From Pinibacter soli (lineage in GTDB: Bacteria > Bacteroidota > Bacteroidia > Chitinophagales > Chitinophagaceae), in assembly GCF_029961145.1 (NCBI RefSeq), contig NZ_JASBRG010000005.1, positions 248,001 to 312,000 of the forward strand: a stretch of 64,000 bases of DNA. The letters are read 5' to 3'. Of this stretch, positions 1 to 64,000 are shown one piece after another. The notes beneath the pieces were generated by a model. That model had not been told where the DNA came from, ran no database searches, and was given only the letters and a program-made list of their open reading frames with translations. The translations under genes were made by a program, and so were the position numbers. Each line of letters opens with the position of its first letter. The stretch's first letter is position 1.

Positions 1-7
1 TCTTCAA

Positions 8-2761
8 TTAATTACAGGCAGGAGGTAATCCAGCCACTCCCCATTTATGGTTCGGCTTGTCCCCCATCCACAACTCAAGCTGTCCTCCTTTGCTGAAATC
101 ATTGTGAGTGAACCAAAATGTTTTCAAGGTGCTTCTGTTTAGCTTAGCCGATTGTATATACTTATTAGCAGAGCTGTTGTTATAGCACTTGATTACAAAA
201 CTTTCACCCTCGTAATAATTTTGATTCAGATGTATAGTAATTTCATCAAACAGTGGTGACGTAATTTCATAAACGGGTTGTTGAGCTTCATTGCCCATGA
301 TATCAAACAAGCCTATTGACATTAACGCACTTATTCCACCCATTTGACCTTCGTCTTCATCATGGCCACCATAACCGGCATCGGGAGTAGTGCCACCGTA
401 TGTCTGTTGCTGTACCTGCCTCACCCAATATTGTGTAAGCCATGGTTTACCGGCATAGCTGAATAAATGCGCATTGGAACAGCCTGGCTGGTTTCCATAA
501 CTGATGTAACCTGAACTGTAATCATCTACAAAATCTTGTTCTTTGGCTTTTTCAAAAGCAAAATTTAATTTATTGCAAAAACTATCTCTGCCTCCAATTA
601 AGTCGATCAGCTTGGTAATATCATGTGAAACGCCCCATGTTGCCTGCCAGGCATTGGACTCTACCCAGCCAGCACCCGACAAAGGATTTGTATGTGTAAA
701 TTTTCCGTTTTTATCTTTTGGGAAAATAAATCTGCCCACAGTGTCGAAACAGTTCGTCCAACCCGATGCACGTTTTCTAAATAAGTTATAATCATTCTCT
801 CTGCCCAGTTTAGCAGCCATTTGCGCTGCTCCCCAATCCTGAAACCCGGCTTCAATTGTAACACCGGCATTGTTGGGCCACCAACCATTTTTTATATAGA
901 ATTCAGCTGCTCCTCTGTCCATTTCACCGCCGCTGATCATACCGCCGGGCATCTGGTTCTCTTTAACTATTTCAAACGCTGTATTAGCGTCCACTTTTTT
1001 CAGCAGCCCTTTCATATATGTGCTCACTATGAAACTAGCCGCGGGGTCGCCTGTCATGATAAATGTATAACCGCCACCCATAGGAGCACGAGGTAATAAT
1101 TTTCCGTTCTTAGCATACTCAAGAAGGCTGGCTGAAAAATCATCCATCAACTCGGGCCATGCTAAACCCCAAAGTACATTAAGGTTCCATTGCGTTAGCC
1201 AAAATGCGTCGGACAAATACATATTGAACTTTGGCCTGCCGTTTTCATCTTTTGGAACTGATTTTATTTTGAAAACAGCATCATTAAACTTACCGTTGCG
1301 TCCTCCAAATTTGGTAATTTCTGTTCTATCAGGATAATCGCCATTAACATCATTTATTTTTTGCCTCCCCAATAGCACATGCCACAGATCGGTATAAAAC
1401 TTTTGACGCTGTTGAGGCGTTCCGCCTTTTGCTTCAATTCTTCCCAGGTACTGATTCCAAATTTTTGCAGCGTTATTTCTTACTTCATCAAAGTTCCATG
1501 TAGTGCATTCATGGGCAAGGTTATTTTTTGCATTTTCGACGGAAGTATAAGAAATGGCTATTTTCATATTGAGTTGTTCCCCTGCCTGCATTACATACTC
1601 CGCTCCTAATTTCACACTATCGCCTTCAACATGACTAATGTCTTTTTTGATTGTTTTATCGCCTTGCCATACGTCCAGAGATGTAAAGGGTTTATCAAAT
1701 TGAATTACGAAGAAAACACGGATATCATTAGGGCCTCCCCAGAATCTTTTCACGGTGCTAAAAGACCCTTCGATTTCAGTATTACTAACTTTATCAATCC
1801 TGGCATCCACCATAGTGCAAACATTTTTCACTGTACTCCCCATATCAATAACAACTCGGGCATCAGACTTTTTTGTGTATTGAAATCTGTAAAAACTTAC
1901 TCTGTCCGTCGCCGTTTGCTCTACCCAAATTTTATTTTTTTGAAGCATCACCCGATGATAACCGGGCTGAACTATTTCATCATCGTGATTAAAAGAGGAC
2001 TTCCATGAATTCCTTCCTTCAAAAGGATTTTCCTGTGTTGTTGCTGGCATAATCTCTATTCCGGACATCATCCATGTGTGAATTTGCTGAAAGCCCAGAA
2101 TTTCTTTTTCATTATAATTATAGCCACCACCAACCTGGTGTTTGTCGCGTGTAAGTGGAGCAGAAGTAGCCATACCAAATGGAAGACTGCCGGTAATAAA
2201 ATATTCGTAACGACCCTTATTTGTTTCTATGTAAGGATTGACCAATGAGACATAATCTTTAGCTCCTTCAACAGACGGGTACACTTCGATTTCAGAAAAT
2301 CCCAGATCACTACCAGTGCCATCCGTAACTTCAAATTTTATCCACTTTGTTTTCCGAGGGGTAAATTTCACAGCGAGCCCCGTGCCGTCCGATGGCAATT
2401 GATTTACCCACTCAATGCTTCCATCGCTAAATAAAAGTTTTACGCCTGAAATATTCTGCTGAAGAGAAACCCTGTCAAACAAAACGACTTTGTCTATCCA
2501 TTGCGGTTCATCCCAACTCAGTTGAATCCATGGAAATTTAATATACCCCCAATTAGCTGTTTCTCCTTTACAGGCCCATTCTCCTTTTCCATCAACACCA
2601 ATAATTCCATCGATAACATTCTTTTCTGAAAACTCAATGCCCGCATTGCTTGATGCTACAACCTTGGCCAAAGGAGCAATATTACCTGGACCGGCATACG
2701 ACAAAGCTCCCTGACACGATAGGAAAAACAAAGCGATGTATATTAATGTAAACTTCATCAT
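8..2761 (-). CDS. GH92 family exo-alpha-mannosidase with N-terminal discoidin-like domain (first GH92 gene)
   Basis: Secreted or surface glycoside hydrolase. GH92 enzymes are Ca2+-dependent, inverting exo-alpha-mannosidases that trim mannans and N-glycans. The chosen start, MMKFTLIYIALFF, gives a clean signal sequence with a possible lipobox (LSCQ); an upstream ATG at 2812 would add 17 residues and spoil it. Residues about 45-178 look like an F5/8-type C (discoidin) carbohydrate-binding domain, ending in SEIEVYP. The GH92 part follows, with GGGYNYNEKEILGFQQIH and, near residue 816 of the long frame, the conserved GHDEDEGQMG stretch, then the typical C-terminal beta domain. The length fits the family plus the extra N-terminal domain. 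It is transcribed alone behind an operator/promoter at 2968-3031 that matches the PUL 20-35 kb away. Family is certain; linkage specificity cannot be read from the sequence. Confidence 0.93.
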   Translation of the reverse strand: MMKFTLIYIALFFLSCQGALSYAGPGNIAPLAKVVASSNAGIEFSEKNVIDGIIGVDGKGEWACKGETANWGYIKFPWIQLSWDEPQWIDKVVLFDRVSLQQNISGVKLLFSDGSIEWVNQLPSDGTGLAVKFTPRKTKWIKFEVTDGTGSDLGFSEIEVYPSVEGAKDYVSLVNPYIETNKGRYEYFITGSLPFGMATSAPLTRDKHQVGGGYNYNEKEILGFQQIHTWMMSGIEIMPATTQENPFEGRNSWKSSFNHDDEIVQPGYHRVMLQKNKIWVEQTATDRVSFYRFQYTKKSDARVVIDMGSTVKNVCTMVDARIDKVSNTEIEGSFSTVKRFWGGPNDIRVFFVIQFDKPFTSLDVWQGDKTIKKDISHVEGDSVKLGAEYVMQAGEQLNMKIAISYTSVENAKNNLAHECTTWNFDEVRNNAAKIWNQYLGRIEAKGGTPQQRQKFYTDLWHVLLGRQKINDVNGDYPDRTEITKFGGRNGKFNDAVFKIKSVPKDENGRPKFNMYLSDAFWLTQWNLNVLWGLAWPELMDDFSASLLEYAKNGKLLPRAPMGGGYTFIMTGDPAASFIVSTYMKGLLKKVDANTAFEIVKENQMPGGMISGGEMDRGAAEFYIKNGWWPNNAGVTIEAGFQDWGAAQMAAKLGRENDYNLFRKRASGWTNCFDTVGRFIFPKDKNGKFTHTNPLSGAGWVESNAWQATWGVSHDITKLIDLIGGRDSFCNKLNFAFEKAKEQDFVDDYSSGYISYGNQPGCSNAHLFSYAGKPWLTQYWVRQVQQQTYGGTTPDAGYGGHDEDEGQMGGISALMSIGLFDIMGNEAQQPVYEITSPLFDEITIHLNQNYYEGESFVIKCYNNSSANKYIQSAKLNRSTLKTFWFTHNDFSKGGQLELWMGDKPNHKWGVAGLPPACN

Positions 2762-2967
2762 TAGATATTTTTTTAAAAAACATAGGGTTAATGACACAAA
2801 AACACTTTTCAATAATTAGCTTTTAGCTTAAAGTCCTGCCTTCCGTTTATTAGGAAATATATTGTTCGAAACAAAAATAAATCGGAATCACCTATCAACT
2901 TAAAATTCTGACGGGTCATTAAACGAGAACTATTTATTCGCCATCAAAAGTTACAGTTTTGGGAATG

Positions 2968-3031
2968 GCAATCTACTATTGCCATTCAGCGTGTTTAACT
3001 TCAATTTGCGAAAAAAAAAAGTCATTTTGCG
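2968..3031 (-). promoter_or_regulatory. XylR-type direct-repeat operator and -7 box upstream of the first GH92 gene
   Basis: On the minus strand the half-site CGCAAAATGAC (3031-3021) is followed by ten T and then CGCAAATTGAA (3010-3000), 21 bp start to start. A Bacteroidota-like -7 box TAGATTGC lies at 2975-2968. The same arrangement precedes SusC, the sugar porter and the PhyH-like gene. The predicted leader to the ATG at 2761 is about 200 nt, longer than at the other sites. Confidence 0.75.
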
Positions 3032-3151
3032 CTCAGCAGATAAAACATCTATATAAAATCAGTTTTCTAATTTTGCGTACAACCAGATTATCTGTGCCAT
3101 ACTCGTCATCACAACCAAGGCAAGCGCGTTTGATCCTTGCCCTTCCAATTT

Positions 3152-3520
3152 TCAGTGGGCTACCAGGCGCTCAATAAAATACCGTAGTAGCAAAAATACA
3201 TAGGTAGCTATCATGAGGTACAAGAACCATTTCAAGCATACGTTATAATAATCTTTCACGTTATGTTCGGGGAAAAACAAGTATCGTTTCTCTTGCTTAA
3301 TTTCCTTAGGTTGTTCCGCAATCAATCTTTTTATTTCCTCTGCGTGTCGGTCAATTAACGCTTCAGTTGACCGGAGATTAGCCGGAGCAAGATCTGTTTG
3401 AAAATTTTCAAAATTATTCGCAAGCCTGTTATTTAAGTCATTTAACGAACCAACCATTTTTGCCAGATCGACCATCTCATGATTGGCTTCTTTTTGCTCT
3501 GCCAACACTATTGATGTCAT
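3152..3520 (-). CDS. small hypothetical protein with coiled-coil and C-terminal membrane segment
   Basis: About 122 residues, starting MTSIVLAEQKEAN. The first 75 or so residues are charged and helical (coiled-coil-like). A short element KRYLFFPEHNVKDYYN follows, then one hydrophobic segment (WFLYLMIATYVFLLL) at the C-terminus. I recall a similar FPE-plus-tail-anchor layout in small proteins of Bacteroidota mobile elements, but cannot confirm homology here. An ATG at 3541 would extend the protein by seven residues encoded by operator sequence, so I prefer 3520; ATGs at 3475 or 3457 are also possible. The operator at 3516-3547 overlaps this start. No partner gene is adjacent on the same strand, and function is unknown. 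Confidence 0.55.
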   Translation of the reverse strand: MTSIVLAEQKEANHEMVDLAKMVGSLNDLNNRLANNFENFQTDLAPANLRSTEALIDRHAEEIKRLIAEQPKEIKQEKRYLFFPEHNVKDYYNVCLKWFLYLMIATYVFLLLRYFIERLVAH

Positions 3521-3547
3521 TTTGCGTAAAAAAACAATCATTTTGCG
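3516..3547 (-). promoter_or_regulatory. fifth copy of the 21-bp direct-repeat operator, without a -7 box
   Basis: The minus strand carries CGCAAAATGAT (3547-3537) and CGCAAAATGAC (3526-3516), again 21 bp apart with a T-rich spacer. Unlike the other four sites, no TAnnTTGC lies 35-36 bp downstream, and the site covers the likely start codon of the small membrane protein. It may act as a repressor or roadblock site, or the gene may start further downstream. Confidence 0.6.
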
Positions 3548-3829
3548 GCTGTACCAAACGAACGGGATTTGCCAAATGATTTAATAAATAAATCTTCAAT
3601 GCCAATCATCTGTTGTTACTAGTTGTGATGCATAAATTCTCTTTAGATATTAGTTTGAATCCCCCCAAGACACTTTCCGAATAAACCATAAGCGGAGCTG
3701 GCTGTTTGCGCGTATATGCGAAACGATTATAAAAAGAGCCGTTGCATATTTACTACTAATTAATTAACTTACTACGAGCAGGAAATGAGGTGCATGGTAT
3801 TTAATTGGTAAAAGTAAACCCAACCAATA

Positions 3830-4549
3830 TTGAACTACCCCTATTATTTAATACTCTTCTATTCAGTAAGCTATTTTTCATTTGCCATATTGTTATGGTT
3901 AAGCAAAGCAAAACAAGGGCTTCGCTTGTTTGATGATAAGGGCTTTGTTGCTAATCCGTCAATGCTCATCCTGCTACATGCAGGCGGTATCGTCCTCTTT
4001 TTATTTCCTTTGTTATTTGGTCATTTCAATTCATTTGTACTTTTTTCAAATAATGACCTGGCAAGTCCGGCGGCTTGGGTAACCATAATTTGTTTCCTCC
4101 TTTTATTATTTATTTCTCCAAAAATTGCGCAAAAAAAATATAGTAAGTCTGCGGGAAATGTATTGCCGGGTAAGTTGCCTGGAATGAAATTTATCATCCT
4201 CTATTTTATAGTTCGTATAGTATTTATCTGTGTTTATGAAAGTTGGTTCAGGGGTTATTTATTAAGTGATTCTACCAGTAGTGTGGGATGGGTGTTGGCG
4301 GCTTTGCTTAATGTTAGCTTGTATGCGCTTTTGCATATTGTGAATGGAAAAGATGAAGTGATTGCCTGTTTTCCGTTTGGGATATTGCTTTGTTGTTTAT
4401 GTACCTGGCAAGGAGCAGTATGGCCCGCAATCGTATTGCATTTGGCATTGACAGTTCCCTATGAAATAAGCATGTTAAAAAAAATGTACCCTAATAATCA
4501 GCAGCCACATGAAAATATTAGTAACGGGAGCTTCAGGGTATCTCGGTAA
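3830..4549 (+). CDS. CPBP family intramembrane protease-like protein
   Basis: About 239 residues with at least six hydrophobic segments, so an inner-membrane protein. It carries the CPBP (Abi/CaaX protease, Rce1-like) motifs in order: E...R in YESWFRGYLL (about residue 137), then LYALLH, then a third His in IVLHLAL near the C-terminus. These residues form the glutamate-plus-histidine active site of the family. The frame opens at a TTG (3830) because a TAA lies 15 bp upstream and the next ATG is 45 codons in, past the first membrane helix. The end overlaps the next gene by 41 bp, so the two are translationally linked. It heads a four-gene operon that otherwise encodes lipid-type redox enzymes; a role in processing a lipid-modified product is only an inference. 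Confidence 0.72.
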   Translation: MNYPYYLILFYSVSYFSFAILLWLSKAKQGLRLFDDKGFVANPSMLILLHAGGIVLFLFPLLFGHFNSFVLFSNNDLASPAAWVTIICFLLLLFISPKIAQKKYSKSAGNVLPGKLPGMKFIILYFIVRIVFICVYESWFRGYLLSDSTSSVGWVLAALLNVSLYALLHIVNGKDEVIACFPFGILLCCLCTWQGAVWPAIVLHLALTVPYEISMLKKMYPNNQQPHENISNGSFRVSR

Positions 4550-5498
4550 TAAACTGGCGAATAAACTTGCCGGCCTTGGTAACGAGGTTCATGCCCTTGT
4601 ACGGTCCTCTTCTTCAATACATTTTCTACAGCACCCTCACATAAAAATATTTAAAGGCGATATTTTAGATAAAGAGGGTTTGATGACGGCCATGCATGGT
4701 TGCACACAAGTGTACCATGCTGCAGCCAAAGTGGGTGCATGGGCAAAAGATCCTGCTGTTTTTTATGATGTGAATGTGGAAGGTACCATGAATGTTTTGG
4801 ATGCAGCACGGGCATTGGGTGTTGAAAAAACGATTTTTACCAGTACCTCCGGAGTGATTGGCCCAACGCTTAATAAACCTCTTGAAGAAAACGATTCCCG
4901 CCAAATTGATTTTGTGATTGATTATGATCTTTCAAAAAAACAGGCAGAAGATATTGTTGCTGCTTATGCAAAAGAAGGAATGAATGTGGTGACTGTTTCG
5001 CCTTCAAAAGTGTACGGCCCCGGTAATGTTTCTCATTCACTTACAGCCAATGCTATTATTGCTACTTTTCTACAAAAAAGAATCACGTTTATTCCATCGC
5101 CGGGTAACAACTGTGTTTGCTTTGCATTTGCAGATGATGTAGTGGCCGGTCATATACTGGCTATGGAAAAAGGTCGCAGCGGTGAGCGATATATTTTAGG
5201 TGGAATAAACATTTCCTATTACGATTTCTTTCACCGCATAAGAACATTGGCGCACTGCCGTGCAAGAATTATCAGGTTATCAAAAGGCACTATTAAAACA
5301 TGGGCCGGTTTGCAGGAAATAACTCATAAAGTTTTTGGTGTACCGGTTCGGTTTCCTGTAAAATCAGTGGACCATGTTTTTAGCAACTATACATTCTCCA
5401 GCAGGAAAGCGATAGAAGAACTTGGTTATAGCATCACGCCACTGGATGAGGCATTGCTGCAAACTATTCATTTTTTAAAAAGCAACCAACATGCCTGA
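4509..5498 (+). CDS. NAD(P)-dependent epimerase/dehydratase family protein (dihydroflavonol reductase/3-beta-HSD-like)
   Basis: A 329-residue extended short-chain dehydrogenase. The N-terminal Rossmann motif is VTGASGYLGNKLA (about residues 5-17), and the catalytic YxxxK is YDLSKK (about residue 140). The architecture and C-terminal substrate domain resemble dihydroflavonol-4-reductase and hopanoid-associated or 3-beta-hydroxysteroid dehydrogenase-like enzymes. It is cytosolic, with no signal peptide. It overlaps the protease gene upstream by 41 bp and the next SDR by 8 bp, which marks a tight operon. The substrate is likely a hydroxylated lipid or isoprenoid given the neighbours, but the sequence does not fix it. 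Confidence 0.85.
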   Translation: MKILVTGASGYLGNKLANKLAGLGNEVHALVRSSSSIHFLQHPHIKIFKGDILDKEGLMTAMHGCTQVYHAAAKVGAWAKDPAVFYDVNVEGTMNVLDAARALGVEKTIFTSTSGVIGPTLNKPLEENDSRQIDFVIDYDLSKKQAEDIVAAYAKEGMNVVTVSPSKVYGPGNVSHSLTANAIIATFLQKRITFIPSPGNNCVCFAFADDVVAGHILAMEKGRSGERYILGGINISYYDFFHRIRTLAHCRARIIRLSKGTIKTWAGLQEITHKVFGVPVRFPVKSVDHVFSNYTFSSRKAIEELGYSITPLDEALLQTIHFLKSNQHA

Positions 5499-6381
5499 TC
5501 ATTTTTATACTTTAATTACCGGCGCCAGTGAAGGGTTTGGCAAAGCCTTGGCCATTGAATGTGCAAAGCGAAAAATGAATCTCATACTGGTAGCATTGCC
5601 CGGTATTGAATTACACGATTTGGCCACTTTGATAAAACGTGATTACACAGTAGAAGTAATCGTTATTGAGAAAGACCTCTGTGAAGAAAATAGTTGTTAT
5701 GAAGTGTTTGACTATGTAATGTCATTGGGGCTATGCGTAAATATGCTGCTCAATAATGCGGGCACAGGCAGTACTGGCTCATTTGCAGCAGGTGATATTC
5801 ATTTGTTTGAAAGACAGATCAAATTGAATGTACTTGCCAGCACTATTATTGCCCGCCTTTTCATTGATGAGTTAAAACAAAATAGCCCTTCTTATATTTT
5901 GAATGTTGGAAGCCTCGCTTCGTTTTTTCCTTTACCTAAAAAACAGGTATATGGTGCAACAAAATCATTTATCTATTATTTCTCAACATGTTTACGCAAA
6001 GAATTAAAGCAAGACCAGGTGTATGTGAGTCTTATGTGCCCGGGCCCGATGCTTACAAATATCACTGTCCGGTCGGTCATCGAAAATGGAAACTGGTTAA
6101 TCAGGAATTGCAGTTTTTACCCGGAAGCAGTTGCTCCGATAGCTATTGATGGTTTATTAAAAAAGAAGAAAGTGATGGTTCCGGGAAAGCTCAACAATCT
6201 TTATATACTCGTGTATACCTTATTGCCTGATTTTATTAAATCGATCATTACAAACCGCTCCACAAAAAAACTAAATTCTGCCGCTTTCAAAAATATTGCT
6301 TTAGAAAGTTCATTAGCAGTGAACACGCCACAGTTTGGCCATAACAATGATAGAAACGATTCGATAAACAGCCATTTTTAA
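5491..6381 (+). CDS. SDR family NAD(P)-dependent oxidoreductase
   Basis: A 296-residue classical short-chain dehydrogenase. The cofactor motif is TGASEGFGKALA (TGxxxGxG), followed by NNAG (LLNNAGTGS) near residue 90, a Ser in NVGSLAS and catalytic YGATK near residue 152. The family interconverts ketones and alcohols; this subgroup resembles 17-beta-HSD/3-ketoacyl reductase-type proteins. A hydrophobic stretch near residue 240 (LYILVYTLLPDFI) may contact the membrane. It starts 8 bp inside the preceding gene and ends 3 bp before the fatty acid hydroxylase, which suggests sequential chemistry on one substrate. Confidence 0.88.
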   Translation: MPDHFYTLITGASEGFGKALAIECAKRKMNLILVALPGIELHDLATLIKRDYTVEVIVIEKDLCEENSCYEVFDYVMSLGLCVNMLLNNAGTGSTGSFAAGDIHLFERQIKLNVLASTIIARLFIDELKQNSPSYILNVGSLASFFPLPKKQVYGATKSFIYYFSTCLRKELKQDQVYVSLMCPGPMLTNITVRSVIENGNWLIRNCSFYPEAVAPIAIDGLLKKKKVMVPGKLNNLYILVYTLLPDFIKSIITNRSTKKLNSAAFKNIALESSLAVNTPQFGHNNDRNDSINSHF

Positions 6382-6384
6382 ATT

Positions 6385-7185
6385 ATGTTAACCTTCAATA
6401 TTATAGGAGTAAGCTTAATGCTCATCGTTTTTGCTGTAGAAATTACGCTGGTGATCTTGCATACGCCGGAGAAGAAAATGATAAAGGATGTAAAGGCTAA
6501 CTTTTTGCTGGGACTATTTTATTTGATAACGGGCCTTTCGGTGAAGGGTATGGCTTTCAGTGTTTATTCCTTTTTCTACTATTTCTCTATTTTCAAACCA
6601 CACTTAACCTGGTGGTTATGGATTTTTGGTTTTTTGGGTTGTGAGTTTTGTCATTACTATTATCACTGGCTTGGGCATAAGACAAGAGTTTTTTGGGCAG
6701 CTCATGTAACACATCACTCTTCCGAATATTTTAATATTTCTACAGGCTTTCGTAATAATTTTTTACATGTATTCTACAGGTTCCTTTTCTGGTCACCTCT
6801 TTGCCTGTTTGGAATTCCTCCAGAGATGATTTTATTTTTTGAATCAATAACAGCTATTCAAAATTTCCTGGTACATACGGAAAAAATCGGCAAGCTTGGA
6901 ATCCTGGACCGGATATTTAATACGCCGTCTAATCACCGGGTGCATCATGGTGTAAATCCCAAGTATATTGATAAAAATCTTGGCGGCATAACGCTGATCT
7001 ATGATCATTTATTTGGCACTTATGCAAGGGAAGATGAACCGGCCATTTACGGAATCACCCATAATATTCATACCCACAATCCGTATAAAATAATTTTACA
7101 CGAGTACATCCGCCTTAAAAATGAGTTAGCTACCATCAAAGGTTTTTCAGCCAAACTCAGGTATTTATTCTCGCCCCCTGATTAA
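6385..7185 (+). CDS. sterol desaturase/fatty acid hydroxylase superfamily membrane protein
   Basis: A 266-residue integral membrane di-iron enzyme. The diagnostic histidine clusters are present in order: HYYYHWLGH (about 89-97), HVTHH (about 106-110) and HRVHH (about 187-191). The family inserts oxygen or a double bond in fatty acyl, sterol or carotenoid substrates. It is the last gene of the operon, 3 bp after the SDR, and is followed by a bidirectional terminator. With two upstream dehydrogenases it suggests hydroxylation followed by oxidation or reduction of a membrane lipid. The exact substrate is not readable. Confidence 0.87.
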   Translation: MLTFNIIGVSLMLIVFAVEITLVILHTPEKKMIKDVKANFLLGLFYLITGLSVKGMAFSVYSFFYYFSIFKPHLTWWLWIFGFLGCEFCHYYYHWLGHKTRVFWAAHVTHHSSEYFNISTGFRNNFLHVFYRFLFWSPLCLFGIPPEMILFFESITAIQNFLVHTEKIGKLGILDRIFNTPSNHRVHHGVNPKYIDKNLGGITLIYDHLFGTYAREDEPAIYGITHNIHTHNPYKIILHEYIRLKNELATIKGFSAKLRYLFSPPD

Positions 7186-7206
7186 GACTTTTGTCTCGCA
7201 TAAAAA

Positions 7207-7234
7207 AAGCCCCTGTCTGGTTTGACAGCGGCTT
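7207..7234. terminator. bidirectional intrinsic terminator between convergent genes
   Basis: AAGCCCCTGTC pairs with GACAGCGGCTT, an 11-bp stem with one C-C mismatch and a 6-nt loop, flanked by an A-tract on the left and T-rich sequence on the right. It separates the plus-strand lipid operon from the convergent GH2 gene. Confidence 0.75.
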
Positions 7235-7257
7235 ATTTTCTAAAACTATTTCCAGAT

Positions 7258-9804
7258 TTAATTCTTTGTATTTATCGATGTGCTTGCCATCGTCAGTCCC
7301 TCTCCTCTCGCAGTCACTTTAATTGTTCCTGTTTGTCCTTTCTTAGCTTTAACAATTACCAATGCCATGCCATTATAGACAGGTCGTTCGTGGCTTTGAA
7401 ATGAAACAAAACTTGTAGCATCTCCGTTGTCGGTGGCCACAATTTCTCCCGGCCCTTCTATATCGAATGTAACCATTGGATGAGAGCGCGGCACCATCAG
7501 TCCTTCTGCATCCTGAACTTTTAACGTGATAAATGCCAGGTCAGAACCATCATTTTTAATTTGTTTGCGATCTGGTTGAAGAGCCAGCTTTGCTGCAGCT
7601 CCGGTAGTTTTCACAATATCTGTCGCCCACTGCTTTCCGCCCTTATAACAAATCACTTTGAGTTCGCCCGGTACATATTTTACATCGTCCCACATGAGAC
7701 GAAAATCATTGCCTTCAGTTTTCTTCTTTCTTCCAAGGCTTTTACCATTTAAGAACAATTCTGCTTCATCACCTGAGGTGTACACGTTTACCGGCACAAT
7801 GGAATCTATTCTTTCCTCCCAGTTCCAATGAGGGAAAATATGTGCAACCGGCAAAGATGGGCGCCAGTGCGACTGATAACTATAGAAACGATCTTTTGGA
7901 AAACCCGCTAAATCTATAATACCAAAATAGCTGCTTCTGGAAGGTGGCCGGCTTTTGCGGATCTTTTCCAGTTCGGCTTCAAGTTCTGCTTTCTTCGAAG
8001 AATCTGTCCGGAAATTCAAGAGATTGGTTTCATCTGAATTATAGGGCGTAGGCTCGCCAAGGTAGTCAAAACCTGTCCACACAAATTCGCCCAGTAAGTG
8101 AGGAAACTTTGCATTCGTTCTGAATTGCTGGTCGGGTGAACATCCCCAACCGGGCTTTGCCTGATCATAAGAAGATATTTGCCAGTTTTGATAATCGTTA
8201 CCAAAATAGTACTCGCCACGGGAGCTGACACAAGAAGATGTTTCACTACCAATTGTTGGCTTGTTGGCATAACGAGGATCAGCATCCCAAACCGGTTGCT
8301 GATTGAAGAAATAATTCACACCCATAATGTCAAGAGCCACTGCAGCGCCGGACCTGCGACCACCGTCAGGATCGTTGTAGCCATTGGAAACAGGTCTTGT
8401 TGGATCGGTATTATGAACAATATCCACGAGGTGTTTGGTAAGTTCAACGTTCTGTTGCTCCATTACTTCGTTGCCAATGGACCAGATAAATACGGAGGGA
8501 TGGTTACGATCGCGACGAACAAGAGCAGTAAGATCTTTCTCATGCCATTCGTCAAAGAGTTTATTGTAATCGTTTTTACGTTTCCCTTTTTTCCATGCAT
8601 CAAATGCTTCATCCCAAACAAGAAAGCCCATTTTATCTGCCAGCTCTAACAATTCAGGAGCAGGTGGATTGTGTGATGTACGCAGTGCATTACAACCCAT
8701 ATCTTTTAACATAACCAACTGCCTGATCAAAGCACTCAAATTGAATGCTGCGCCGAGGGCTCCGAGATCATGATGGTTACAGGTTCCCTGCACTTCTACT
8801 CTTTTACCGTTGAGCAAGAAACCGTTGCGGGCCGTAAATTCCAGCGTTCTGATCCCAAATGGTGTTGTATAAGTATCCACAGTTTTGCCGGCAACACTTA
8901 CCGTGGTGATGGCAACATATCGCTGAGGTTTTTCCAGGCTCCATCTTTTAGGGTTTGGTACAATTAACTGCGACGCTATGTCCTTTTGATTGCCTGCACT
9001 TAAAGTAATGTTTGTTGGCGAAGAAGCCACAACCATTGTCTTATAGCGATTGAAGGAATCCAGTTCATACACAACAGTGCGCACACTTGCCTGTTGTTGC
9101 TTTTGAGACTCGTTAGCAACTGTCACCGCTATGTCAACCTTTGCTTTCTGGTCGCTGACTTCCGGCGTAGTGATATAAGTGCCCCAATGTGCAACGTGTA
9201 CGTAATCGGTTTTCACGAGCCATACATGACGATATATGCCTGCACCCGGGTACCAGCGTGAATCCCAGCTTTCAGTATCCAGTCTCACGGCGAGCACATT
9301 TTCTTTACCGGGCAACAAATAAGGTGTAAGATCCATACGGAACGAAGTGTATCCATATGGCCACGTGCCGATATAATGCCCGTTCAGCCAAATTTTGGCG
9401 TATGCCATTGCTCCATCAAAATCTATAAAAACTTTTTTGCCGGCGTCAGTAGCAGGCACAGTAAAATGTTTCCTGTACCATCCAATTCCTTTCCACGGAA
9501 GTTTTCCCGTTGAGCCTTCCAGTTCAATACGGAACGGCCCGGAGATGGCCCAGTCGTGCGGAAGATCTACTTTCTGCCAACCCGCGTCATTGTATGAAAC
9601 GGATTCGAGTCCGGTTGGCTCATCCTTTTTGGTACCATCAGCCTGCATTCCATAACGTGAGAACTGCCAGGCGTCATCAAACAAAGTGAAATTTGCAGCA
9701 CCCATTCTATCAATGGGCTTCTGTGCAATCACGGTGTTGATGCCACATAAAAAATTGATAAAAAAAGCAACGAACAACGAAATGGTAAAAAAACGGCATT
9801 TCAT
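7258..9804 (-). CDS. GH2 family glycoside hydrolase (beta-galactosidase type), secreted
   Basis: About 848 residues from the ATG at 9804, which gives the signal peptide MKCRFFTISLFVAFFINFLCG. A longer start at 9876 has an AGAGG stretch upstream and would add 24 residues. Domain order: jelly-roll sugar-binding domain, immunoglobulin-like domain, TIM barrel, then C-terminal beta domains resembling DUF4982 and a bacterial Ig-like domain. Barrel motifs are NHHDLG, RTSHNPP and WSIGNE; the last holds the acid/base Glu (residue 446 from 9804), and GSETSS probably holds the nucleophile (residue 521). GH2 covers beta-galactosidase, beta-glucuronidase and beta-mannosidase activities; this C-terminal layout is common in Bacteroidota beta-galactosidase-like proteins. 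It lies downstream of a GH92 gene on the same strand, 280 bp away. Confidence 0.9.
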   Translation of the reverse strand: MKCRFFTISLFVAFFINFLCGINTVIAQKPIDRMGAANFTLFDDAWQFSRYGMQADGTKKDEPTGLESVSYNDAGWQKVDLPHDWAISGPFRIELEGSTGKLPWKGIGWYRKHFTVPATDAGKKVFIDFDGAMAYAKIWLNGHYIGTWPYGYTSFRMDLTPYLLPGKENVLAVRLDTESWDSRWYPGAGIYRHVWLVKTDYVHVAHWGTYITTPEVSDQKAKVDIAVTVANESQKQQQASVRTVVYELDSFNRYKTMVVASSPTNITLSAGNQKDIASQLIVPNPKRWSLEKPQRYVAITTVSVAGKTVDTYTTPFGIRTLEFTARNGFLLNGKRVEVQGTCNHHDLGALGAAFNLSALIRQLVMLKDMGCNALRTSHNPPAPELLELADKMGFLVWDEAFDAWKKGKRKNDYNKLFDEWHEKDLTALVRRDRNHPSVFIWSIGNEVMEQQNVELTKHLVDIVHNTDPTRPVSNGYNDPDGGRRSGAAVALDIMGVNYFFNQQPVWDADPRYANKPTIGSETSSCVSSRGEYYFGNDYQNWQISSYDQAKPGWGCSPDQQFRTNAKFPHLLGEFVWTGFDYLGEPTPYNSDETNLLNFRTDSSKKAELEAELEKIRKSRPPSRSSYFGIIDLAGFPKDRFYSYQSHWRPSLPVAHIFPHWNWEERIDSIVPVNVYTSGDEAELFLNGKSLGRKKKTEGNDFRLMWDDVKYVPGELKVICYKGGKQWATDIVKTTGAAAKLALQPDRKQIKNDGSDLAFITLKVQDAEGLMVPRSHPMVTFDIEGPGEIVATDNGDATSFVSFQSHERPVYNGMALVIVKAKKGQTGTIKVTARGEGLTMASTSINTKN

Positions 9805-10083
9805 AACAATCGATAAATTTTCATGCAATTTAATTCTAATCTGGCGGAGATTATTGTTGATATATACCGTTGTCATATGACCTCTATCGGGTCTTCAATA
9901 GCTCCTATTCATTCGGGTAACGGTTCTGCCATTGCCTTACACTGCTTTTCTCGTTTTCACCTTATCACTATCCTGCATTATTTTGCCAGTATCCTATATT
10001 AAAATGATCCGTTCAGACCATCAATTAATCTTAATTAATTCTCTTAATACTTCCCGTTGGTGCTAATGTTTATTGTTGTTCAA

Positions 10084-13000
10084 TCACTGACCAGACTGCA
10101 TATTCAATTCCAGTTTTCCACCTTTAAGCACATCCTGTTGAGGTACCCTGAAATCATTCAAAGGTTTTCCGTTTAGCGAAGCAGAGGTGATGTATTTGTT
10201 TTCTTTGGACGCTCCGTTTGCTTCTATTACGAACTGCTTTCCACGGCCATACCTGCCATCAAGATTGATGGTGATTTTTGGATATCTCGGACTACCCAGT
10301 TCATACACTGGTTGTTGAGCGCAACCGCCGTCCATTTGAAATAATCCAATAGCGCTCATTACAAACCAGCTGCTCATTTGTCCCAAATCTTCATCGCCGG
10401 GATACCCATCGTACGGCGTTATGCCATAGTATTGTTCCTGAATGGCCCTTGCCCATTTTTGGGTCAGCTGCGGTTTGCCCGCCCAATTGAACAGATACGC
10501 AACCTCCATGCATGGCTCATTTCCATGATTGATCGGATAGTTTGCAAAATCGTCTCCCTGCGCATTAAAGTTTGCAAATGATGATTTGAACATTGCACTG
10601 TCGAGCCTCGACACAAATCGATCTTTGCCCACAGCAGCAATTAATCCCGTGGGATCCTGCGGCACAAACCAGCCATAGTTGAAAGCATTGCCTTCTATAA
10701 ATCCAGGTGTATGGTAGGGATCAAACGGTGTGATCCAATCACCTTTCTCATTTTTTGGACGGATAAATCCAGTGGTGGTATCCATTAAATTCTTCCAACT
10801 CTCCGAGCGTTTTTGAAAGAATAAATAATCATCCCGTTTTCCCAGAGAAAGCGCCATTTGTGCCAAACAATAATCATCATATGCATACTCCATCGTGTTG
10901 GATACAGCGCCCATTCCACGCGGCACATAACCATAGCGTTGATACGGAACAATGTTCTCCACTCCCACTGTACCTCCACCGGCAAATTTCTGCGGTGGCG
11001 TGGTCATCATTTTTTTTAAGCCTTCATAAGCCAGTGGTAAATCAAAGTCGTGTATTCCGCTTTGCCACGCTCCCTGAATTTGCGATACCATATGCATGGC
11101 GACCATAACCCCTGTGTGTTCTATACCGGCGGGATCGGTATTGAACCATCCTGAATTTTTATATAAGGCAATAGCCGATCTTGCCCACTTTGAAGATATT
11201 TCCGGCGCTACTAAATTGAAAAGTTGCTGGTTGTTCCAGAATGTGTTCCAGTATTCACCGCTAACAATGCAATCATCTTTCCCCGAAAGTTTTTGCACCA
11301 CTTCGCTTTCATCTCTGAAGCGTCCGTCAGCATCGCTCCATATGGCTTTCGCAGCAAGTGCACGATATAAATTTGTATAAAACTTTACTTTCTGAAGATA
11401 ATCATCCGTTTGTATTTGAACTCTACCAAGGTATTCGTTCCACACTTTCTTCTGCATCTGAACCACTCCATCAAAGTCAAAATTAAAAGGCTTCGTAATT
11501 TCAGTTTCGAGGTTGTTTCTTGCGCCTTTTACATCTACGAGTGAAACGCCCGTGCGTACAATGATTTGCTCGTCCTTCTTTGTTTTATAATTCAGAAAAA
11601 TGCCTGCATCTCCCTTACCGCCAATTTCATGAACATTCTCAAATATCTCCGGTGACGAATCAAACTCGTGGTTCATTTTCCATTCCGGAATATATCCTTT
11701 TACCGGCGCTACGTTGCTGTTAACCCAACCACCCATCGATGCGAAGGGCTTGCTCACCTGTATAACAAAATAAACGGTGTAGGATTGTTCTAATGTATAT
11801 CCCGTAAACGCGTTGTAGTAAGTTGCATAGCCTTCTATCTCTGTGTTGCTAACCTTCGTGATCTTAGTATCTACAAGGTTGTGCGGATACTCGTTTGGCG
11901 TAAACATGTCAACCAAAATGCGGGCACTGTCGCTTGATGGAAATGTGTATCGCTGAATGGAGGCCCTTCTCGCAGCTGAAATTTCTGCTTTGATATGGGT
12001 ATCGGTCATGTACACACTATATCTGCCAACTTTTGCATTCTCCGTTTTTTTGTCTATGCGTGAACGATAGCCTTCATCAGGATGATCTTCTCTGCCCGGG
12101 TTTACCTGCAGTTTTCCGGTGGTGGGCATCATTAGCAAGCCACACATCGTCCAGTCAGAAAAATGACTAAAGCCCATAATATTGTCAACCGTGTATTCAT
12201 ACCCGGCCTTCCATGTTTGATCCTGGTTGTCGGGCGCAATCTGCACCATGCTTAGCGGCAATGAGGGCCCGGGTTTAAACATCCACCTTGAATTGCCTGT
12301 TCCGATCAACAAATCAACATAATCGGCGTCCTGATGCAAAGGCTGCGATGAACGTGTAATCTGTCCCTCGTACACCACATCATTGCCTGACCTTATCACC
12401 ACATGGCTGTTTATTTTTTTCCCTGAAGACGCAGTTGCCGGCATGTCTATTTCGAGAACGCTGTGACCGCTTTCGATTTTCTTAGTAACAGGTTTCAACC
12501 CTTCAATCTCAATGTTTAACTCTCCTCCGGAATTCAATTGATAAATATCCACGAGCAATGGTTGGATACGTTTATTCGAAACGCTGTACTCAAATGGAGC
12601 TGCTTGTGCAGATGCAATCAGCGAGCTGTATGAAGGAGCAACTTTGAGCGGCTTATCCGATCGCAATTGCATGTAGTCAAATACCAACCACGAGCCGGAT
12701 ACACTTCCTATCTGAACTATATTAATTCCTTTTTTCAACCAGCTACCCGGCACATCTACAACTACAAGTTGTGCTTTCCCAATTGCCGCAGCATCAGTCA
12801 ATGAAGCACCTGTTCCCGCATCTAGCTGTTGCGTTGTGCGATGGCCATTTATGTCAATTTGAATAACAGGCGCATTCTTTTTATTAGCATCACCAATGGC
12901 AATAACAAACTTGAACTTTCCATCAGCAGGCTGTTGAGGTAATTGAAAGAATATCCTTGGAAAATGTCTTGGATAAAAGCCGGCCCAGTAGCCTCCGCCG

Positions 13001-13239
13001 CCCCAGCTATCCAGCGGGCCCGGCAGTACATATGGCCAATCTGTTGAATCGCTTGAAAACCCTACGTTGTAAACGGTATTTTCTCCACCAAACCTGGCCA
13101 CAAAATCTTTGTATCGTTTTTGATAAAGTGCAAATTCTTTTCCCGTCTTATCTATCTTCCCAATTTGCCATACAACATTCTCCTGGGCAACGGACCGGAG
13201 ACACACAAATAGAATTACTAAGAAGATGAATATTCTCAT
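10084..13239 (-). CDS. GH92 family exo-alpha-mannosidase fused to an N-terminal rhamnogalacturonan-lyase-type (PL4 domain III) module (second GH92 gene)
   Basis: About 1051 residues. The ATG at 13239 (MRIFIFLVILF) gives a clear signal peptide; the frame also opens at a TTG at 13251. Residues about 25-200 begin VWQIGKIDKTGKEF and end VFDYMQLRSD, the pattern of the C-terminal jelly-roll of PL4 rhamnogalacturonan lyases, a carbohydrate-binding-type fold. A linker follows, then the GH92 catalytic region starting near VDLLIGTGNS, with AGYEYTVDNIMGFSH and, near residue 952 of the long frame, GDEDLGQMSS. GH92 enzymes are Ca2+-dependent exo-alpha-mannosidases. The extra module makes it longer than the usual 750 residues. 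No XylR-type operator lies upstream; a TAAATTTTG box close to the start could be the -7 element. Confidence 0.9.
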   Translation of the reverse strand: MRIFIFLVILFVCLRSVAQENVVWQIGKIDKTGKEFALYQKRYKDFVARFGGENTVYNVGFSSDSTDWPYVLPGPLDSWGGGGYWAGFYPRHFPRIFFQLPQQPADGKFKFVIAIGDANKKNAPVIQIDINGHRTTQQLDAGTGASLTDAAAIGKAQLVVVDVPGSWLKKGINIVQIGSVSGSWLVFDYMQLRSDKPLKVAPSYSSLIASAQAAPFEYSVSNKRIQPLLVDIYQLNSGGELNIEIEGLKPVTKKIESGHSVLEIDMPATASSGKKINSHVVIRSGNDVVYEGQITRSSQPLHQDADYVDLLIGTGNSRWMFKPGPSLPLSMVQIAPDNQDQTWKAGYEYTVDNIMGFSHFSDWTMCGLLMMPTTGKLQVNPGREDHPDEGYRSRIDKKTENAKVGRYSVYMTDTHIKAEISAARRASIQRYTFPSSDSARILVDMFTPNEYPHNLVDTKITKVSNTEIEGYATYYNAFTGYTLEQSYTVYFVIQVSKPFASMGGWVNSNVAPVKGYIPEWKMNHEFDSSPEIFENVHEIGGKGDAGIFLNYKTKKDEQIIVRTGVSLVDVKGARNNLETEITKPFNFDFDGVVQMQKKVWNEYLGRVQIQTDDYLQKVKFYTNLYRALAAKAIWSDADGRFRDESEVVQKLSGKDDCIVSGEYWNTFWNNQQLFNLVAPEISSKWARSAIALYKNSGWFNTDPAGIEHTGVMVAMHMVSQIQGAWQSGIHDFDLPLAYEGLKKMMTTPPQKFAGGGTVGVENIVPYQRYGYVPRGMGAVSNTMEYAYDDYCLAQMALSLGKRDDYLFFQKRSESWKNLMDTTTGFIRPKNEKGDWITPFDPYHTPGFIEGNAFNYGWFVPQDPTGLIAAVGKDRFVSRLDSAMFKSSFANFNAQGDDFANYPINHGNEPCMEVAYLFNWAGKPQLTQKWARAIQEQYYGITPYDGYPGDEDLGQMSSWFVMSAIGLFQMDGGCAQQPVYELGSPRYPKITINLDGRYGRGKQFVIEANGASKENKYITSASLNGKPLNDFRVPQQDVLKGGKLELNMQSGQ

Positions 13240-13823
13240 ATGGTTGCGCAAAATTTATTATTGTAGCCTATATCGAAATGTGATTTAAGCAAGAATAAGT
13301 GTTTGGACTTTACTTTCCAAAAAGTGTTTTCAAAATCCTGGAAGGCATCAACTTACGAATTGCGATGTCTGGTGTTTGAGTTACGCTTATACCTATCAGT
13401 TAGTTGTGATTCACCTGAAAGATTATTAATCATAACTAACTCTCGGAACTTATTAATTTTTCAGAGAATTTCTTTTTCTGCAGTTTCCTCACGGATACTT
13501 CTTTTGAATGAGATAGCTTCGCCCGTTTCTTTTTTGTTTATTTTACTTATTATAATTCACCATTCATTTTCCACAGGGCTCGCAATGACGTGCCACTCTC
13601 GAATTCTGCTGTAACAGGTTGATGGCTTAAGTTCAAAATGGTAGCGCCGTCATTGCGAGACCCTGCGGAGAGTAGAATTGTAAAAGGAAACATTCCCAAA
13701 ATGAAAGGAATGGGTCGAAGCAATCTCGCCTAAGGAAATTATTCTTAAGGAAACGACATTAATACATAAATTGTATTCTATAAGGCAGCATTATTAATGG
13801 CAACAGATTTTACTCCATGATAA
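13240..13823. other. intergenic region without a convincing gene
   Basis: It contains open frames of up to about 100 codons, but they have no recognisable motif and run through low-complexity AT-rich sequence. The main structure is the inverted repeat at 13574-13665. The promoter of the second GH92 gene must lie at the left end. Confidence 0.6.
13574..13665. repeat. inverted repeat of the intergenic palindrome type
   Basis: CAGGGCTCGCAATGACG (13574-13590) is matched by CGTCATTGCGAGACCCTG (13648-13665), complementary over 17 bp with one extra A. The 57-bp loop carries no gene. A further GCAATCTCGCC follows at about 13721. The motif resembles dispersed extragenic palindromes found in many bacterial genomes. 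Confidence 0.7.
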
Positions 13824-15389
13824 TTAATGAAACTGACTATGCTCTAACATAAGTTTGTATGAACAGTAATACTTCACAATATTTCGGACATAGGTAGTTG
13901 TTTCAATGCCTATTTTTTCCGAGGCCACAACTTCAACGCTACCGAGCCATACGTTCGGGTTCAATCCACGAGTGGCAGCTACTTTTCGTAACCTTTCAAT
14001 TCTGGCTGGACCTGCATTGTAGGAAGCAAAAGCGAAAAGAGCTCTGTTGAACCCATCGAAATGAGCACCCTTGAAATATTTGGTGATGAGTATATTCACA
14101 AACTTCGTTCCCGCATGTATGTTAGGCTCTGTAACAGTTATATTGCCAACTTTCATTGCTGCTCCTGTCGATGGCATCACCTGCATTACACCGATGGCAC
14201 CAACCGCACTCCGGTTATTTTGATCAAGTCTTGATTCCTGGAATCCAAGTGCGGCCAGCATCAACGGATCAAAGCCGTATTGTTTTCCGTATTTTTCGAA
14301 CAACTGCATAATTTCCTTGTAGCGTTTTGCATTACCGGAACTGGTTGGATCCTGCAGATATTTAACCTGTCCGTAATACTTCTTGAGGCGATAAGGAATC
14401 TCTCCAAGCTTTTTTTCATAATTATAGTAGAAATCCTTCAACTCTTCCGTTAATAAGGGACTGTTCTTACGGAAGCACCAACCTATGTATCCGCCGCTAC
14501 GTATTGAAACATCATTCACTCTTATATTTGGCAGTATCTGCGCCCACATCTTTGCAAGCCAATCGTCTACAATAACTACGGAAACAATACCGGCATCAAG
14601 CATTTCCATCAGGTCCTCATCTTCAAGGTATTCAGACGCGATCTCCAGCCTGACCAGAGGTTTGCCCTTTGCTGCGAGCGTTTTATTAAGTTGTTCCAAA
14701 CTCTCAAAATAGCTTGAAGACTTGCGTACATAAACAGTCTTACCAGCAAGTTCTTCCACGTTAGTTATCGCCGAGTCTTTCTTGCCGGTGAGAATAAGTT
14801 CTGAAAAACTTCCAAGTTCTTTTGGCGCAAAAAAGTCCACATGTTTCAATCGACCTTCTGTGGCCGTCAGATTGCCGGCTGCAATGTCGCCAAGTCCCGC
14901 GAGAACCCCGGGAATCAACTGATCAGGTGGTGTAGGAATAAATACGACCGTAAAGGGTATTTTGACTGGTTTCTTGCGGTATTTCTTGTTGAGAAATTGC
15001 TCAAATTCCCGGAAACAGTCTGCAGAAATTCCACGTTCCGTCCCCTTATCATTAAAAAAAAGTGTTCGGCTATTTGGAACAAGCACCCGTACGATTCGAC
15101 GCTTTAACATGGTATCGAAATCCCCGACATATATCTTCCGTCCTTTTTTCAGGGCGATGAAAAAACTATCTGACTGGCTGGCGGCTTGGGGCAATATCGT
15201 ATCTGCTTCAATTTTTTTTGCTGTTGAATCTGCAGGTTTCCCGTTCTTATTTGTATTTGCATCCGTACAAGAATTAGCAACCAAAAGGAACAGTAGCGAA
15301 ACTTCAAAAATGAAAAGCTTCCTGATGTTTGTTTTATACGGCTGCAGCAATAAATGAAATTGGGGCATAGTGTTAAATAATCTGTTCAT
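13824..15389 (-). CDS. mltF: MltF-like membrane-bound lytic murein transglycosylase
   Basis: A 521-residue lipoprotein: an N-terminal hydrophobic stretch ends at the lipobox VANSC (Cys near residue 41). Residues about 75-340 form a periplasmic solute-binding (SBP_bac_3) domain with GVLAGLGDIAAGNLTAT. Residues about 370-510 are the SLT transglycosylase domain, with FQESRLDQ carrying the catalytic Glu, GVMQVMPSTG and AFASYNAGPARIERLR. It cleaves the MurNAc-GlcNAc bond of peptidoglycan with 1,6-anhydro product formation. It is transcribed alone and looks like a housekeeping gene between the PUL fragments and the defence pair. An ATG 21 bp downstream is an alternative start. Confidence 0.9.
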   Translation of the reverse strand: MNRLFNTMPQFHLLLQPYKTNIRKLFIFEVSLLFLLVANSCTDANTNKNGKPADSTAKKIEADTILPQAASQSDSFFIALKKGRKIYVGDFDTMLKRRIVRVLVPNSRTLFFNDKGTERGISADCFREFEQFLNKKYRKKPVKIPFTVVFIPTPPDQLIPGVLAGLGDIAAGNLTATEGRLKHVDFFAPKELGSFSELILTGKKDSAITNVEELAGKTVYVRKSSSYFESLEQLNKTLAAKGKPLVRLEIASEYLEDEDLMEMLDAGIVSVVIVDDWLAKMWAQILPNIRVNDVSIRSGGYIGWCFRKNSPLLTEELKDFYYNYEKKLGEIPYRLKKYYGQVKYLQDPTSSGNAKRYKEIMQLFEKYGKQYGFDPLMLAALGFQESRLDQNNRSAVGAIGVMQVMPSTGAAMKVGNITVTEPNIHAGTKFVNILITKYFKGAHFDGFNRALFAFASYNAGPARIERLRKVAATRGLNPNVWLGSVEVVASEKIGIETTTYVRNIVKYYCSYKLMLEHSQFH

Positions 15390-15901
15390 TTAAATTAATT
15401 TCTTAAATGCATAGAATATACTAACCGCCTATAAGTGGCTGCTTTAAATAGCACCAACTTTGAGAAAAGTATTGCGTGGGTACTGATGTATGTTCGTGTC
15501 TCCGGGCTAAGTATTAAACCGTCTTATTAAAATACAAAATTTTATATTAACATGGTGCGTTATTTTGGGTTATGATTTTGCAAAAAGATACTTTTCCAGA
15601 TGGCTAACAACTTTACTAAAACAGATATTCATCCGTCTGGGGTATGCATTAGCGTTAGTGATTGATTTGCCATTTGTAAATATATTTTTGCTTTATAAAA
15701 AAATATATTAAGTTCACAATCAACCTTTAAACGCTTGTTGTGTGAGCGAGGGCATTGTAGTTGCGTCAATTTAAATAGAAAATTATAAACTAATAACTTG
15801 TAAATATTACCGCAAGTTTGGATTGGAAAAGACATGCAAATGTTTGTGAGTAGCCGGTCATGCCAGGACGATACCCAACTGCTAACAATTAATAATATGA
15901 A
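15390..15901. other. AT-rich divergent intergenic region
   Basis: It separates the divergent mltF-like gene and the DUF2075 helicase. I see no convincing gene; a 68-codon minus-strand frame at 15629-15835 has no motif. It must hold both promoters and marks the left edge of the AT-rich island. Confidence 0.5.
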
Positions 15902-17869
15902 ATGACAAGAAGCTACTACTCAAATACAATTTCGGACTTCTTAAAGGATAATGAAACACGAATTCTTGGACAATTAAGTCTGCATCACAACCATGAACTT
16001 GAAAATTTACAAAAAAATGCTTGGGTTAAGCAAATAACAATTCTTAAAGACACGCTTCAAGGTATTAACAACGGACAAATATATTTTGAATTTTCAATCC
16101 CAAGAATGGGAAAACGAGTTGACAATATTTTAATAATAAACGATCTAATTTTTGTTTTAGAATTTAAAGTTGGCGACAATCAATATCAAAAACATTCAAT
16201 AGAACAAGTGGTTGACTATTGCTTGGATTTGCAAAATTTTCACGAAGGAAGCCATCATAAAAAATTAATTCCAGTATTGATTTCAACTAAAGCAGAACCG
16301 ATAGAAAACATATTTACGAGTGAAAAAAATTTATTCGATCCTTTAAAAGCTAATCAGCAAAATTTACGAGAAGTAATCAGCAAATCACTATTACACAGTA
16401 ATGTGAAACAAATAAATCCGAGCGACTGGGAAAATTCAATTTACAAACCTACTCCTACTATTATAGAAGCCGCACAAGCACTTTATAAAGGACACAGTGT
16501 AAAAGAGATTTCAAGACACGATGCAGGAGCAATCAATCTTTCAAAAACAACAGACTGCATCAATAATATAATTGAAACCGCAAAAAGAGAAAACAAAAAA
16601 TCAATTTGCTTTTTGACAGGAGTTCCGGGTGCAGGGAAAACTCTTGCTGGTCTAAATATAGCCAACGAAAGAATGAAAGCTGCTGAAGATGAACATGCAG
16701 TTTTCCTTTCTGGAAACGGTCCCTTAGTAGATGTATTGAGAGAAGCTTTAACAAGAGACGAAGTTGCGACATCGAAAGAAAATGGTGAACCTCTAACAAA
16801 AAAGGCCGCAGCAATAAAAGCTAACGCTTTCATTCAGAATATTCATCACTTTCGAGATGACAATTTAATTTCTAAGAAAGCTCCAGTTGAAAAAGTTGTT
16901 GTTTTTGACGAGGCGCAAAGGGCGTGGGGAAAAGAGCAAGTAAGCTCATTTATGAAACGAAAGAAAGGAGTTGAGAACTTCGATATGTCAGAGCCAGAAT
17001 TCTTAATCAGCGTTATGGATAGACATGAAGATTGGTGCACAATTATCTGTTTAATTGGAGGTGGACAAGAAATAAATACTGGTGAGGCTGGAGTTTCTGA
17101 ATGGCTTTCATCTTTGAAAAACAACTATCCTCACTGGGATATTCATTACTCTAATTTGATTTCTACAAACGATAATTATTTATCCAACATTGAATTAAGA
17201 AATTGGGTTCAATCAGTAGCTACTGAAAAACATGAATTGCATTTATCGGTTTCAGTAAGGTCTTTTCGTTCAGAGAAAATTTCTGAATTAATGCACGAGA
17301 TGTTAGAGGGAAAGCATGAAAGAGCAAGTACTCTTTTAGGAGAAGTCAAAAATGATTTTCCAATTTTCACTACAAGAGATTTGACAACCGCAAAAAAATG
17401 GCTGAGAACTCAAGCAAAAGGAAGTGAAAGATTTGGAGTAGTTGCAAGTTCAGGCGGCAGAAGATTAAGACCTTTAGGAATTGATGTAAAAAATGAAATA
17501 TCAGCTCCAAATTGGTTTTTAAATAATTCAGATGATATTCGTTCTTCTTATTTTTTAGAAGAAATAGCAACTGAATTTGACATACAAGGATTAGAAATTG
17601 ATTGGGTTTGTTTAGCCTGGGACATCAACTATTATTTTGAAAACGGAAAATGGAATTGTCAATACTTTTCTGGAACTAAGTGGCAAAATATTCACAACGA
17701 AAACGATAAAACATATTTGCAAAATGCCTACAGAGTGCTTTTGACTAGAGCCAGACAAGGAATTATAATTTATATTCCAGAAGGTGACGCCCTTGACCAT
17801 ACAAGACCAAAAGAACTGTATGAAGGAACATTTAATTATTTTCAATCATGCGGAATACAGAATATATAA
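15902..17869 (+). CDS. DUF2075/Schlafen group 3-type helicase with N-terminal PD-(D/E)XK-like nuclease domain
   Basis: 655 residues, cytosolic. Residues about 55-130 contain RVDNILIIN then VLEFKVGD, i.e. D74 and E87-x-K89, which fits a PD-(D/E)XK nuclease core. A P-loop follows, GVPGAGKT (240-247), then a Walker B VVVFDEAQR (332-340), LIGGGQEI, and a C-terminal motif AYRVLLTRARQG typical of superfamily 1 helicases. This is the DUF2075 (PF09848, Schlafen group 3 helicase) layout, which is often found in phage-defence loci. The base composition is visibly more AT-rich than the flanking genes, and the strand is opposite. An Mrr-type endonuclease follows 185 bp downstream. A defence role is inferred from domains and context. 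Confidence 0.8.
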   Translation: MTRSYYSNTISDFLKDNETRILGQLSLHHNHELENLQKNAWVKQITILKDTLQGINNGQIYFEFSIPRMGKRVDNILIINDLIFVLEFKVGDNQYQKHSIEQVVDYCLDLQNFHEGSHHKKLIPVLISTKAEPIENIFTSEKNLFDPLKANQQNLREVISKSLLHSNVKQINPSDWENSIYKPTPTIIEAAQALYKGHSVKEISRHDAGAINLSKTTDCINNIIETAKRENKKSICFLTGVPGAGKTLAGLNIANERMKAAEDEHAVFLSGNGPLVDVLREALTRDEVATSKENGEPLTKKAAAIKANAFIQNIHHFRDDNLISKKAPVEKVVVFDEAQRAWGKEQVSSFMKRKKGVENFDMSEPEFLISVMDRHEDWCTIICLIGGGQEINTGEAGVSEWLSSLKNNYPHWDIHYSNLISTNDNYLSNIELRNWVQSVATEKHELHLSVSVRSFRSEKISELMHEMLEGKHERASTLLGEVKNDFPIFTTRDLTTAKKWLRTQAKGSERFGVVASSGGRRLRPLGIDVKNEISAPNWFLNNSDDIRSSYFLEEIATEFDIQGLEIDWVCLAWDINYYFENGKWNCQYFSGTKWQNIHNENDKTYLQNAYRVLLTRARQGIIIYIPEGDALDHTRPKELYEGTFNYFQSCGIQNI

Positions 17870-18054
17870 CAACATTAGAAAAGAAGCACAAACCGGCAAC
17901 ACGGGTTTGGAAAAAGTGGCGGTTCAGTACTCCGCAGACACATTTGTGGTTAATCAAACATTGGATCTCCGCATCAGCATTTGTGCTGAAATTTGTCACC
18001 CTCGCCAAGCCACAAAACATTGTGAGCCATTTTAAAAGACAAGAATTCAATTAA
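17870..18054. other. structured spacer between the helicase and Mrr genes
   Basis: 185 bp with higher GC than the two flanking genes and several short hairpins: CAAACC/GGTTTG at the left, CAGCATTTGTGCTG near the middle. Short frames cross it, but none has a recognisable product. It may be a recombination-type cassette junction or an untranslated RNA segment; I cannot decide. Confidence 0.35.
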
Positions 18055-18936
18055 ATGGAAATTCCAAAATTTGACGAGACCTTTATTCCAATTCTTGAAA
18101 TCTTAAAAACTGGAAGAGTTTATAAGACTAGAGACCTGATTGAAGAAGTAAAAACAAAGTTTTATTCGGAACTGACCGATGAACAGCTTAAACTTGAGAC
18201 AAAATCTGGCGACCTGCTAATTGACAATAGGATCGCATGGGGGAAATCATATTTAAAGAAAGGAGGTTATGTTTTTTTCCCAGAACGAGGACATGTTCAA
18301 ATTACTGACAAGGGGAAAGAACACTCTTCCAGTTTGTCTGTAAGAGATTTAGAAAACGAAAGTTCGTTGTTTGACTTTTATAAGCAGGAGAAACAATCCA
18401 ATTCAGGCAACTATAAACATGAAGTTGAAATATCTTCTCCCCAAGATTTGATTGATGAAGGTTTTAACAGGATTGAAAATGAAGTCAAAAGTGAACTTCT
18501 TCAAAAGTTAAAGAATCTCGACCCATATTTCTTTGAAAAAGTAGTACTACGACTACTTAAAAAAATGGGATATGGAGAATTCATTGAAACTTCAAAATCA
18601 GGCGATGGAGGAATTGACGGAATTATTAATGAGGATAAACTTGGTTTAGATAAAATTTACATTCAAGCAAAGAGATTTAATGAGGGTAAAGTGAGAGAAA
18701 AGGATATAAGAAATTTTATTGGCGCAATGAGTGGTGATACAAACAAGGGTGTATTTGTCACTACTTCAGAATTTGACGCAAAAGCACTAGAGAAAGCTCG
18801 TTCTGCTCATCATAAAATAATCTGTATTGATGGACAGAAATTAGTAACCCTTATGCATGAATTTAACGTCGGAATTCAAGTAAAGACAATCTATGAAATA
18901 AAGCAAATTGACGAAGATTTTTTTGATGAACAATAG
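18055..18936 (+). CDS. Mrr-family restriction endonuclease (type IV-like)
   Basis: 293 residues. Residues 1-90 form the Mrr N-terminal winged helix (ending VFFPERGHVQITDKGKE). After a linker, residues about 150-285 are the Mrr catalytic domain: an E in FEKVVLRLL, then GDGGIDG (184-189, with D188), QAK (204-206), and FIGAMSG. This is the PD-(D/E)XK variant of Mrr enzymes, which cut modified DNA without a cognate methylase. No methyltransferase or specificity subunit is nearby, consistent with a type IV role. It shares strand and AT-rich composition with the upstream helicase. Motif assignment is firm; the cleavage target is unknown. Confidence 0.88.
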   Translation: MEIPKFDETFIPILEILKTGRVYKTRDLIEEVKTKFYSELTDEQLKLETKSGDLLIDNRIAWGKSYLKKGGYVFFPERGHVQITDKGKEHSSSLSVRDLENESSLFDFYKQEKQSNSGNYKHEVEISSPQDLIDEGFNRIENEVKSELLQKLKNLDPYFFEKVVLRLLKKMGYGEFIETSKSGDGGIDGIINEDKLGLDKIYIQAKRFNEGKVREKDIRNFIGAMSGDTNKGVFVTTSEFDAKALEKARSAHHKIICIDGQKLVTLMHEFNVGIQVKTIYEIKQIDEDFFDEQ

Positions 18937-19316
18937 AAAAACAGCCCATACAAAAGTATTTGTAAAAGCTGGGCCGACGGAAGACAAATTGGCTACAAAT
19001 CATTACTGGACTGCATCCAGCTCGACGAAATTCTGTCCAACAATTATCTTTTAATGTGTACTTTTATTTCTTTAAATACCACAGTTGCTTGTTGAAAGCT
19101 TTTGCTATAGTCAGGCGACGAATATATTCTCCTGACAAGTCTTACAACTAAATTGTGATATCCATATATTTTTTGGGAGAAATCATAGTTGCTTTTTGTT
19201 ACCTGCATGTTTTGTTGCGCATTGGCAACTTCAGTATTCGCATCTATGACCACATTACCGTCTGTATGTTTTGAAAATATGCAACTTAGAATCTTAGGTG
19301 TTTTTACGATGCGGCA
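18937..19316. other. intergenic region with an unrecognised small frame
   Basis: Right edge of the AT-rich island. A minus-strand frame at 19044-19253 (GTG start, 69 codons, VVIDANTEVANAQQNM...) is the only candidate. It could be the tail of a decayed gene, since the reading extends upstream of the GTG without an ATG. GCCCA/TGGGC at 18944-18974 can pair just after the Mrr stop codon. Confidence 0.35.
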
Positions 19317-20120
19317 TTATGCAAATCGTTTTTTCAACAAATTCATCATGTACACATTTACTGCCCACTGATCACTAAGCGGAGCCTTTGTTTCAGGATG
19401 AAAAATCATGTACGGATAGGGTCCAAACTCGGGTGTGATGGTGAGCAATTCATTGCTTTGTTTTTTTCTTTCGGCTATTTCATCCCACCACATTAAATGT
19501 TTTTCCAATGCCCCACTCCACTCTTTCACTCTGGGATCCGGTACCTGCGGGCCCTCGGGGTAACCAACTCTTGCATGCAAATGTTGTGTCCGTGCTATTG
19601 CAAGTTGCATGGCTGCAGCCTGATCCTCCAGGTAGGATTCTGCCACACACACCCAATGAGAAGCATCCAGTGTAATTTTGAGGGAAGGTATTTTTTCCAA
19701 ATATTCTTTTGTGATGTGAGCGGCAAAGGAAAATTTATTCCTATGCGTTTCGTGTAAGACTTGTGTACCGCAGTTTTCAGCCGCTTTAATAAGCTGCGCA
19801 TTTTGTTCAAAGGAAAAATAATCCTTGCCGGTTTGCGAGTTTATTTTGACAACGGGATAAGCAGTTACCTTTTCAAGCCATGAGCAATAGTTATCGTAAT
19901 GGCGGGAAAAATCAGCATCCATTGTATCATAATGCTGAGCAATTATCGAGAGCCCGCTTTTAGCTGCCTCGTTCCAAATATTATCCAACTCTGCAGCACT
20001 GGCTTCACGGGCGATGCCATATTCAATTCCATCATAACCGTCCTGCTTTGCTTTGCTGCAAAACAATTCCCACTGCATATCTTCACTTCCCCACCGCGGG
20101 CAAAAAAATTGAACTTTCAT
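19317..20120 (-). CDS. sugar phosphate isomerase/epimerase-like TIM-barrel protein
   Basis: 267 residues, no signal peptide, cytosolic. It has the AP-endonuclease-2/xylose-isomerase-like TIM-barrel pattern: GYDGIEYG (about 29-36) on strand 2, a histidine-rich metal-site series with VLHETHRNKFS (about 141-151), ITLDASHWV (about 169-177) and HLHARVGYPEG (about 195-205). Such proteins bind a divalent metal and isomerise, epimerise or cleave small sugars and polyols. It is last in the minus-strand PUL region, 347 bp downstream of the sugar porter and separated from it by a palindromic repeat element. The substrate is probably the sugar the PUL releases, by context only. Confidence 0.8.
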   Translation of the reverse strand: MKVQFFCPRWGSEDMQWELFCSKAKQDGYDGIEYGIAREASAAELDNIWNEAAKSGLSIIAQHYDTMDADFSRHYDNYCSWLEKVTAYPVVKINSQTGKDYFSFEQNAQLIKAAENCGTQVLHETHRNKFSFAAHITKEYLEKIPSLKITLDASHWVCVAESYLEDQAAAMQLAIARTQHLHARVGYPEGPQVPDPRVKEWSGALEKHLMWWDEIAERKKQSNELLTITPEFGPYPYMIFHPETKAPLSDQWAVNVYMMNLLKKRFA

Positions 20121-20258
20121 TGTTGTGTTATAACTCGGTTTTTTATTCTTTAGTCTTAACTAAAATATTTATGAAGTCAAAAGGAAAAATTCAAAAATCA
20201 AAATATTGAACGTATGCTGCATACAAAGCCCCCCTAATTCTCAATTCTTAATTGTTAA

Positions 20259-20464
20259 TTCAATGTCGTTTGGTTAAGGTGTTTGAAAAAAACAAAAGCA
20301 TCTCGCTTGTTATCCCGAGGAACGAGGGATCTGGGCCTGGCACTAACGAACACTATGCGTAAACAATCACGCAGATCCCTCCTTCGTCGGGATGACAAGC
20401 AGTCTTTCTTTCCTGGACATAGCAACCAAGTAATTGAAAAGTTGCTTAACTAAATGCCATTGAA
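20259..20464. mobile_element. MITE-like palindromic element, copy A
   Basis: Terminal inverted repeats of 20 bp (20259-20278, TTCAATGTCGTTTGGTTAAG, and 20445-20464) match at 17 of 20 positions. The core at 20305-20400 is itself palindromic, with TTGTTATCCCGAGGAACGAG at one end and CCTTCGTCGGGATGACAAGC at the other. No coding capacity. It ends 4 bp from the stop of the sugar porter, so the core hairpin may also act as that gene's terminator. A second copy lies at 56294-56457. Confidence 0.75.
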
Positions 20465-20467
20465 TTC

Positions 20468-21877
20468 TTAGTGTACGAACAATGTTTCAATATTCTCCAA
20501 TGACCTGCCCTTGGTTTCTTTTACCTTAAACAGCATATACACAAATGCCACTACACATAATGCTGCATAGCAAAACATTGTATTAGATGTGCCCAAATGT
20601 TTCGGGTCGGTCATTATAGGGAAAGTGAGCGTTACAACAAAATCAGCGAGCCAGAGGGCAAGTGTAGCTACCGACATTGCAAGGCTGCGTATAAGGTTTG
20701 GAAATATCTCTGCAATGTAAACCCACACAACAGCGCCTAGCGTGCAACCAAAGGAGGCTACATACAGCAACATGAAAATGAGTACAAGATAATGGTCGTA
20801 ATAATGGTATTTAAAGCAAAGGCCCACTGCTACAAGTGAAATACCCATCATTATTGTTCCGATCAACAAAAGCTTTTTCCGGCCTATCCTATCCACCAGT
20901 GCAATCGCTCCAAGAGTGGATAGAATATTGATAACACCAATGCCAATGGTCTGCATAAGCGAAGAGGAACTATCAAGCCCGGTTTCTCTAAATATCTCCG
21001 GGGCATAATAAATGATCGAGTTAATGCCGGTGACCTGCTGGAATATCGCAACGGTAATACCGAGGTATAAAACAGGTCTATACGTTTTGCTGAATAATTG
21101 TTTTAACGAAACACCTTTCGCATTATGAAAGCTGTGTTTGATTATGTTGATCTCTGTTTCAACGTGCGCTTTGCCCAACACCTTTTTTAAAATTTTTTCA
21201 GCCTCAGCAATTCTTTGCTTCATGATGAGCCAACGGGGCGTTTCAGGCACCAGCAGCAACATTAAAAAAAACAGCAGTGATGGTGCGGCCTGGGAAGCAA
21301 ACATCCATCGCCAGTTATTTGCACCGGTTCCATCAAAAATAAAATTGGCAAAATAAGCGATTAAGATTCCGAATACGATGGCAAGCTGATAACACGCTAC
21401 AAGCCTCCCGCGCCATTTTGCAGGCGCAATTTCAGCAATGTACATCGGCGATACCATTGCGGCAGCGCCAACGCCCAATCCGCCGATCAAACGAAATATG
21501 ATAAAAACTGTAAGATTGGTTGAGAGCCCTGCACCGATTCCAGACGCAGCAAACAAAATTGCGCAAATAATCAACATATAGCGACGCCCGTATTTGTCTG
21601 CCAGTTTACCGGCGAGCATCGCACCGGCTGCGCAGCCGATCAATATAGAACCAACTGCCCAACCTACCCAGTATTCGTTAAGTGAAAAATAGGAAGTAAT
21701 GTAGGGAATGGCACCTGATATAATGGCCGTATCAAAGCCAAATAGCAAACCTCCCAATGCCGCTACGCCGCTAACAAGAATGATAAATTTTTTATTGATA
21801 AGCTCAGTGCCGCTTTCGTTGTCTGTAACCCCCAATAACGAGGCAGCGGCCTTTATCTCTGTTGTCGAATTTTCCAT
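20468..21877 (-). CDS. MFS sugar porter (sugar:H+ symporter, XylE/GLUT type)
   Basis: 469 residues with 12 predicted membrane helices. Sugar-porter signatures: GFDTAIISGA in helix 1, GKLADKYGRR between helices 2 and 3, AEIAPAKWRGRL, PETPRWL at the end of the first half, QQVTGINSIIYYAPEIF in helix 7, DRIGRKK in the second half and a C-terminal ETKGRSLE. The family imports monosaccharides such as xylose, galactose or glucose across the inner membrane. Its promoter carries the 21-bp direct-repeat operator (21946-22008), so it probably imports the monosaccharide released by the PUL enzymes. It lies downstream of the regulator gene with 208 bp between. Confidence 0.93.
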   Translation of the reverse strand: MENSTTEIKAAASLLGVTDNESGTELINKKFIILVSGVAALGGLLFGFDTAIISGAIPYITSYFSLNEYWVGWAVGSILIGCAAGAMLAGKLADKYGRRYMLIICAILFAASGIGAGLSTNLTVFIIFRLIGGLGVGAAAMVSPMYIAEIAPAKWRGRLVACYQLAIVFGILIAYFANFIFDGTGANNWRWMFASQAAPSLLFFLMLLLVPETPRWLIMKQRIAEAEKILKKVLGKAHVETEINIIKHSFHNAKGVSLKQLFSKTYRPVLYLGITVAIFQQVTGINSIIYYAPEIFRETGLDSSSSLMQTIGIGVINILSTLGAIALVDRIGRKKLLLIGTIMMGISLVAVGLCFKYHYYDHYLVLIFMLLYVASFGCTLGAVVWVYIAEIFPNLIRSLAMSVATLALWLADFVVTLTFPIMTDPKHLGTSNTMFCYAALCVVAFVYMLFKVKETKGRSLENIETLFVH

Positions 21878-21945
21878 ATAGCAAGTATTAAAAAGTAAAC
21901 TCTAATATTTTTAACTGATGCCGGTCAATTTTCCGGACCAGTAGA

Positions 21946-22008
21946 GCAAGTTAACATATGCAGTCCCCTGATTTATGTCAGTTTGCGAAAAAAAACTGTC
22001 ACTTTGCG
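21946..22008 (-). promoter_or_regulatory. XylR-type direct-repeat operator and -7 box upstream of the sugar porter
   Basis: Minus strand: CGCAAAGTGAC (22008-21998), T-rich spacer, CGCAAACTGAC (21987-21977), 21 bp apart. The -7 box TAACTTGC is at 21953-21946, 35 bp from the proximal half-site. The predicted leader is about 60 nt. Confidence 0.8.
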
Positions 22009-22085
22009 CAGCGGGAAAGACTGCCAATAATGTGGCGCGATTCGATGTCGTATTTTGCATACGAAGAATTCCCAATTGTCTCACA

Positions 22086-23261
22086 TTATTTAAACCGGTT
22101 ACGATAGTCCTTTGGATTCATCCCTGTATACTGTTTGAAGTATCTTGAAATATTATCGAAGTTCCTGAAGTTCAATTCGTCAGCGATTTGCTGAATGGTA
22201 AGCTCAGAATTTTCAAGCAGGAACTTAATTCTTCGAATCCTTACTTTCTTTATTTCTTCAAGCACAGAACTTTTAATGAGCGACTGGAACCTTTTTTCGA
22301 GAATGCGGCGAGACAAGGTGGTGACGCCAACAACATCATCAACAGAAATGTCTCGCGAAGGAGCTGCGTTCGTAATGTAATGCAATGCAGCACGCACCTG
22401 CTCATCGTCGATTGCCAATGCACTTGTAGAGCCGCGTGTAATAACTCTCCCCGGCTCCGAAATAATATTGTCCGATGGTTTTTCGCCTAGTTCCATCCAC
22501 CTGCTCAAAGCTGATGCTGCCTCAAAACCGGTCTGTTTAGCATTTTGGTCGATGCTTGATAGCGTAGGGCTTGCCATATCGCAAAGCATCTCGTCGTTAT
22601 CAACTCCTAAAATTGAAAAATCATCAGGCACCTTTGATTCGGTTTGATTGATGGCGTTCAGCAAGTGCATATTCAACTCATCTGTAACGGCTAAAATTGC
22701 ACAGGGTCTTTGCAGTGTGCCCACCCACTCCGTAAGCTTTGCCGGAAGATGTTCCCACAATAGCTTCGTATTGTCAAAAATAAAGGTATTGACATCATAT
22801 CCGGCTTTGCCTAGTTCTTCACTGTATCCTTCCAGCCTTTCGACGGACCATTGAAAATCTTTAAATCCCAGGAAAGCATAATGCTTGTACCCTTTTGCAA
22901 TAAAATAATCCGCAGCAGTTTTGCCCAGTCCTTTGTTATTACCCCATGAGTTTATTTTGTCTTTATACAAATTTGTGTGAGGAAATATAATAAGGGGAAC
23001 ATTTAAATTCAGCAGTAATTTGAATTCATCCAACTCCCTGGTCAAAACGCCATCGGGCTTCCAGTCTATTACCCGTGCTATTGCGTTCTCCTGCAAGCCA
23101 CTCTGCACGTACTTTGGCGAAAAGAAAAAGAAAACAAATTTATTGTGGATCTTGTTGAAATTGGCAATGCCAGCTAGAATATCCCTGTCATACGCCCTGG
23201 CTACATCCAGCAGTACGGCCACTTTCAGCTTATTTTCAAGTCTTGGTTGATTTGTTTTCAT
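22086..23261 (-). CDS. XylR-like transcriptional regulator: periplasmic-binding-protein-type sensor plus AraC HTH
   Basis: 391 residues, cytosolic. Residues about 12-275 form a LacI/ribose-binding-protein-like ligand domain (KVAVLLDVARAYDRDILAGI, ...ILGVDNDEMLCDMASPTLSSI). Residues about 285-390 are an AraC-type double helix-turn-helix ending in LNFRNFDNISRYFKQYTGMNPKDYR. This is the architecture of E. coli XylR, which activates sugar genes when its sugar binds. It lies inside the PUL, between the PhyH-like gene and the sugar porter. It is the best candidate to bind the five 21-bp direct repeats in this window. A 15-bp hairpin ends just 5 bp before its start codon and may attenuate its expression. 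The ligand is unknown; xylose or mannose are possible. Confidence 0.9.
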   Translation of the reverse strand: MKTNQPRLENKLKVAVLLDVARAYDRDILAGIANFNKIHNKFVFFFFSPKYVQSGLQENAIARVIDWKPDGVLTRELDEFKLLLNLNVPLIIFPHTNLYKDKINSWGNNKGLGKTAADYFIAKGYKHYAFLGFKDFQWSVERLEGYSEELGKAGYDVNTFIFDNTKLLWEHLPAKLTEWVGTLQRPCAILAVTDELNMHLLNAINQTESKVPDDFSILGVDNDEMLCDMASPTLSSIDQNAKQTGFEAASALSRWMELGEKPSDNIISEPGRVITRGSTSALAIDDEQVRAALHYITNAAPSRDISVDDVVGVTTLSRRILEKRFQSLIKSSVLEEIKKVRIRRIKFLLENSELTIQQIADELNFRNFDNISRYFKQYTGMNPKDYRNRFK

Positions 23262-23265
23262 TGCA

Positions 23266-23304
23266 AAAAATCTCTCTAAAGTAAAGAAGTTTAGAGAGAT
23301 TTTT
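23266..23304 (-). terminator. perfect hairpin plus T-run, terminator/attenuator directly before the regulator gene
   Basis: AAAAATCTCTCTAAA (23266-23280) and TTTAGAGAGATTTTT (23290-23304) form a 15-bp perfect stem with a 9-nt loop, and T6 follows on the minus strand. It can end PhyH-gene transcripts. It finishes 5 bp upstream of the regulator ATG, so it also sits in that gene's leader. A TATTTTG box at 23311-23305 could drive transcription through it. Confidence 0.7.
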
Positions 23305-23329
23305 CAAAATAAACAATTACCGTAAATGC

Positions 23330-23396
23330 GGAAAGGCAAATGCGATCCGGAGGAAGGTCAAATGCGATTCAGTGGAAGGGCGAATACGATTCGCCC
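23330..23396. repeat. three 22-bp tandem units ending in a palindrome
   Basis: Units start at 23330, 23352 and 23374 (GGAAAGGCAAATGCGAT, GGAAGGTCAAATGCGAT, GGAAGGGCGAATACGAT), and the last runs into the palindrome GGGCGAATACGATTCGCCC (23378-23396). It lies between the PhyH stop codon and the regulator. It resembles dispersed extragenic palindromes, though the minus-strand CGCATTTGACC is faintly like the PUL operator half-site. Confidence 0.65.
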
Positions 23397-23399
23397 CTA

Positions 23400-24353
23400 C
23401 TATTTCCAATCTGCTTTCGGAACATTCGTCAACGATGCCAGCTCTTTATCGCCATCGAACAGCAGGGGGAAAAATTTACCATCCAATATTTGATCCTGCG
23501 GCATCTTTGGGAAACTGTGCAGAGCCTCCATGCGTGCATAATCCGCCGTATTGCCAAGTGTACCATCAGCCATTGAATTGATTACAACTGCTCTTCTCGG
23601 ATGATCGGAATAATTGGCATACGATCCATGCATTGTTAAAGGATGATGGAAGCTTGCATATCCCTTAGGTAGTTCATTTGCCACCTTGTTTTTGAAAACC
23701 TCGTTCTGCTCTTTGGTCAAAACCTGAGTCACAGCATCCATGTCTCCTGTGAGCCCCGTAATTGGCAGCAGGCCCCATTTGTGGCTGCCACGAATATAAT
23801 ACAGGCAGCCATTTTCTGTAGTTGCATCATCAAGGCCAATCCAGCAGGTTAAATGTTGCATCGGCTTTGTAAATGTCCAGTAAGAGAAATCCTGGTGCCA
23901 CGCTACCACGCCTCCATGTTTTGCCGGTTTGCAAAACAATTGATCATGGAAGAGCCTGAAAGATTGCCCAAGCAATTGATAAGCAGCCATGCGATATGCA
24001 GGTGACCATATAATATCATGAAATCCCGGAGTTACGCGCCAGCCGCCAATTGCATGAAAAAGAACTTTCTGCGGATCCATGGACTCGTTACTCTCATAAT
24101 GATAAAACAATTCCTTTTCTTCCGGTGATACTGCCTGAAGCTTTACAAGTTCATTATTTAGTATGTCAACCTGTTCTTCTGTAAGTATGCGAATTCCCGA
24201 AAGAAAACCATTTTCCTGGAATGATTTCACTTGCTCTTCTGTAAGCATGTATTGTTTCCACTCTTCAGGAGTTGTTGGTTGGTTAAAAAGACCAGAAACG
24301 GGATTGCTGTAGTTTGCGAGATCTAAAGCTAGAGATGTAGCTAATTCTTCCAT
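23400..24353 (-). CDS. phytanoyl-CoA dioxygenase (PhyH) family protein
   Basis: About 317 residues from the ATG at 24353 (MEELATSLAL); the frame also opens at a TTG 30 bp upstream. It has the Fe(II)/2-oxoglutarate oxygenase core: AWHQDFSYW with the HxD iron ligands (H153, D155), WIGLDDATTENGCLYYIRGSH in the middle, and the distal His in MHGS (H242), followed by an Arg pair (RR, about 253-254) that can hold 2-oxoglutarate. The family hydroxylates lipids, osmolytes and secondary metabolites. It has its own copy of the PUL operator and sits between a glycosidase gene and the regulator, so it is co-regulated with mannoside breakdown. Its substrate is unknown; an O-alkylated or aglycone group is a guess. 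Confidence 0.85.
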   Translation of the reverse strand: MEELATSLALDLANYSNPVSGLFNQPTTPEEWKQYMLTEEQVKSFQENGFLSGIRILTEEQVDILNNELVKLQAVSPEEKELFYHYESNESMDPQKVLFHAIGGWRVTPGFHDIIWSPAYRMAAYQLLGQSFRLFHDQLFCKPAKHGGVVAWHQDFSYWTFTKPMQHLTCWIGLDDATTENGCLYYIRGSHKWGLLPITGLTGDMDAVTQVLTKEQNEVFKNKVANELPKGYASFHHPLTMHGSYANYSDHPRRAVVINSMADGTLGNTADYARMEALHSFPKMPQDQILDGKFFPLLFDGDKELASLTNVPKADWK

Positions 24354-24441
24354 ATGGCTTATTTGAAAATTTTGAAAAAGCAATTCATTGTTCGGAAGAC
24401 GACTATCTGTTCGCCATCAGATAACATGAATTTTCGTTACG

Positions 24442-24505
24442 GCAATTTACCTTAATGCTACTGCGTGTCTAATTTCACTTTGCGAAAAAAAACAGTCATT
24501 TTGCG
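24442..24505 (-). promoter_or_regulatory. XylR-type direct-repeat operator and -7 box upstream of the PhyH-like gene
   Basis: Minus strand: CGCAAAATGAC (24505-24495), T-rich spacer, CGCAAAGTGAA (24484-24474), 21 bp apart. The -7 box TAAATTGC is at 24449-24442. The next 40 bp resemble the promoter of the first GH92 gene, sharing TGATGGCGAAnAnATAGT. Confidence 0.8.
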
Positions 24506-24606
24506 ACCGGTAGGATTGGAAAATAATTTGTGTATATTTTAGTGACCCGTATATAAAAGAAAATTTCAGCAATAAGCAAAAACCTTACTCCTTCCTTTGA
24601 GAGAGC

Positions 24607-26673
24607 TTAATTCTGAAAGACAGGAGGCGCAGGCGAGTCGAACAGCTTGCTGTTTTGTTGTATTTCACCAACTGGCTTACCCGTTTTTTTAGCGATGCTT
24701 ATTTGTACAGCGCGAATGGGCCCATGATATATGTTTATCAATGTTCCTTCACAACCTCTGTCGGGCATCATCATGGAATAGGTTTTCATACAGTCCTTAA
24801 AAAGATCAATTACCTGTTCACCGATAGTTTCATACGCTGCATTGGATAAGTTTTTATTCTGTAATTCATTTTGTTTTAAGAACGCTTTCAAATACTTGAG
24901 CGATGCATCTACTCTATTGTCCAAAAACTTAAGCGTATAATCAGCATATGCATTCTCCTTACCGGTTATACAACGTTTCAATGTTGCAGCGGCATTTTGA
25001 TATAGTGCATATTGTTTTTCCAAGCCACTTGCATCTTCGAACCTGATTCCATTTTTCCAATATCCAAGCCACGCAAATGCCATGTTAGATTTTCTGAAAT
25101 TGTAAGCTGTTCCAATCAAATTCATGGCGACTGCAAATGAATCAGCTTGAGAAATACCGATTCGCTTCGCGTATGTTTTGTAGAATTCATTCGGCTCTAA
25201 AGGCCCTTCCATCGTTGCAAGCGCCGCATATCTCGCAGCGATCTTATTTTCGGAAGTTCGCCAGTGGTTAAATGCCACAGTATTGATCCTGGATGAAGGA
25301 AAACTGTCCTTCTGGTATTTTAATAGTTTATAAATGCCGTCGATACCGTTTTGTTGAAAAAACATCATTCCGTCAAATTCCAGCCAAGAATAAAGTTGAG
25401 TAATGTTCCAGTCTGATCTTTCTTTTAGCAAATTAGTCGTATGCTTTGCCACGTTGTCGCTGCCATGTGAAGGAAGCATGGCTATTTCATGCCCGTTTGC
25501 AAACTTCTTAGCCAGGTAATAGACAGGAACATTATACTTGCCATCGCAATAGATACCGATCTTTAGTTCTTTGGTTTTGATTTTCCTTTCTTTGATGGTA
25601 TTAAACGTTTTTATGAAATGCCCCAACTGAGCGTACAGGTAACCAAGATCTGCCTGTTTGGGTTGAATGTAACGGGTAACCATTGTATCCTTCAGAATTT
25701 CAATTCCGAAGAAGGAAGCCAGGTATTGCTTTGTTTCCACATCTGTATTAGCCGGTCCCCATCCTCCCGCTTCTTCGGTCATTAATTCAAATGCATCTGC
25801 CAGGGGATATTGTTTCTGTATTTGCTGAATGAGATTGATGGTAGAATCAACATCAAGAGATGTGCTTCTTGGTTCAAATGACAATTGTACTTTAAGTCCT
25901 ACACGCTTTGCCTCTTTCATCACTTCCTGTAACCATTGAACAGCCATTTTACTTTTGATGGCAAGGCTATCGTAGTAAGGTTCTATTTCAGGAATGCAAA
26001 AAACATTCTGGTTTTTGATGTGTTGATGAAAAAATGGATCATTGGGCACTGGATGTCTGTGCCCATAGAAAAAGTTACCCGCTAAAAATGTAGTATCCTT
26101 TCCATTGAACTCATACCATTGGCCGGGATAACTGTGAAAAGTGATGAAGTTAAATCTCATCCTCGCCAGATTGCGAATGTATTGTTTGGCATCATCAATG
26201 CTGTAGGATGAAATATCCATCGGAAAATTTATATGCTGCCTGATGCCTCTGTACTTTGCAATTGGAACAATTGTATCGCATCCATTTTTTAGAGTGTTCA
26301 CCTTCAATTGGTCAGGAACCTGATAACCGTTCAATTCAAATGTATAACCAAGGCGCTCCAGCAGTGTATAAGCGGCACAAAACACATCGCTATTGCTGCG
26401 TCCTGCTAATTCAACATTTAATTTTGACTGTTTGCCTGCTGTTTTAATACTGAAGGCAGACTCAGCCATGCCCATTCTTTTTGACAGCACAATTATCCAA
26501 TCAGCGTCTTTTGAACCGGCGGAATAGTGCCAATCATTTTTGTTATCCAAAAACAATTTCAATTCCTGTTTTGCGTATTCCAATTCTCCGGCCCAACTCT
26601 TATCAATTATTGCAAATTTTTTTCCAAAAACAATCAAAGGCAAACACATTAAAACACAAAGACAATATTTCAT
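24607..26673 (-). CDS. putative secreted glycoside hydrolase with GH20b/GH67-like N-terminal domain and TIM barrel
   Basis: About 688 residues from the ATG at 26673, which gives the signal peptide MKYCLCVLMCLPLIVFG. Residues about 18-130 form a small alpha/beta domain of the type preceding the barrel in GH20 and GH67 enzymes (VFCAAYTLLERLGYTFEL). From YRGIRQH onward a TIM barrel is likely: MRFNFITFHSYPGQWYEF, PEIEPYYDSL, LSFEPRS, ELMTEEAGGWGP, IYCDGKYNVP. Acidic candidates are E in ELMTEEAGG and D in IYCDG. The last 200 residues are helical. I cannot place it in a numbered family. It starts 14 bp after the GH141-like gene, so the two form one transcript in the PUL. Confidence 0.65.
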   Translation of the reverse strand: MKYCLCVLMCLPLIVFGKKFAIIDKSWAGELEYAKQELKLFLDNKNDWHYSAGSKDADWIIVLSKRMGMAESAFSIKTAGKQSKLNVELAGRSNSDVFCAAYTLLERLGYTFELNGYQVPDQLKVNTLKNGCDTIVPIAKYRGIRQHINFPMDISSYSIDDAKQYIRNLARMRFNFITFHSYPGQWYEFNGKDTTFLAGNFFYGHRHPVPNDPFFHQHIKNQNVFCIPEIEPYYDSLAIKSKMAVQWLQEVMKEAKRVGLKVQLSFEPRSTSLDVDSTINLIQQIQKQYPLADAFELMTEEAGGWGPANTDVETKQYLASFFGIEILKDTMVTRYIQPKQADLGYLYAQLGHFIKTFNTIKERKIKTKELKIGIYCDGKYNVPVYYLAKKFANGHEIAMLPSHGSDNVAKHTTNLLKERSDWNITQLYSWLEFDGMMFFQQNGIDGIYKLLKYQKDSFPSSRINTVAFNHWRTSENKIAARYAALATMEGPLEPNEFYKTYAKRIGISQADSFAVAMNLIGTAYNFRKSNMAFAWLGYWKNGIRFEDASGLEKQYALYQNAAATLKRCITGKENAYADYTLKFLDNRVDASLKYLKAFLKQNELQNKNLSNAAYETIGEQVIDLFKDCMKTYSMMMPDRGCEGTLINIYHGPIRAVQISIAKKTGKPVGEIQQNSKLFDSPAPPVFQN

Positions 26674-26687
26674 AATGAGGTTGTTAA

Positions 26688-28640
26688 TTATTTGCCGCTT
26701 GCCGGCTTTATATTCAGATAATCTTTCTCTAATCCTGCATTGTTCATGATCTTTTGAGCTGCCGACGGCCAATTGCCATTAGAAACAAGTGTAGCATTTG
26801 TCATGCTCGTATTGATGCCCTTGTTTACATTATTTAATGTGGTAGTATAATTGTTATTGATATTGATATCGTGAATAGTGCTTATCCAGATATGCGCATA
26901 CCTTGGTGTGTTGTTTATCACGTTATCGGTTAGATCAAACCAACTGCTTCCTTCATCGGCATACAAAGCACCAAACTGGTTGTTTACATTCTGAATATAG
27001 TTGTTAGAAATGCGCCCTTTGTTTGTGGCTGAGCCATTGGTTGGCCCCAGTGTATAGATCGCTCCGCCATCTCTTAATACAGACATGACATCGTGAATAT
27101 AGTTATACTGAATATTCGTTCGTTGGGAAACGGAAGTCGCGAACCTGTCCCATCCCCATCCAATATGAATCCCTGAATAGGGTATATTGCCAATTTCGTT
27201 ATGCACGATATCCATATCCACCGGCAGCGTTGCTGCTATGGCTGTTGAAGAAAAATACTCAACGCCAATCTTGTTGAAGTAACTGTTGTACACATCGTTG
27301 TTGCGAAGCCATACGAGACTGTCGGCATTCAGTATATAGTTTTCTGTTCCGGCAGTAAACATCCCTTTGTAATCACCTATCTGGATGCCATTGCCCGAGA
27401 TATCTGTGAATACGCAACCTACCACGAGGTTATCCTGTGAACCACTGTACATGTTGAGTGCATTACCTCCCAGGTGTTCGAATACCACTCTTTCAAATTT
27501 GATAGCTCTTGCATATGTAAGATTGACAGCAGCATTGATGATACTCTCGCCCTGGTCATCTCTTATCACGTTGTTTTGAGCATCGGGCAATCCGCGATTT
27601 CCATTCACTCTTAAATATGTAGCATGAGAGAACGTAAGTCCTCTGAATTGAATGTTGCTGACTTTATTACCTGCATCTGCTCCCTGGATCCTTACCAATT
27701 CTTCTAGTACAGGCACCACAACAGAAGCGGCAGCAAGGTTTTCGCCGGTTCGAGGTTTGTAGTAGATGAAACCTGTTGTTCTGTCAAGATACCATTCACC
27801 TTCTTCATCCAACAGTTCATAAGCATTTTCAATAAACCATGGAAGCCCTTTGGCGTTGTGGTTTCCGCCAACAGAAGTTCCCCCTTTATTGGTTACAAAT
27901 CCCCAACCGGGTTGCTTCATGCTAATGGTGGTGATGCTATCGTTACGGGTAATGGTGCCAACTCCTATCCTCGGTGCTGTCCATTCGTTTTTAAATACAA
28001 ATTCAATATCACTTTGGTTTTTCCATTGCTGCATTGGAATGGAAGAGTTGGCAAAAACATCAGCCTTAGCTGTGTAGCCAAATGCTTTAACGAAAGTTAA
28101 AGGAGAGGGCGCAACAGTACTTCTGGCACGGGTTGCGCGGACGCCGTTGACAAACAATTGTCTTGTTTCGAGTCCCTTGCCAGTGTATGCTCTATAAATG
28201 TTTTTTGTTGTATCATATAGATTCCAGCCAGTAATTTCCTTGCCTCCACTGATGACAGGCTTTTCATTTTTATAAGCTGCATAAATAATATTGAAGCCAC
28301 CGGTGCCCGAGTCGGTTGTATCAAAAAGCAAAGTGGACTTCAACCAATAAGTGCCGCCTCTCAGATAGACATGTATGTCGCCTTTCATATTTGCATGCAT
28401 AGTGCGTACCACGTCACGGGCTTTTTCAATCGTCCGAAATGCTTTTGCCGCACTGGTTCCATCGTAAGTAATATCATTTCCTTTAACAGGATCTACATAA
28501 TAATTGATCGGTTTGCCGGCCATTGCAACCAGACCAGTTAATACTACCAACAATACAATAAAACATAGCTTCCGCAAATGAGAAAAAGTGGTTTTATAGT
28601 TGGATGATTTATCAGTGCTTCGATTAATTCTTAAAATCAT
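26688..28640 (-). CDS. GH141-like right-handed parallel beta-helix glycosidase
   Basis: About 650 residues. The ATG at 28640 is preferred, with another at 28670; the export signal LCFIVLLVVLTGLVAMAG follows. It opens NYYVDPVKGNDITYDGTSAAKAF and RTIEKARDVVR, then VYLRGGTYWL, KPVISGGKEITGW and RQLFVNGVRATRARS. This order is characteristic of GH141-type beta-helix proteins, whose known members are alpha-L-fucosidases of rhamnogalacturonan II breakdown and xylanases. The second half is parallel beta-helix repeats with many NN turns (NNYIQNVNN, NNYTTTLNN). It lies between a GH92 gene and another glycosidase in the PUL. The fold is firm; the activity is inferred. Confidence 0.72.
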   Translation of the reverse strand: MILRINRSTDKSSNYKTTFSHLRKLCFIVLLVVLTGLVAMAGKPINYYVDPVKGNDITYDGTSAAKAFRTIEKARDVVRTMHANMKGDIHVYLRGGTYWLKSTLLFDTTDSGTGGFNIIYAAYKNEKPVISGGKEITGWNLYDTTKNIYRAYTGKGLETRQLFVNGVRATRARSTVAPSPLTFVKAFGYTAKADVFANSSIPMQQWKNQSDIEFVFKNEWTAPRIGVGTITRNDSITTISMKQPGWGFVTNKGGTSVGGNHNAKGLPWFIENAYELLDEEGEWYLDRTTGFIYYKPRTGENLAAASVVVPVLEELVRIQGADAGNKVSNIQFRGLTFSHATYLRVNGNRGLPDAQNNVIRDDQGESIINAAVNLTYARAIKFERVVFEHLGGNALNMYSGSQDNLVVGCVFTDISGNGIQIGDYKGMFTAGTENYILNADSLVWLRNNDVYNSYFNKIGVEYFSSTAIAATLPVDMDIVHNEIGNIPYSGIHIGWGWDRFATSVSQRTNIQYNYIHDVMSVLRDGGAIYTLGPTNGSATNKGRISNNYIQNVNNQFGALYADEGSSWFDLTDNVINNTPRYAHIWISTIHDININNNYTTTLNNVNKGINTSMTNATLVSNGNWPSAAQKIMNNAGLEKDYLNIKPASGK

Positions 28641-28742
28641 TATTAGTTTGTTGTAATAATTATATTTCATTTGAAACGAACTGCCCGTTAACAAATACAA
28701 TTAGTTAACGGATAGTAACAGACGAAATTCAATTCATGTTAT

Positions 28743-31091
28743 CTAATTGACCGCTTGCAAACGCTGCCCCCACTCTTTGTTCGGCGTTGGCCCCAGGTCA
28801 ATCTTCATTGAGCCTCCACTCGCAAATGTGCTAAACGGCAATTCAAAACTTTTCCATGATTTTCCATTCAGTGTCGCCGATTGAATGTAGGTGTTGTCTT
28901 TCCCTGCAGGTGCTGATGTCTGAATCACAAATGTTTTTTTGCCTGGCAAATGAAAGGTGATCTTATCAAAAATGGGTGACGTAATTTCCAGCGTTGGATT
29001 TACATCGGCGAGACCTTGTACATCAAACAGCCCAACTGACATCAAAGCGCTCAAGGCACCCATTTGTCCCTGGTCTTCATCGCCTCTGTACCCTGCATAA
29101 TTCGTGGTATCACCAAAAGTATTTTCTTTCACCTGGCGAACCCAATACTGTGTGAGCCATGGCGCACCCGCGTAGCTAAATAAGTGCGCAAGCTGACAGC
29201 CGGGCTCATTATCGTAATCAACACGTGCAGCATAATGCTCGCCATGTTCTGCTGCAAAGCCCGAACCAACTGCACTTTCAAAATCAGCATTCAATCTTTT
29301 TATAAATGTTTCATTACCTCCCATGGCATTTATTAATCCCCTCACATCTTGTGGCACATAATAACTGTAGATGGATGCATTCGATTCAATGAAGCCCGGT
29401 GTGGCATGATTGACGCCTCTTTTTGTTCCTATGGCTTCGAATGGAGTCAGCCATTTGCCCAAAGTATCTTTAGGCCTTGTGTATCCTGTTGATGAATCGA
29501 AAATATTTTTCCAGTATCCTGCTCTTTGCAAAAATTCAGGGCAATATTTCTTTTTATTCAAGACAGATGCCATGTTGGCTATGCACCAATCCTGGTATGC
29601 ATACTCAAGAGTCATAGAAGCACCACCCCTGTTGTATCCATCGCCTCTGTCTCTAATTTCAATGGGCACATAACCATATTTGAGATACCAGTCTATGCCG
29701 CCGCCTTTGGGAGATTGACCTGCTTCATAACCACCCCTGTCTCTTGTTCCTCCGGGAAATGCATTTTTGTAAGCACCTTTAAAAGCATCTTCTGTATTAA
29801 ATGTTGCACGATGTGTTTGAATCAATGCGGCCATCAAGGGTACTGTCTGATCGCCCACCATCACCCAACACTCTTGTCCTCCCCAGGATGTGCGACCCAT
29901 AATACCGGTGTTGTAGTAATAGTCAAGAAAAGTGGTGGCAACATCATTTCCAGCTTCAGGATATACCATTGACCACAAAATATTTAGGTTCCAATGGCTT
30001 CCCCACAATCCATCTGCATCGAGAAAATGATAGGATGGTTTACCGTTTGCCGTGAGTGGAACTTTTCTCACCACCGGCTGAGGCCCGCTATTGTCAGTAT
30101 ACTCGCCATTCACATCTTCGGTTAATCTGCGGCCAATCGCTGTATGCATCAAATCTGTATAAAACTTCACCTGTTGTTTTCTCGTTCCTCCGCTTACTTC
30201 GATTCTTCCCAGGTAGTCGTTCCATGCGGCTTTTGCTCTTGCTACCGCTGCATCAAAATTCCAATCTGGCATTTCCTTTTCAAGATTCATCCTTGCATTT
30301 TCTATGCTTACAAATGATACTCCCACTTGCAGCATTATTTGTTCTCCTTCGTGAAGGTTGTAATAGCTTGCATACAAGCCAGCTTTCTTATCGTCAGTAA
30401 CATCTCCGTTAACTAGTTCCTTCGTAGAATCGGAAGCAGACTTCCAGAAGTTGATCTTATCAAATGACTTGCTGAATCTTGCTACAAAATAAATGGTGCA
30501 GTTTTTCTTTCTCCTGAAAGTGGGTGCATTTACGGAGTAGCCCTCTATCTCATTGCTACTTACTTTTTTTGCATATCCTTTCACCATATTTACAGGACCA
30601 AGCGCCGCGGTCAGGTCCATAATGATGTGCGCTTCTTTTGCAGCAGGAAAAGTATAGCGATGAAAACCCACACGCTGCGAAGCAGTTAATTCTGCAGTTA
30701 TGCCATAGTCCGGCAAAAATATTTTATGATATCCGGCTTTCGCTATTTCTGTTGTATGGTCGAGTTTAGCACGAGAGGCTTCCAACCCCTGCAATGCTTT
30801 ACAGGAACCGGTTACAGGCATTACCGGAATGCCGGCTGTTTGGGCATTATGAATGTGACTGAAGTTGAGAATGTAAGGATCGTTGTATCGATAACCTGCG
30901 TTCCACAAATCACCATGATGTGTATCCGGACTTAAAGCTATCATGCCATAAGGTAGTGATGCTGCTGCAAAAAAATCAAACCGTGGCTTTGTTGTAGCTA
31001 CGAGAGGATTCGCGAGATCGGCAGGTTGCTGGCTGTATGTTTTTGCAAACATGAAAAAAGATAACACACAAAAAACAGTTCGCATTTTCAT
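28743..31091 (-). CDS. GH92 family exo-alpha-mannosidase (third GH92 gene)
   Basis: 782 residues, close to the plain GH92 length, with signal peptide MKMRTVFCVLSFFMFAKTYS. The catalytic domain starts almost at once (ANPLVATT, FAAASLPYGMIALSPDT, ILNFSHIHNAQTAGIPVMP), and the GDEDQGQMGA stretch is near residue 670. The C-terminal beta domain holds IQSATLNGKSW. GH92 members are Ca2+-dependent exo-alpha-mannosidases. It lacks the extra N-terminal modules of the other two GH92 proteins here. Its place within the PUL, after SusCD and a TIM-barrel glycosidase, makes it the core alpha-mannosidase of the locus. It has no operator of its own and is probably read from the SusC promoter. Confidence 0.93.
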   Translation of the reverse strand: MKMRTVFCVLSFFMFAKTYSQQPADLANPLVATTKPRFDFFAAASLPYGMIALSPDTHHGDLWNAGYRYNDPYILNFSHIHNAQTAGIPVMPVTGSCKALQGLEASRAKLDHTTEIAKAGYHKIFLPDYGITAELTASQRVGFHRYTFPAAKEAHIIMDLTAALGPVNMVKGYAKKVSSNEIEGYSVNAPTFRRKKNCTIYFVARFSKSFDKINFWKSASDSTKELVNGDVTDDKKAGLYASYYNLHEGEQIMLQVGVSFVSIENARMNLEKEMPDWNFDAAVARAKAAWNDYLGRIEVSGGTRKQQVKFYTDLMHTAIGRRLTEDVNGEYTDNSGPQPVVRKVPLTANGKPSYHFLDADGLWGSHWNLNILWSMVYPEAGNDVATTFLDYYYNTGIMGRTSWGGQECWVMVGDQTVPLMAALIQTHRATFNTEDAFKGAYKNAFPGGTRDRGGYEAGQSPKGGGIDWYLKYGYVPIEIRDRGDGYNRGGASMTLEYAYQDWCIANMASVLNKKKYCPEFLQRAGYWKNIFDSSTGYTRPKDTLGKWLTPFEAIGTKRGVNHATPGFIESNASIYSYYVPQDVRGLINAMGGNETFIKRLNADFESAVGSGFAAEHGEHYAARVDYDNEPGCQLAHLFSYAGAPWLTQYWVRQVKENTFGDTTNYAGYRGDEDQGQMGALSALMSVGLFDVQGLADVNPTLEITSPIFDKITFHLPGKKTFVIQTSAPAGKDNTYIQSATLNGKSWKSFELPFSTFASGGSMKIDLGPTPNKEWGQRLQAVN

Positions 31092-31135
31092 TTGTTACTC
31101 AGTATTTATTTAACGAATGATCCAAACAAGAAACA

Positions 31136-32926
31136 TTATTTTTTTACTGACGCTTTCGCATCCGGGTTTTCGCTGTTGACCAACTTTCTATACTTGTCAA
31201 CTGAAGCGCCCATGCCTTTTTTTAAATGATATTCCGGCCCGATGTACACAAAAGCATAAGGCTTGTACAAGGTAGCACAGGAAGGATTTTCGTTCTTCAA
31301 ATTCTGATACGCTTTCCAATAACGATCATAATTTTCTATTGACGTTTTTATCTTAGCCTTATTGTAAACGCCTGTTTTATCTCCCTCAAATCCTAGCGCC
31401 ATAATGTTCCATCCTTCCGCGATTATCTTATGTAACAACAGTCCGTATTGGCTGGATACTTTGACATAGGCCTGGTCTGCTTTGTCGCGCATATCTATAT
31501 TGCGGCTTAAGGCTTCAATCTTTTCCCACATAGCCGCGGCTTCAAATTTTTCGGCAACTGCCTTTTGCAATACGCCTTGCTTATAGTATTTGGAAAATGC
31601 ACTATACAACATTCCCTCAGAGGCATATGAAGGACTTTCCGGAATGGAATCTACTCCGGCAAGAAACTCGTCTCTCATCCAGAATGACCAATCCTTTTCG
31701 AATGGCAGCGCACTACTGAAATGTCCTCTCAATACTGCTTTTGCTGAAAGCAAACAAAGTTCTCTGAACCCTTTGCGTGAAGCACCGGCAATTCCATTTT
31801 CATCCATAAAATGATTGAAAACTTCTTCCTCTGTTTGCGTCGTATTCGCGGCCCAATGAGCAATTACGTATGCATTGAGTTTGCACCAGAATTCGTTGCC
31901 GATATAAGGCCCTACCCATCCGCCACCGCGACTCCAGCTCCATACGCCTTTGAAGTTGGGACTGTTCTTTATATCGTTCAGCGACTTATAACCTTTCTGT
32001 GGTGAATTGGTTTCATATTCTTCAAATCCATTGATCACGCCGTTCATTACGTAATTGGGGTACGCCCCTTTTCCTTCGTACTCGCGTTGGCACTGCACTT
32101 CAATAATTTGAGGATGGTTGCCCAGCGTTAAGGTAGGATTAAACCCAACTGTTCTCAGGTAATCACCTTGTGTATGTTTAATAGAAAATATGAGTTGTGG
32201 ATGCGGAGTTATGCTGTTGACCACTTTTAAATAATAGTCGGGAGATTCGTGCATACCTCCGAAAGACCATGTACGATAAAATATAGTTTTGTTTCTTTTT
32301 ACACACACTTCGTCGCGCAACAGATTAATTAGTTTGATATGGCTTTGCTCGCCATTGGTAATGGGATTATTACCTGTATGATAAGGTATATTGTTTAAGT
32401 AGGTTTCACCTGTGCGAATAACCAATCCATCCAGGTCGGGAAAAGTTTCAAACAACTCTTCCAACATTATTTTGTGTATTTCTAATGTGCGGGGACGCTC
32501 AAAGGATATGCGACCGAGGCTGTCGCAAATTTCACTGCGATACAATTCTACGAGTTTTTTAGGCAGTACAATAACGTCGGTAAAATAGTATGCTTTGATT
32601 CCTGCAGCATGTGCTGCTTTAATATTTTTTCTTACGGTCTCTGCCGCGTTCATTACCCACTGCCATTCTTTGGAACCTTCCGGAAAGATAGCGGGATTTA
32701 ATTTTTTAAAAGTAATAGCAGCGTGTGCAAATACAAAATCGTTGAAAACCTGGCCTGTGTAGCCTTGATCTTTCAATGTTTTCGAATCGTTAAAAACTGA
32801 TTGGGTTAATGGTTCGCCGGGGTTATTGTGAACCATGTCCAGAATATAGCGCCCATCTTTATTTTGCGAATGAGCATGTAGTGAAAAAATACAAAGGCTG
32901 AAGAATAAAAGAAGACGGGTGTTCAT
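31136..32926 (-). CDS. putative secreted TIM-barrel glycoside hydrolase (GH67-like, unclassified)
   Basis: About 596 residues from the ATG at 32926 (MNTRLLLFFSLCIFSLHAHSQ), a signal peptide. The mature part begins as a TIM barrel (GRYILDMVHNNPGEP, AAHAAGIKAYYFTDVI, DLDGLVIRTGETY, FYRTWSFGGMH, LIFSIKHTQGDY, IIEVQCQREYEGKGAYPN). The spacing of Glu in RTGETY and QREYEG recalls alpha-glucuronidase-type (GH67) barrels, but the N-terminal GH67 domain is missing. The C-terminal third is helical. Family assignment is uncertain. It is the first enzyme gene after SusCD, separated from SusD by a strong hairpin. Confidence 0.6.
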   Translation of the reverse strand: MNTRLLLFFSLCIFSLHAHSQNKDGRYILDMVHNNPGEPLTQSVFNDSKTLKDQGYTGQVFNDFVFAHAAITFKKLNPAIFPEGSKEWQWVMNAAETVRKNIKAAHAAGIKAYYFTDVIVLPKKLVELYRSEICDSLGRISFERPRTLEIHKIMLEELFETFPDLDGLVIRTGETYLNNIPYHTGNNPITNGEQSHIKLINLLRDEVCVKRNKTIFYRTWSFGGMHESPDYYLKVVNSITPHPQLIFSIKHTQGDYLRTVGFNPTLTLGNHPQIIEVQCQREYEGKGAYPNYVMNGVINGFEEYETNSPQKGYKSLNDIKNSPNFKGVWSWSRGGGWVGPYIGNEFWCKLNAYVIAHWAANTTQTEEEVFNHFMDENGIAGASRKGFRELCLLSAKAVLRGHFSSALPFEKDWSFWMRDEFLAGVDSIPESPSYASEGMLYSAFSKYYKQGVLQKAVAEKFEAAAMWEKIEALSRNIDMRDKADQAYVKVSSQYGLLLHKIIAEGWNIMALGFEGDKTGVYNKAKIKTSIENYDRYWKAYQNLKNENPSCATLYKPYAFVYIGPEYHLKKGMGASVDKYRKLVNSENPDAKASVKK

Positions 32927-33054
32927 ATTGGCTATTATTTTCTCTCGTTGATAATTTACAAAAGGTCGAAACATTTCTACTAGGTCCGGGCTACTATTTG
33001 TGATTACTGGCGAAGTTAAGTTGAGGGAGAAATTAAACAATGGTCAAATAAACA

Positions 33055-33100
33055 GAAGAAAGGATATCCTGTTTTCATAGAAAACGAATATCCTTTCTTC
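33055..33100 (-). terminator. hairpin after SusC-SusD, partial terminator
   Basis: GAAGAAAGGATAT (33055-33067) pairs perfectly with ATATCCTTTCTTC (33088-33100), with an inner GTTTTC/GAAAAC pair. The minus-strand side is followed by TGTTTATTTG. Its place between SusD and the enzyme genes fits a partial terminator that keeps SusCD transcripts more abundant. Confidence 0.65.
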
Positions 33101-33126
33101 GAATTTAAAAACTAAAAAACTGCTTT

Positions 33127-34941
33127 TTATGGAGTCGCCCATCCTGGATTCTGCACCAGCTTCTTGTTGCGCGAAAGGTCATCCATCGGAAGCGGAGAGA
33201 GATAATCTCTGCCTGCATTGAATGTGTATCCGGCAGGTAAAGTAGCCTGATACGGATCAACATAGCCATTAGCATCCACTTTTACGCTGGGCTTAGTAGT
33301 ATATGGAGCATAGTCAGCCATAACAAGTTTAAAACCTCTCGGACGGCTGCCATTAAATAGTGCATGTGCTCTCCATCTTTTCCAGTCACCACTTCTGAAA
33401 CCTTCACCGGCTAATTCAACCCTGCGTTCTTGTCTCACAATCGCCAAAGCATCTGGTATGGCATAGCCATAATTAGGCCAGTTTGCTGTTACCGTAGGTT
33501 TCACACTTGTTAAGGTAGGCATGCCCACACGTTGACGAAGTACATCAATATTGTCAGAAAGATCGGGGTAGTTTCCATTCAATTCAACATACGCTTCCGC
33601 ATAGTTAAGCATTAACTCAGGCAGTCTGAAAGAAATACCTGCAATCTCAGGATCAATATAGTTGCCTGATAATGTAGAACTAGGGTTATGTGCTTTCTTT
33701 GGTGCAAATCCGGTTATGGTATTATTGCCTATAGTAGGGTTATGCATCTGAGGCACTCTGAACGTGGAGTCCTTATAACCTAAAGTATTATTATTGAGCA
33801 AATCACCCGGTATAAATACAGACTGTTTGAATCTAGGGTCAAGAAGGCCTGCCATTTGAGTTAAAGATGCAGCACCCTTTGTAGTGATTACATTTACAGT
33901 ATCTGTAATATCGATGTATGTTCCATCTTTTTTCAGGTAGCTCTTTACCATATCCAAAGAGTATGAACATCCGCCATAACCATATAACCATACAATATAA
34001 CCTACCTGGTTGGTTACATTCAGTGCCTGCGAATAGTTCTTGCTCAAGGTAACTTCGGGGATAGTTTTATAATCAAACTGACCAAACAAATTGTAATAAG
34101 CCGTTTGTGTTCCACCGGTAGAATATAAGTTAGCCGTGGTTATAGTGCCAAACAATGTTTTATACTGGGTGAATGCGTCTATAGCTTTTTGGAATAACTT
34201 ATTGGCATTTACGCTTGAAGCCGAAGGTGTTCCGGCGTGGTATTTAGCCCAGGTTGCTTCAAACAATGCCACACGTGATTTATAGATAAGCGCTGTTTCT
34301 TTATTGAGCCTGTTTACGCCAGTTGTTGCTCTTACGTTCAGATACTTGATTGAGCTATCGAGGAGATTCATAATGGAATCTACCACCATGCTTCTCGGAT
34401 CTCTGGCTTTATACAATTGTACAGAATCTGAAGGCGATAGTACATGTGAATACCAAGGCACATCACCAAACGCTGCCACCAGGCCCTCATACCTTAATGC
34501 TTTCAAAAAGCAGGCTTCTCCAAATGTCTGTTGATACTGTGCAAATGGTGCAGGGCATTTTTGATAGTTATCGAAAAACGTATTGATTTGTCGTATAGCT
34601 GTAAAGCCGGACACCCATGCTCCCCCTGTAGGAGGAGTAACGGAATTTTGGCCATTCATAAACGCGTTATAATTTGTGGCAAAAACCATATTGTCCGAGA
34701 CCTGGTCATCTGTATAGTAGCCCATCCCTGATGAAGATAGTTGTCCCGGTAACCAATCATATAGGCCTACAATATAGGCATCCAGTTCCTGAGGAGTTTT
34801 CCAAAATTCAGGTGTAGATATCTGGTCCAGTGGAACATTATTCAAAAACTTCTTACAGGAACCCAGCGAACCGATTAAGAAGACAGAAGCCCCCCAGATG
34901 AGGGATCTTCTGATATATTTTTTTATCAATTTATTATTCAT
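33127..34941 (-). CDS. SusD/RagB family nutrient-binding outer membrane lipoprotein (first PUL)
   Basis: 604 residues. Lipoprotein signal MNNKLIKKYIRRSLIWGASV... with lipobox GSLGSC (Cys near residue 29). SusD-like features: N-terminal CKKFLNNVPLDQIS, the TPR-rich middle (EACFLKALRYEGLVAAFGDVPWY), and the C-terminal RQERRVELAGEGFRSGDWKRW with a final SPLPMDDLSRNKKLVQNPGW. The protein caps the SusC barrel on the cell surface and binds the glycan. It starts 20 bp after the SusC stop codon, so the pair is co-transcribed from the operator-bearing SusC promoter. Confidence 0.95.
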   Translation of the reverse strand: MNNKLIKKYIRRSLIWGASVFLIGSLGSCKKFLNNVPLDQISTPEFWKTPQELDAYIVGLYDWLPGQLSSSGMGYYTDDQVSDNMVFATNYNAFMNGQNSVTPPTGGAWVSGFTAIRQINTFFDNYQKCPAPFAQYQQTFGEACFLKALRYEGLVAAFGDVPWYSHVLSPSDSVQLYKARDPRSMVVDSIMNLLDSSIKYLNVRATTGVNRLNKETALIYKSRVALFEATWAKYHAGTPSASSVNANKLFQKAIDAFTQYKTLFGTITTANLYSTGGTQTAYYNLFGQFDYKTIPEVTLSKNYSQALNVTNQVGYIVWLYGYGGCSYSLDMVKSYLKKDGTYIDITDTVNVITTKGAASLTQMAGLLDPRFKQSVFIPGDLLNNNTLGYKDSTFRVPQMHNPTIGNNTITGFAPKKAHNPSSTLSGNYIDPEIAGISFRLPELMLNYAEAYVELNGNYPDLSDNIDVLRQRVGMPTLTSVKPTVTANWPNYGYAIPDALAIVRQERRVELAGEGFRSGDWKRWRAHALFNGSRPRGFKLVMADYAPYTTKPSVKVDANGYVDPYQATLPAGYTFNAGRDYLSPLPMDDLSRNKKLVQNPGWATP

Positions 34942-34961
34942 GATTTATTTTAATTTATTTA

Positions 34962-37900
34962 TTAAAACCCAAGGTTTACACCAAATGAGTATGTTGCCTG
35001 CTCCGGATACATCTGACCTCCATTCACGAACTCAGGATCGATGTAATTAGGCAGCTTCGACAACACTGCGATGTTCTCTGCCGAGAAATAAAAGCGACAA
35101 GTCTGAACCTTCACATGGGTTAACCACTGATTTGGTAAGGTATAGGTTGCCATTACGTTTTTCAAGCGCACATAGGCACCACTAACCATATACCTGGTAT
35201 TGGTTTGGAAGTTTTTGGCACCTTGGCCACTTGAATTGTACGGCCTTGGGAAATAAGCGTCTACATTTTGGCCTAACAGGGCAAGAAGTCTTGGGTTGCT
35301 ATTGGCATCTCTATAATAGTCCAATTGTTTTCCTTGATATATACCTGTTCCAATCGAACTACCGGTGTACATATTTCCCCAATAAAAGTAACTGCTTCCC
35401 ATAAACAAGTCTTGCTTGCCTACACCTTGAAGGAATACAGAAACATCTAAACGGCCAGCTTTCGGCAAACTATAACCTGTTCCGAAATTGAAACCGAATC
35501 GGTAACGAGGAGTACTGTTTCCAATCTTGCGAAGGTCGCCATGGCTTCCAACGGTTGAAGCACCCGGAGAGATTAACTTGTCTCCATCGAGGTCCTCATA
35601 CTTCACGTCACCGGAAAACCATTGGGCATTTATTTTACTCTGACTAATGTTTGGTTGTTGTGCTGTGATTTTAGTAGGATCAGGAAAATCATTTTGGTTC
35701 AGCAAACGATTAGAAGTGTATCCCCAGATCTCACCAAATTGTTTGCCCACATACCATCCGCTAAGCAGGGGATCACCTGTAACATTGTACTTGGTTACAT
35801 GCGACATCGCATCCGACAAGCTAAGTCCAACATTGTAGTCCCAATTTTTGTTGATATGATCGTGCCAGTTCATCTGCAATTCCCAACCTTTGGTAACAAA
35901 CTCAGCATTGTTTACAGGCGGAGCAACATCACCCAATACACTTGGTACAGGGGTAGCCGGCCCGATATTGTCCCACGACAACCTGTTAAAATAATCAAAC
36001 TCGGTACTTAAGCGGTTATTTAAGAAACCTAATTCCAGGCCAAAGTCAGCCGTGGTAAATTTCTCCCAGGTACGGTCCATATTCAATATGCCAGGCATAT
36101 TAACATAAGGCAAACGTGCACCATTGAATATCCATGGTGACTGGGCAAATCCTTGCATAGTAGATATATGCGGATATCCTGACTGAGCCTGGTTACCTAC
36201 AGTACCATAAGATGCTCTTAATTTCGCACGATTAACTATTGGTTCTATGGATTTCCAAAACTTTTCGCTACTTATATTCCAACCTGCAGATGCCGAAGGG
36301 AAGAAACCCCAGCGCTTATCGGCTGCATAACGGCCGGAACCATCGTATCGTCCGTTTACCTCAAGCAGGTATTTATTGTCGTAATTGTAGTTAAACCTTC
36401 CAAATACACCTACAACCGTTCCATCACTTATTGCATCAGTAAGTGATGGAGCTGTTCCATACGCTGTAGCGATAGAAGTCATATCGGGAACGTAAAGATT
36501 CAAGTTAGAACCGGACAAGGTTTTCGCTTTGGTCTCTTCAGCCTGGCTACCAGCCTGAATTCTGAAATTATGTTTTCCCAGGCTATGTTCATAAGCGGCA
36601 TATGCCTGTAAGGTCCAGTACGTACCTAAAGCAGTTGATTTAGCGATTGAAGACACATCCGTAAATTGAACCAGGTTCAGCGCTCCGTTAGGTGCTATTT
36701 CATAAACAGGTTTCCGGAGCGTCTGGTTATCGTTCAAAGCCACACGATAAGTACCATCAGCATGTACCGTCAATCCTTTCGCAAGATTAAGATCCAGTCC
36801 TAATATATTATCCAGAAGATGTCCTGTATTATTAGAATTACCCCCTTCCATTGCCGGAAGAATCTGCGATAGAGCGCTATATTGTCCCGTAGTATTTTTT
36901 ACCGGAATGGTTGGCCATCCGCCATAAGCAAATTGATAGAACCTGTTTCTATCGTTATTCACTCCTGTTGGAGCTAATGTATTGGCCAGTGAATAACGCG
37001 TACGATAGCTCAACTTTATCCAGTCATTTACCTGTGTAACTAATCCGGCATTGAGATTAACACGTTTATACTTGTCTATATCTTGTATAAAATTAAAAAC
37101 CCCCGGTTGGTTCACATAAGCGAGAGAAAAAAAGTAACTAGTCTTATCACTTCCTCCTTTTACAGATATCTCATGCTGCTGGCGAAACGACTTCTTGAAC
37201 AATATATCAAACCAATCATTGTTATTAGCTGTCACTGCGGCACTACTCCATGCAAGGCCATTGTTAGGATTCAATTGTGCAAGGGTATATTTTCCCGGAT
37301 TATTTACATTATCCTGAATCAAATCCAAAGTGGCTGTTGAGAAAAAGTCAGCAGCTCCGCTATTTGCCTGCGCCTGATTTCTGGAGAGCGCAAAAGTATA
37401 TGAGTCTACAGTGTGAGGCGTTCTCACATTTTCAACATTTGCAAAGTTCCCATTGTACGTAAAGGAAGGCTTTTCATTTTTCTTACCCATTTTAGTAGTA
37501 ACCACTAACACACCGAAAGCAGCTTTGGCGCCATATATAGCAGACGATGCAGCATCCTTCAATACAGATATGCTTTCGATAGCATTTGGATTCAGCAAGT
37601 TAAGGTCACCCACACCTGCAGGAATACCATCAATGACCACCAATGGAGGAGTGGTTCCACCTAAAAGAGCTTGACCTCTGATCTGCATGGTGGGACTTGA
37701 GCCAGGGGTGTTGCCACCTGCCGGCGTGCTGAATACGATACTGGGAGCCGTACCTTGTAATAGAGCGCTCGTGCTTGTTACAGGACGGTTTTCCAATTGT
37801 TTGGCGCTGATCGTTTCAATCGCACCTGTCATGTTGATTTTCTTTTGAGTACCATAGCCCACTACAACTACGTCATCGAGGCTTTTGTCGGCAAGCGTCA

Positions 37901-38192
37901 ATTGTGTGCTAATGCTCGACTGTGATGTACCGACTTTAATTTCTTTACTGGAGTAACCGGTGAAAGACAAAATCAGTGTTGCGTTTTTGTCAACGGCGAT
38001 TGAGTAATTACCCGTTTCATCCGTAGTACTGCCGGTTTTGGTTCCTTTGACCATCACGTTTACCCCTTTTAAAGGCTGACCGTTCTGATCTTTTACCGTA
38101 CCGGTAATGGTTCGGGTCTGGGCCATGGCAGCAGCGCCCAGAAGGAGTGTTAGTGAGAATGCCAATAGGCATTTTTTGGCTTGTAGCTTCAT
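34962..38192 (-). CDS. SusC/RagA family TonB-linked outer membrane protein (first PUL)
   Basis: About 1076 residues from the ATG at 38192 (MKLQAKKCLLAFSLTLLLGAAAMAQ, signal peptide). It begins with a CarboxypepD_reg-like domain (ITGTVKDQNGQPLKGVNVMVKGTKTG), followed by the TonB-box/plug region (VVVGYGTQKKINMTGAIE, VVIDGIPAGVGD, IESISVLKDAASSAIYGAKAAFGVLVV) and the beta-barrel ending SFGVNLGF with the terminal Phe. It imports oligosaccharides with the SusD partner, powered by TonB-ExbBD. No STN domain is present, so control is not through FecR. The promoter carries the direct-repeat operator (38223-38285), consistent with regulation by the XylR-like protein. Confidence 0.96.
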   Translation of the reverse strand: MKLQAKKCLLAFSLTLLLGAAAMAQTRTITGTVKDQNGQPLKGVNVMVKGTKTGSTTDETGNYSIAVDKNATLILSFTGYSSKEIKVGTSQSSISTQLTLADKSLDDVVVVGYGTQKKINMTGAIETISAKQLENRPVTSTSALLQGTAPSIVFSTPAGGNTPGSSPTMQIRGQALLGGTTPPLVVIDGIPAGVGDLNLLNPNAIESISVLKDAASSAIYGAKAAFGVLVVTTKMGKKNEKPSFTYNGNFANVENVRTPHTVDSYTFALSRNQAQANSGAADFFSTATLDLIQDNVNNPGKYTLAQLNPNNGLAWSSAAVTANNNDWFDILFKKSFRQQHEISVKGGSDKTSYFFSLAYVNQPGVFNFIQDIDKYKRVNLNAGLVTQVNDWIKLSYRTRYSLANTLAPTGVNNDRNRFYQFAYGGWPTIPVKNTTGQYSALSQILPAMEGGNSNNTGHLLDNILGLDLNLAKGLTVHADGTYRVALNDNQTLRKPVYEIAPNGALNLVQFTDVSSIAKSTALGTYWTLQAYAAYEHSLGKHNFRIQAGSQAEETKAKTLSGSNLNLYVPDMTSIATAYGTAPSLTDAISDGTVVGVFGRFNYNYDNKYLLEVNGRYDGSGRYAADKRWGFFPSASAGWNISSEKFWKSIEPIVNRAKLRASYGTVGNQAQSGYPHISTMQGFAQSPWIFNGARLPYVNMPGILNMDRTWEKFTTADFGLELGFLNNRLSTEFDYFNRLSWDNIGPATPVPSVLGDVAPPVNNAEFVTKGWELQMNWHDHINKNWDYNVGLSLSDAMSHVTKYNVTGDPLLSGWYVGKQFGEIWGYTSNRLLNQNDFPDPTKITAQQPNISQSKINAQWFSGDVKYEDLDGDKLISPGASTVGSHGDLRKIGNSTPRYRFGFNFGTGYSLPKAGRLDVSVFLQGVGKQDLFMGSSYFYWGNMYTGSSIGTGIYQGKQLDYYRDANSNPRLLALLGQNVDAYFPRPYNSSGQGAKNFQTNTRYMVSGAYVRLKNVMATYTLPNQWLTHVKVQTCRFYFSAENIAVLSKLPNYIDPEFVNGGQMYPEQATYSFGVNLGF

Positions 38193-38222
38193 CGTTAGTT
38201 TAGTTTTAATCGAAGAATGGCA

Positions 38223-38285
38223 GCAAAATAGTGCAAAATGATGGGGGGACTTTAGCGGTTTGCGAAAAAAAAACGTCATTTTACG
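38223..38285 (-). promoter_or_regulatory. XylR-type direct-repeat operator and -7 box upstream of SusC
   Basis: Minus strand: CGTAAAATGAC (38285-38275), T-rich spacer, CGCAAACCGCT (38264-38254), 21 bp apart. The -7 box TATTTTGC is at 38230-38223, placing the transcription start about 25 nt before the SusC ATG. The proximal half-site would overlap the -33 region, as in class II activation. Confidence 0.8.
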
Positions 38286-38598
38286 AACTCCGTTAAAAAG
38301 TCTTCTTCTACTAGGTAAATTGCTATTGGACGCGGAAAAAAGACCATTTTGGTGTTAGAAAAGCCGATGATGCGCCTAAATGCTTTGCAGCAGAATGTGC
38401 GAATTGCGAATTGCAAAAAACAACTGACCAATTAGTTATTTTGAAGGACAAATACCAAGGCCCACTTTGTAATCAAAACACCAGAAAGAACTATCCGGAC
38501 ACGTGCCCGAAGACGTCCATCAGTAGCGCGATTTTCAACTTCTCCTTCAAAAGATATTATCAAACTAACAAAAAGTTTTGTGAATAGAAATTAAATCG
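38286..38598. other. intergenic region between SusC and arsR
   Basis: Divergent spacer without a supported gene. One plus-strand frame (38315-38587) is open for 90 codons and Cys-rich but has no start codon. The right end holds a TTTG (38577-38580) that could be the -33 element of arsR. Confidence 0.5.
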
Positions 38599-38614
38599 TA
38601 ATATTGCAATATTA
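38577..38614 (+). promoter_or_regulatory. arsR promoter and ArsR operator overlapping the start codon
   Basis: TTTG (38577-38580), 18 bp, then TAATATTG (38599-38606) fit a Bacteroidota -33/-7 pair. The -7 box is the left half of the perfect palindrome TAATATTGCAATATTA (38599-38614), whose last A is the first base of the arsR ATG. ArsR bound here would block RNA polymerase. The predicted transcription start falls on or next to the ATG. Confidence 0.7.
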
Positions 38615-38943
38615 TGGGAGCTACCAAATCAGATTTATTTACAAAGCAGCAGAATGATATTGCGAACATGGCAAAAGCAATTGCCCATCCGGCGAGGATC
38701 GCAATTCTTCAATATCTGGTAAAAAAGAATGCTTGTGTATGTGGAGACCTTGTTGACGAATTGGGACTTGCACAAGCAACCACATCGCAACACCTGAAGG
38801 AACTGAAAAATGCGGGAATTATTAAAGGAGCGATCGAGGGGGTAAGTGTTTGCTATTGCATTAACGCAAAGGTCTGGAAACAATATAAAGAGCTTTTTTC
38901 AGCGTTCTTTAAAGACGTAGACAACAGTAATAGTTGTTGTTAA
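38614..38943 (+). CDS. arsR: ArsR family arsenic-responsive repressor
   Basis: 109 residues, winged-helix dimer. HPARIAILQYL is followed by the metal site CVCGD (C41, C43) at the start of the recognition region, the pattern of As(III)-sensing ArsR proteins, then the DNA-recognition helix QATTSQHLKELKNAGI. The C-terminus ends NSNSCC, offering further thiols. Without arsenite it represses the ars operon; As(III) binding releases it. It heads the operon arsR-arsM-acr3-metallophosphatase. Its operator overlaps the start codon, and a second copy precedes arsM. Confidence 0.93.
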   Translation: MGATKSDLFTKQQNDIANMAKAIAHPARIAILQYLVKKNACVCGDLVDELGLAQATTSQHLKELKNAGIIKGAIEGVSVCYCINAKVWKQYKELFSAFFKDVDNSNSCC

Positions 38944-38960
38944 AATTTTTTGCCTAATTA

Positions 38961-38980
38961 TATCGCAATATTGCAATAAA
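38961..38980 (+). promoter_or_regulatory. second ArsR operator, before arsM
   Basis: TCGCAATATTGCAATA contains GCAATATTGC, a 10-bp palindrome, and shares the TATTGCAATA core with the arsR operator (38602-38611 and 38969-38978). It lies 17 bp before the arsM start, in the 53-bp arsR-arsM gap. Confidence 0.65.
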
Positions 38981-38996
38981 CCAAAATATAAACTTT

Positions 38997-39839
38997 ATGT
39001 CAGAACATCAAAATGTCAAAGACATGGTAAAAGCAAAGTACAGTGAAATTGCTTTACAAGATAAGGCCGATAACCAGGCATCCTGTTGCGGGGCCAGTTG
39101 TTGCTCAACAGAAGTGTACAACATCATGAGTGATGATTATTTGCAGATGGAAGGTTACAACCCCGATGCGGACCTTGGCCTTGGATGCGGATTGCCTACA
39201 CAATTTGCCAAGATTAAGAAAGGAGACGTTGTTATTGATCTCGGAAGCGGCGCAGGCAACGATTGCTTTATTGCCCGTCATGAAACCGGGGAAACCGGAA
39301 AAGTAATTGGAATTGACTTCACTCCTGCTATGATTGAAAGAGCCCGCACAAATGCTGAAGTTCGAGGCTTCAACAATGTGGAGTTCCGCCAGGGAGATAT
39401 TGAAAAAATGCCTGTAACAGCAAATGTTGCTGATGTTATAGTTAGCAATTGTGTATTAAACCTCGTTCCAAATAAAAATGCGGTTATCGGGGAAATGTAT
39501 CGTGTTTTGAAACCAGGCGGTCACTTTAGCATTTCGGATATTGTGCTTGAAGGACCCCTTCCTAAAAAAATTCAACAGGCAGCTGAAATGTATGCAGGTT
39601 GCGTTGCCGGGGCCATTCAAAAACAAGTTTACCTTGAATTGATTGAAGCAAACGGTTTCGTCAACCTAATGGTTCAGAAAGAGAAAGTAATCACCATTCC
39701 GGACGATATACTTGCGAATTATTTAACCACTGAAGAAATCGAAACCTTCAAACAAAGCAATACCGGCATTTACAGCATTACTGTATACGCAGAAAAACCA
39801 CAAGGTGAAGCTTGTTGCGCACCTGGCTGTTGCTCATAA
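38997..39839 (+). CDS. arsM: ArsM arsenite S-adenosylmethionine methyltransferase
   Basis: 280 residues, cytosolic. The SAM-binding motif is [12 protein letters not shown] (about 79-90). Three cysteines match the conserved As(III)-binding set of ArsM enzymes: C64 in GLGCGLP, C152 in SNCVLN and C202 in YAGCVAGA. Extra Cys pairs occur at both ends (SCCGASCC near 30-36 and ACCAPGCCS at the C-terminus), as in many ArsM proteins. It methylates arsenite to mono-, di- and trimethyl forms, some of which are volatile. It lies 53 bp after arsR and 19 bp before the efflux gene. Confidence 0.94.
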
Positions 39840-39858
39840 AACCAAAACAAACAACGAC

Positions 39859-40935
39859 ATGTCAACAAACAATTGTGCCCCTGCACATGAGCGCAAAAAG
39901 TTAAGCTTTTTAGACAGGTATCTCACTCTATGGATATTTTTGGCGATGGCCATTGGCGTCGCTCTTGGATATTTTATTCCGTCAGTACCTGCCAGTATCA
40001 ACGAGATGTCAAGCGGCACTACCAATATTCCTCTTGCTATAGGTTTAATATTAATGATGTATCCTCCCCTGGCAAAAGTGAAATACGAAAAGATGGGTGA
40101 AGTTTTTAAGAACACAAAGGTTTTAGGAGCGTCATTATTCCTGAACTGGGTCATTGGACCTTTTCTAATGTTTTTCCTGGCAACTTTTTTCTTGCATGAT
40201 TATCCCGAATACATGGTGGGATTGATTTTAATCGGCATTGCACGTTGTATTGCGATGGTCATTGTGTGGAACGAACTGGCTGAAGGAAGTCGCGAATATG
40301 CCGCAGGTCTCGTAGCACTCAACAGCATCTTCCAGGTGTTACTTTATAGCGTTTACGCTTATGTATTTATTACTATTCTTCCGCCGTTATTTGGGTTCAA
40401 AGGATTAACGGTAAATATTACAATCGCGGAGATTGCAAAAAGTGTTGGCGTCTATTTAGGAATACCTTTTGCCACCGGTGTTATCAGCCGCTATGCACTG
40501 ATTAAATTAAAAGGAGAAGATTGGTTCTCTAACAAATTTGTTCCGGTTATCTCTCCCATCACTTTAATTGCTCTTTTATTCACCATTGTTGTGATGTTTA
40601 GTTTAAAGGGAAAATTGATTGTACAAATTCCTATGGATGTGTTCCGCATAGCAGTTCCTCTTGTTGTGTATTTCGCCATTATGTTTCTCGTCAGCTTTTT
40701 TGTGGGCAAGCGTTTGGGTGCAGATTATTCCAAAAACGCATCCATTGCTTTCACTGCGGCAGGCAACAATTTTGAACTCGCCATTGCAGTAGCAATTGGT
40801 GTATTTGGCATCAATAGCGGACAAGCATTTGCAGGTGTCATCGGGCCTCTAGTGGAAGTGCCCGCACTAATTGCGCTTGTTAACGTAGCATTCTGGCTGC
40901 GCAAAAAATATTATTTCAAAACAGTAACTCAATAA
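39859..40935 (+). CDS. acr3: Acr3-type arsenite efflux permease
   Basis: About 358 residues from the ATG at 39859 ([27 protein letters not shown]); a start at 39805 would overlap arsM. About ten membrane helices, BASS-superfamily fold. Signature regions: [41 protein letters not shown] with the Cys essential in Acr3 proteins, and [19 protein letters not shown] near the end. It exports As(III) using the proton gradient. Often annotated arsB in older records, but it belongs to the Acr3 family. It is the third gene of the ars operon. Confidence 0.94.
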
Positions 40936-40938
40936 GAA

Positions 40939-41712
40939 ATGAAAATTGCATTATTTAGTGACATTCATGCCAACTTACCTGCCTTAGAAGCATTTTTTAA
41001 AGACCTTGATACAAGACAAACCGATGCTGTCTATTGTCTTGGAGATTTAGTAGGCTACAATATCTGGCCCAATGAAGTAATCAACGCGATACGCAAAAGA
41101 GGAATACCAACGATCGCCGGCAACTATGATTTTGGTATTGGCAGAACCAGTAACGATTGCGGTTGCGCATATAAAACGGATGAAGAAAAAGCAAATGGAA
41201 GTGTTTCCATTTCACTCACCAACCAACTGGTGAAAGATGAAGAGAGAAAATATCTGCGTACGTTACCTGCGCATATCAAAATCGAATTTCAATTAAACAA
41301 TGATAAACTCAATTTGCTTTTGGTACATGGAAGTCCGCGAAAAATAAATGAATATCTTTTTGAAGACAGAGATGAAAAAAGTATGCTTCGAATAATGCAG
41401 GATGCAGACGCTGACATCATGTGCTTTGGTCATACGCATAAACCTTATCATCGTGTGCTACCGGCCGTTCCGGAAGAAAACCAACATTACAGACATGCGA
41501 TAAACATCGGCTCTGTAGGTAAGCCAAAAGACGGAGACAAAAGGGGTGGTTATGTTATTCTCCATATTGACGAGAACAGCAGCATCATGAATAAAGAGGC
41601 CGTAAAGGTTGAGTTCATACGATTTGACTACGACTTTGAAAAAGCAGCAAAAGCTGTTGAAGACAGCATACTGCCAAATGCTTACGCGGAAAGCTTACGA
41701 AAAGGCATTTAG
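40939..41712 (+). CDS. metallophosphatase family protein in the ars operon
   Basis: 257 residues, cytosolic. Calcineurin-like phosphoesterase motifs in order: FSDIHANLPAL (D8, H10), GDLVGYNIWP (about 34), GNYDFGIG (about 63), LLVHGSPR (about 127) and GHTHKPYH (about 154). An insert DCGCAYKTDEEK with two Cys follows the third motif. Such enzymes bind two metals and hydrolyse phosphomonoesters or diesters. It starts 3 bp after acr3 and is followed by a strong terminator, so it is part of the ars transcript. A link to arsenic is unproven; arsenylated phosphate-ester metabolites are one idea. Confidence 0.85.
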   Translation: MKIALFSDIHANLPALEAFFKDLDTRQTDAVYCLGDLVGYNIWPNEVINAIRKRGIPTIAGNYDFGIGRTSNDCGCAYKTDEEKANGSVSISLTNQLVKDEERKYLRTLPAHIKIEFQLNNDKLNLLLVHGSPRKINEYLFEDRDEKSMLRIMQDADADIMCFGHTHKPYHRVLPAVPEENQHYRHAINIGSVGKPKDGDKRGGYVILHIDENSSIMNKEAVKVEFIRFDYDFEKAAKAVEDSILPNAYAESLRKGI

Positions 41713-41731
41713 CCGTTAGCATAAAACTCAC

Positions 41732-41764
41732 AAAAAAGCCAGCAATTCAATTGCCGGCTTTTTT
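41732..41764. terminator. bidirectional terminator after the ars operon
   Basis: AAAAAAGCCAGCAATT (41732-41747) pairs with AATTGCCGGCTTTTTT (41749-41764), with one mismatch. Good A- and T-tracts on both sides serve the ars operon and the convergent GH120 gene. Confidence 0.8.
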
Positions 41765-41858
41765 ATTTTCTAACCTGACATTTCTGTACAGCAGGATTTT
41801 CTTTCTCATCAATTGAACTTCAAAAGACAAACCGAGTTTATTACTTGTTCTGCATCGC

Positions 41859-43814
41859 TTACCAAACTTTTATTTTTTGCATTCCATCACCTGATATTTC
41901 AAAAGGACCAGGAAAAGGATTTGACATGTTTCTCTTTTTTCCTGAAAAATCCATGTCGATTTTTATGGCCGTGCCATCTGTATTTTCAAAAGGCAGATCC
42001 GGAACGATGGCCTTGCTCAAGGTTGCTGTGGTCACGGGCTTCCGCTGGTTTGTTATTTTGCTTTTATTAAGTGCTATTTCGAGGTAGATGCTTTTTCCTT
42101 CTTCGAGCAAGCGGGCACTGGCATCGAAATTTGTATCCACTACTGCATTTTTTTCAATGGCATTTTGATCATGATATTTGCTCATGCTTTCTTTCGCCTG
42201 TTTGTTCATCTCTCCAAATCTCTTTTTTTCGTCTTTGGCATTTTGGATCATTACGGTTCCTTTTGTATACACGTTACCAGAAAAAACCACTGGCAGTAAT
42301 GCTTTGCTGTACTCAGAAACATTAGCCTGCTTCACAAAAAGGTTGTTGACAAATTGAATATCTCCACCTGGGTTATCGTGCAGGGCCGCAACGAATGTTG
42401 AATGTGGCTTATGAAATGGCGTTAACCGGCTGTCATAATTTATGACCGTCATTTTGCCGGCAAAAAGATTATGAGCAAAAGCAGCACCGCTGGAATTCAT
42501 CGCCAAATTTGTTTCTGACAGCATGATGTTATTGCTTACCAACATTGGTCCATGATTTACTTCTAAAAAAATATCAGTGCCGTTGTCGTTAAACAAATTG
42601 TTTTTGATTTGTGCGCCCTGCGCCATCCAATCCAACCAAATGCCCATGTTGGTTTTGTAAATGTGATTGTTTTTGATTTGAACATCTACACCTCCGTGAA
42701 ATTTAATGCCTGCCATTTCTGCGCCGTCAAACAACTGCCTTACATGTATGTCGTGGATCACATTACCTTCAATAACACTGAACGCACAGCCCATACTGCC
42801 AACAATGCCGGTTTGCTCACAATAGGCAACAGTATTGTTACGCACAATATGCCCGCCAACAGTGCCTTTGTTCCAGCCATAAGCGAGCGCCCTGTTGATA
42901 GTGCCAACATAACCTTCAGCTGATTCCGTTTGATTGTTGTCGTGATCATCGCCATATTTTCCTAATGATATGCCGACGCATTTTGAATATTGAATTACAT
43001 TGTTTTCAATGATCCATCCTTTGCTCCAATGTGTTCCAATCAAACCCATTTGTTCAGCCGTAGGTGGCGCCCAATTCGTAGCGGCCTGTTCCATGGTAAA
43101 GCCGCGAACTGATATGTAATTGATGAATGATTGAGCAGGATAAAAAACAGTTGGACGAACGTTTATCTCAACCAACTCATTGTTGGGGTCGACGCCTTTA
43201 AATTGCGCCCAAATGGTAGTTGTATTACTATCTGCTTCTGCCCACCAGAGTTGATTTTTTTCATTGGCACTTGTTATTACTTCATCCTTGCCGGCAGCCT
43301 CCATGAGCCAGTCGCCATTAAGATACACTGCACCTCTGTGATATTTTCTGTCTTTTGGTTTCGGCCAAAACCAATCGCCATGAATCAATTCTTTATAAGG
43401 ATTAAACTTCCCGAAAAATGCGTCAGGAATTTTCACTACCCATGTATCGTGGTTCAGTTTTGTCCAGCCCTTCACTATTTCAGAACCTTTCACCACAACT
43501 TTTTCACCTTTTGCAGCCTGGTATACGATCCGCTCCTGGTCGGAGTTGCCGCCGCGTGGTGGCGTTATCTGCTCACGATAAATTCCTTCATGTACAGTAA
43601 TCACATCGCCCGGCATGGCCATATTCGCAGCAGCCGTAATTGATTTAAAAGGCTTCTGCACGCTGCCGTCATTTTCGTCATTGCCGTTTATGGAAATATG
43701 ATACTCTTTCCCATATCCTTGCGTTTTTTTTTGCGCAACGCCATTAAAAAAAGCAGTGATAAAAAACAAAACTGCAGAAAATCTCAAAACAGCAATCGAT
43801 TTGTACATAAGCAA
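41859..43814 (-). CDS. GH120-type beta-xylosidase, right-handed beta-helix
   Basis: 651 residues with a signal peptide (MLMYKSIAVLRFSAVLFFITAF). It opens EYHISINGNDENDGS, KPFKSITAAANMAMPGD, VHEGIYREQITPPRGG, KVVVKGSEIVKGW, the N-terminal pattern of GH120. GIWLDW gives D395 and FLEVNHGP gives E418. They are 23 residues apart, the same as the nucleophile Asp382 and acid/base Glu405 of the characterised GH120 XylC. The family removes xylose from xylo-oligosaccharides. It is the last gene of a minus-strand cluster with GH36, a phosphoesterase-like lipoprotein and an acetylesterase, which together fit side-chain trimming of a hemicellulose. Confidence 0.82.
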   Translation of the reverse strand: MLMYKSIAVLRFSAVLFFITAFFNGVAQKKTQGYGKEYHISINGNDENDGSVQKPFKSITAAANMAMPGDVITVHEGIYREQITPPRGGNSDQERIVYQAAKGEKVVVKGSEIVKGWTKLNHDTWVVKIPDAFFGKFNPYKELIHGDWFWPKPKDRKYHRGAVYLNGDWLMEAAGKDEVITSANEKNQLWWAEADSNTTTIWAQFKGVDPNNELVEINVRPTVFYPAQSFINYISVRGFTMEQAATNWAPPTAEQMGLIGTHWSKGWIIENNVIQYSKCVGISLGKYGDDHDNNQTESAEGYVGTINRALAYGWNKGTVGGHIVRNNTVAYCEQTGIVGSMGCAFSVIEGNVIHDIHVRQLFDGAEMAGIKFHGGVDVQIKNNHIYKTNMGIWLDWMAQGAQIKNNLFNDNGTDIFLEVNHGPMLVSNNIMLSETNLAMNSSGAAFAHNLFAGKMTVINYDSRLTPFHKPHSTFVAALHDNPGGDIQFVNNLFVKQANVSEYSKALLPVVFSGNVYTKGTVMIQNAKDEKKRFGEMNKQAKESMSKYHDQNAIEKNAVVDTNFDASARLLEEGKSIYLEIALNKSKITNQRKPVTTATLSKAIVPDLPFENTDGTAIKIDMDFSGKKRNMSNPFPGPFEISGDGMQKIKVW

Positions 43815-43869
43815 CTATTTTATGAAAATCCTGAATTATGAGTTTTATTTTTTCAAACCAATATTCTCT

Positions 43870-45750
43870 TTATTGAATTTTAGTCGCTTCAATAAGCAGC
43901 GCGGAATGCGGCATTAACATGGTAACATGATATTCATTTTCACCGATGCCAATGGAGTGACCACCCCATTTATTTGTCAGCTGATATCTTCCGCGAGGCA
44001 ATTTAATAACACGTTGTACGGCAGTGTCACCCCAGTTAAATACGGAGTACACAATGCTGTTCTTTAAATCAGAAACACCTACTTCAAATTTTTCATTTTC
44101 AAATCGTGCTGCTGTTCCAGTTGGCGGAACTATTTTTTTCAACATTGCGAGATGTGCCGGAGTAATTTTTGTGAGATCATCTCCGCTTAGCAGCATACCA
44201 CCTGTTGCATAAATAACTGTTGCATGAAACTGAAATTCGTTTTCTGAAATTCCCGGTTCAGTTACAGCGGCCTTGCCGCCTGCATCATAAACAACATCGT
44301 CAGCCCCTTTGCCCGATAACAAAATGCAGTCAGGATCATTCCACCACAAGCGTCCGTTCTGCCAGCCTCTCAACAAATTTTCTTTACCAACGCTTTTGAA
44401 TGAATTCCAGTTAGGGGCAATATCCATCGAGCTGCGTGAGCCATGAATCAATCCCAATGAGGCCCATACCGGATGATTACAACCTAATAAGAATGCATCT
44501 CCTGATCCTTTACGAATCGCCTCCATTCCACGACGATAGGCCTCTATCCTGGTGGCCGCTTTATCATAATGCACACCACCATGAATGGCGCCCCAGTAAT
44601 TGGCATCCAGTTTAAAATAAGTGCAGCCCCACTTTTCCTTCAATGTTTTAAATAGTTGCGTTAAATACGCCTGCACTTGAGGATGCGTTCCATCCAAAAC
44701 ATACCAGGGGCCCTGGCGCCAGCCACCAAAGCCAATTTTATCTGAGCGCAATGGATTTCCCAAAGAGTCTTTTACCATCCAGTCTGGATGTTCCTTGAAT
44801 ATCTTCGATTCCGGGCTTGCAATGAAAGGAGCCACCCACAATGCAGCTTCCAGGTTCTTTGATTTAATTTCATTCAACACCTGCGTTATGTTACCGCCAA
44901 ATGCTTTTCCCGCGTCGAGCCAATCTCCCATCCATGGCTGATAACCATCATCGATCTGGATATATTTTAACTGCGGTAAATTTTGAGCGATCCATTGCGC
45001 ATTGTCTGAAACATTTTTAGCGGTAACGTGCGGGCCGTAACATGCCCATGAGCACCATCCCATTGGTTCGGAATGGTTCATTTTCGGATGATGCACATTG
45101 ATGGCAGCCGTCAGCCGATCATACAGCTTTTCTCTGTCGCTGCCTGCAATTGCCATAAACTCTTCGAGGTTCCATTCCTCGCCGGGTTGCAATGTCAAAT
45201 GCTCGCAATCCATTGAAATACGCAAACGCATAGCGTCAAAGGAAAAACGTGAGATAAACTTGTTACAGGATGTGGTTGCCAGCAACAAGCGATCGTTTGG
45301 CTGAACCTGTAAGGTGAGCATTCCATAAGCGGTCCGCATCTTCTCCGGCTCCGGAATTTTATAATGATTTCTGTCGGTGTAAGTGCCCCAGTCTTCGGGC
45401 TTTGCGAGCGTCCCTCCTATTTGTGCCAACTTTTGAAAGCCCTCGCCGTATACAGGCGTATTGGCATTCAACCCGTGTTGTAAGTCAAACACAACTACTT
45501 CGCTAATGCTAAGAGGTTGTGTGGATATATTTTTAACAGACATCTCACACAAATCGCCCTTCCATTTGCGATTTACAATTACTGATGACGAAGAAGCAAA
45601 ACTGCCGTCAGACAAAACAACTTTTGACGGTGCTTTTTTTAATGCCGTTAAAAAGTCTTTAGCGTTTTTTTGTGGCGGCACACCGTCATAGGCCCAGCTT
45701 TTCAGTGAAACCAAAATTGCAAGAAGAGGTATAACTAAAAGTTTATTCAT
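43870..45750 (-). CDS. GH36-type alpha-galactosidase, secreted
   Basis: 626 residues with signal peptide MNKLLVIPLLAILVSLKSWA. An N-terminal beta-sandwich (about 25-215) precedes a TIM barrel with GWCSWACYG (from 231), IQIDDGYQ (about 265), AALWVAPF and YFKLDAN (K380, D382). The KxD Asp is the clan GH-D nucleophile; SSMDIAPNW (about 436) probably carries the acid/base. A small C-terminal beta domain ends HSALLIEATKI. It releases alpha-galactose from galactosides or hemicellulose side chains. It lies 56 bp from the GH120 gene. Confidence 0.85.
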   Translation of the reverse strand: MNKLLVIPLLAILVSLKSWAYDGVPPQKNAKDFLTALKKAPSKVVLSDGSFASSSSVIVNRKWKGDLCEMSVKNISTQPLSISEVVVFDLQHGLNANTPVYGEGFQKLAQIGGTLAKPEDWGTYTDRNHYKIPEPEKMRTAYGMLTLQVQPNDRLLLATTSCNKFISRFSFDAMRLRISMDCEHLTLQPGEEWNLEEFMAIAGSDREKLYDRLTAAINVHHPKMNHSEPMGWCSWACYGPHVTAKNVSDNAQWIAQNLPQLKYIQIDDGYQPWMGDWLDAGKAFGGNITQVLNEIKSKNLEAALWVAPFIASPESKIFKEHPDWMVKDSLGNPLRSDKIGFGGWRQGPWYVLDGTHPQVQAYLTQLFKTLKEKWGCTYFKLDANYWGAIHGGVHYDKAATRIEAYRRGMEAIRKGSGDAFLLGCNHPVWASLGLIHGSRSSMDIAPNWNSFKSVGKENLLRGWQNGRLWWNDPDCILLSGKGADDVVYDAGGKAAVTEPGISENEFQFHATVIYATGGMLLSGDDLTKITPAHLAMLKKIVPPTGTAARFENEKFEVGVSDLKNSIVYSVFNWGDTAVQRVIKLPRGRYQLTNKWGGHSIGIGENEYHVTMLMPHSALLIEATKIQ

Positions 45751-45840
45751 TGTGTTTTTGATGTCTATTTTTTATACAGATTGCAGATCAGCAATTATCA
45801 ATCAACACTTACAATAAATGATGGCCGGTTTGCAATAAAG

Positions 45841-46644
45841 TTAGCGCTTAGATTTCGCGGAACGGGTACAACTTAGTTTTATCCATACAGGCAAATGATC
45901 AGATGCCACTGGTTCATTTTCTACAACTGACTGTAAAACATTAAACGTGTATCCGTCTTGTTTTCTGGCCATAATGTAGTCGATGCATTCTGTCGGTTTG
46001 TTTGCAGGTATGGTAAGCTTCGTGGTATCACTTAGCACGTTCCAGTTTTTTGCAAACGCTTTTATCACTGGTGAAGCCGGAGTGGTATTCAGGTCACCGC
46101 CAAGCAATACAGGTTTCGAATACTTTGCAGTAAGTTCATCTATTAGTGCGACGGATTTTATTCTGTCTTCTTCTGTCAATGAAAAATGCGTGCAGGCAAA
46201 AACATAATTTTTCATTTCAACAACTACCACACTTCTTCTTTCTTCTTTTCCCGGCAATGCAATACCTTCTACGTGCAAAGGCTTTTCTTTTGAAAGAATA
46301 CCAATTCCATATTTGCCTCCCTGGTAATCGATGGACGCATGATACGTGGGAATCATTCCCGTTAAACCCGCCAGCTCGTGTAACACACTCAGATGTTTAC
46401 TTCTGTTGGTAGCGCTGTCCAGTTCCTGTATTGCCACTACATCTGCATTGACCTTTGAAATAACTTTGGCAACACGTTGATAATTCACTGTGTTGTCCAT
46501 ACCCAAACAGTTTCTGACATTGTATGTGAGAACAGTAAGGGTTTCGCTTGCAGAACTTTGTGCCTGCTTACCAGATTTGCAACTCAAACTAAACGCTAGT
46601 GCAGAAACAATAACTGCACAATTCAATATCTTTTTCATTTTCAA
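45841..46644 (-). CDS. endonuclease/exonuclease/phosphatase (EEP) family lipoprotein
   Basis: 267 residues. The signal ends at the lipobox ALAFSLSC (Cys near residue 22), so the protein is membrane-anchored and exported. EEP motifs: LTVLTYNVRNCLG, VVAIQELD (metal-binding Glu), CTHFSL, LLGGDLNTTP (D, N) and ASDHLPVW (D, H). Exported EEP proteins in CAZyme clusters probably act as phosphodiesterases, possibly on phosphorylated glycans or lipids, but this is not shown. It sits 91 bp from the GH36 gene and 195 bp from the esterase gene, on the same strand. Confidence 0.85.
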   Translation of the reverse strand: MKMKKILNCAVIVSALAFSLSCKSGKQAQSSASETLTVLTYNVRNCLGMDNTVNYQRVAKVISKVNADVVAIQELDSATNRSKHLSVLHELAGLTGMIPTYHASIDYQGGKYGIGILSKEKPLHVEGIALPGKEERRSVVVVEMKNYVFACTHFSLTEEDRIKSVALIDELTAKYSKPVLLGGDLNTTPASPVIKAFAKNWNVLSDTTKLTIPANKPTECIDYIMARKQDGYTFNVLQSVVENEPVASDHLPVWIKLSCTRSAKSKR

Positions 46645-46838
46645 TTTTGATGTAAACTACTCTTAAAATTTATCCGGCTATTTGGCCGCAATCGTGTCTT
46701 CTATTTTGATCACCTCTGTCTTTGCTGAAAGCAATCTTTCTGCCGTTTTAATGCGACAATACTACTCTTTAAAACCCGCTTATGGTTTATGTATACTATC
46801 TAAATACTACACTTTTTTAGCTCTATAGCTTATTCACA

Positions 46839-48800
46839 TCAATATTCATACTTTGTTTGTCTCGTCATTCCCTCCCAGTCATCTGTGCGGAAGGGCGAAG
46901 CCGGCAAACCGTCTGCATTATATAAATTTGCGTCTTCGGCGTTGTCAAGCCATCCATATCTTACCGCTACAGGATTTGCTATTTCTGGGCTAAATACAAT
47001 CACCTTATTGTTTTGGATATAGGCAAGCGCCCATTTGAACTGCTTATCGGCGCCCGCTATTTCAAAGGTTTTTAACTGGCCATACTTGTCTTTAACTATA
47101 AGACCCTTTCCCGTTTCTGTAAAGTCAAGAACTATTTTATTGCCATCAATTTGCATTGATTTATATAACGGTCCGCAAGGCGCAATGTCTTTACCATAAG
47201 TTTTGTTCAGCGCATTTAAAGCAAGCCGCAATCCAACATCCTGCTTGTTTTTGGGATGAAGATCCTTAGGATCGCCAATATCAATTGCAACCGCCATTCC
47301 TGTATTTGGCAGCGACAGTGCTTTTGCCTGTGCATCTCTCAACTCTGCCCATTTGCTGCCTTTGGTGGTATTTTCCCTGTGTGCGTCATATGTGGCAAGT
47401 TGCACAAAATAAAAAGGAAAATTACCCTGCATCCATTTGTTGCGCCAATCACTTATCATTAATGGGAACATGGTCTGGTATTGATATGCACGGTTTGCGT
47501 TTGCTTCACCTTGGTACCAGATGGCTCCTTTGATCGTGTATTGAATCAACGGACTGATCATGCCGTTGTACAAACATGAAGGATTGATACCAGGATCAAT
47601 AATACTCCTGAACGAAGACGTGTCTACCCTCGCTTTCCATGCACCTTCCAGCGATATGGGCGGCTCAGCATCAATCGTTAATTGCAAATTGTTTGCATTA
47701 CCAACAATGCCGCCATCACCGGCCAGATCGGTTATTTTAATAGCGATTACATTTTTTCCTGCCTTCAGTAAACCTGCAGAAACATTGTACTTGCGCGGAG
47801 TGTTCGAAGGCTCACCCGCTTCCGTTCGGCCAACAGGTATTCCGTTTATATAGGTTTCATCTGCATCACCAATTTGTGCGAGTTCCAACAATGCATTTTT
47901 CTTTGCCTGCACTTCTGTAACTGTTACGTCCTTTCTGTACCACACTACTCCGTCGAAACCGCGCAGCCCTTGCTGTTCCCAGGGTTTGCGTGCCATTAAA
48001 GTTGCCCACTGCGCATCATCATAACCGGCATTCTTCCACGATTGCGTGTCGTTTGTTATGATGCCATTTTGAAATACAGAAATGCTTTTTACCAGGTTTT
48101 GATAACGGTTTTTGGCTGCCTGGGAAATGTCTCCGGCATTTTGCCTTGCAACTATTTCTTTAAAATCCGGATGGGTGACTAATGCTTCTTTTGATGTCCA
48201 TGCTTCAATGTTCGTTCCTCCCCAGCAGCTAACAATAAGTCCAATCGGAACGTGAGTTTCCTGCTGAATTTTTGTCGCAAAAAAATAAGCAGCGGCGCTA
48301 AACTTTCCGGCTGTTTGCGGTGAACAGGTTTTCCAGTCTACAGGTAAAATATCGTTCTGTGGCGATAGTGCTGCATTTTGTTTAACTGTTACGCATCGTA
48401 TCCGGGGATAGTCTGCATTCGCAATTTCCTGTCGCGCATTTACCGCACGATCAAGCGTAAACTCCATATTTGATTGTCCGGAACATATCCATACATCACC
48501 AACCAAAACATCATTAATCGCAATTGTATTCTTCCCTTTTATTTGCAGTGCGTAAGGGCCGCCTGCTGCAATGGGACTGAGTTGAATTTTCCAATTTCCC
48601 TTTTTGTCGGCCTTCGTAGTTTTTGTCTGGTTGGAAAAAATAACAGTGATCTTTTCATTCTTTTTCGCCCATCCCCAAATGTTGATTGGCACATCACGCT
48701 GTAACACCATACCATCGGAAAATATTGCGGGCAACTTTACTTCCGATCTTGGAAGAAGATATGCGAACACCAACGTCAGCAAGGCAAATAATTTTTTCAT
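46839..48800 (-). CDS. sialate O-acetylesterase-type (SASA/CE20-like) carbohydrate esterase
   Basis: 653 residues with a signal peptide MKKLFALLTLVFAYLLP. SGNH-type catalytic motifs: CSGQSNMEF with Ser110, SCWGGTNIEAW, and IWYQGEANA with further Gln/Glu contacts; the C-terminal DLHPKNKQDVG carries the D/H pair. A beta-sandwich of GH2 sugar-binding type (about 250-380) is inserted in the SGNH domain, as in CE20-like enzymes. It removes O-acetyl groups from glycans. It is first in the cluster with EEP, GH36 and GH120 genes and divergent from the LacZ-type gene, so it may deacetylate the hemicellulose before the glycosidases act. Confidence 0.88.
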   Translation of the reverse strand: MKKLFALLTLVFAYLLPRSEVKLPAIFSDGMVLQRDVPINIWGWAKKNEKITVIFSNQTKTTKADKKGNWKIQLSPIAAGGPYALQIKGKNTIAINDVLVGDVWICSGQSNMEFTLDRAVNARQEIANADYPRIRCVTVKQNAALSPQNDILPVDWKTCSPQTAGKFSAAAYFFATKIQQETHVPIGLIVSCWGGTNIEAWTSKEALVTHPDFKEIVARQNAGDISQAAKNRYQNLVKSISVFQNGIITNDTQSWKNAGYDDAQWATLMARKPWEQQGLRGFDGVVWYRKDVTVTEVQAKKNALLELAQIGDADETYINGIPVGRTEAGEPSNTPRKYNVSAGLLKAGKNVIAIKITDLAGDGGIVGNANNLQLTIDAEPPISLEGAWKARVDTSSFRSIIDPGINPSCLYNGMISPLIQYTIKGAIWYQGEANANRAYQYQTMFPLMISDWRNKWMQGNFPFYFVQLATYDAHRENTTKGSKWAELRDAQAKALSLPNTGMAVAIDIGDPKDLHPKNKQDVGLRLALNALNKTYGKDIAPCGPLYKSMQIDGNKIVLDFTETGKGLIVKDKYGQLKTFEIAGADKQFKWALAYIQNNKVIVFSPEIANPVAVRYGWLDNAEDANLYNADGLPASPFRTDDWEGMTRQTKYEY

Positions 48801-48935
48801 TGGCTGCTTTTAGAATTTGCGTGCATGTTAGGCAATAATTGAAACAATTCAAGTAATTATTGCCTTTCTTTTGTTATGTTTTCCGGGTAGTAAAAAAGGA
48901 GTAAAACAATCATGTTGTTTTGAAACAGAGATCAA

Positions 48936-48984
48936 TTTGTGTCGATTTAGCTATTTTTTATTTTGCAAAATGCAAACGTTTGCA
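48936..48984 (+). promoter_or_regulatory. promoter and LacI-type palindromic operator of the LacZ-type gene
   Basis: TTTG (48936-48939), 19 bp, then TATTTTGC (48959-48966) match the Bacteroidota -33/-7 pair. The 14-bp perfect palindrome TGCAAACGTTTGCA (48971-48984) covers the predicted start point and fits the LacI-family consensus TGnAAnCGnTTnCA. TTTTGCAAAA (48961-48970) is an adjoining palindrome. The leader to the ATG is about 48 nt. Confidence 0.72.
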
Positions 48985-49020
48985 CAAAAAATCATAATCT
49001 CGCATATAAAACGCTCAAAC

Positions 49021-52000
49021 ATGTCTCTTGTATCGAAATTTCTAAGCATTATTTTATTCGGCTCACTAAGTGTCGCTACAGGCACAGCCGATGTGCTTGC
49101 CCAAACACCTCCGCCAATATTAAGACCGGGAACAGATTACCCTGCAGAACTTGAAAATCCTGAATGCCTGGGAATTAATAAGGAGCCATATCATGCTACA
49201 TTAATGCCTTATGCGAATTTGCAGGAAGCATTGAAAGCCAATCGCAGAGCTTCTTCATATGCACAAAGCTTAAATGGCAACTGGAAATTTAACTGGGTAC
49301 CAAGCCCGGAAAAAAGACCGGTTGATTTTTATAAAACTGATTTTGATGTTTCTAAATGGAAAGAGATCCCTGTTCCTTCCAACTGGGAAGTACAAGGTTA
49401 TGGCACGCCCTTCTATCGCAACAATGGCTATACGATTAAACGGGATTATCCAAGAGTGATGAGTGAGCCGGATAAAAAGTTTACAGCTTATATTGAAAGA
49501 AATCCCGTTGGTAGTTACAGACGAGATTTTGTTGTTCCTCAAAACTGGAACGGCCGACGCATCTTCATCACATTTGATGGTGTTGACTGTGCTTTCTTCA
49601 TTTGGGTAAATGGCGAAAAAGTTGGTTATAGTGTTAATAGCCGTAATGCCGCAGATTTTGATTTAACGAAGTACGTAAAGCCGGGGAAAAACACACTGGC
49701 TGTTGAGGTGTATCAATACAGTTCAGGCACATGGCTCGAGGACCAGGATATGTGGCGCCTGCACGGCATTTTTCGCAATGTAACATTGTGGAGTTCGCCG
49801 AAAGTGCATATGCGCGATTTTTTTGTAAAACAAGATCTTGATAAGGAATATAAAAACGCAACAGTTGAAGTAGTAACGAAGGTTAAAAACTTTGGAGAAA
49901 CGAGCAGTGGCGCTCAAACTTTTACAGCGGTTTTATATGATGCAACCGGAAAAGAAATTGCTAAAGGCAGCGCCGCAGGAAAGCAGCTGAATGCCAAAGA
50001 AGAACAACAGTTATCAATCAAATTCGCGGTTAATAATCCGGCTAAGTGGACTGCAGAAACACCGGTATTGTACACTGTTGTTTTAAAAGCTTCGGGCGGT
50101 GAAATATTATCTTCCAAAATTGGGTTCAGAAAAATAGAGATCAAAGGAAGAATATTTACTGTAAATGGAGTGCCTATAAAATTAAAGGGCGTTAACCGTC
50201 ATGAGCATTGGTCAGATGTGGGCCATGCAATCACTGAAGAACAAATGATCAGGGACCTGCAGGTGATCAAGCAAGGCAACTGTAATCATATACGCACTTG
50301 TCACTATTCTGACGATCCGCGCTGGTATGAGTTGTGTGACGAATGGGGCATTTGGCTGGTGGCAGAAGCGAATGTAGAGTCGCATGGATATGATGGAAAA
50401 TTTGATGAAGAGCCAACCATCAAATCAGCAATTATAGATCGCAATATTGCAAATGTTGAAAATTTCAAGAACCATCCTTCTGTTATTATCTGGTCGCTTG
50501 GAAATGAGTGCGGCAAAGTAGGCTCCAACTTTGTAGAAGCGATGCACAAGATCAAAGAAATTGATTCGAGCCGTCCTGTACACTATGAACGTTTTGGCAC
50601 AGGCGAAAAGAATCCTGCTGATCTTGATGGAAGAATGTATGGTACGCCGGACAGCTATGCAGCCATAGCAAAAAACAAACAACTAACGAAGCCATTTTAT
50701 ATTTGTGAGTTTGTGCATGCTATGTTCAATTCAATGGGTTCGTTGTCGGAATACTCAGAAGTGTTCGACAAAAATCCTGAGATTGTTGGCGGTGCGATCT
50801 GGGAATTCCAGGATCAGGCATTGTGGAACAAAAGAAATCCGGCGCATCCTATACTGGCTTATGGTGGCGGATTTGGTGAATTTCCAAACAACGACTACTT
50901 CATACACAAAGGTGTGGTTTCCTATGACAGGGCAACAACGGGCACGCATGTGAAACCCCATTTTCCTGAAATGAAAAAAGCGTTTCAGTGGATAGGCACA
51001 ACACTGACAGACACAGCCTCCGGCACTATCGCCATAAAAAACAAATTCCAGTTCATTTCATTAGATGGATTTGCCGCGAGATGGCAATTAACGGAAAATG
51101 GAGAAATAATCAGTAGCGGAAATTTACTGCTTCCTCACGTTGCTTCATTAGGCGAAACAAAAATTTCTGTTCCGTATAAAAAAACATTTAAACCAAAGGC
51201 CGGAGCATCATATTTTCTTCGCGTTTCTTATGTTCAAAAAGAAAAGACCTTGTGGGCGGACAAATATTTTGAAGTAGCATCCGAACAATTCGAGTTGCCG
51301 TCAAACGCAGCACCAGCTATAGACCATGCTGCACAAAATGTTTCACTAACAAAAAACGACAGTTCAATAATAGTGGAGGGAACGGGCTTTCTGGTAACGT
51401 TTGACAAACGCACCGGAGCATTAGCACAGATAGCAAGAGGCTCTGAAAAATTGCTTGCAGCCGATGGTTACTCCAAACTAATTTTATGGAGAACACCGCA
51501 TCGCAACGATGACAACTGGGCCTTTGACAACTGGAAGAAATTTGGGTTAACCGATTTGAAATTTTCCGTGGTTGGCATTAAGACAGAACCAGTTGGTAAA
51601 GCTTCCGTGAGAATTACATCAACCGTTAAGGCAGAAGGCAAGGAAGGTTTTGCAGTTTACCATACTGCCACTTACCTGGTTGATGGCCGTGGCGTTATAA
51701 ACGTTGATAACAACTTGCAATTTGAAGGTCCAAGAATTAACCTGGCCCGAATTGGTGTAAGATATTTATTCAATAAGCAACTGGATCGCTTGAATTACTT
51801 TGGTCGTGGTCCATGGGAAAACTATTCTGACCGTAAACAGGCTGCTGATGTGGGCGTTTATTCCATTAAAGTAGATGACCAGTATGAATATGAAAAGCCG
51901 ATGGAGCATGGCAACCGTGAAGATGTGCGCTGGGCAAAACTGCAAGGCCCGGGTCTCACTCCTTTATTGGTAAAGGCAGATGAGCACTTAATGCAAATTT

Positions 52001-52206
52001 CTGCGTTGCCATATACTGATGAACAAATGTTCCCTGTAGAATACAAGATTGATTTGCCTGCAAGCACATCAACAGTGTTCACCATTTCAACGAAGACGCT
52101 TGGTGTAGGTTCCAAAAGCTGCGGACCGAGACCGCTGGATAAATACCTCGTGTGGAGCGACGAAACTAATTTTTCCTATACACTTGAATTGTTTTCGTCT
52201 AAATAA
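49021..52206 (+). CDS. GH2 beta-galactosidase, LacZ type with C-terminal small-chain domain
   Basis: 1061 residues from the ATG at 49021 (MSLVSKFLSIILFGSL, signal peptide); a frame extension to 48871 runs through promoter sequence and is rejected. Domain order: jelly-roll sugar-binding (LNGNWKFNWVPSP, VPSNWEVQGYGTPFY), Ig-like, TIM barrel (GVNRHEHW, RTCHYSDDPRWYEL), Ig-like, and the bgal small-chain domain (FGRGPWENYSDRK, ALPYTDEQM). The acid/base Glu is in WSLGNECG (E496); the nucleophile is in ICEFVHAMFNS (E563). It hydrolyses terminal beta-galactosides. It is divergent from the acetylesterase cluster, and its own promoter carries a LacI-type operator. Confidence 0.94.
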   Translation: MSLVSKFLSIILFGSLSVATGTADVLAQTPPPILRPGTDYPAELENPECLGINKEPYHATLMPYANLQEALKANRRASSYAQSLNGNWKFNWVPSPEKRPVDFYKTDFDVSKWKEIPVPSNWEVQGYGTPFYRNNGYTIKRDYPRVMSEPDKKFTAYIERNPVGSYRRDFVVPQNWNGRRIFITFDGVDCAFFIWVNGEKVGYSVNSRNAADFDLTKYVKPGKNTLAVEVYQYSSGTWLEDQDMWRLHGIFRNVTLWSSPKVHMRDFFVKQDLDKEYKNATVEVVTKVKNFGETSSGAQTFTAVLYDATGKEIAKGSAAGKQLNAKEEQQLSIKFAVNNPAKWTAETPVLYTVVLKASGGEILSSKIGFRKIEIKGRIFTVNGVPIKLKGVNRHEHWSDVGHAITEEQMIRDLQVIKQGNCNHIRTCHYSDDPRWYELCDEWGIWLVAEANVESHGYDGKFDEEPTIKSAIIDRNIANVENFKNHPSVIIWSLGNECGKVGSNFVEAMHKIKEIDSSRPVHYERFGTGEKNPADLDGRMYGTPDSYAAIAKNKQLTKPFYICEFVHAMFNSMGSLSEYSEVFDKNPEIVGGAIWEFQDQALWNKRNPAHPILAYGGGFGEFPNNDYFIHKGVVSYDRATTGTHVKPHFPEMKKAFQWIGTTLTDTASGTIAIKNKFQFISLDGFAARWQLTENGEIISSGNLLLPHVASLGETKISVPYKKTFKPKAGASYFLRVSYVQKEKTLWADKYFEVASEQFELPSNAAPAIDHAAQNVSLTKNDSSIIVEGTGFLVTFDKRTGALAQIARGSEKLLAADGYSKLILWRTPHRNDDNWAFDNWKKFGLTDLKFSVVGIKTEPVGKASVRITSTVKAEGKEGFAVYHTATYLVDGRGVINVDNNLQFEGPRINLARIGVRYLFNKQLDRLNYFGRGPWENYSDRKQAADVGVYSIKVDDQYEYEKPMEHGNREDVRWAKLQGPGLTPLLVKADEHLMQISALPYTDEQMFPVEYKIDLPASTSTVFTISTKTLGVGSKSCGPRPLDKYLVWSDETNFSYTLELFSSK

Positions 52207-52243
52207 GTTTCAAAATTTTTGAGCATTGATTTGAAAAATCATT

Positions 52244-52284
52244 AAAAAAGTAAAAGAGCAACAAAATTGCTCTTTTACTTTTTT
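52244..52284. terminator. strong bidirectional terminator after the LacZ-type gene
   Basis: AAAAAAGTAAAAGAGCAA (52244-52261) pairs perfectly over 18 bp with 52267-52284, with loop CAAAA. A second perfect hairpin, AAAGGGATT/AATCCCTTT (52332-52351), follows toward the convergent thioredoxin gene. Confidence 0.85.
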
Positions 52285-52331
52285 AATTTACGCCATTCGA
52301 CATGTTTAGGAGGATATGTCGAATCACAGAT

Positions 52332-52351
52332 AAAGGGATTGAAATCCCTTT
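52332..52351. terminator. short perfect hairpin with T-run
   Basis: AAAGGGATT-GA-AATCCCTTT with TTTATTT on the plus strand. It lies between two convergent genes and backs up the stronger terminator. ATTCGACAT/ATGTCGAAT, another perfect 9-bp inverted pair, lies just upstream near 52293-52322. Confidence 0.55.
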
Positions 52352-52407
52352 TTATTTACCATTCGGAATGCCCTGCGGAACAATCCGAACAGCAGCGTTT
52401 CTTTTTA

Positions 52408-53529
52408 TTAAAGAGAAAACAATTCAGCAAGTTTGTTCTCCAACGCTTTACCTCTCAGGTTCTTTGCAATGATTTTTCCATACGGATCTACCAATACATT
52501 TTGAGGAAGGCGCCTGATAGAATAGAGTTGGGCAGCCTCATTGTTCCATCCTTTTGAATCTGCAACCTGTTGCCACTCTAAACCATCGTGCCGGATTGCT
52601 CTTAGCCAATCTTGCCTGCTTTTTTCATCATCAACTGAAACTCCCAAAATCTCGAATCCCCTGTTACGAAATTTTGCATATAACCTAATCATATTTGGAT
52701 TCTCGGCGCGACACGGTACGCAACCGGATGCCCAGAAATCAACAAGCACATACTTTCCTCTATAGCCGGAAAGTGTGACAGGATTTCCCGAAGTATCTTT
52801 CAGTGTAAACTCAGGCGCCATTGCCCCAACAGCTGTTCTCTTCCACTCAGCAAGCATTGCCGCGTACTCTTTACCCGCCGCACTGTTTTTTACCTGCTCT
52901 GAAAATGAGTCAAACAATGGAGCCACTACGCGATAATCAGGATTTAATCTGCCGAAGTCCTTCAAAGCATCAAGACTTACTACATTATCAGTATGAGATT
53001 TTATGAATGTTAAGCTGACTGTCATTTGCTCTTCTATAACAGCATTTTTCTTCTTGTTGAACTCAGCACCTACAACCGGATCTTTTTGTTTCTCAGGCGG
53101 CAATGCATTATGATAAGCGGTCAATTCATTCCATTTCTCCATAGAAGGTTTTAGTGCCGATGCGAGCACCTCGTAATCCTGATTAATCTTTCCGGATACT
53201 TTGGCTGTTGAGAGAGAGTTGTTTCCTTCTATTCTTATATCACCTGGTTCGAGGTAAATAGTTTTTCTTTCCGTATTTTCCCAATGGGTTTCCCACCCTG
53301 GATATCTAATAATCATGTTTGCCTTTACCGGCTCATCAATGTTTCCCTGAAAGGCGAATCTGCCATATGTTATCATTGAAGAATCGACAACAGATTTACC
53401 ATTCCGGGGGTAGAACAAATACACCTTTACTCCGTTTATACTTCCTATTTTTCCATGGATAGAAAATGCTGCTTTTTGCGCCAGCAATGTGCCAGGCAAC
53501 AGAACAGCGAGAATTGCGCTCAATCTCAT
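52408..53529 (-). CDS. TlpA-like thioredoxin-fold protein with DUF4369 N-terminus (paralogue 1)
   Basis: 373 residues with signal peptide MRLSAILAVLLPGTLLA. Residues about 20-110 form a DUF4369-like beta domain (FSIHGKIGSINGVKVYLFY). A helical middle follows, then an AhpC/TlpA-type thioredoxin domain from MAPEFTLKDTSGNP. The active site is FWASGCVPC, so CxxC is kept but the usual WCGPC is replaced by GCVPC. Such proteins reduce disulfides in the periplasm. The paralogue at 53754-54881 is similar over its whole length, so this is a tandem duplication. It is the last of three thioredoxin-fold genes downstream of the second SusCD pair. Confidence 0.88.
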   Translation of the reverse strand: MRLSAILAVLLPGTLLAQKAAFSIHGKIGSINGVKVYLFYPRNGKSVVDSSMITYGRFAFQGNIDEPVKANMIIRYPGWETHWENTERKTIYLEPGDIRIEGNNSLSTAKVSGKINQDYEVLASALKPSMEKWNELTAYHNALPPEKQKDPVVGAEFNKKKNAVIEEQMTVSLTFIKSHTDNVVSLDALKDFGRLNPDYRVVAPLFDSFSEQVKNSAAGKEYAAMLAEWKRTAVGAMAPEFTLKDTSGNPVTLSGYRGKYVLVDFWASGCVPCRAENPNMIRLYAKFRNRGFEILGVSVDDEKSRQDWLRAIRHDGLEWQQVADSKGWNNEAAQLYSIRRLPQNVLVDPYGKIIAKNLRGKALENKLAELFSL

Positions 53530-53632
53530 TAATTGTTTTTTATAAGCTTAGATAACACTGATCTCCGGGCTATATTACGCAGTGCCAATTTAGCCGTAAA
53601 AATCGACAACAAGAAACAGAACTAAAAAAAGA

Positions 53633-53649
53633 GGAGGCCATTGGCCTCC
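53633..53649 (-). terminator. intrinsic terminator between the two TlpA-like paralogues
   Basis: GGAGGCC-ATT-GGCCTCC with TCTTTTTTT following on the minus strand. It ends the upstream paralogue's transcript 104 bp before the next start codon. The next perfect inverted repeat, AGATAATCTTTCCTGCAT with its complement (53695-53735, 18 bp), lies between it and the stop codon. Confidence 0.78.
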
Positions 53650-53753
53650 GTCTTTAATTGTACATTCGAACACAAATAAACCAGAAATATTCTAAGATAA
53701 TCTTTCCTGCATGGACGATGCAGGAAAGATTATCTGATCGTTTCTTTTTTGTT

Positions 53754-54881
53754 TTACATTGGAAACAATTCAGACAGTTTCTTTTCCAATTCTTCAGCTC
53801 TCAGATTCTTTGCGATGATTTTACCATTGGGGTCCAGCAATACATTTTGCGGAATGGCTTTGATAGCATAAAGTTTCGCAACCTCATTGTCCCATCCTTT
53901 AAGATCTGAAACCTGCTGCCAGGTTAATTTATCGTGGCGGATGGCATTCAGCCAATTTTTTTGGGATTTCTCATCATCGAGTGACACACCTAAAATATCA
54001 AATCCTTTATCATGAAATTTTGCATACGACTTTACAACGTTAGGATTTTCTGCACGGCACGGGCCGCACCAGGATGCCCAAAAATCAACGAGTACATATT
54101 TGCCTCTGAAGCTGGAAAGTTTTATAGGATTCCCCAAGGTATCATTCAGTGTAAACTCCGGCGCTAAAGCTCCAACAGCAGTGTTCTCCATCCTGGAAAG
54201 CATTGTTGCATAATCTTTGCCGGCAGCGCTGTTTTTCAAACTTTGCGAAAATGATTTAAACAATGGAGCTACTACATCATATTCAGGCATGGATCCTCCA
54301 AATCTCTTGAGGGCATCGAGGCTTACTACATTGTCATTATGAGATTTTATGAAAGAGAGATAAGATGTTTTTTGCTCTTCCATAATAGCATTGTATTTTT
54401 TGTCGAGTACAGCTCTTACAGCCGTGTCCTTTTGTTTTTCTGGTGGCATTGCATTATAGTCAGCCATGAATGCGTTCATCTGATCTGTCGATGGCTTCAA
54501 TGCTAGTTTGAGTTTTTCATAGTCATCATTAATCTTCCCGGATGCTTTGGCAGTTGAGAGAGAATCTTTACCGTCAATTTTTATAGTGCCCGGTTCCAGG
54601 TAAATAGTTTTTCGTTGTACATTTTTCCCGTTGGTTCCACTCCCTGTGTAATTAAAAACAACAGTCGCCTGTATGGGCTCTTCAATACTTCCTTTGAATG
54701 CGAATTTCCCATTTGTGATTTTCGCTGAATCGGAAATACTTTGACTACCCTGGCGATACGACAGATAAGCCATTGCCGGTGCGTTTATATTTCCCACTTT
54801 TCCGTTGATAGAAAATGTTGCTTTCTGCGCCAGCAATGTACCGGGCAACAAAACAGCAAGACCAATTGCGCTTAATTTCAT
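53754..54881 (-). CDS. TlpA-like thioredoxin-fold protein with DUF4369 N-terminus (paralogue 2)
   Basis: 375 residues with signal peptide MKLSAIGLAVLLPGTLLA. Same architecture as its neighbour at 52408-53529: a DUF4369-like domain (FSINGKVGNINAPAMAYLSY), helical linker, and a TlpA/AhpC domain with the canonical FWASWCGPC active site, ending SELFPM. Periplasmic thiol-disulfide reductase role is expected. Its leader and its 3' hairpins suggest its own transcription unit. Position after SusC, SusD and another thioredoxin-fold gene ties it to the second SusCD system. Confidence 0.9.
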   Translation of the reverse strand: MKLSAIGLAVLLPGTLLAQKATFSINGKVGNINAPAMAYLSYRQGSQSISDSAKITNGKFAFKGSIEEPIQATVVFNYTGSGTNGKNVQRKTIYLEPGTIKIDGKDSLSTAKASGKINDDYEKLKLALKPSTDQMNAFMADYNAMPPEKQKDTAVRAVLDKKYNAIMEEQKTSYLSFIKSHNDNVVSLDALKRFGGSMPEYDVVAPLFKSFSQSLKNSAAGKDYATMLSRMENTAVGALAPEFTLNDTLGNPIKLSSFRGKYVLVDFWASWCGPCRAENPNVVKSYAKFHDKGFDILGVSLDDEKSQKNWLNAIRHDKLTWQQVSDLKGWDNEVAKLYAIKAIPQNVLLDPNGKIIAKNLRAEELEKKLSELFPM

Positions 54882-54920
54882 TAGTGTTTAATTTTAAGTA
54901 TGATAGTGCAATAAAATTAA

Positions 54921-54949
54921 ATGCGGCTGTCTTTCCAAAACAACCGCAT
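54921..54949 (-). terminator. hairpin after the 414-residue thioredoxin-fold gene
   Basis: ATGCGGCTGT (54921-54930) and ACAACCGCAT (54940-54949) pair with one mismatch. On the minus strand TTAATTTTAT follows. It separates this gene from the downstream TlpA paralogue. Confidence 0.6.
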
Positions 54950-54978
54950 GTTTTTATGTGAGCGGTATTACTGGCTGT

Positions 54979-56223
54979 TTACTTTGATTTGTTCTTCTCT
55001 GCAAGCTTTGCCAATCTTGCCCTGTAGGCATCAATCGAAGCGATCTGAGCATCAACCGACTTTGTTGATTCATTATTCTTAATTGCGTTGGCGCGCATTT
55101 CATTTGCTACCTCCTGGGCTTTATCACAATGATAATTTCTTACAAGAATATAGAAGTAGGTTGATAAATATTTTGGATCCGGGTTTCGTCTGAGAAGGTC
55201 CTCCATCCATTTGATGCCAATCACTGTCTGGTCGGGCTTTCCTGTGCAATTGCCCAACAGGCTTGTCAAGGCAAGCGTGTAGCTATCATTGTTCTTTCCG
55301 TATTTCTGTAAGAACGCATCTCCACGCTTCATGTATTCGTTAACGTTTATGTCGCCGGTACTATCTTGTACTTCAAATGCATACAAGAACATGGCGAACT
55401 CATCGAAGTACGGATAATTTTTAGCTTTAAACTTTGCCTTGGCTATTTCGTATTGCTTCCTGGTCTCGGGATTAATCATGTTCTTTAAATACCACAAGTA
55501 GGAATCGGAAATGTATTTGTCTACCACTGCACTGCCAACTGTCTTGTCATATTTTTTTGCGTTGGCCTCAATGTATTCGAATGAAGGCGTAAACGGCGAA
55601 GGTTTAACAAGTTTAACAATCTCAAATGAATTTTTTGTGAGTTTATCTGCAGGGGTCAGCTCATTAAAATAAGTATTGAAATCACTGTTAAGCTTTTCAC
55701 CTCTGTAGGCATCTTGAAGTGCTTTGAAATATTTCGTTACAAATGCATACTCACGGTTATGTGCATTCCATTCTCTGATCAGTGAAAACATATTTTGATC
55801 CGGATCCAGTGCAATTTTTCCCAACTCAATGAATCCCTCAGGAGTAGTGGAACCTGCTGCACTATGAATCATGTTGCCGTTTTTATCGAGATACATTAAT
55901 GTGGGGTATGCGTAAATCTGGTATTGTTTTCCCTTCTCCACTCCCACTCCTTTGTCATCGCATTGCACCTTACAATTGATGAATTGCTTGTTGTAGAAAC
56001 GGGCAACATTCTCCAGCGGAAATACATCTTTGGCCATCTCTTTACAAGGTGCGCACCACGATGTGTAAAAATCTACAAAAACAGGTTTGTTCTCAATCTT
56101 AGCTTTTGCCAGTGCAGAATCAAGATCATGCATAAATTCAATTCCCTGGGCTTTCATAATCCTTGGGGTACCAATTGTTCCCAGCATCAGGATGAGCATT
56201 ATTATTTTATTTCTATTGGACAT
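54979..56223 (-). CDS. thioredoxin-fold protein (thioredoxin_7-like) with helical C-terminal region
   Basis: 414 residues with signal peptide MSNRNKIIMLILMLGTIGTPRIMKA. The thioredoxin domain (about 30-150) has FVDFYTSWCAPCKEMAKDVF with a CAPC active site and the cis-Pro region YAYPTLMYLD. The remaining 250 residues are helical, TPR-like and of unknown role. Periplasmic disulfide exchange is likely. It is the first gene after the second SusD, with a MITE-like repeat in the 285-bp gap. Confidence 0.85.
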   Translation of the reverse strand: MSNRNKIIMLILMLGTIGTPRIMKAQGIEFMHDLDSALAKAKIENKPVFVDFYTSWCAPCKEMAKDVFPLENVARFYNKQFINCKVQCDDKGVGVEKGKQYQIYAYPTLMYLDKNGNMIHSAAGSTTPEGFIELGKIALDPDQNMFSLIREWNAHNREYAFVTKYFKALQDAYRGEKLNSDFNTYFNELTPADKLTKNSFEIVKLVKPSPFTPSFEYIEANAKKYDKTVGSAVVDKYISDSYLWYLKNMINPETRKQYEIAKAKFKAKNYPYFDEFAMFLYAFEVQDSTGDINVNEYMKRGDAFLQKYGKNNDSYTLALTSLLGNCTGKPDQTVIGIKWMEDLLRRNPDPKYLSTYFYILVRNYHCDKAQEVANEMRANAIKNNESTKSVDAQIASIDAYRARLAKLAEKNKSK

Positions 56224-56293
56224 AAAATTTATTTTATTGATGAGTGTATAGGAATACCCCTACACGTATATGACGATTTTTGCTTTTTACTTA

Positions 56294-56457
56294 TTCAATG
56301 TCGTTTAGTTAACGTTGTCATCCCGACGAAGGAGGGATCTACGTGATTGTTCTAGCATAGAGTTCGCTAGTGTTAGACCCAGCTCCCTCCTTCGTCGGTA
56401 TGACAAGCGACATGCCTTTATTTTTTCAAACATCTTAACTAACAACATGCCTAATAC
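56294..56457. mobile_element. MITE-like palindromic element, copy B
   Basis: The left end TTCAATGTCGTTTAGTTAAC (56294-56313) nearly matches copy A. The palindromic core (56313-56408: CATCCCGACGAAGGAGGGAT ... CCTCCTTCGTCGGTATGACA) is inverted relative to copy A but clearly the same sequence. The right end near 56434 (CTTAACTAACAACATGCC) is a diverged terminal repeat. It lies between a thioredoxin-fold gene and SusD; no coding capacity. Confidence 0.72.
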
Positions 56458-56508
56458 CTATTTGAGGCTTTCTATTTTTTACTTTTTACTTTTTATTTTT
56501 TACTTAAC

Positions 56509-57948
56509 CTACAGATAAGCGCCATTCTGCACCAGTTTTGGATTATTGCTGATCTCTACATCCGGAACGGGATATAACTCACTACCCGGCTTCCATGTTT
56601 TGTTTGGAGAAAGAGGTCCTAACACGGCTTCTGCCCGGTTGGTTCTTTTCAGGTCCAGCCAGCGATGTCCCCATTCTGCGAAGAATTCAACCTGTCTTTC
56701 TTTTTCCAGCGCCAGAATTAATGAAGCCTGATCTGTCGCAGTAGAGTTAAGTAATCCGGCACGAGTGCGAACGGTATTCAAGTCGTCGAAAGCAGACTGC
56801 AATTTAGCTCCACCCTGACGAGCCCTTGCTTCTGACCGTATCATATATTGCTCGGTGAGTCTGAAGACGATGTAGTATTCAGTAACTGCGCCCGCTCCTG
56901 CTTTATACTTAGCCGGGAAAGCCCATGTAGGATATGCAGGATTGCTAAACCCGATCCACTTTGTTTTGCGATTATCAGTGGGTTCAAATGCATTGATCAA
57001 CTGCTGTGTCAATTGGTAATTTGGCTGAGTGGTTCCTGTTACAAGGAACGTAGAACCTTCAAGCGTATTTACATTGGCACGCACAGGTTGCAATTGCCAG
57101 ATAGTTTCAGGACTATCCTTTTTGAAAACTTTGTCGAGGATAGGCAGGCCGGCTCCATAGGCACCGGAAACGATGATTGCATCAGCTTCTGATTCAGCAC
57201 TAGCCCATTGACCGGTGTACAAATACGAACGAGCCAGCAAAGCGCTTGCGGTCCAGCGGTTAGGACGAAGTCTCTCGGTTGTTGGATATGCTTCTTGTAA
57301 CAGCCCCTTAGCATCTTGCAAATCCGCGATGATTTGTTTCCATACATCAGCAGCCGGAGTTCTTGGCACAAGCATATTGTCCTGGTAATTCGTATTCAAT
57401 ATGAGCGGAACATCTCCATACAAATTCACGAGATAGAAATAACAGAATGCGCGCATAAACTTTGCTTCGCCTGCAAGCTGGTTTTTTGTTGCAGTCGTCA
57501 CTCCTGTTGAAGTTTGCAGCCCACTTATAATAGCGTTGGTTCGATAGATATACTTATAGCCATCTTTCCAAAATGCCGCTACATAAGTATTTGGAGGTGT
57601 TAATGCATGATCAGTAAACTCCTGGTAGGTGGGCGCTGTTGTATTGCTTTGGGTCCAGATCATTTCATTAGCGGACATACCTCCCAGTGCGGTTAGAGAG
57701 AAACATACGAAGGAGCCATTGCTGCCAAACTGATCGTTCATCATATCAATATAAATGGATAGCATGGCAGCGGTGGCTGTTTTATCATCCACAAATATTT
57801 TGTCACTGGTAAGAACGTCAGGCGGATTCTCTACTGTTACAAATTTTTTGCAGGAAGAAAATGATATCATGCATATCAAACACGCCGCTGTGATCAACCT
57901 GCCGGATTGCCCAACTATATGTAGTATTGTAATTTTTGTACTTTTCAT
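56509..57948 (-). CDS. SusD/RagB family nutrient-binding outer membrane lipoprotein (second system)
   Basis: About 479 residues from the ATG at 57948 (MKSTKITILHIVGQSGR); the lipobox is SFSSC. SusD features: CKKFVTVENPPD at the mature N-terminus, FMRAFCYFYLVNLYGDVPLI in the TPR region, LEKERQVEFFAEWGHRWLDLKR near the end, and YPVPDVEISNNPKLVQN as terminus. It starts 20 bp after the SusC stop codon. It binds the cargo imported by the SusC partner; with no glycosidase genes downstream, the cargo may not be a glycan. Confidence 0.94.
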   Translation of the reverse strand: MKSTKITILHIVGQSGRLITAACLICMISFSSCKKFVTVENPPDVLTSDKIFVDDKTATAAMLSIYIDMMNDQFGSNGSFVCFSLTALGGMSANEMIWTQSNTTAPTYQEFTDHALTPPNTYVAAFWKDGYKYIYRTNAIISGLQTSTGVTTATKNQLAGEAKFMRAFCYFYLVNLYGDVPLILNTNYQDNMLVPRTPAADVWKQIIADLQDAKGLLQEAYPTTERLRPNRWTASALLARSYLYTGQWASAESEADAIIVSGAYGAGLPILDKVFKKDSPETIWQLQPVRANVNTLEGSTFLVTGTTQPNYQLTQQLINAFEPTDNRKTKWIGFSNPAYPTWAFPAKYKAGAGAVTEYYIVFRLTEQYMIRSEARARQGGAKLQSAFDDLNTVRTRAGLLNSTATDQASLILALEKERQVEFFAEWGHRWLDLKRTNRAEAVLGPLSPNKTWKPGSELYPVPDVEISNNPKLVQNGAYL

Positions 57949-57968
57949 TGTAATGATTTTTGAAGTGA

Positions 57969-60900
57969 TCAAAAGACAACCTGCAGACCTACAGTTATCA
58001 TTTTAAGTGGTGGCATTGTGCTAAAGGACATAATTTCCGGATCACCAATTTTATAGTGTGTAAACGTGAGCAGGTTCTCGGCCTGGCAATACAAGCGAAC
58101 GTTATCGGCTTTTATTTTTTGAGCAATCTTCCTGTCAAGTTGATAAGCAAGAGACACATTTTTTAACCGGATAAAAGAAGTATTGGCAATTACACCGTCT
58201 GAGTAGTTGGCCCAGTAACTATATTGGGTGGCCGCAGCACCGGTTGTGGTGAATCGTTGTACACTGGTGATATCACCCGGCTGCTGCCAGCGGTCAAGCA
58301 CTGAGACTGGCTGATTGGCTCTTGTACCGGGAGCCTGGAAAAGGAAATTGGCCCTTCCTGTTTGTTTTATGTAGTAGAAAGAGAAATCCAGTGTCCAGCC
58401 TTTATAAGCCAATGAGTTTTGAAAGCCGCCATAGTATATCGGTGCCAAATTTTTTGTTACGATTTTGTCTTTTGCAAGATTTATTCCGTTCAATTGATAA
58501 ATGCCAGTTTTAGGATCCACTCCCTGGCTCTGAATATATTTTTGGATAGTCACCGGTTGCCCGATCGACCATATAGTGGCATAGGCAGTATTTTCAAGAC
58601 CCGGATAAGCAATCAGCTTATTGCGGGGAATCGAAATATTAAATGAAGACTTCCAGTTGAAATTCTTTGTTTTGATGTTGGTAGAGTTCAGCATAAACTC
58701 CCAACCTGTGTTTTCCAATATGGCATCTCTGTTAGCATTCACGCTTGTAAATCCAACCTGGCTTGGCAGTGTTAATCCTACCAATTGATTATCGGTCCGG
58801 TTCAGATAGTAGTCGGCAGTAAGGTCAATGCGGTCCTTAAGGAATCCAAGCTCGAGACCAACCTCCCACTTGCGGTTCCGTTCCCAGGCAAAATCAGGAT
58901 TGTCAAGGTTACTGGCAGATATTCCGCTACTGCCCTGGTAAGGCACTGCTGAATTTGTAGACACCCATCGGGAAATATATTGATAGTTACCAATACGGTC
59001 GTTACCGGTAACACCTATACTTGTTCTTAACTTACCATAACTAAGGGCGGGGAAGGATTTCATGAAATTTTCATTAGAAAATATCCACCCGGCTCCTATG
59101 GCACCGAAGTTTCCAAATTGTTTTCCGGGGCCAAAGCGGCTTGATCCGTCTCGGCGTCCGGAAAGGTTTATCAGGTACCTTGTATCCCAGTTGTAACTCA
59201 CTCGGCCAAAGAGCGCATCATAGCGATATTTAGCATAGGTGCTTGTAACACTTTTTGTAGCAGCCGGGCCAGGAGTTAACAACAAAGCATCGTTGGTATA
59301 ACCGCTGGCACTTACAGTCTCTCCCGTACTTAACTGTTCCTGGAAACTTCCACCCACCAGTACCTGCAGCTGCCCCCTGCTTATTTTTGTTGTATAATCC
59401 ATTTGCGGTTCTAATATCCAGTTCTTTTGTGTTTGTTTAAAGAAACTTGATGAACTGACCAAAGAAGTGCTGGAAGGACTTTGCGAAGCGATAGGGTTTG
59501 TTGCAGTTTGATCAAGTCTTACCACATTGAACCCTCCGTCAAGTTTTACACGAAGTCCTTTAGCCACCGTGTAACTCATGTTCAAACTACTCAACATGTT
59601 GTCGGTTAGCCCTATATATTGCTTTTTGGTATATGCCAGTGGATTGGAAAAATTGACGCCTTTATCACTCCAAACCAAATTGCCGCTTGCATCCAATGGA
59701 TAAGGCGCGTTTGGAATGGTAGTCAGCAACTGCATCAAATCAATTGTGCTCAGGTTGTTTTTATCCGAACTATAGCTGGCATTGAAGGCAATTGAAAACT
59801 TATTATCCAGCGTGTGGTGTGCAAAGCTGGAATGCATGTTGATTCTGTCATCGTGCATATTGCCATAGTACACTGGTTCCTCACGGTGATAACCAGCGGC
59901 CAGTGAAACCTGGGTTTGCTGATTGCCGCCTGACACGCGTACCTGGCCATCGTAGTTGCGTGCAGTTTGCCCCAAAAGCAAATCCTCCCAGTTGGTGTAG
60001 CGCGTTGTATCCCATATCATCAAATCAGTAGCATTGGTCGTATTGGGAACAATGGAGTCATTCTTAAAAGCTTCTCTGCGCATCGTCGTATATTGCTGGG
60101 TGTTCATCATCGCCGGCAATTTTGTTGGACGCCCCCAGCCAGTATAAAAATTAAGGTCAACAGCAGTTTTGCCGGCTTTTGCTTTTCGCGTAGTAATCAG
60201 GACAACACCGTTTGCGCCTCGTGAGCCATAGATAGCCGTAGCATCGGCATCCTTTAAAACCTCTATACTTTCAATATCTGAAGGATTCAAATTGACAAAG
60301 GGACTGCTACCGGCAGTAGCATTAGTTAACCCACCAAGCGTTTGAGCAGATACGCCGCTTGAAAAAGTGACGTTACCCACTGTGTGCGCAAAGGGCACCC
60401 CATCGATCACATATAATGGCTCGGAGCCTGCACCCACTGAACTTATACCGCGAACAAAAATACTTACCGGTGCTCCAGCAACGCCTGAGGTCTGTGCGAT
60501 TTGCATACCGGGCACTTTTCCGCTTAGCGCCAAAAATGGATTATCTACCGGATGCTTCCGAATATCTTCTCCTTTCACCCCGCTGATAGCTCCGGTGGCC
60601 AACCTGCGGGTAGTCGTGCCATAGGCGATGACAACTGTTTCATCCAGGCTATTGACTTTTAACCTGGTTCTGATAGTCAGTATGCCATCTTTCAAAAGTG
60701 AAGACTGGTTAGCCTTTATTTCCGTAGTTTCTATATTGGTTGCTGAAATAATAAGTATAGCATTTTCATTTACTCCTTTTAATTGAAACATACCATTTTT
60801 GTCTGCAGAGGTGCCGAGATTGGTGCCTTTTATTTTAACAGAGGCTCCCGGAACAGGTTCTCCCGATTCGCTAACGACACGCCCCTGCACATCAATAGTT

Positions 60901-61292
60901 GGCGGCAGTGTAGGTTCGCTTATATTCGTTACGATTCTTTCGTGGGATTTTATTACCACTGTTTTTCCAACAATTGTGTAGGTCAGGTCCTTGTCTTTAA
61001 GACATGCACCCAGCGCATCGCGCAGATCTACGTTGTGAAGTTCGACAGAAACATTTCCGGCCTTTTCAAGTAGCTCGACTGCATAAACAAAATCGTATCC
61101 GCTCTGGTGTTTAATGGACTTAAAAACAGACGACAAACTTTTATTTTTCGCCGAAATAGTAATCTGTGAATAACTGTGCGCTGAAGCAGCAAAAGAGAAC
61201 ACGACCATAAGAATGGCAGTAATTTTCATAATCAGCAGCGTTTTGGTTGAGCAGAGGCGTCTCCTCCGGTCCTTCTCGTTAAGAGCAGGCAT
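57969..61292 (-). CDS. SusC/RagA family TonB-linked outer membrane protein with STN signalling domain (second system)
   Basis: About 1107 residues from the ATG at 61292; an ATG at 61325 is possible, and [22 protein letters not shown] inside is the signal-peptide core. An STN domain (about 55-125, [23 protein letters not shown]) precedes the CarboxypepD_reg-like domain ([22 protein letters not shown]), plug ([61 protein letters not shown]) and barrel, which ends [10 protein letters not shown]. The STN domain touches the FecR anti-sigma, encoded just upstream, so cargo binding should activate the ECF sigma. It is a transducer-type SusC. Confidence 0.95.
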   Translation of the reverse strand: [1107 protein letters not shown]

Positions 61293-61400
61293 AAAAGAGC
61301 AGCCACAAAGAAATTTTAATAACATAACTTTGTTTAGTTTGGGTTGATGAATAATAAGCAGTCTCGCGATTGAAAAATTATGGGGTCAGCCTGAACGTCC

Positions 61401-61427
61401 GCCAGATGTGTTGCAACCACCTCTGGC
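61401..61427 (-). other. conserved-looking hairpin in the SusC leader
   Basis: GCCAGATGTG (61401-61410) pairs with CACCTCTGGC (61418-61427) with one mismatch around loop TTGCAAC. It lies about 110 bp before the SusC start codon. The T-run is only on the plus strand, so it is not a terminator for the minus-strand operon. It may be a leader structure or an attenuation element. Confidence 0.4.
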
Positions 61428-61521
61428 TTTTTTTCTTGGTAACCCTCCGTTGCAGTTTTAAGAACTTCTCATACGTTTCAGTTTATTTGGTAAAATATTA
61501 TGTGTAAAAAATATTGAGCAT

Positions 61522-61544
61522 GTTGCCGTATCGAGTCAGGCAAC
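61522..61544 (-). terminator. hairpin at the fecR stop codon
   Basis: GTTGCC (61522-61527) pairs with GGCAAC (61539-61544), and ATTTTTT follows on the minus strand within 15 nt. A weak terminator that would separate sigma-fecR from SusC, consistent with sigma-dependent transcription of SusC from its own promoter. Confidence 0.5.
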
Positions 61545-62731
61545 TATTGTACGATCACTTTTCTTCCAACTACTTCCACTTTCACAACGCCCGTCAACTC
61601 CAGTATTTTCAATACTTCAGAGATGTTTGCATTTCTTGAAACAGAACCACCGATATGACCATTAATTTTATGACGGAAAACAACATCTACATCATACCAC
61701 CGGGCTATCTGGCGCATCGCTTCTTCCACACTCATTGACTCGCCAAATACAAAAGTCCCGTTCTTCCATGCCATCACTTGTTCCAGATCCACATTGTCTG
61801 CGACGCTAATTCCCGCCTCTACCGTTGCCTGCTGTCCGGGTACAAGCTTCGCTGTATTCGAAGCCTCGTTCACCAATACACCTCCCTGCAATAGGGTAAT
61901 TTTTTTTGCATCCTCATCGTCGTAAGCCATTACATTGAACGCTGTGCCCAGCACCTTCACTACAGTTGTTCCGGTATTCACATAAAAAGGTTTTGCAGCA
62001 TTCTGTGCCACTTCAAAATAACCTTCTCCTGTCAGCTCCACTCTTCTTTCCGTACCTGTAAAAGCAGTTGGAAAGCGCAGTGAGGACGCTGCATTTAGCC
62101 AGGCTTTTGTACCATCAGGCAACGTCAATTGATATTGTCCGCCTTTAGGTGTGCTTATTTTGTTCCACATCACTTCTTCGCTTTGCCTGCCCGACATTTC
62201 GTACGCAATTTGTCCGCTCGCCAGTTTACGAACACGAACGCCGCCCTGGCTTGTGAGATTGCCATTTGCAGCGCTATCCAGGTTAATGACGCTGCCATCT
62301 GCCAAAGTCAGAATAGCTTTATCTCCTCCCGGTTTTATTTGAGCGATCGACTTACTGTGAATGTCAGTAACGCTGTTTTCAGCAGTTCGGTTAGTTGCCC
62401 ACCAATATGCACCCACACCCACTCCACAGATAATAATAATGGCAGCCGCATATTTAACCCAGGAAAGTCTGTACTCCTTTTTGCCAATGGAAGGAACGGT
62501 GTCAGAATATTTTTTATCAGATTCAATCGCTTTGTTTAAGATGTTGGCGCTAACTACATTGCTGAATATTTCTTCGCCGGAAGCGTATGTGTCCCAACCT
62601 TCGCCCAACAATTCGGTCAATTGTTGCTCATGCTTAGGTTGAACGGAAAGCTCCGCCAGCTCAATCTTTTCAGACTCGCTCGCGGTTCCATCTATTACAC
62701 GATAAAATAAATATGATAATCTATCTTCCAT
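61544..62731 (-). CDS. FecR family anti-sigma factor with DUF4974 C-terminus
   Basis: 395 residues. The N-terminal 85 residues are cytosolic and bind sigma. One membrane segment follows (YAAAIIIICGVGVGAYWW, about 93-110), then a FecR domain (GGQYQLTLPDGTKAWLNAASSLRFP, RRVELTGEGYFEVA, FYVNTGTTVVKVLGTAFNVMAY) and a DUF4974-type C-terminal domain (MSVEEAMRQIARWYDVDVVF...). The periplasmic part contacts the STN domain of the SusC encoded next. Together with the sigma factor upstream it forms the classic signalling triad. Confidence 0.95.
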   Translation of the reverse strand: MEDRLSYLFYRVIDGTASESEKIELAELSVQPKHEQQLTELLGEGWDTYASGEEIFSNVVSANILNKAIESDKKYSDTVPSIGKKEYRLSWVKYAAAIIIICGVGVGAYWWATNRTAENSVTDIHSKSIAQIKPGGDKAILTLADGSVINLDSAANGNLTSQGGVRVRKLASGQIAYEMSGRQSEEVMWNKISTPKGGQYQLTLPDGTKAWLNAASSLRFPTAFTGTERRVELTGEGYFEVAQNAAKPFYVNTGTTVVKVLGTAFNVMAYDDEDAKKITLLQGGVLVNEASNTAKLVPGQQATVEAGISVADNVDLEQVMAWKNGTFVFGESMSVEEAMRQIARWYDVDVVFRHKINGHIGGSVSRNANISEVLKILELTGVVKVEVVGRKVIVQ

Positions 62732-62782
62732 AAATATTGATTCGATTTATTGCCGGCGCAATTAATATTTTGCGCCCCGCAC

Positions 62783-62803
62783 AGACAAGGCAGTGCCTTG
62801 TCT
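62783..62803. repeat. 21-bp perfect palindrome between sigma and fecR
   Basis: AGACAAGGCA-G-TGCCTTGTCT, followed by CTAC. It resembles a common extragenic palindrome. It lies in the 123-bp gap between the sigma and fecR genes. Confidence 0.65.
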
Positions 62804-62854
62804 CTACTGTAAGACACCAAACATTAGCGACAGGATCAATTGAAAATGATTTTT

Positions 62855-63532
62855 TTAAAACTTTTTTTGCACGGATTGGTACGCTTCAAAAAATAACCAG
62901 CAAATCGCCAGCAAATCCGGATAGTGGGCCCTTAAATAGTTGGTGATGGTTTGCAGCGCAATGGTAATGTGACGTTTTACGGTGTTAGGAGAAATCTGCA
63001 TTTCTACCGCAATTTGCGCATGCGTCATTGCATTCTCGCGGCTCAGCAAATATGCTCTTTGTTGTTGTGCGGGTAATGATGCGATGGCCTCCGCAATTAT
63101 TTTATTGAGATAAGAAACGTCTGTGTTGTCTTCCATCTCCGAGGCCATATCCTGTTGCTTTATCCATTCGTTGTGTTTCAACAGTTGCCGGGATCGATCC
63201 CGCATTGTATTTAAGGCATGGTTCCGGGAGACCATGAAAAGCCATGACTTAAAATTTTTAATTTCTGCTAATGTCGCCCTCTGTTGCCAGGCCTTTATAA
63301 ATGCTTCCTGAACAATTTCTTCTGCAACGACGCGTGATTCAGTTAGCTTGAATATATAAGATCCCAGCAATTGGTGATAGGCATGAAATAATGATGCAAA
63401 GGCGCGTTCATCGCCTTCGGCAGCCAGTTTTAGCAGTTCGGTTTCGTTATGTAAATTATCCGCAAGCAAGCAGTATAGCCAAATGGTTCGTGGTAAATAT
63501 AGTGGAAAAAACAACCGGCCATCAATAGCCAT
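62855..63532 (-). CDS. ECF RNA polymerase sigma factor (FecI/SusC-associated type)
   Basis: 225 residues from the only in-frame ATG (63532). The first 22 residues (MAIDGRLFFPLYLPRTIWLY) look unlike a sigma factor, so a TTG start at 63469 (...ADNLHNETELL) is plausible. Region 2: FASLFHAYHQLLGSYIFKLTESRVVAEEIVQEAFIKAWQQ, with FKSWLFMVSRNHALNTMRD. Region 4: LPAQQQRAYLLSRENAMTHAQIAVEMQISPNTVKRHI. It recruits polymerase to the SusC promoter when FecR releases it. It is first in the sigma-fecR-SusC-SusD block. Confidence 0.93.
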   Translation of the reverse strand: MAIDGRLFFPLYLPRTIWLYCLLADNLHNETELLKLAAEGDERAFASLFHAYHQLLGSYIFKLTESRVVAEEIVQEAFIKAWQQRATLAEIKNFKSWLFMVSRNHALNTMRDRSRQLLKHNEWIKQQDMASEMEDNTDVSYLNKIIAEAIASLPAQQQRAYLLSRENAMTHAQIAVEMQISPNTVKRHITIALQTITNYLRAHYPDLLAICWLFFEAYQSVQKKF

Positions 63533-63650
63533 CCACTTTATATCAAAAGAAATTTATCATTCTATTTTAGCTTTTTGATAAATGGTTTTATCAACAACCT
63601 GATTTGCATTTCATTGGATTTTAATGCCAGATTTTACCGGATGCAGGGTG

Positions 63651-64000
63651 TCACAAAGGTTGTAACCCAATCTTTTCGCCTGACAACGTTTTGATCGCAA
63701 ACCTTGCACCTTCCAGTATTTCCGCCTTCTTATTATTTCTATATACCTGTACTTTTCTATCGCTCCATGGATTGACTATTGTTAACGGTCTTCCTTTTTC
63801 ACTTAACACCGCAACATTTTGAACAATACCATTTTTCAATTCTGCCGATACCAGGAAAGCACCAACCGCTCTCAGTGAACCAAATCGTGCATCAAAGTTT
63901 TGCGGCCAGCATGGAAAGAAGCGGATGACGCCTTCGTGTGATTGTAACAGCATCTCATTGATGGCCAGTGAAGGGGATGCGTTCTCTATACCACCGCCTC
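63651..64000 (-). CDS. C-terminal part of a GH95-like (six-hairpin) glycoside hydrolase, cut by the window edge
   Basis: Only about the last 116 residues are visible; the frame is still open at the right edge (GGGIENASPSLAINEMLLQS, continuing past 64000). The patterns INEMLLQSHEGVIRFFPCWP, LRAVGAFLVSAELKNGIV and VNPW match the end of the helical barrel and the C-terminal beta domain of GH95-like alpha-L-fucosidase or alpha-galactosidase-type proteins. Family is likely but not certain without the catalytic region. It ends 118 bp upstream of the sigma gene. Confidence 0.65.
   Translation of the reverse strand, partial: GGGIENASPSLAINEMLLQSHEGVIRFFPCWPQNFDARFGSLRAVGAFLVSAELKNGIVQNVAVLSEKGRPLTIVNPWSDRKVQVYRNNKKAEILEGARFAIKTLSGEKIGLQPL

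Follow-up and report, generated by a model that had tools for sequence, protein, structure and literature searches.

To our knowledge, most PUL regulators outside the gut Bacteroides have no known operators; the araI1-I2 pair is an established case of an activator acting on direct half-sites just upstream of a promoter. In Vibrio, XylRA has a binding motif of two direct repeats and serves several promoters of one catabolic locus (PMC12125979). The HTCS of Bacteroides, hybrid sensor kinases with a periplasmic sensor, also pair AraC-type DNA binding with direct repeats, averaging 21 bp, and have PULs as targets (PMC3878776). The XylR named in the same paper is an NrtR-family protein and not of the LacI/AraC type (PMC3878776). 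CgrA of Zobellia galactanivorans is an AraC-family positive regulator of a carrageenan PUL whose susC/susD pair lies elsewhere (PMC5698469). Unlike in the system described here, we found no operator described for CgrA in the available part of that paper, and the likeness is one of description only. Among the matches listed in the open-access literature, as far as their text was available, we found no LacI/AraC-type XylR placed over SusC/SusD genes.

The regulator that we compare with these systems is encoded at 22086–23261 on the minus strand of the window, by which we mean the whole 64,000-nucleotide stretch of Pinibacter soli DNA (genome G000) that was analysed. The first-pass annotation had called it a XylR-like AraC regulator, and both its Pfam domains and its structure match bear this out. 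The 391-aa protein carries a Peripla_BP_3 sensor (103.7 bits) followed by an AraC-type HTH_18 domain (60.1 bits), the domain order of XylR-type proteins, and aligns with E. coli XylR (4fe7) over residues 12–388, about its full length (E 7.6e-38). Like E. coli XylR and Vibrio XylRA, it joins a LacI-like sensor to AraC-type DNA binding, shows full-length similarity (4fe7) and is associated with a direct-repeat motif; as read from the sequence, tandem direct half-sites lie upstream of the predicted target promoters, as expected of a XylR-type protein. Unlike theirs, which are described as AT-rich repeats (PMC12125979), the operator in the window is CGCA-based, and the predicted targets are SusC/SusD and GH92 genes, in Chitinophagaceae. 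The protein also differs from the HTCS in being a one-component regulator with a LacI-like sensor: its only domains are Peripla_BP_3 and AraC-type, and a periplasmic sensor, a histidine kinase and a receiver are absent. No xylose isomerase or xylulokinase gene stands directly behind the sites of its own genome, where the TIM-barrel protein is no more than isomerase-like. Thus, we did not class the regulator as XylR proper.

Five sites in the window match CGCAAAnTGA-N11-CGCAAAnTGA with up to 3 mismatches in a pattern search, all on the minus strand and each where the first-pass annotation had placed half-sites 21 bp apart. Predicted operators 1 (3001–3031), 2 (3517–3547), 3 (21978–22008) and 4 (24475–24505) have no mismatch, and operator 5 (38255–38285) has 3. 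Dinucleotide shuffles of the window (n = 100, same tolerance) gave a mean of 0.10 matches and a maximum of 1. Furthermore, the window holds eight exact CGCAAAnTGA words on its two strands, and all eight lie inside the four exact pairs. Searching the whole genome (5.9 Mb) without constraint on the spacer gave five exact matches, namely these four sites and one on contig C7. The C7 match was rejected as a site because it falls within an open frame (9306–9740 of locus L034) and has neither the T-tract between the half-sites nor a -7 box. The region around it reads as prophage-like, the match itself sitting in the coding frame.

When up to 3 mismatches were allowed, the free-spacer pattern gave 26 matches in the genome versus 10 for the reversed control, which indicates that mismatched matches without the T-tract are mostly background; 21 of the 26, the C7 match among them, were set aside as such. 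With the T-tract included, the five sites of the window were the only matches at up to 3 mismatches (reversed control, 1), and a more degenerate pattern at up to 2 mismatches returned the same five (reversed control, 1). The first-pass annotation had named an abundance of sites at unrelated genes as the outcome that would speak against a common regulon; at the tolerances tried, the genome has no T-tract site outside the window.

Each of operators 1, 3, 4 and 5 is followed on the minus strand by a TAnnTTGC box, as the first-pass annotation had read: TAGATTGC (2968–2975) lies 25 bp after operator 1, TAACTTGC (21946–21953) 24 bp after operator 3, TAAATTGC (24442–24449) 25 bp after operator 4 and TATTTTGC (38223–38230) 24 bp after operator 5. 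A promoter was also sought downstream of operator 2, where no -7 box was found. Among 24 sites of five genomes, a set that excludes G375, TAnnTT follows the operator at 24 or 25 bp in 22 and TA does so in 23, and at every other offset from 0 to 59 TAnnTT occurs at most twice. The exceptions are operator 2, with neither TA nor TAnnTT, and one site of the sister species G002 (TAGTATTG), which lacks TAnnTT. Both the half-site spacing and the -7 distance are conserved across six genomes. The -7 box of Flavobacterium spans -12 to -5 (PMC9723704), and taking the boxes of the window at these positions places the operator between about -67 and -37. For the four boxes, the SM5 promoter class of Flavobacterium psychrophilum (TAnnTTGY) is a better fit than the sigma-A consensus of that paper (TAnnTTTG), although the SM5 genes named there, with roles in LPS, amino-acid scavenging and gliding, are unlike those of the window (PMC9723704).

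The gene order also agrees with the earlier reading that the four boxed sites precede the first GH92 gene, the sugar porter, the PhyH-like gene and SusC, all on the minus strand. Behind operator 5 stand, in this order, the genes for a SusC-like TonB receptor (34962–38192, by Pfam), a SusD-like protein (33127–34941; PF07980, 4.2e-37), a protein without a Pfam or NCBIfam match (31136–33040; 91–92% identical in both sister species, G001 and G002), a GH92 (28743–31091; PF07971, 1e-123), a GH141-like beta-helix protein (26688–28700; PF21231, 5.4e-14) and, as the last gene of the operon, a second protein without a Pfam or NCBIfam match (24607–26772; 86–91% in the sister species). By Pfam, the window thus contains the SusC/SusD pair with glycoside hydrolases that defines a PUL. 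The longer SusC open frame, with a mechanical start at 38279, begins inside operator 5, so the ATG at 38192 was taken as the better start. This ATG agrees with the promoter position of operator 5.

Operator 4 lies upstream of a gene for a PhyH-like dioxygenase (23400–24383; PF05721, 6.1e-32), probably the first gene of the regulator operon. If the two are co-transcribed, the regulator would control its own synthesis through operator 4. Operator 3 lies upstream of an MFS sugar porter (20468–21877) whose best score is to XylE (407.6 bits, below the cut-off of 608), and which scores above the sugar-porter family cut-off. A xylose-isomerase-like TIM-barrel protein (19317–20120; PF01261, E 3.9e-7, just under the gathering score) possibly belongs to the porter operon: its gene also lies 3' of the porter in G375, and in Chitinophaga eiseniae one gene stands between the two. 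Operator 1 precedes a second GH92 gene (8–2812), and operator 2 is an orphan with an N-truncated gene a few bases downstream.

We propose that the five sites are operators of the XylR-type regulator at 22086–23261, acting as a one-component, cytosolic, sugar-sensing activator, a prediction from sequence that we consider very probably correct. The LacI-like domain would sense a sugar in the cytoplasm, and the AraC-type domains would bind the two direct half-sites, whose spacing of two helical turns puts them on one face of the helix. An operator between about -67 and -37 would place the promoter-proximal subunit in contact with RNA polymerase, so that it could activate transcription from the TAnnTTGC box. 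The predicted regulon would comprise SusC-SusD and the four genes that follow (GH92, GH141-like and the two without a family match), PhyH and the regulator itself, which would thereby feed back positively on its own synthesis, the sugar porter (to which the isomerase-like protein may be added) and the second GH92. From this arrangement we infer binding by the regulator, activation, the direction of the response and the limits of the operons. The opposite sign, with a regulator that represses the promoters until its sugar releases them, could be argued from the LacI-like sensor, as many LacI-type proteins repress. We consider repression unlikely because the operator ends 24–25 bp upstream of the -7 box and leaves the start uncovered. 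Furthermore, an activating role is described for both E. coli XylR and Vibrio XylRA, of which the latter responds to xylose (PMC12125979).

The assignment of the sites to this particular protein is supported by their distribution in related genomes, a scan that the first-pass annotation had suggested. Seven of 294 family genomes contain the T-tract pattern at up to 3 mismatches (five sites in G000, four in G001, 12 in G002 and one each in G056, G208, G284 and G140). Sites with no or one mismatch are found only in G000, G001, G002 and G056, and these are exactly the four of the 294 with the regulator at E<=1e-70 (best six candidates per genome scored); three of the four belong to one genus, so that the events are not independent and are fewer than the count suggests. 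The single weak matches in G208 (2 mismatches, inside a gene) and in G284 and G140 (3 mismatches each) were regarded as background, and none of these genomes has a regulator at that threshold. A wider protein search of 394 genomes, scoring the best four candidates, found the regulator at 64% identity or more in five (G000, G001, G002, G056 and G375); the next matches, in 12 genomes, drop to 29–35% (28–34% by BLAST). A separate collection added Chitinophaga eiseniae Ak56, with a regulator at 58%, and returned nine loci, five of them close. Fourteen plasmid records also matched the regulator, all below 60% identity and the best among the matches listed at 31%.

All eight close copies of the regulator (at least 58% identity) adjoin sites: the window's own, two each in G001 and G002, and those of G056, C. 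eiseniae and G375. The sites lie before the PhyH-XylR pair, before the next gene, or both. PhyH-XylR has a site in front of it in G056, C. eiseniae, G375 and, in G001 and G002, at the regulator copy of 66% identity; the porter gene is likewise preceded by one in C. eiseniae and both sister species. For example, the C. eiseniae cluster has the order PhyH, XylR, porter, PhyH, isomerase-like and GH120; a site with 3 mismatches stands in front of the first PhyH and one with 1 mismatch in front of the porter. G375 was held out and found by its regulator protein alone, and it contains four sites with 2–4 mismatches. Three of these have TAnnTTGC at 24–25 bp, and the fourth has no TA at the expected offset.

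A different AraC-type regulator, such as an HTCS encoded elsewhere, might bind the sites, with the XylR-type gene being a target only. By sequence reading, two-component-like genes occur some kilobases away from one of the G002 sites and also close to the cluster of C. eiseniae. In B. thetaiotaomicron, HTCS motifs resemble the sites in the window in being direct repeats, spaced 21 bp apart on average (PMC3878776). However, no two-component regulator was found among the 28 window proteins scanned by Pfam, and an HTCS encoded elsewhere in the genome would have to account for the confinement of sites with no or one mismatch to the four regulator-bearing genomes among 294, when Chitinophagaceae genomes generally carry many HTCS. 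It would also have to account for the CGCA arrangement described below, a feature of half of the family's distant XylR homologues, whose loci were found by protein alone. We therefore regard control by another regulator as improbable and assign the sites to the XylR-type protein.

The distant set comprised all 12 family loci of the 394-genome search whose regulators have 28–35% identity. The CGCAAAnTGA-type operator is absent from these loci, with one 6-mismatch match at L139. A relaxed grammar, CGCA-N17-CGCA-N30/31-TAnnTT, has eight matches at six of the 12, four of these six loci being from one genus. Changing the period to any other value from 12 to 33 gave no match except one at 16, and changing the offset to any other value from 0 to 59 gave none except two at 1. 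CGCA also ranks first of the 256 four-base cores, with eight matches against three for the next, and shuffles in two-base blocks gave a mean of 0.04 and a maximum of 1. The grammar was found in none of ten control stretches (160 kb; one, L035, includes the start of a G002 regulator gene) and at none of nine XylR-type loci outside the family. Seven of the eight boxes at the distant loci read TAnnTTT, unlike SM5 TAnnTTGY. By our reading of the genes by eye, the grammar sites that were followed, at four of the loci, precede SusC at L134 (with a ROK-type kinase and then the regulator on the other strand), a ROK-type kinase at L135, a deacetylase-like gene at L138 and an MFS-like transporter at L139.

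The DNA-binding domain is more conserved than the sensor in all five regulator pairs compared. Its first recognition-helix region (SRRxLE) is nearly constant, and the second differs between the close and the distant regulators. A constant first helix and a variable second may explain the constant CGCA and the variable remainder of the operator. Since some regulators with no more than about 30% identity also have the grammar, sites could be predicted for other family members. Co-occurrence, the eight of eight adjoining copies, the fixed box distance, G375 and the distant grammar together argue for the predicted regulon and for its assignment to the XylR-type protein.

XylR-type regulators lie within 1.3 kb of SusC-like genes at seven of the 12 distant loci. 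This bears on the statement of the first-pass annotation that a PUL with a XylR-type regulator and a clear operator is unusual. What is new, as far as the listed literature shows, is the one-component version with a LacI-like sensor and AraC-type DNA binding, with its predicted regulon mapped; AraC-type direct-repeat control of PULs is already known. The statement holds less well for XylR-type regulators beside SusC-like genes, given their presence at seven of 12 loci, and for 21-bp direct repeats, which are usual in HTCS (PMC3878776). In the window, the regulator, operator, promoter position and regulon can all be read from the sequence.

The SusC operon is recognizable in G001 and G002, where the four enzyme and no-match genes are 86–94% identical and SusC/SusD 63–76%. 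In both genomes it lies on another contig than the 88% regulator (C17 versus C8 in G001; C1 versus C4 in G002), and C1 of G002 also holds the 66% regulator copy, about 200 kb from the SusC operon. A T-tract site with 2 mismatches precedes the related SusC in G001, G002 and G375; in G375 the related genes lie together in a single cluster of some 30 kb, which has four sites. This suggests that a physically split PUL can remain one regulon. Regulon growth is suggested by operators 1 and 4, which are followed by about 100 bp of homologous DNA (0 of 500 shuffles reach the score); the other nine operator pairs fall short of this, and the DNA before operators 1 and 4 is not homologous. For the GH92 at 8–2812, identity does not exceed 38% in the two sister genomes but is 66–74% in the G375 cluster; together with the copied promoter this indicates that the gene was probably recruited to the regulon here, behind a duplicated PhyH promoter. 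A gene may thus enter the regulon by copying a promoter.

Our reading of operator 2 is that a rearrangement separated it from its promoter. A 129-aa open frame (3152–3541, minus strand) has its apparent start codon in this operator and homologues in G002 (66%) and elsewhere in its own genome (59%). About a dozen residues at its N-terminus differ from the homologues in G002, the own genome and G029, the junction being placed by eye. Furthermore, over its first 20 kb the window corresponds to several distinct locations in the sister genomes, which fits a breakpoint-rich region. We dismiss as most improbable that all the repeats are remnants of duplicated DNA or of a mobile element without regulatory meaning: sites 1 and 4 do share promoter DNA and a truncated gene does stand behind site 2, but outside the operator only the pair 1-4, of ten pairs, beats all 500 shuffles, and a half-site spacing and -7 distance kept across six genomes point to function.

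Two G002 sites stand before operons of the ECF sigma-FecR-SusC type, identified by Pfam (for the second sigma, region 4 only); one of them is the site with the poor -7 box (TAGTATTG). If the regulator controls these operons, glycan foraging may be regulated in layers. Tentatively, and with slightly less than even confidence, we extend the reading to a class of one-component XylR-type PUL activators in Chitinophagaceae. Its members would share a grammar (CGCA 21 bp apart, 24–25 bp before the -7 box), hold scattered PUL pieces together after rearrangement and gain targets by promoter duplication. In one species, ECF sigma/FecR/SusC operons would be placed under them, and cell-surface signalling would then be gated by a sugar sensed in the cytosol.

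The XylE-like porter, the isomerase-like protein and the GH120 in related clusters lead us to guess that the ligand is a xylose-related sugar. Further G002 sites include one before a GH38-like gene and one before a LytTR-type gene. As to the glycan, GH120 in the related clusters hints at one that contains xylose, and the GH92 and GH38-like genes hint at mannose.

Two kinds of PhyH-like dioxygenases accompany the regulon, one encoded at window 23400-24383 and the other at 18664-19536 of the extracted locus L040, and their substrate is possibly a modified sugar. The operon headed by SusC also encodes two conserved proteins (24607-26772 and 31136-33040) that look exported and had no match in Pfam or NCBIfam. 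Both are candidates for unassigned glycoside hydrolases.

No operator site with three or fewer mismatches was found upstream of the GH2 and GH92 genes at window 7258-13251. These genes share 84-89% DNA identity with genes of the sister species G001 and G002 located approximately 1-11 kb from the operon of a second regulator, an extra copy with 66% identity to the regulator in the window. The P. soli genome itself has a single regulator match at E ≤ 1e-60.

Two regions of G002 (L079 4254-6094 and L080 13890-14900) have such operators ahead of ECF sigma-FecR-SusC operons, and one of these regions carries two divergent sites. This arrangement points to a possible regulatory cascade.

Next to the orphan operator lies a small gene whose product resembles a membrane protein and has an altered N-terminus (gene and operator together, window 3152-3547). 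Matches to this gene occur in 4 of the 59 genomes searched, P. soli included: one in G002, one further copy in P. soli, and others in G029 and, weakly, G004. The spread of these homologues suggests a mobile or repeated gene. Between the PUL parts are a Schlafen-group-3 helicase gene and an adjoining Mrr-type restriction gene (15902-18936; Pfam), a possible defence pair. On contig C7, an exact operator mimic arises because an open frame within a prophage-like region (L034 9306-9740) codes for HFAQIRNQFAHN, which we take to resemble a HEPN-type motif.
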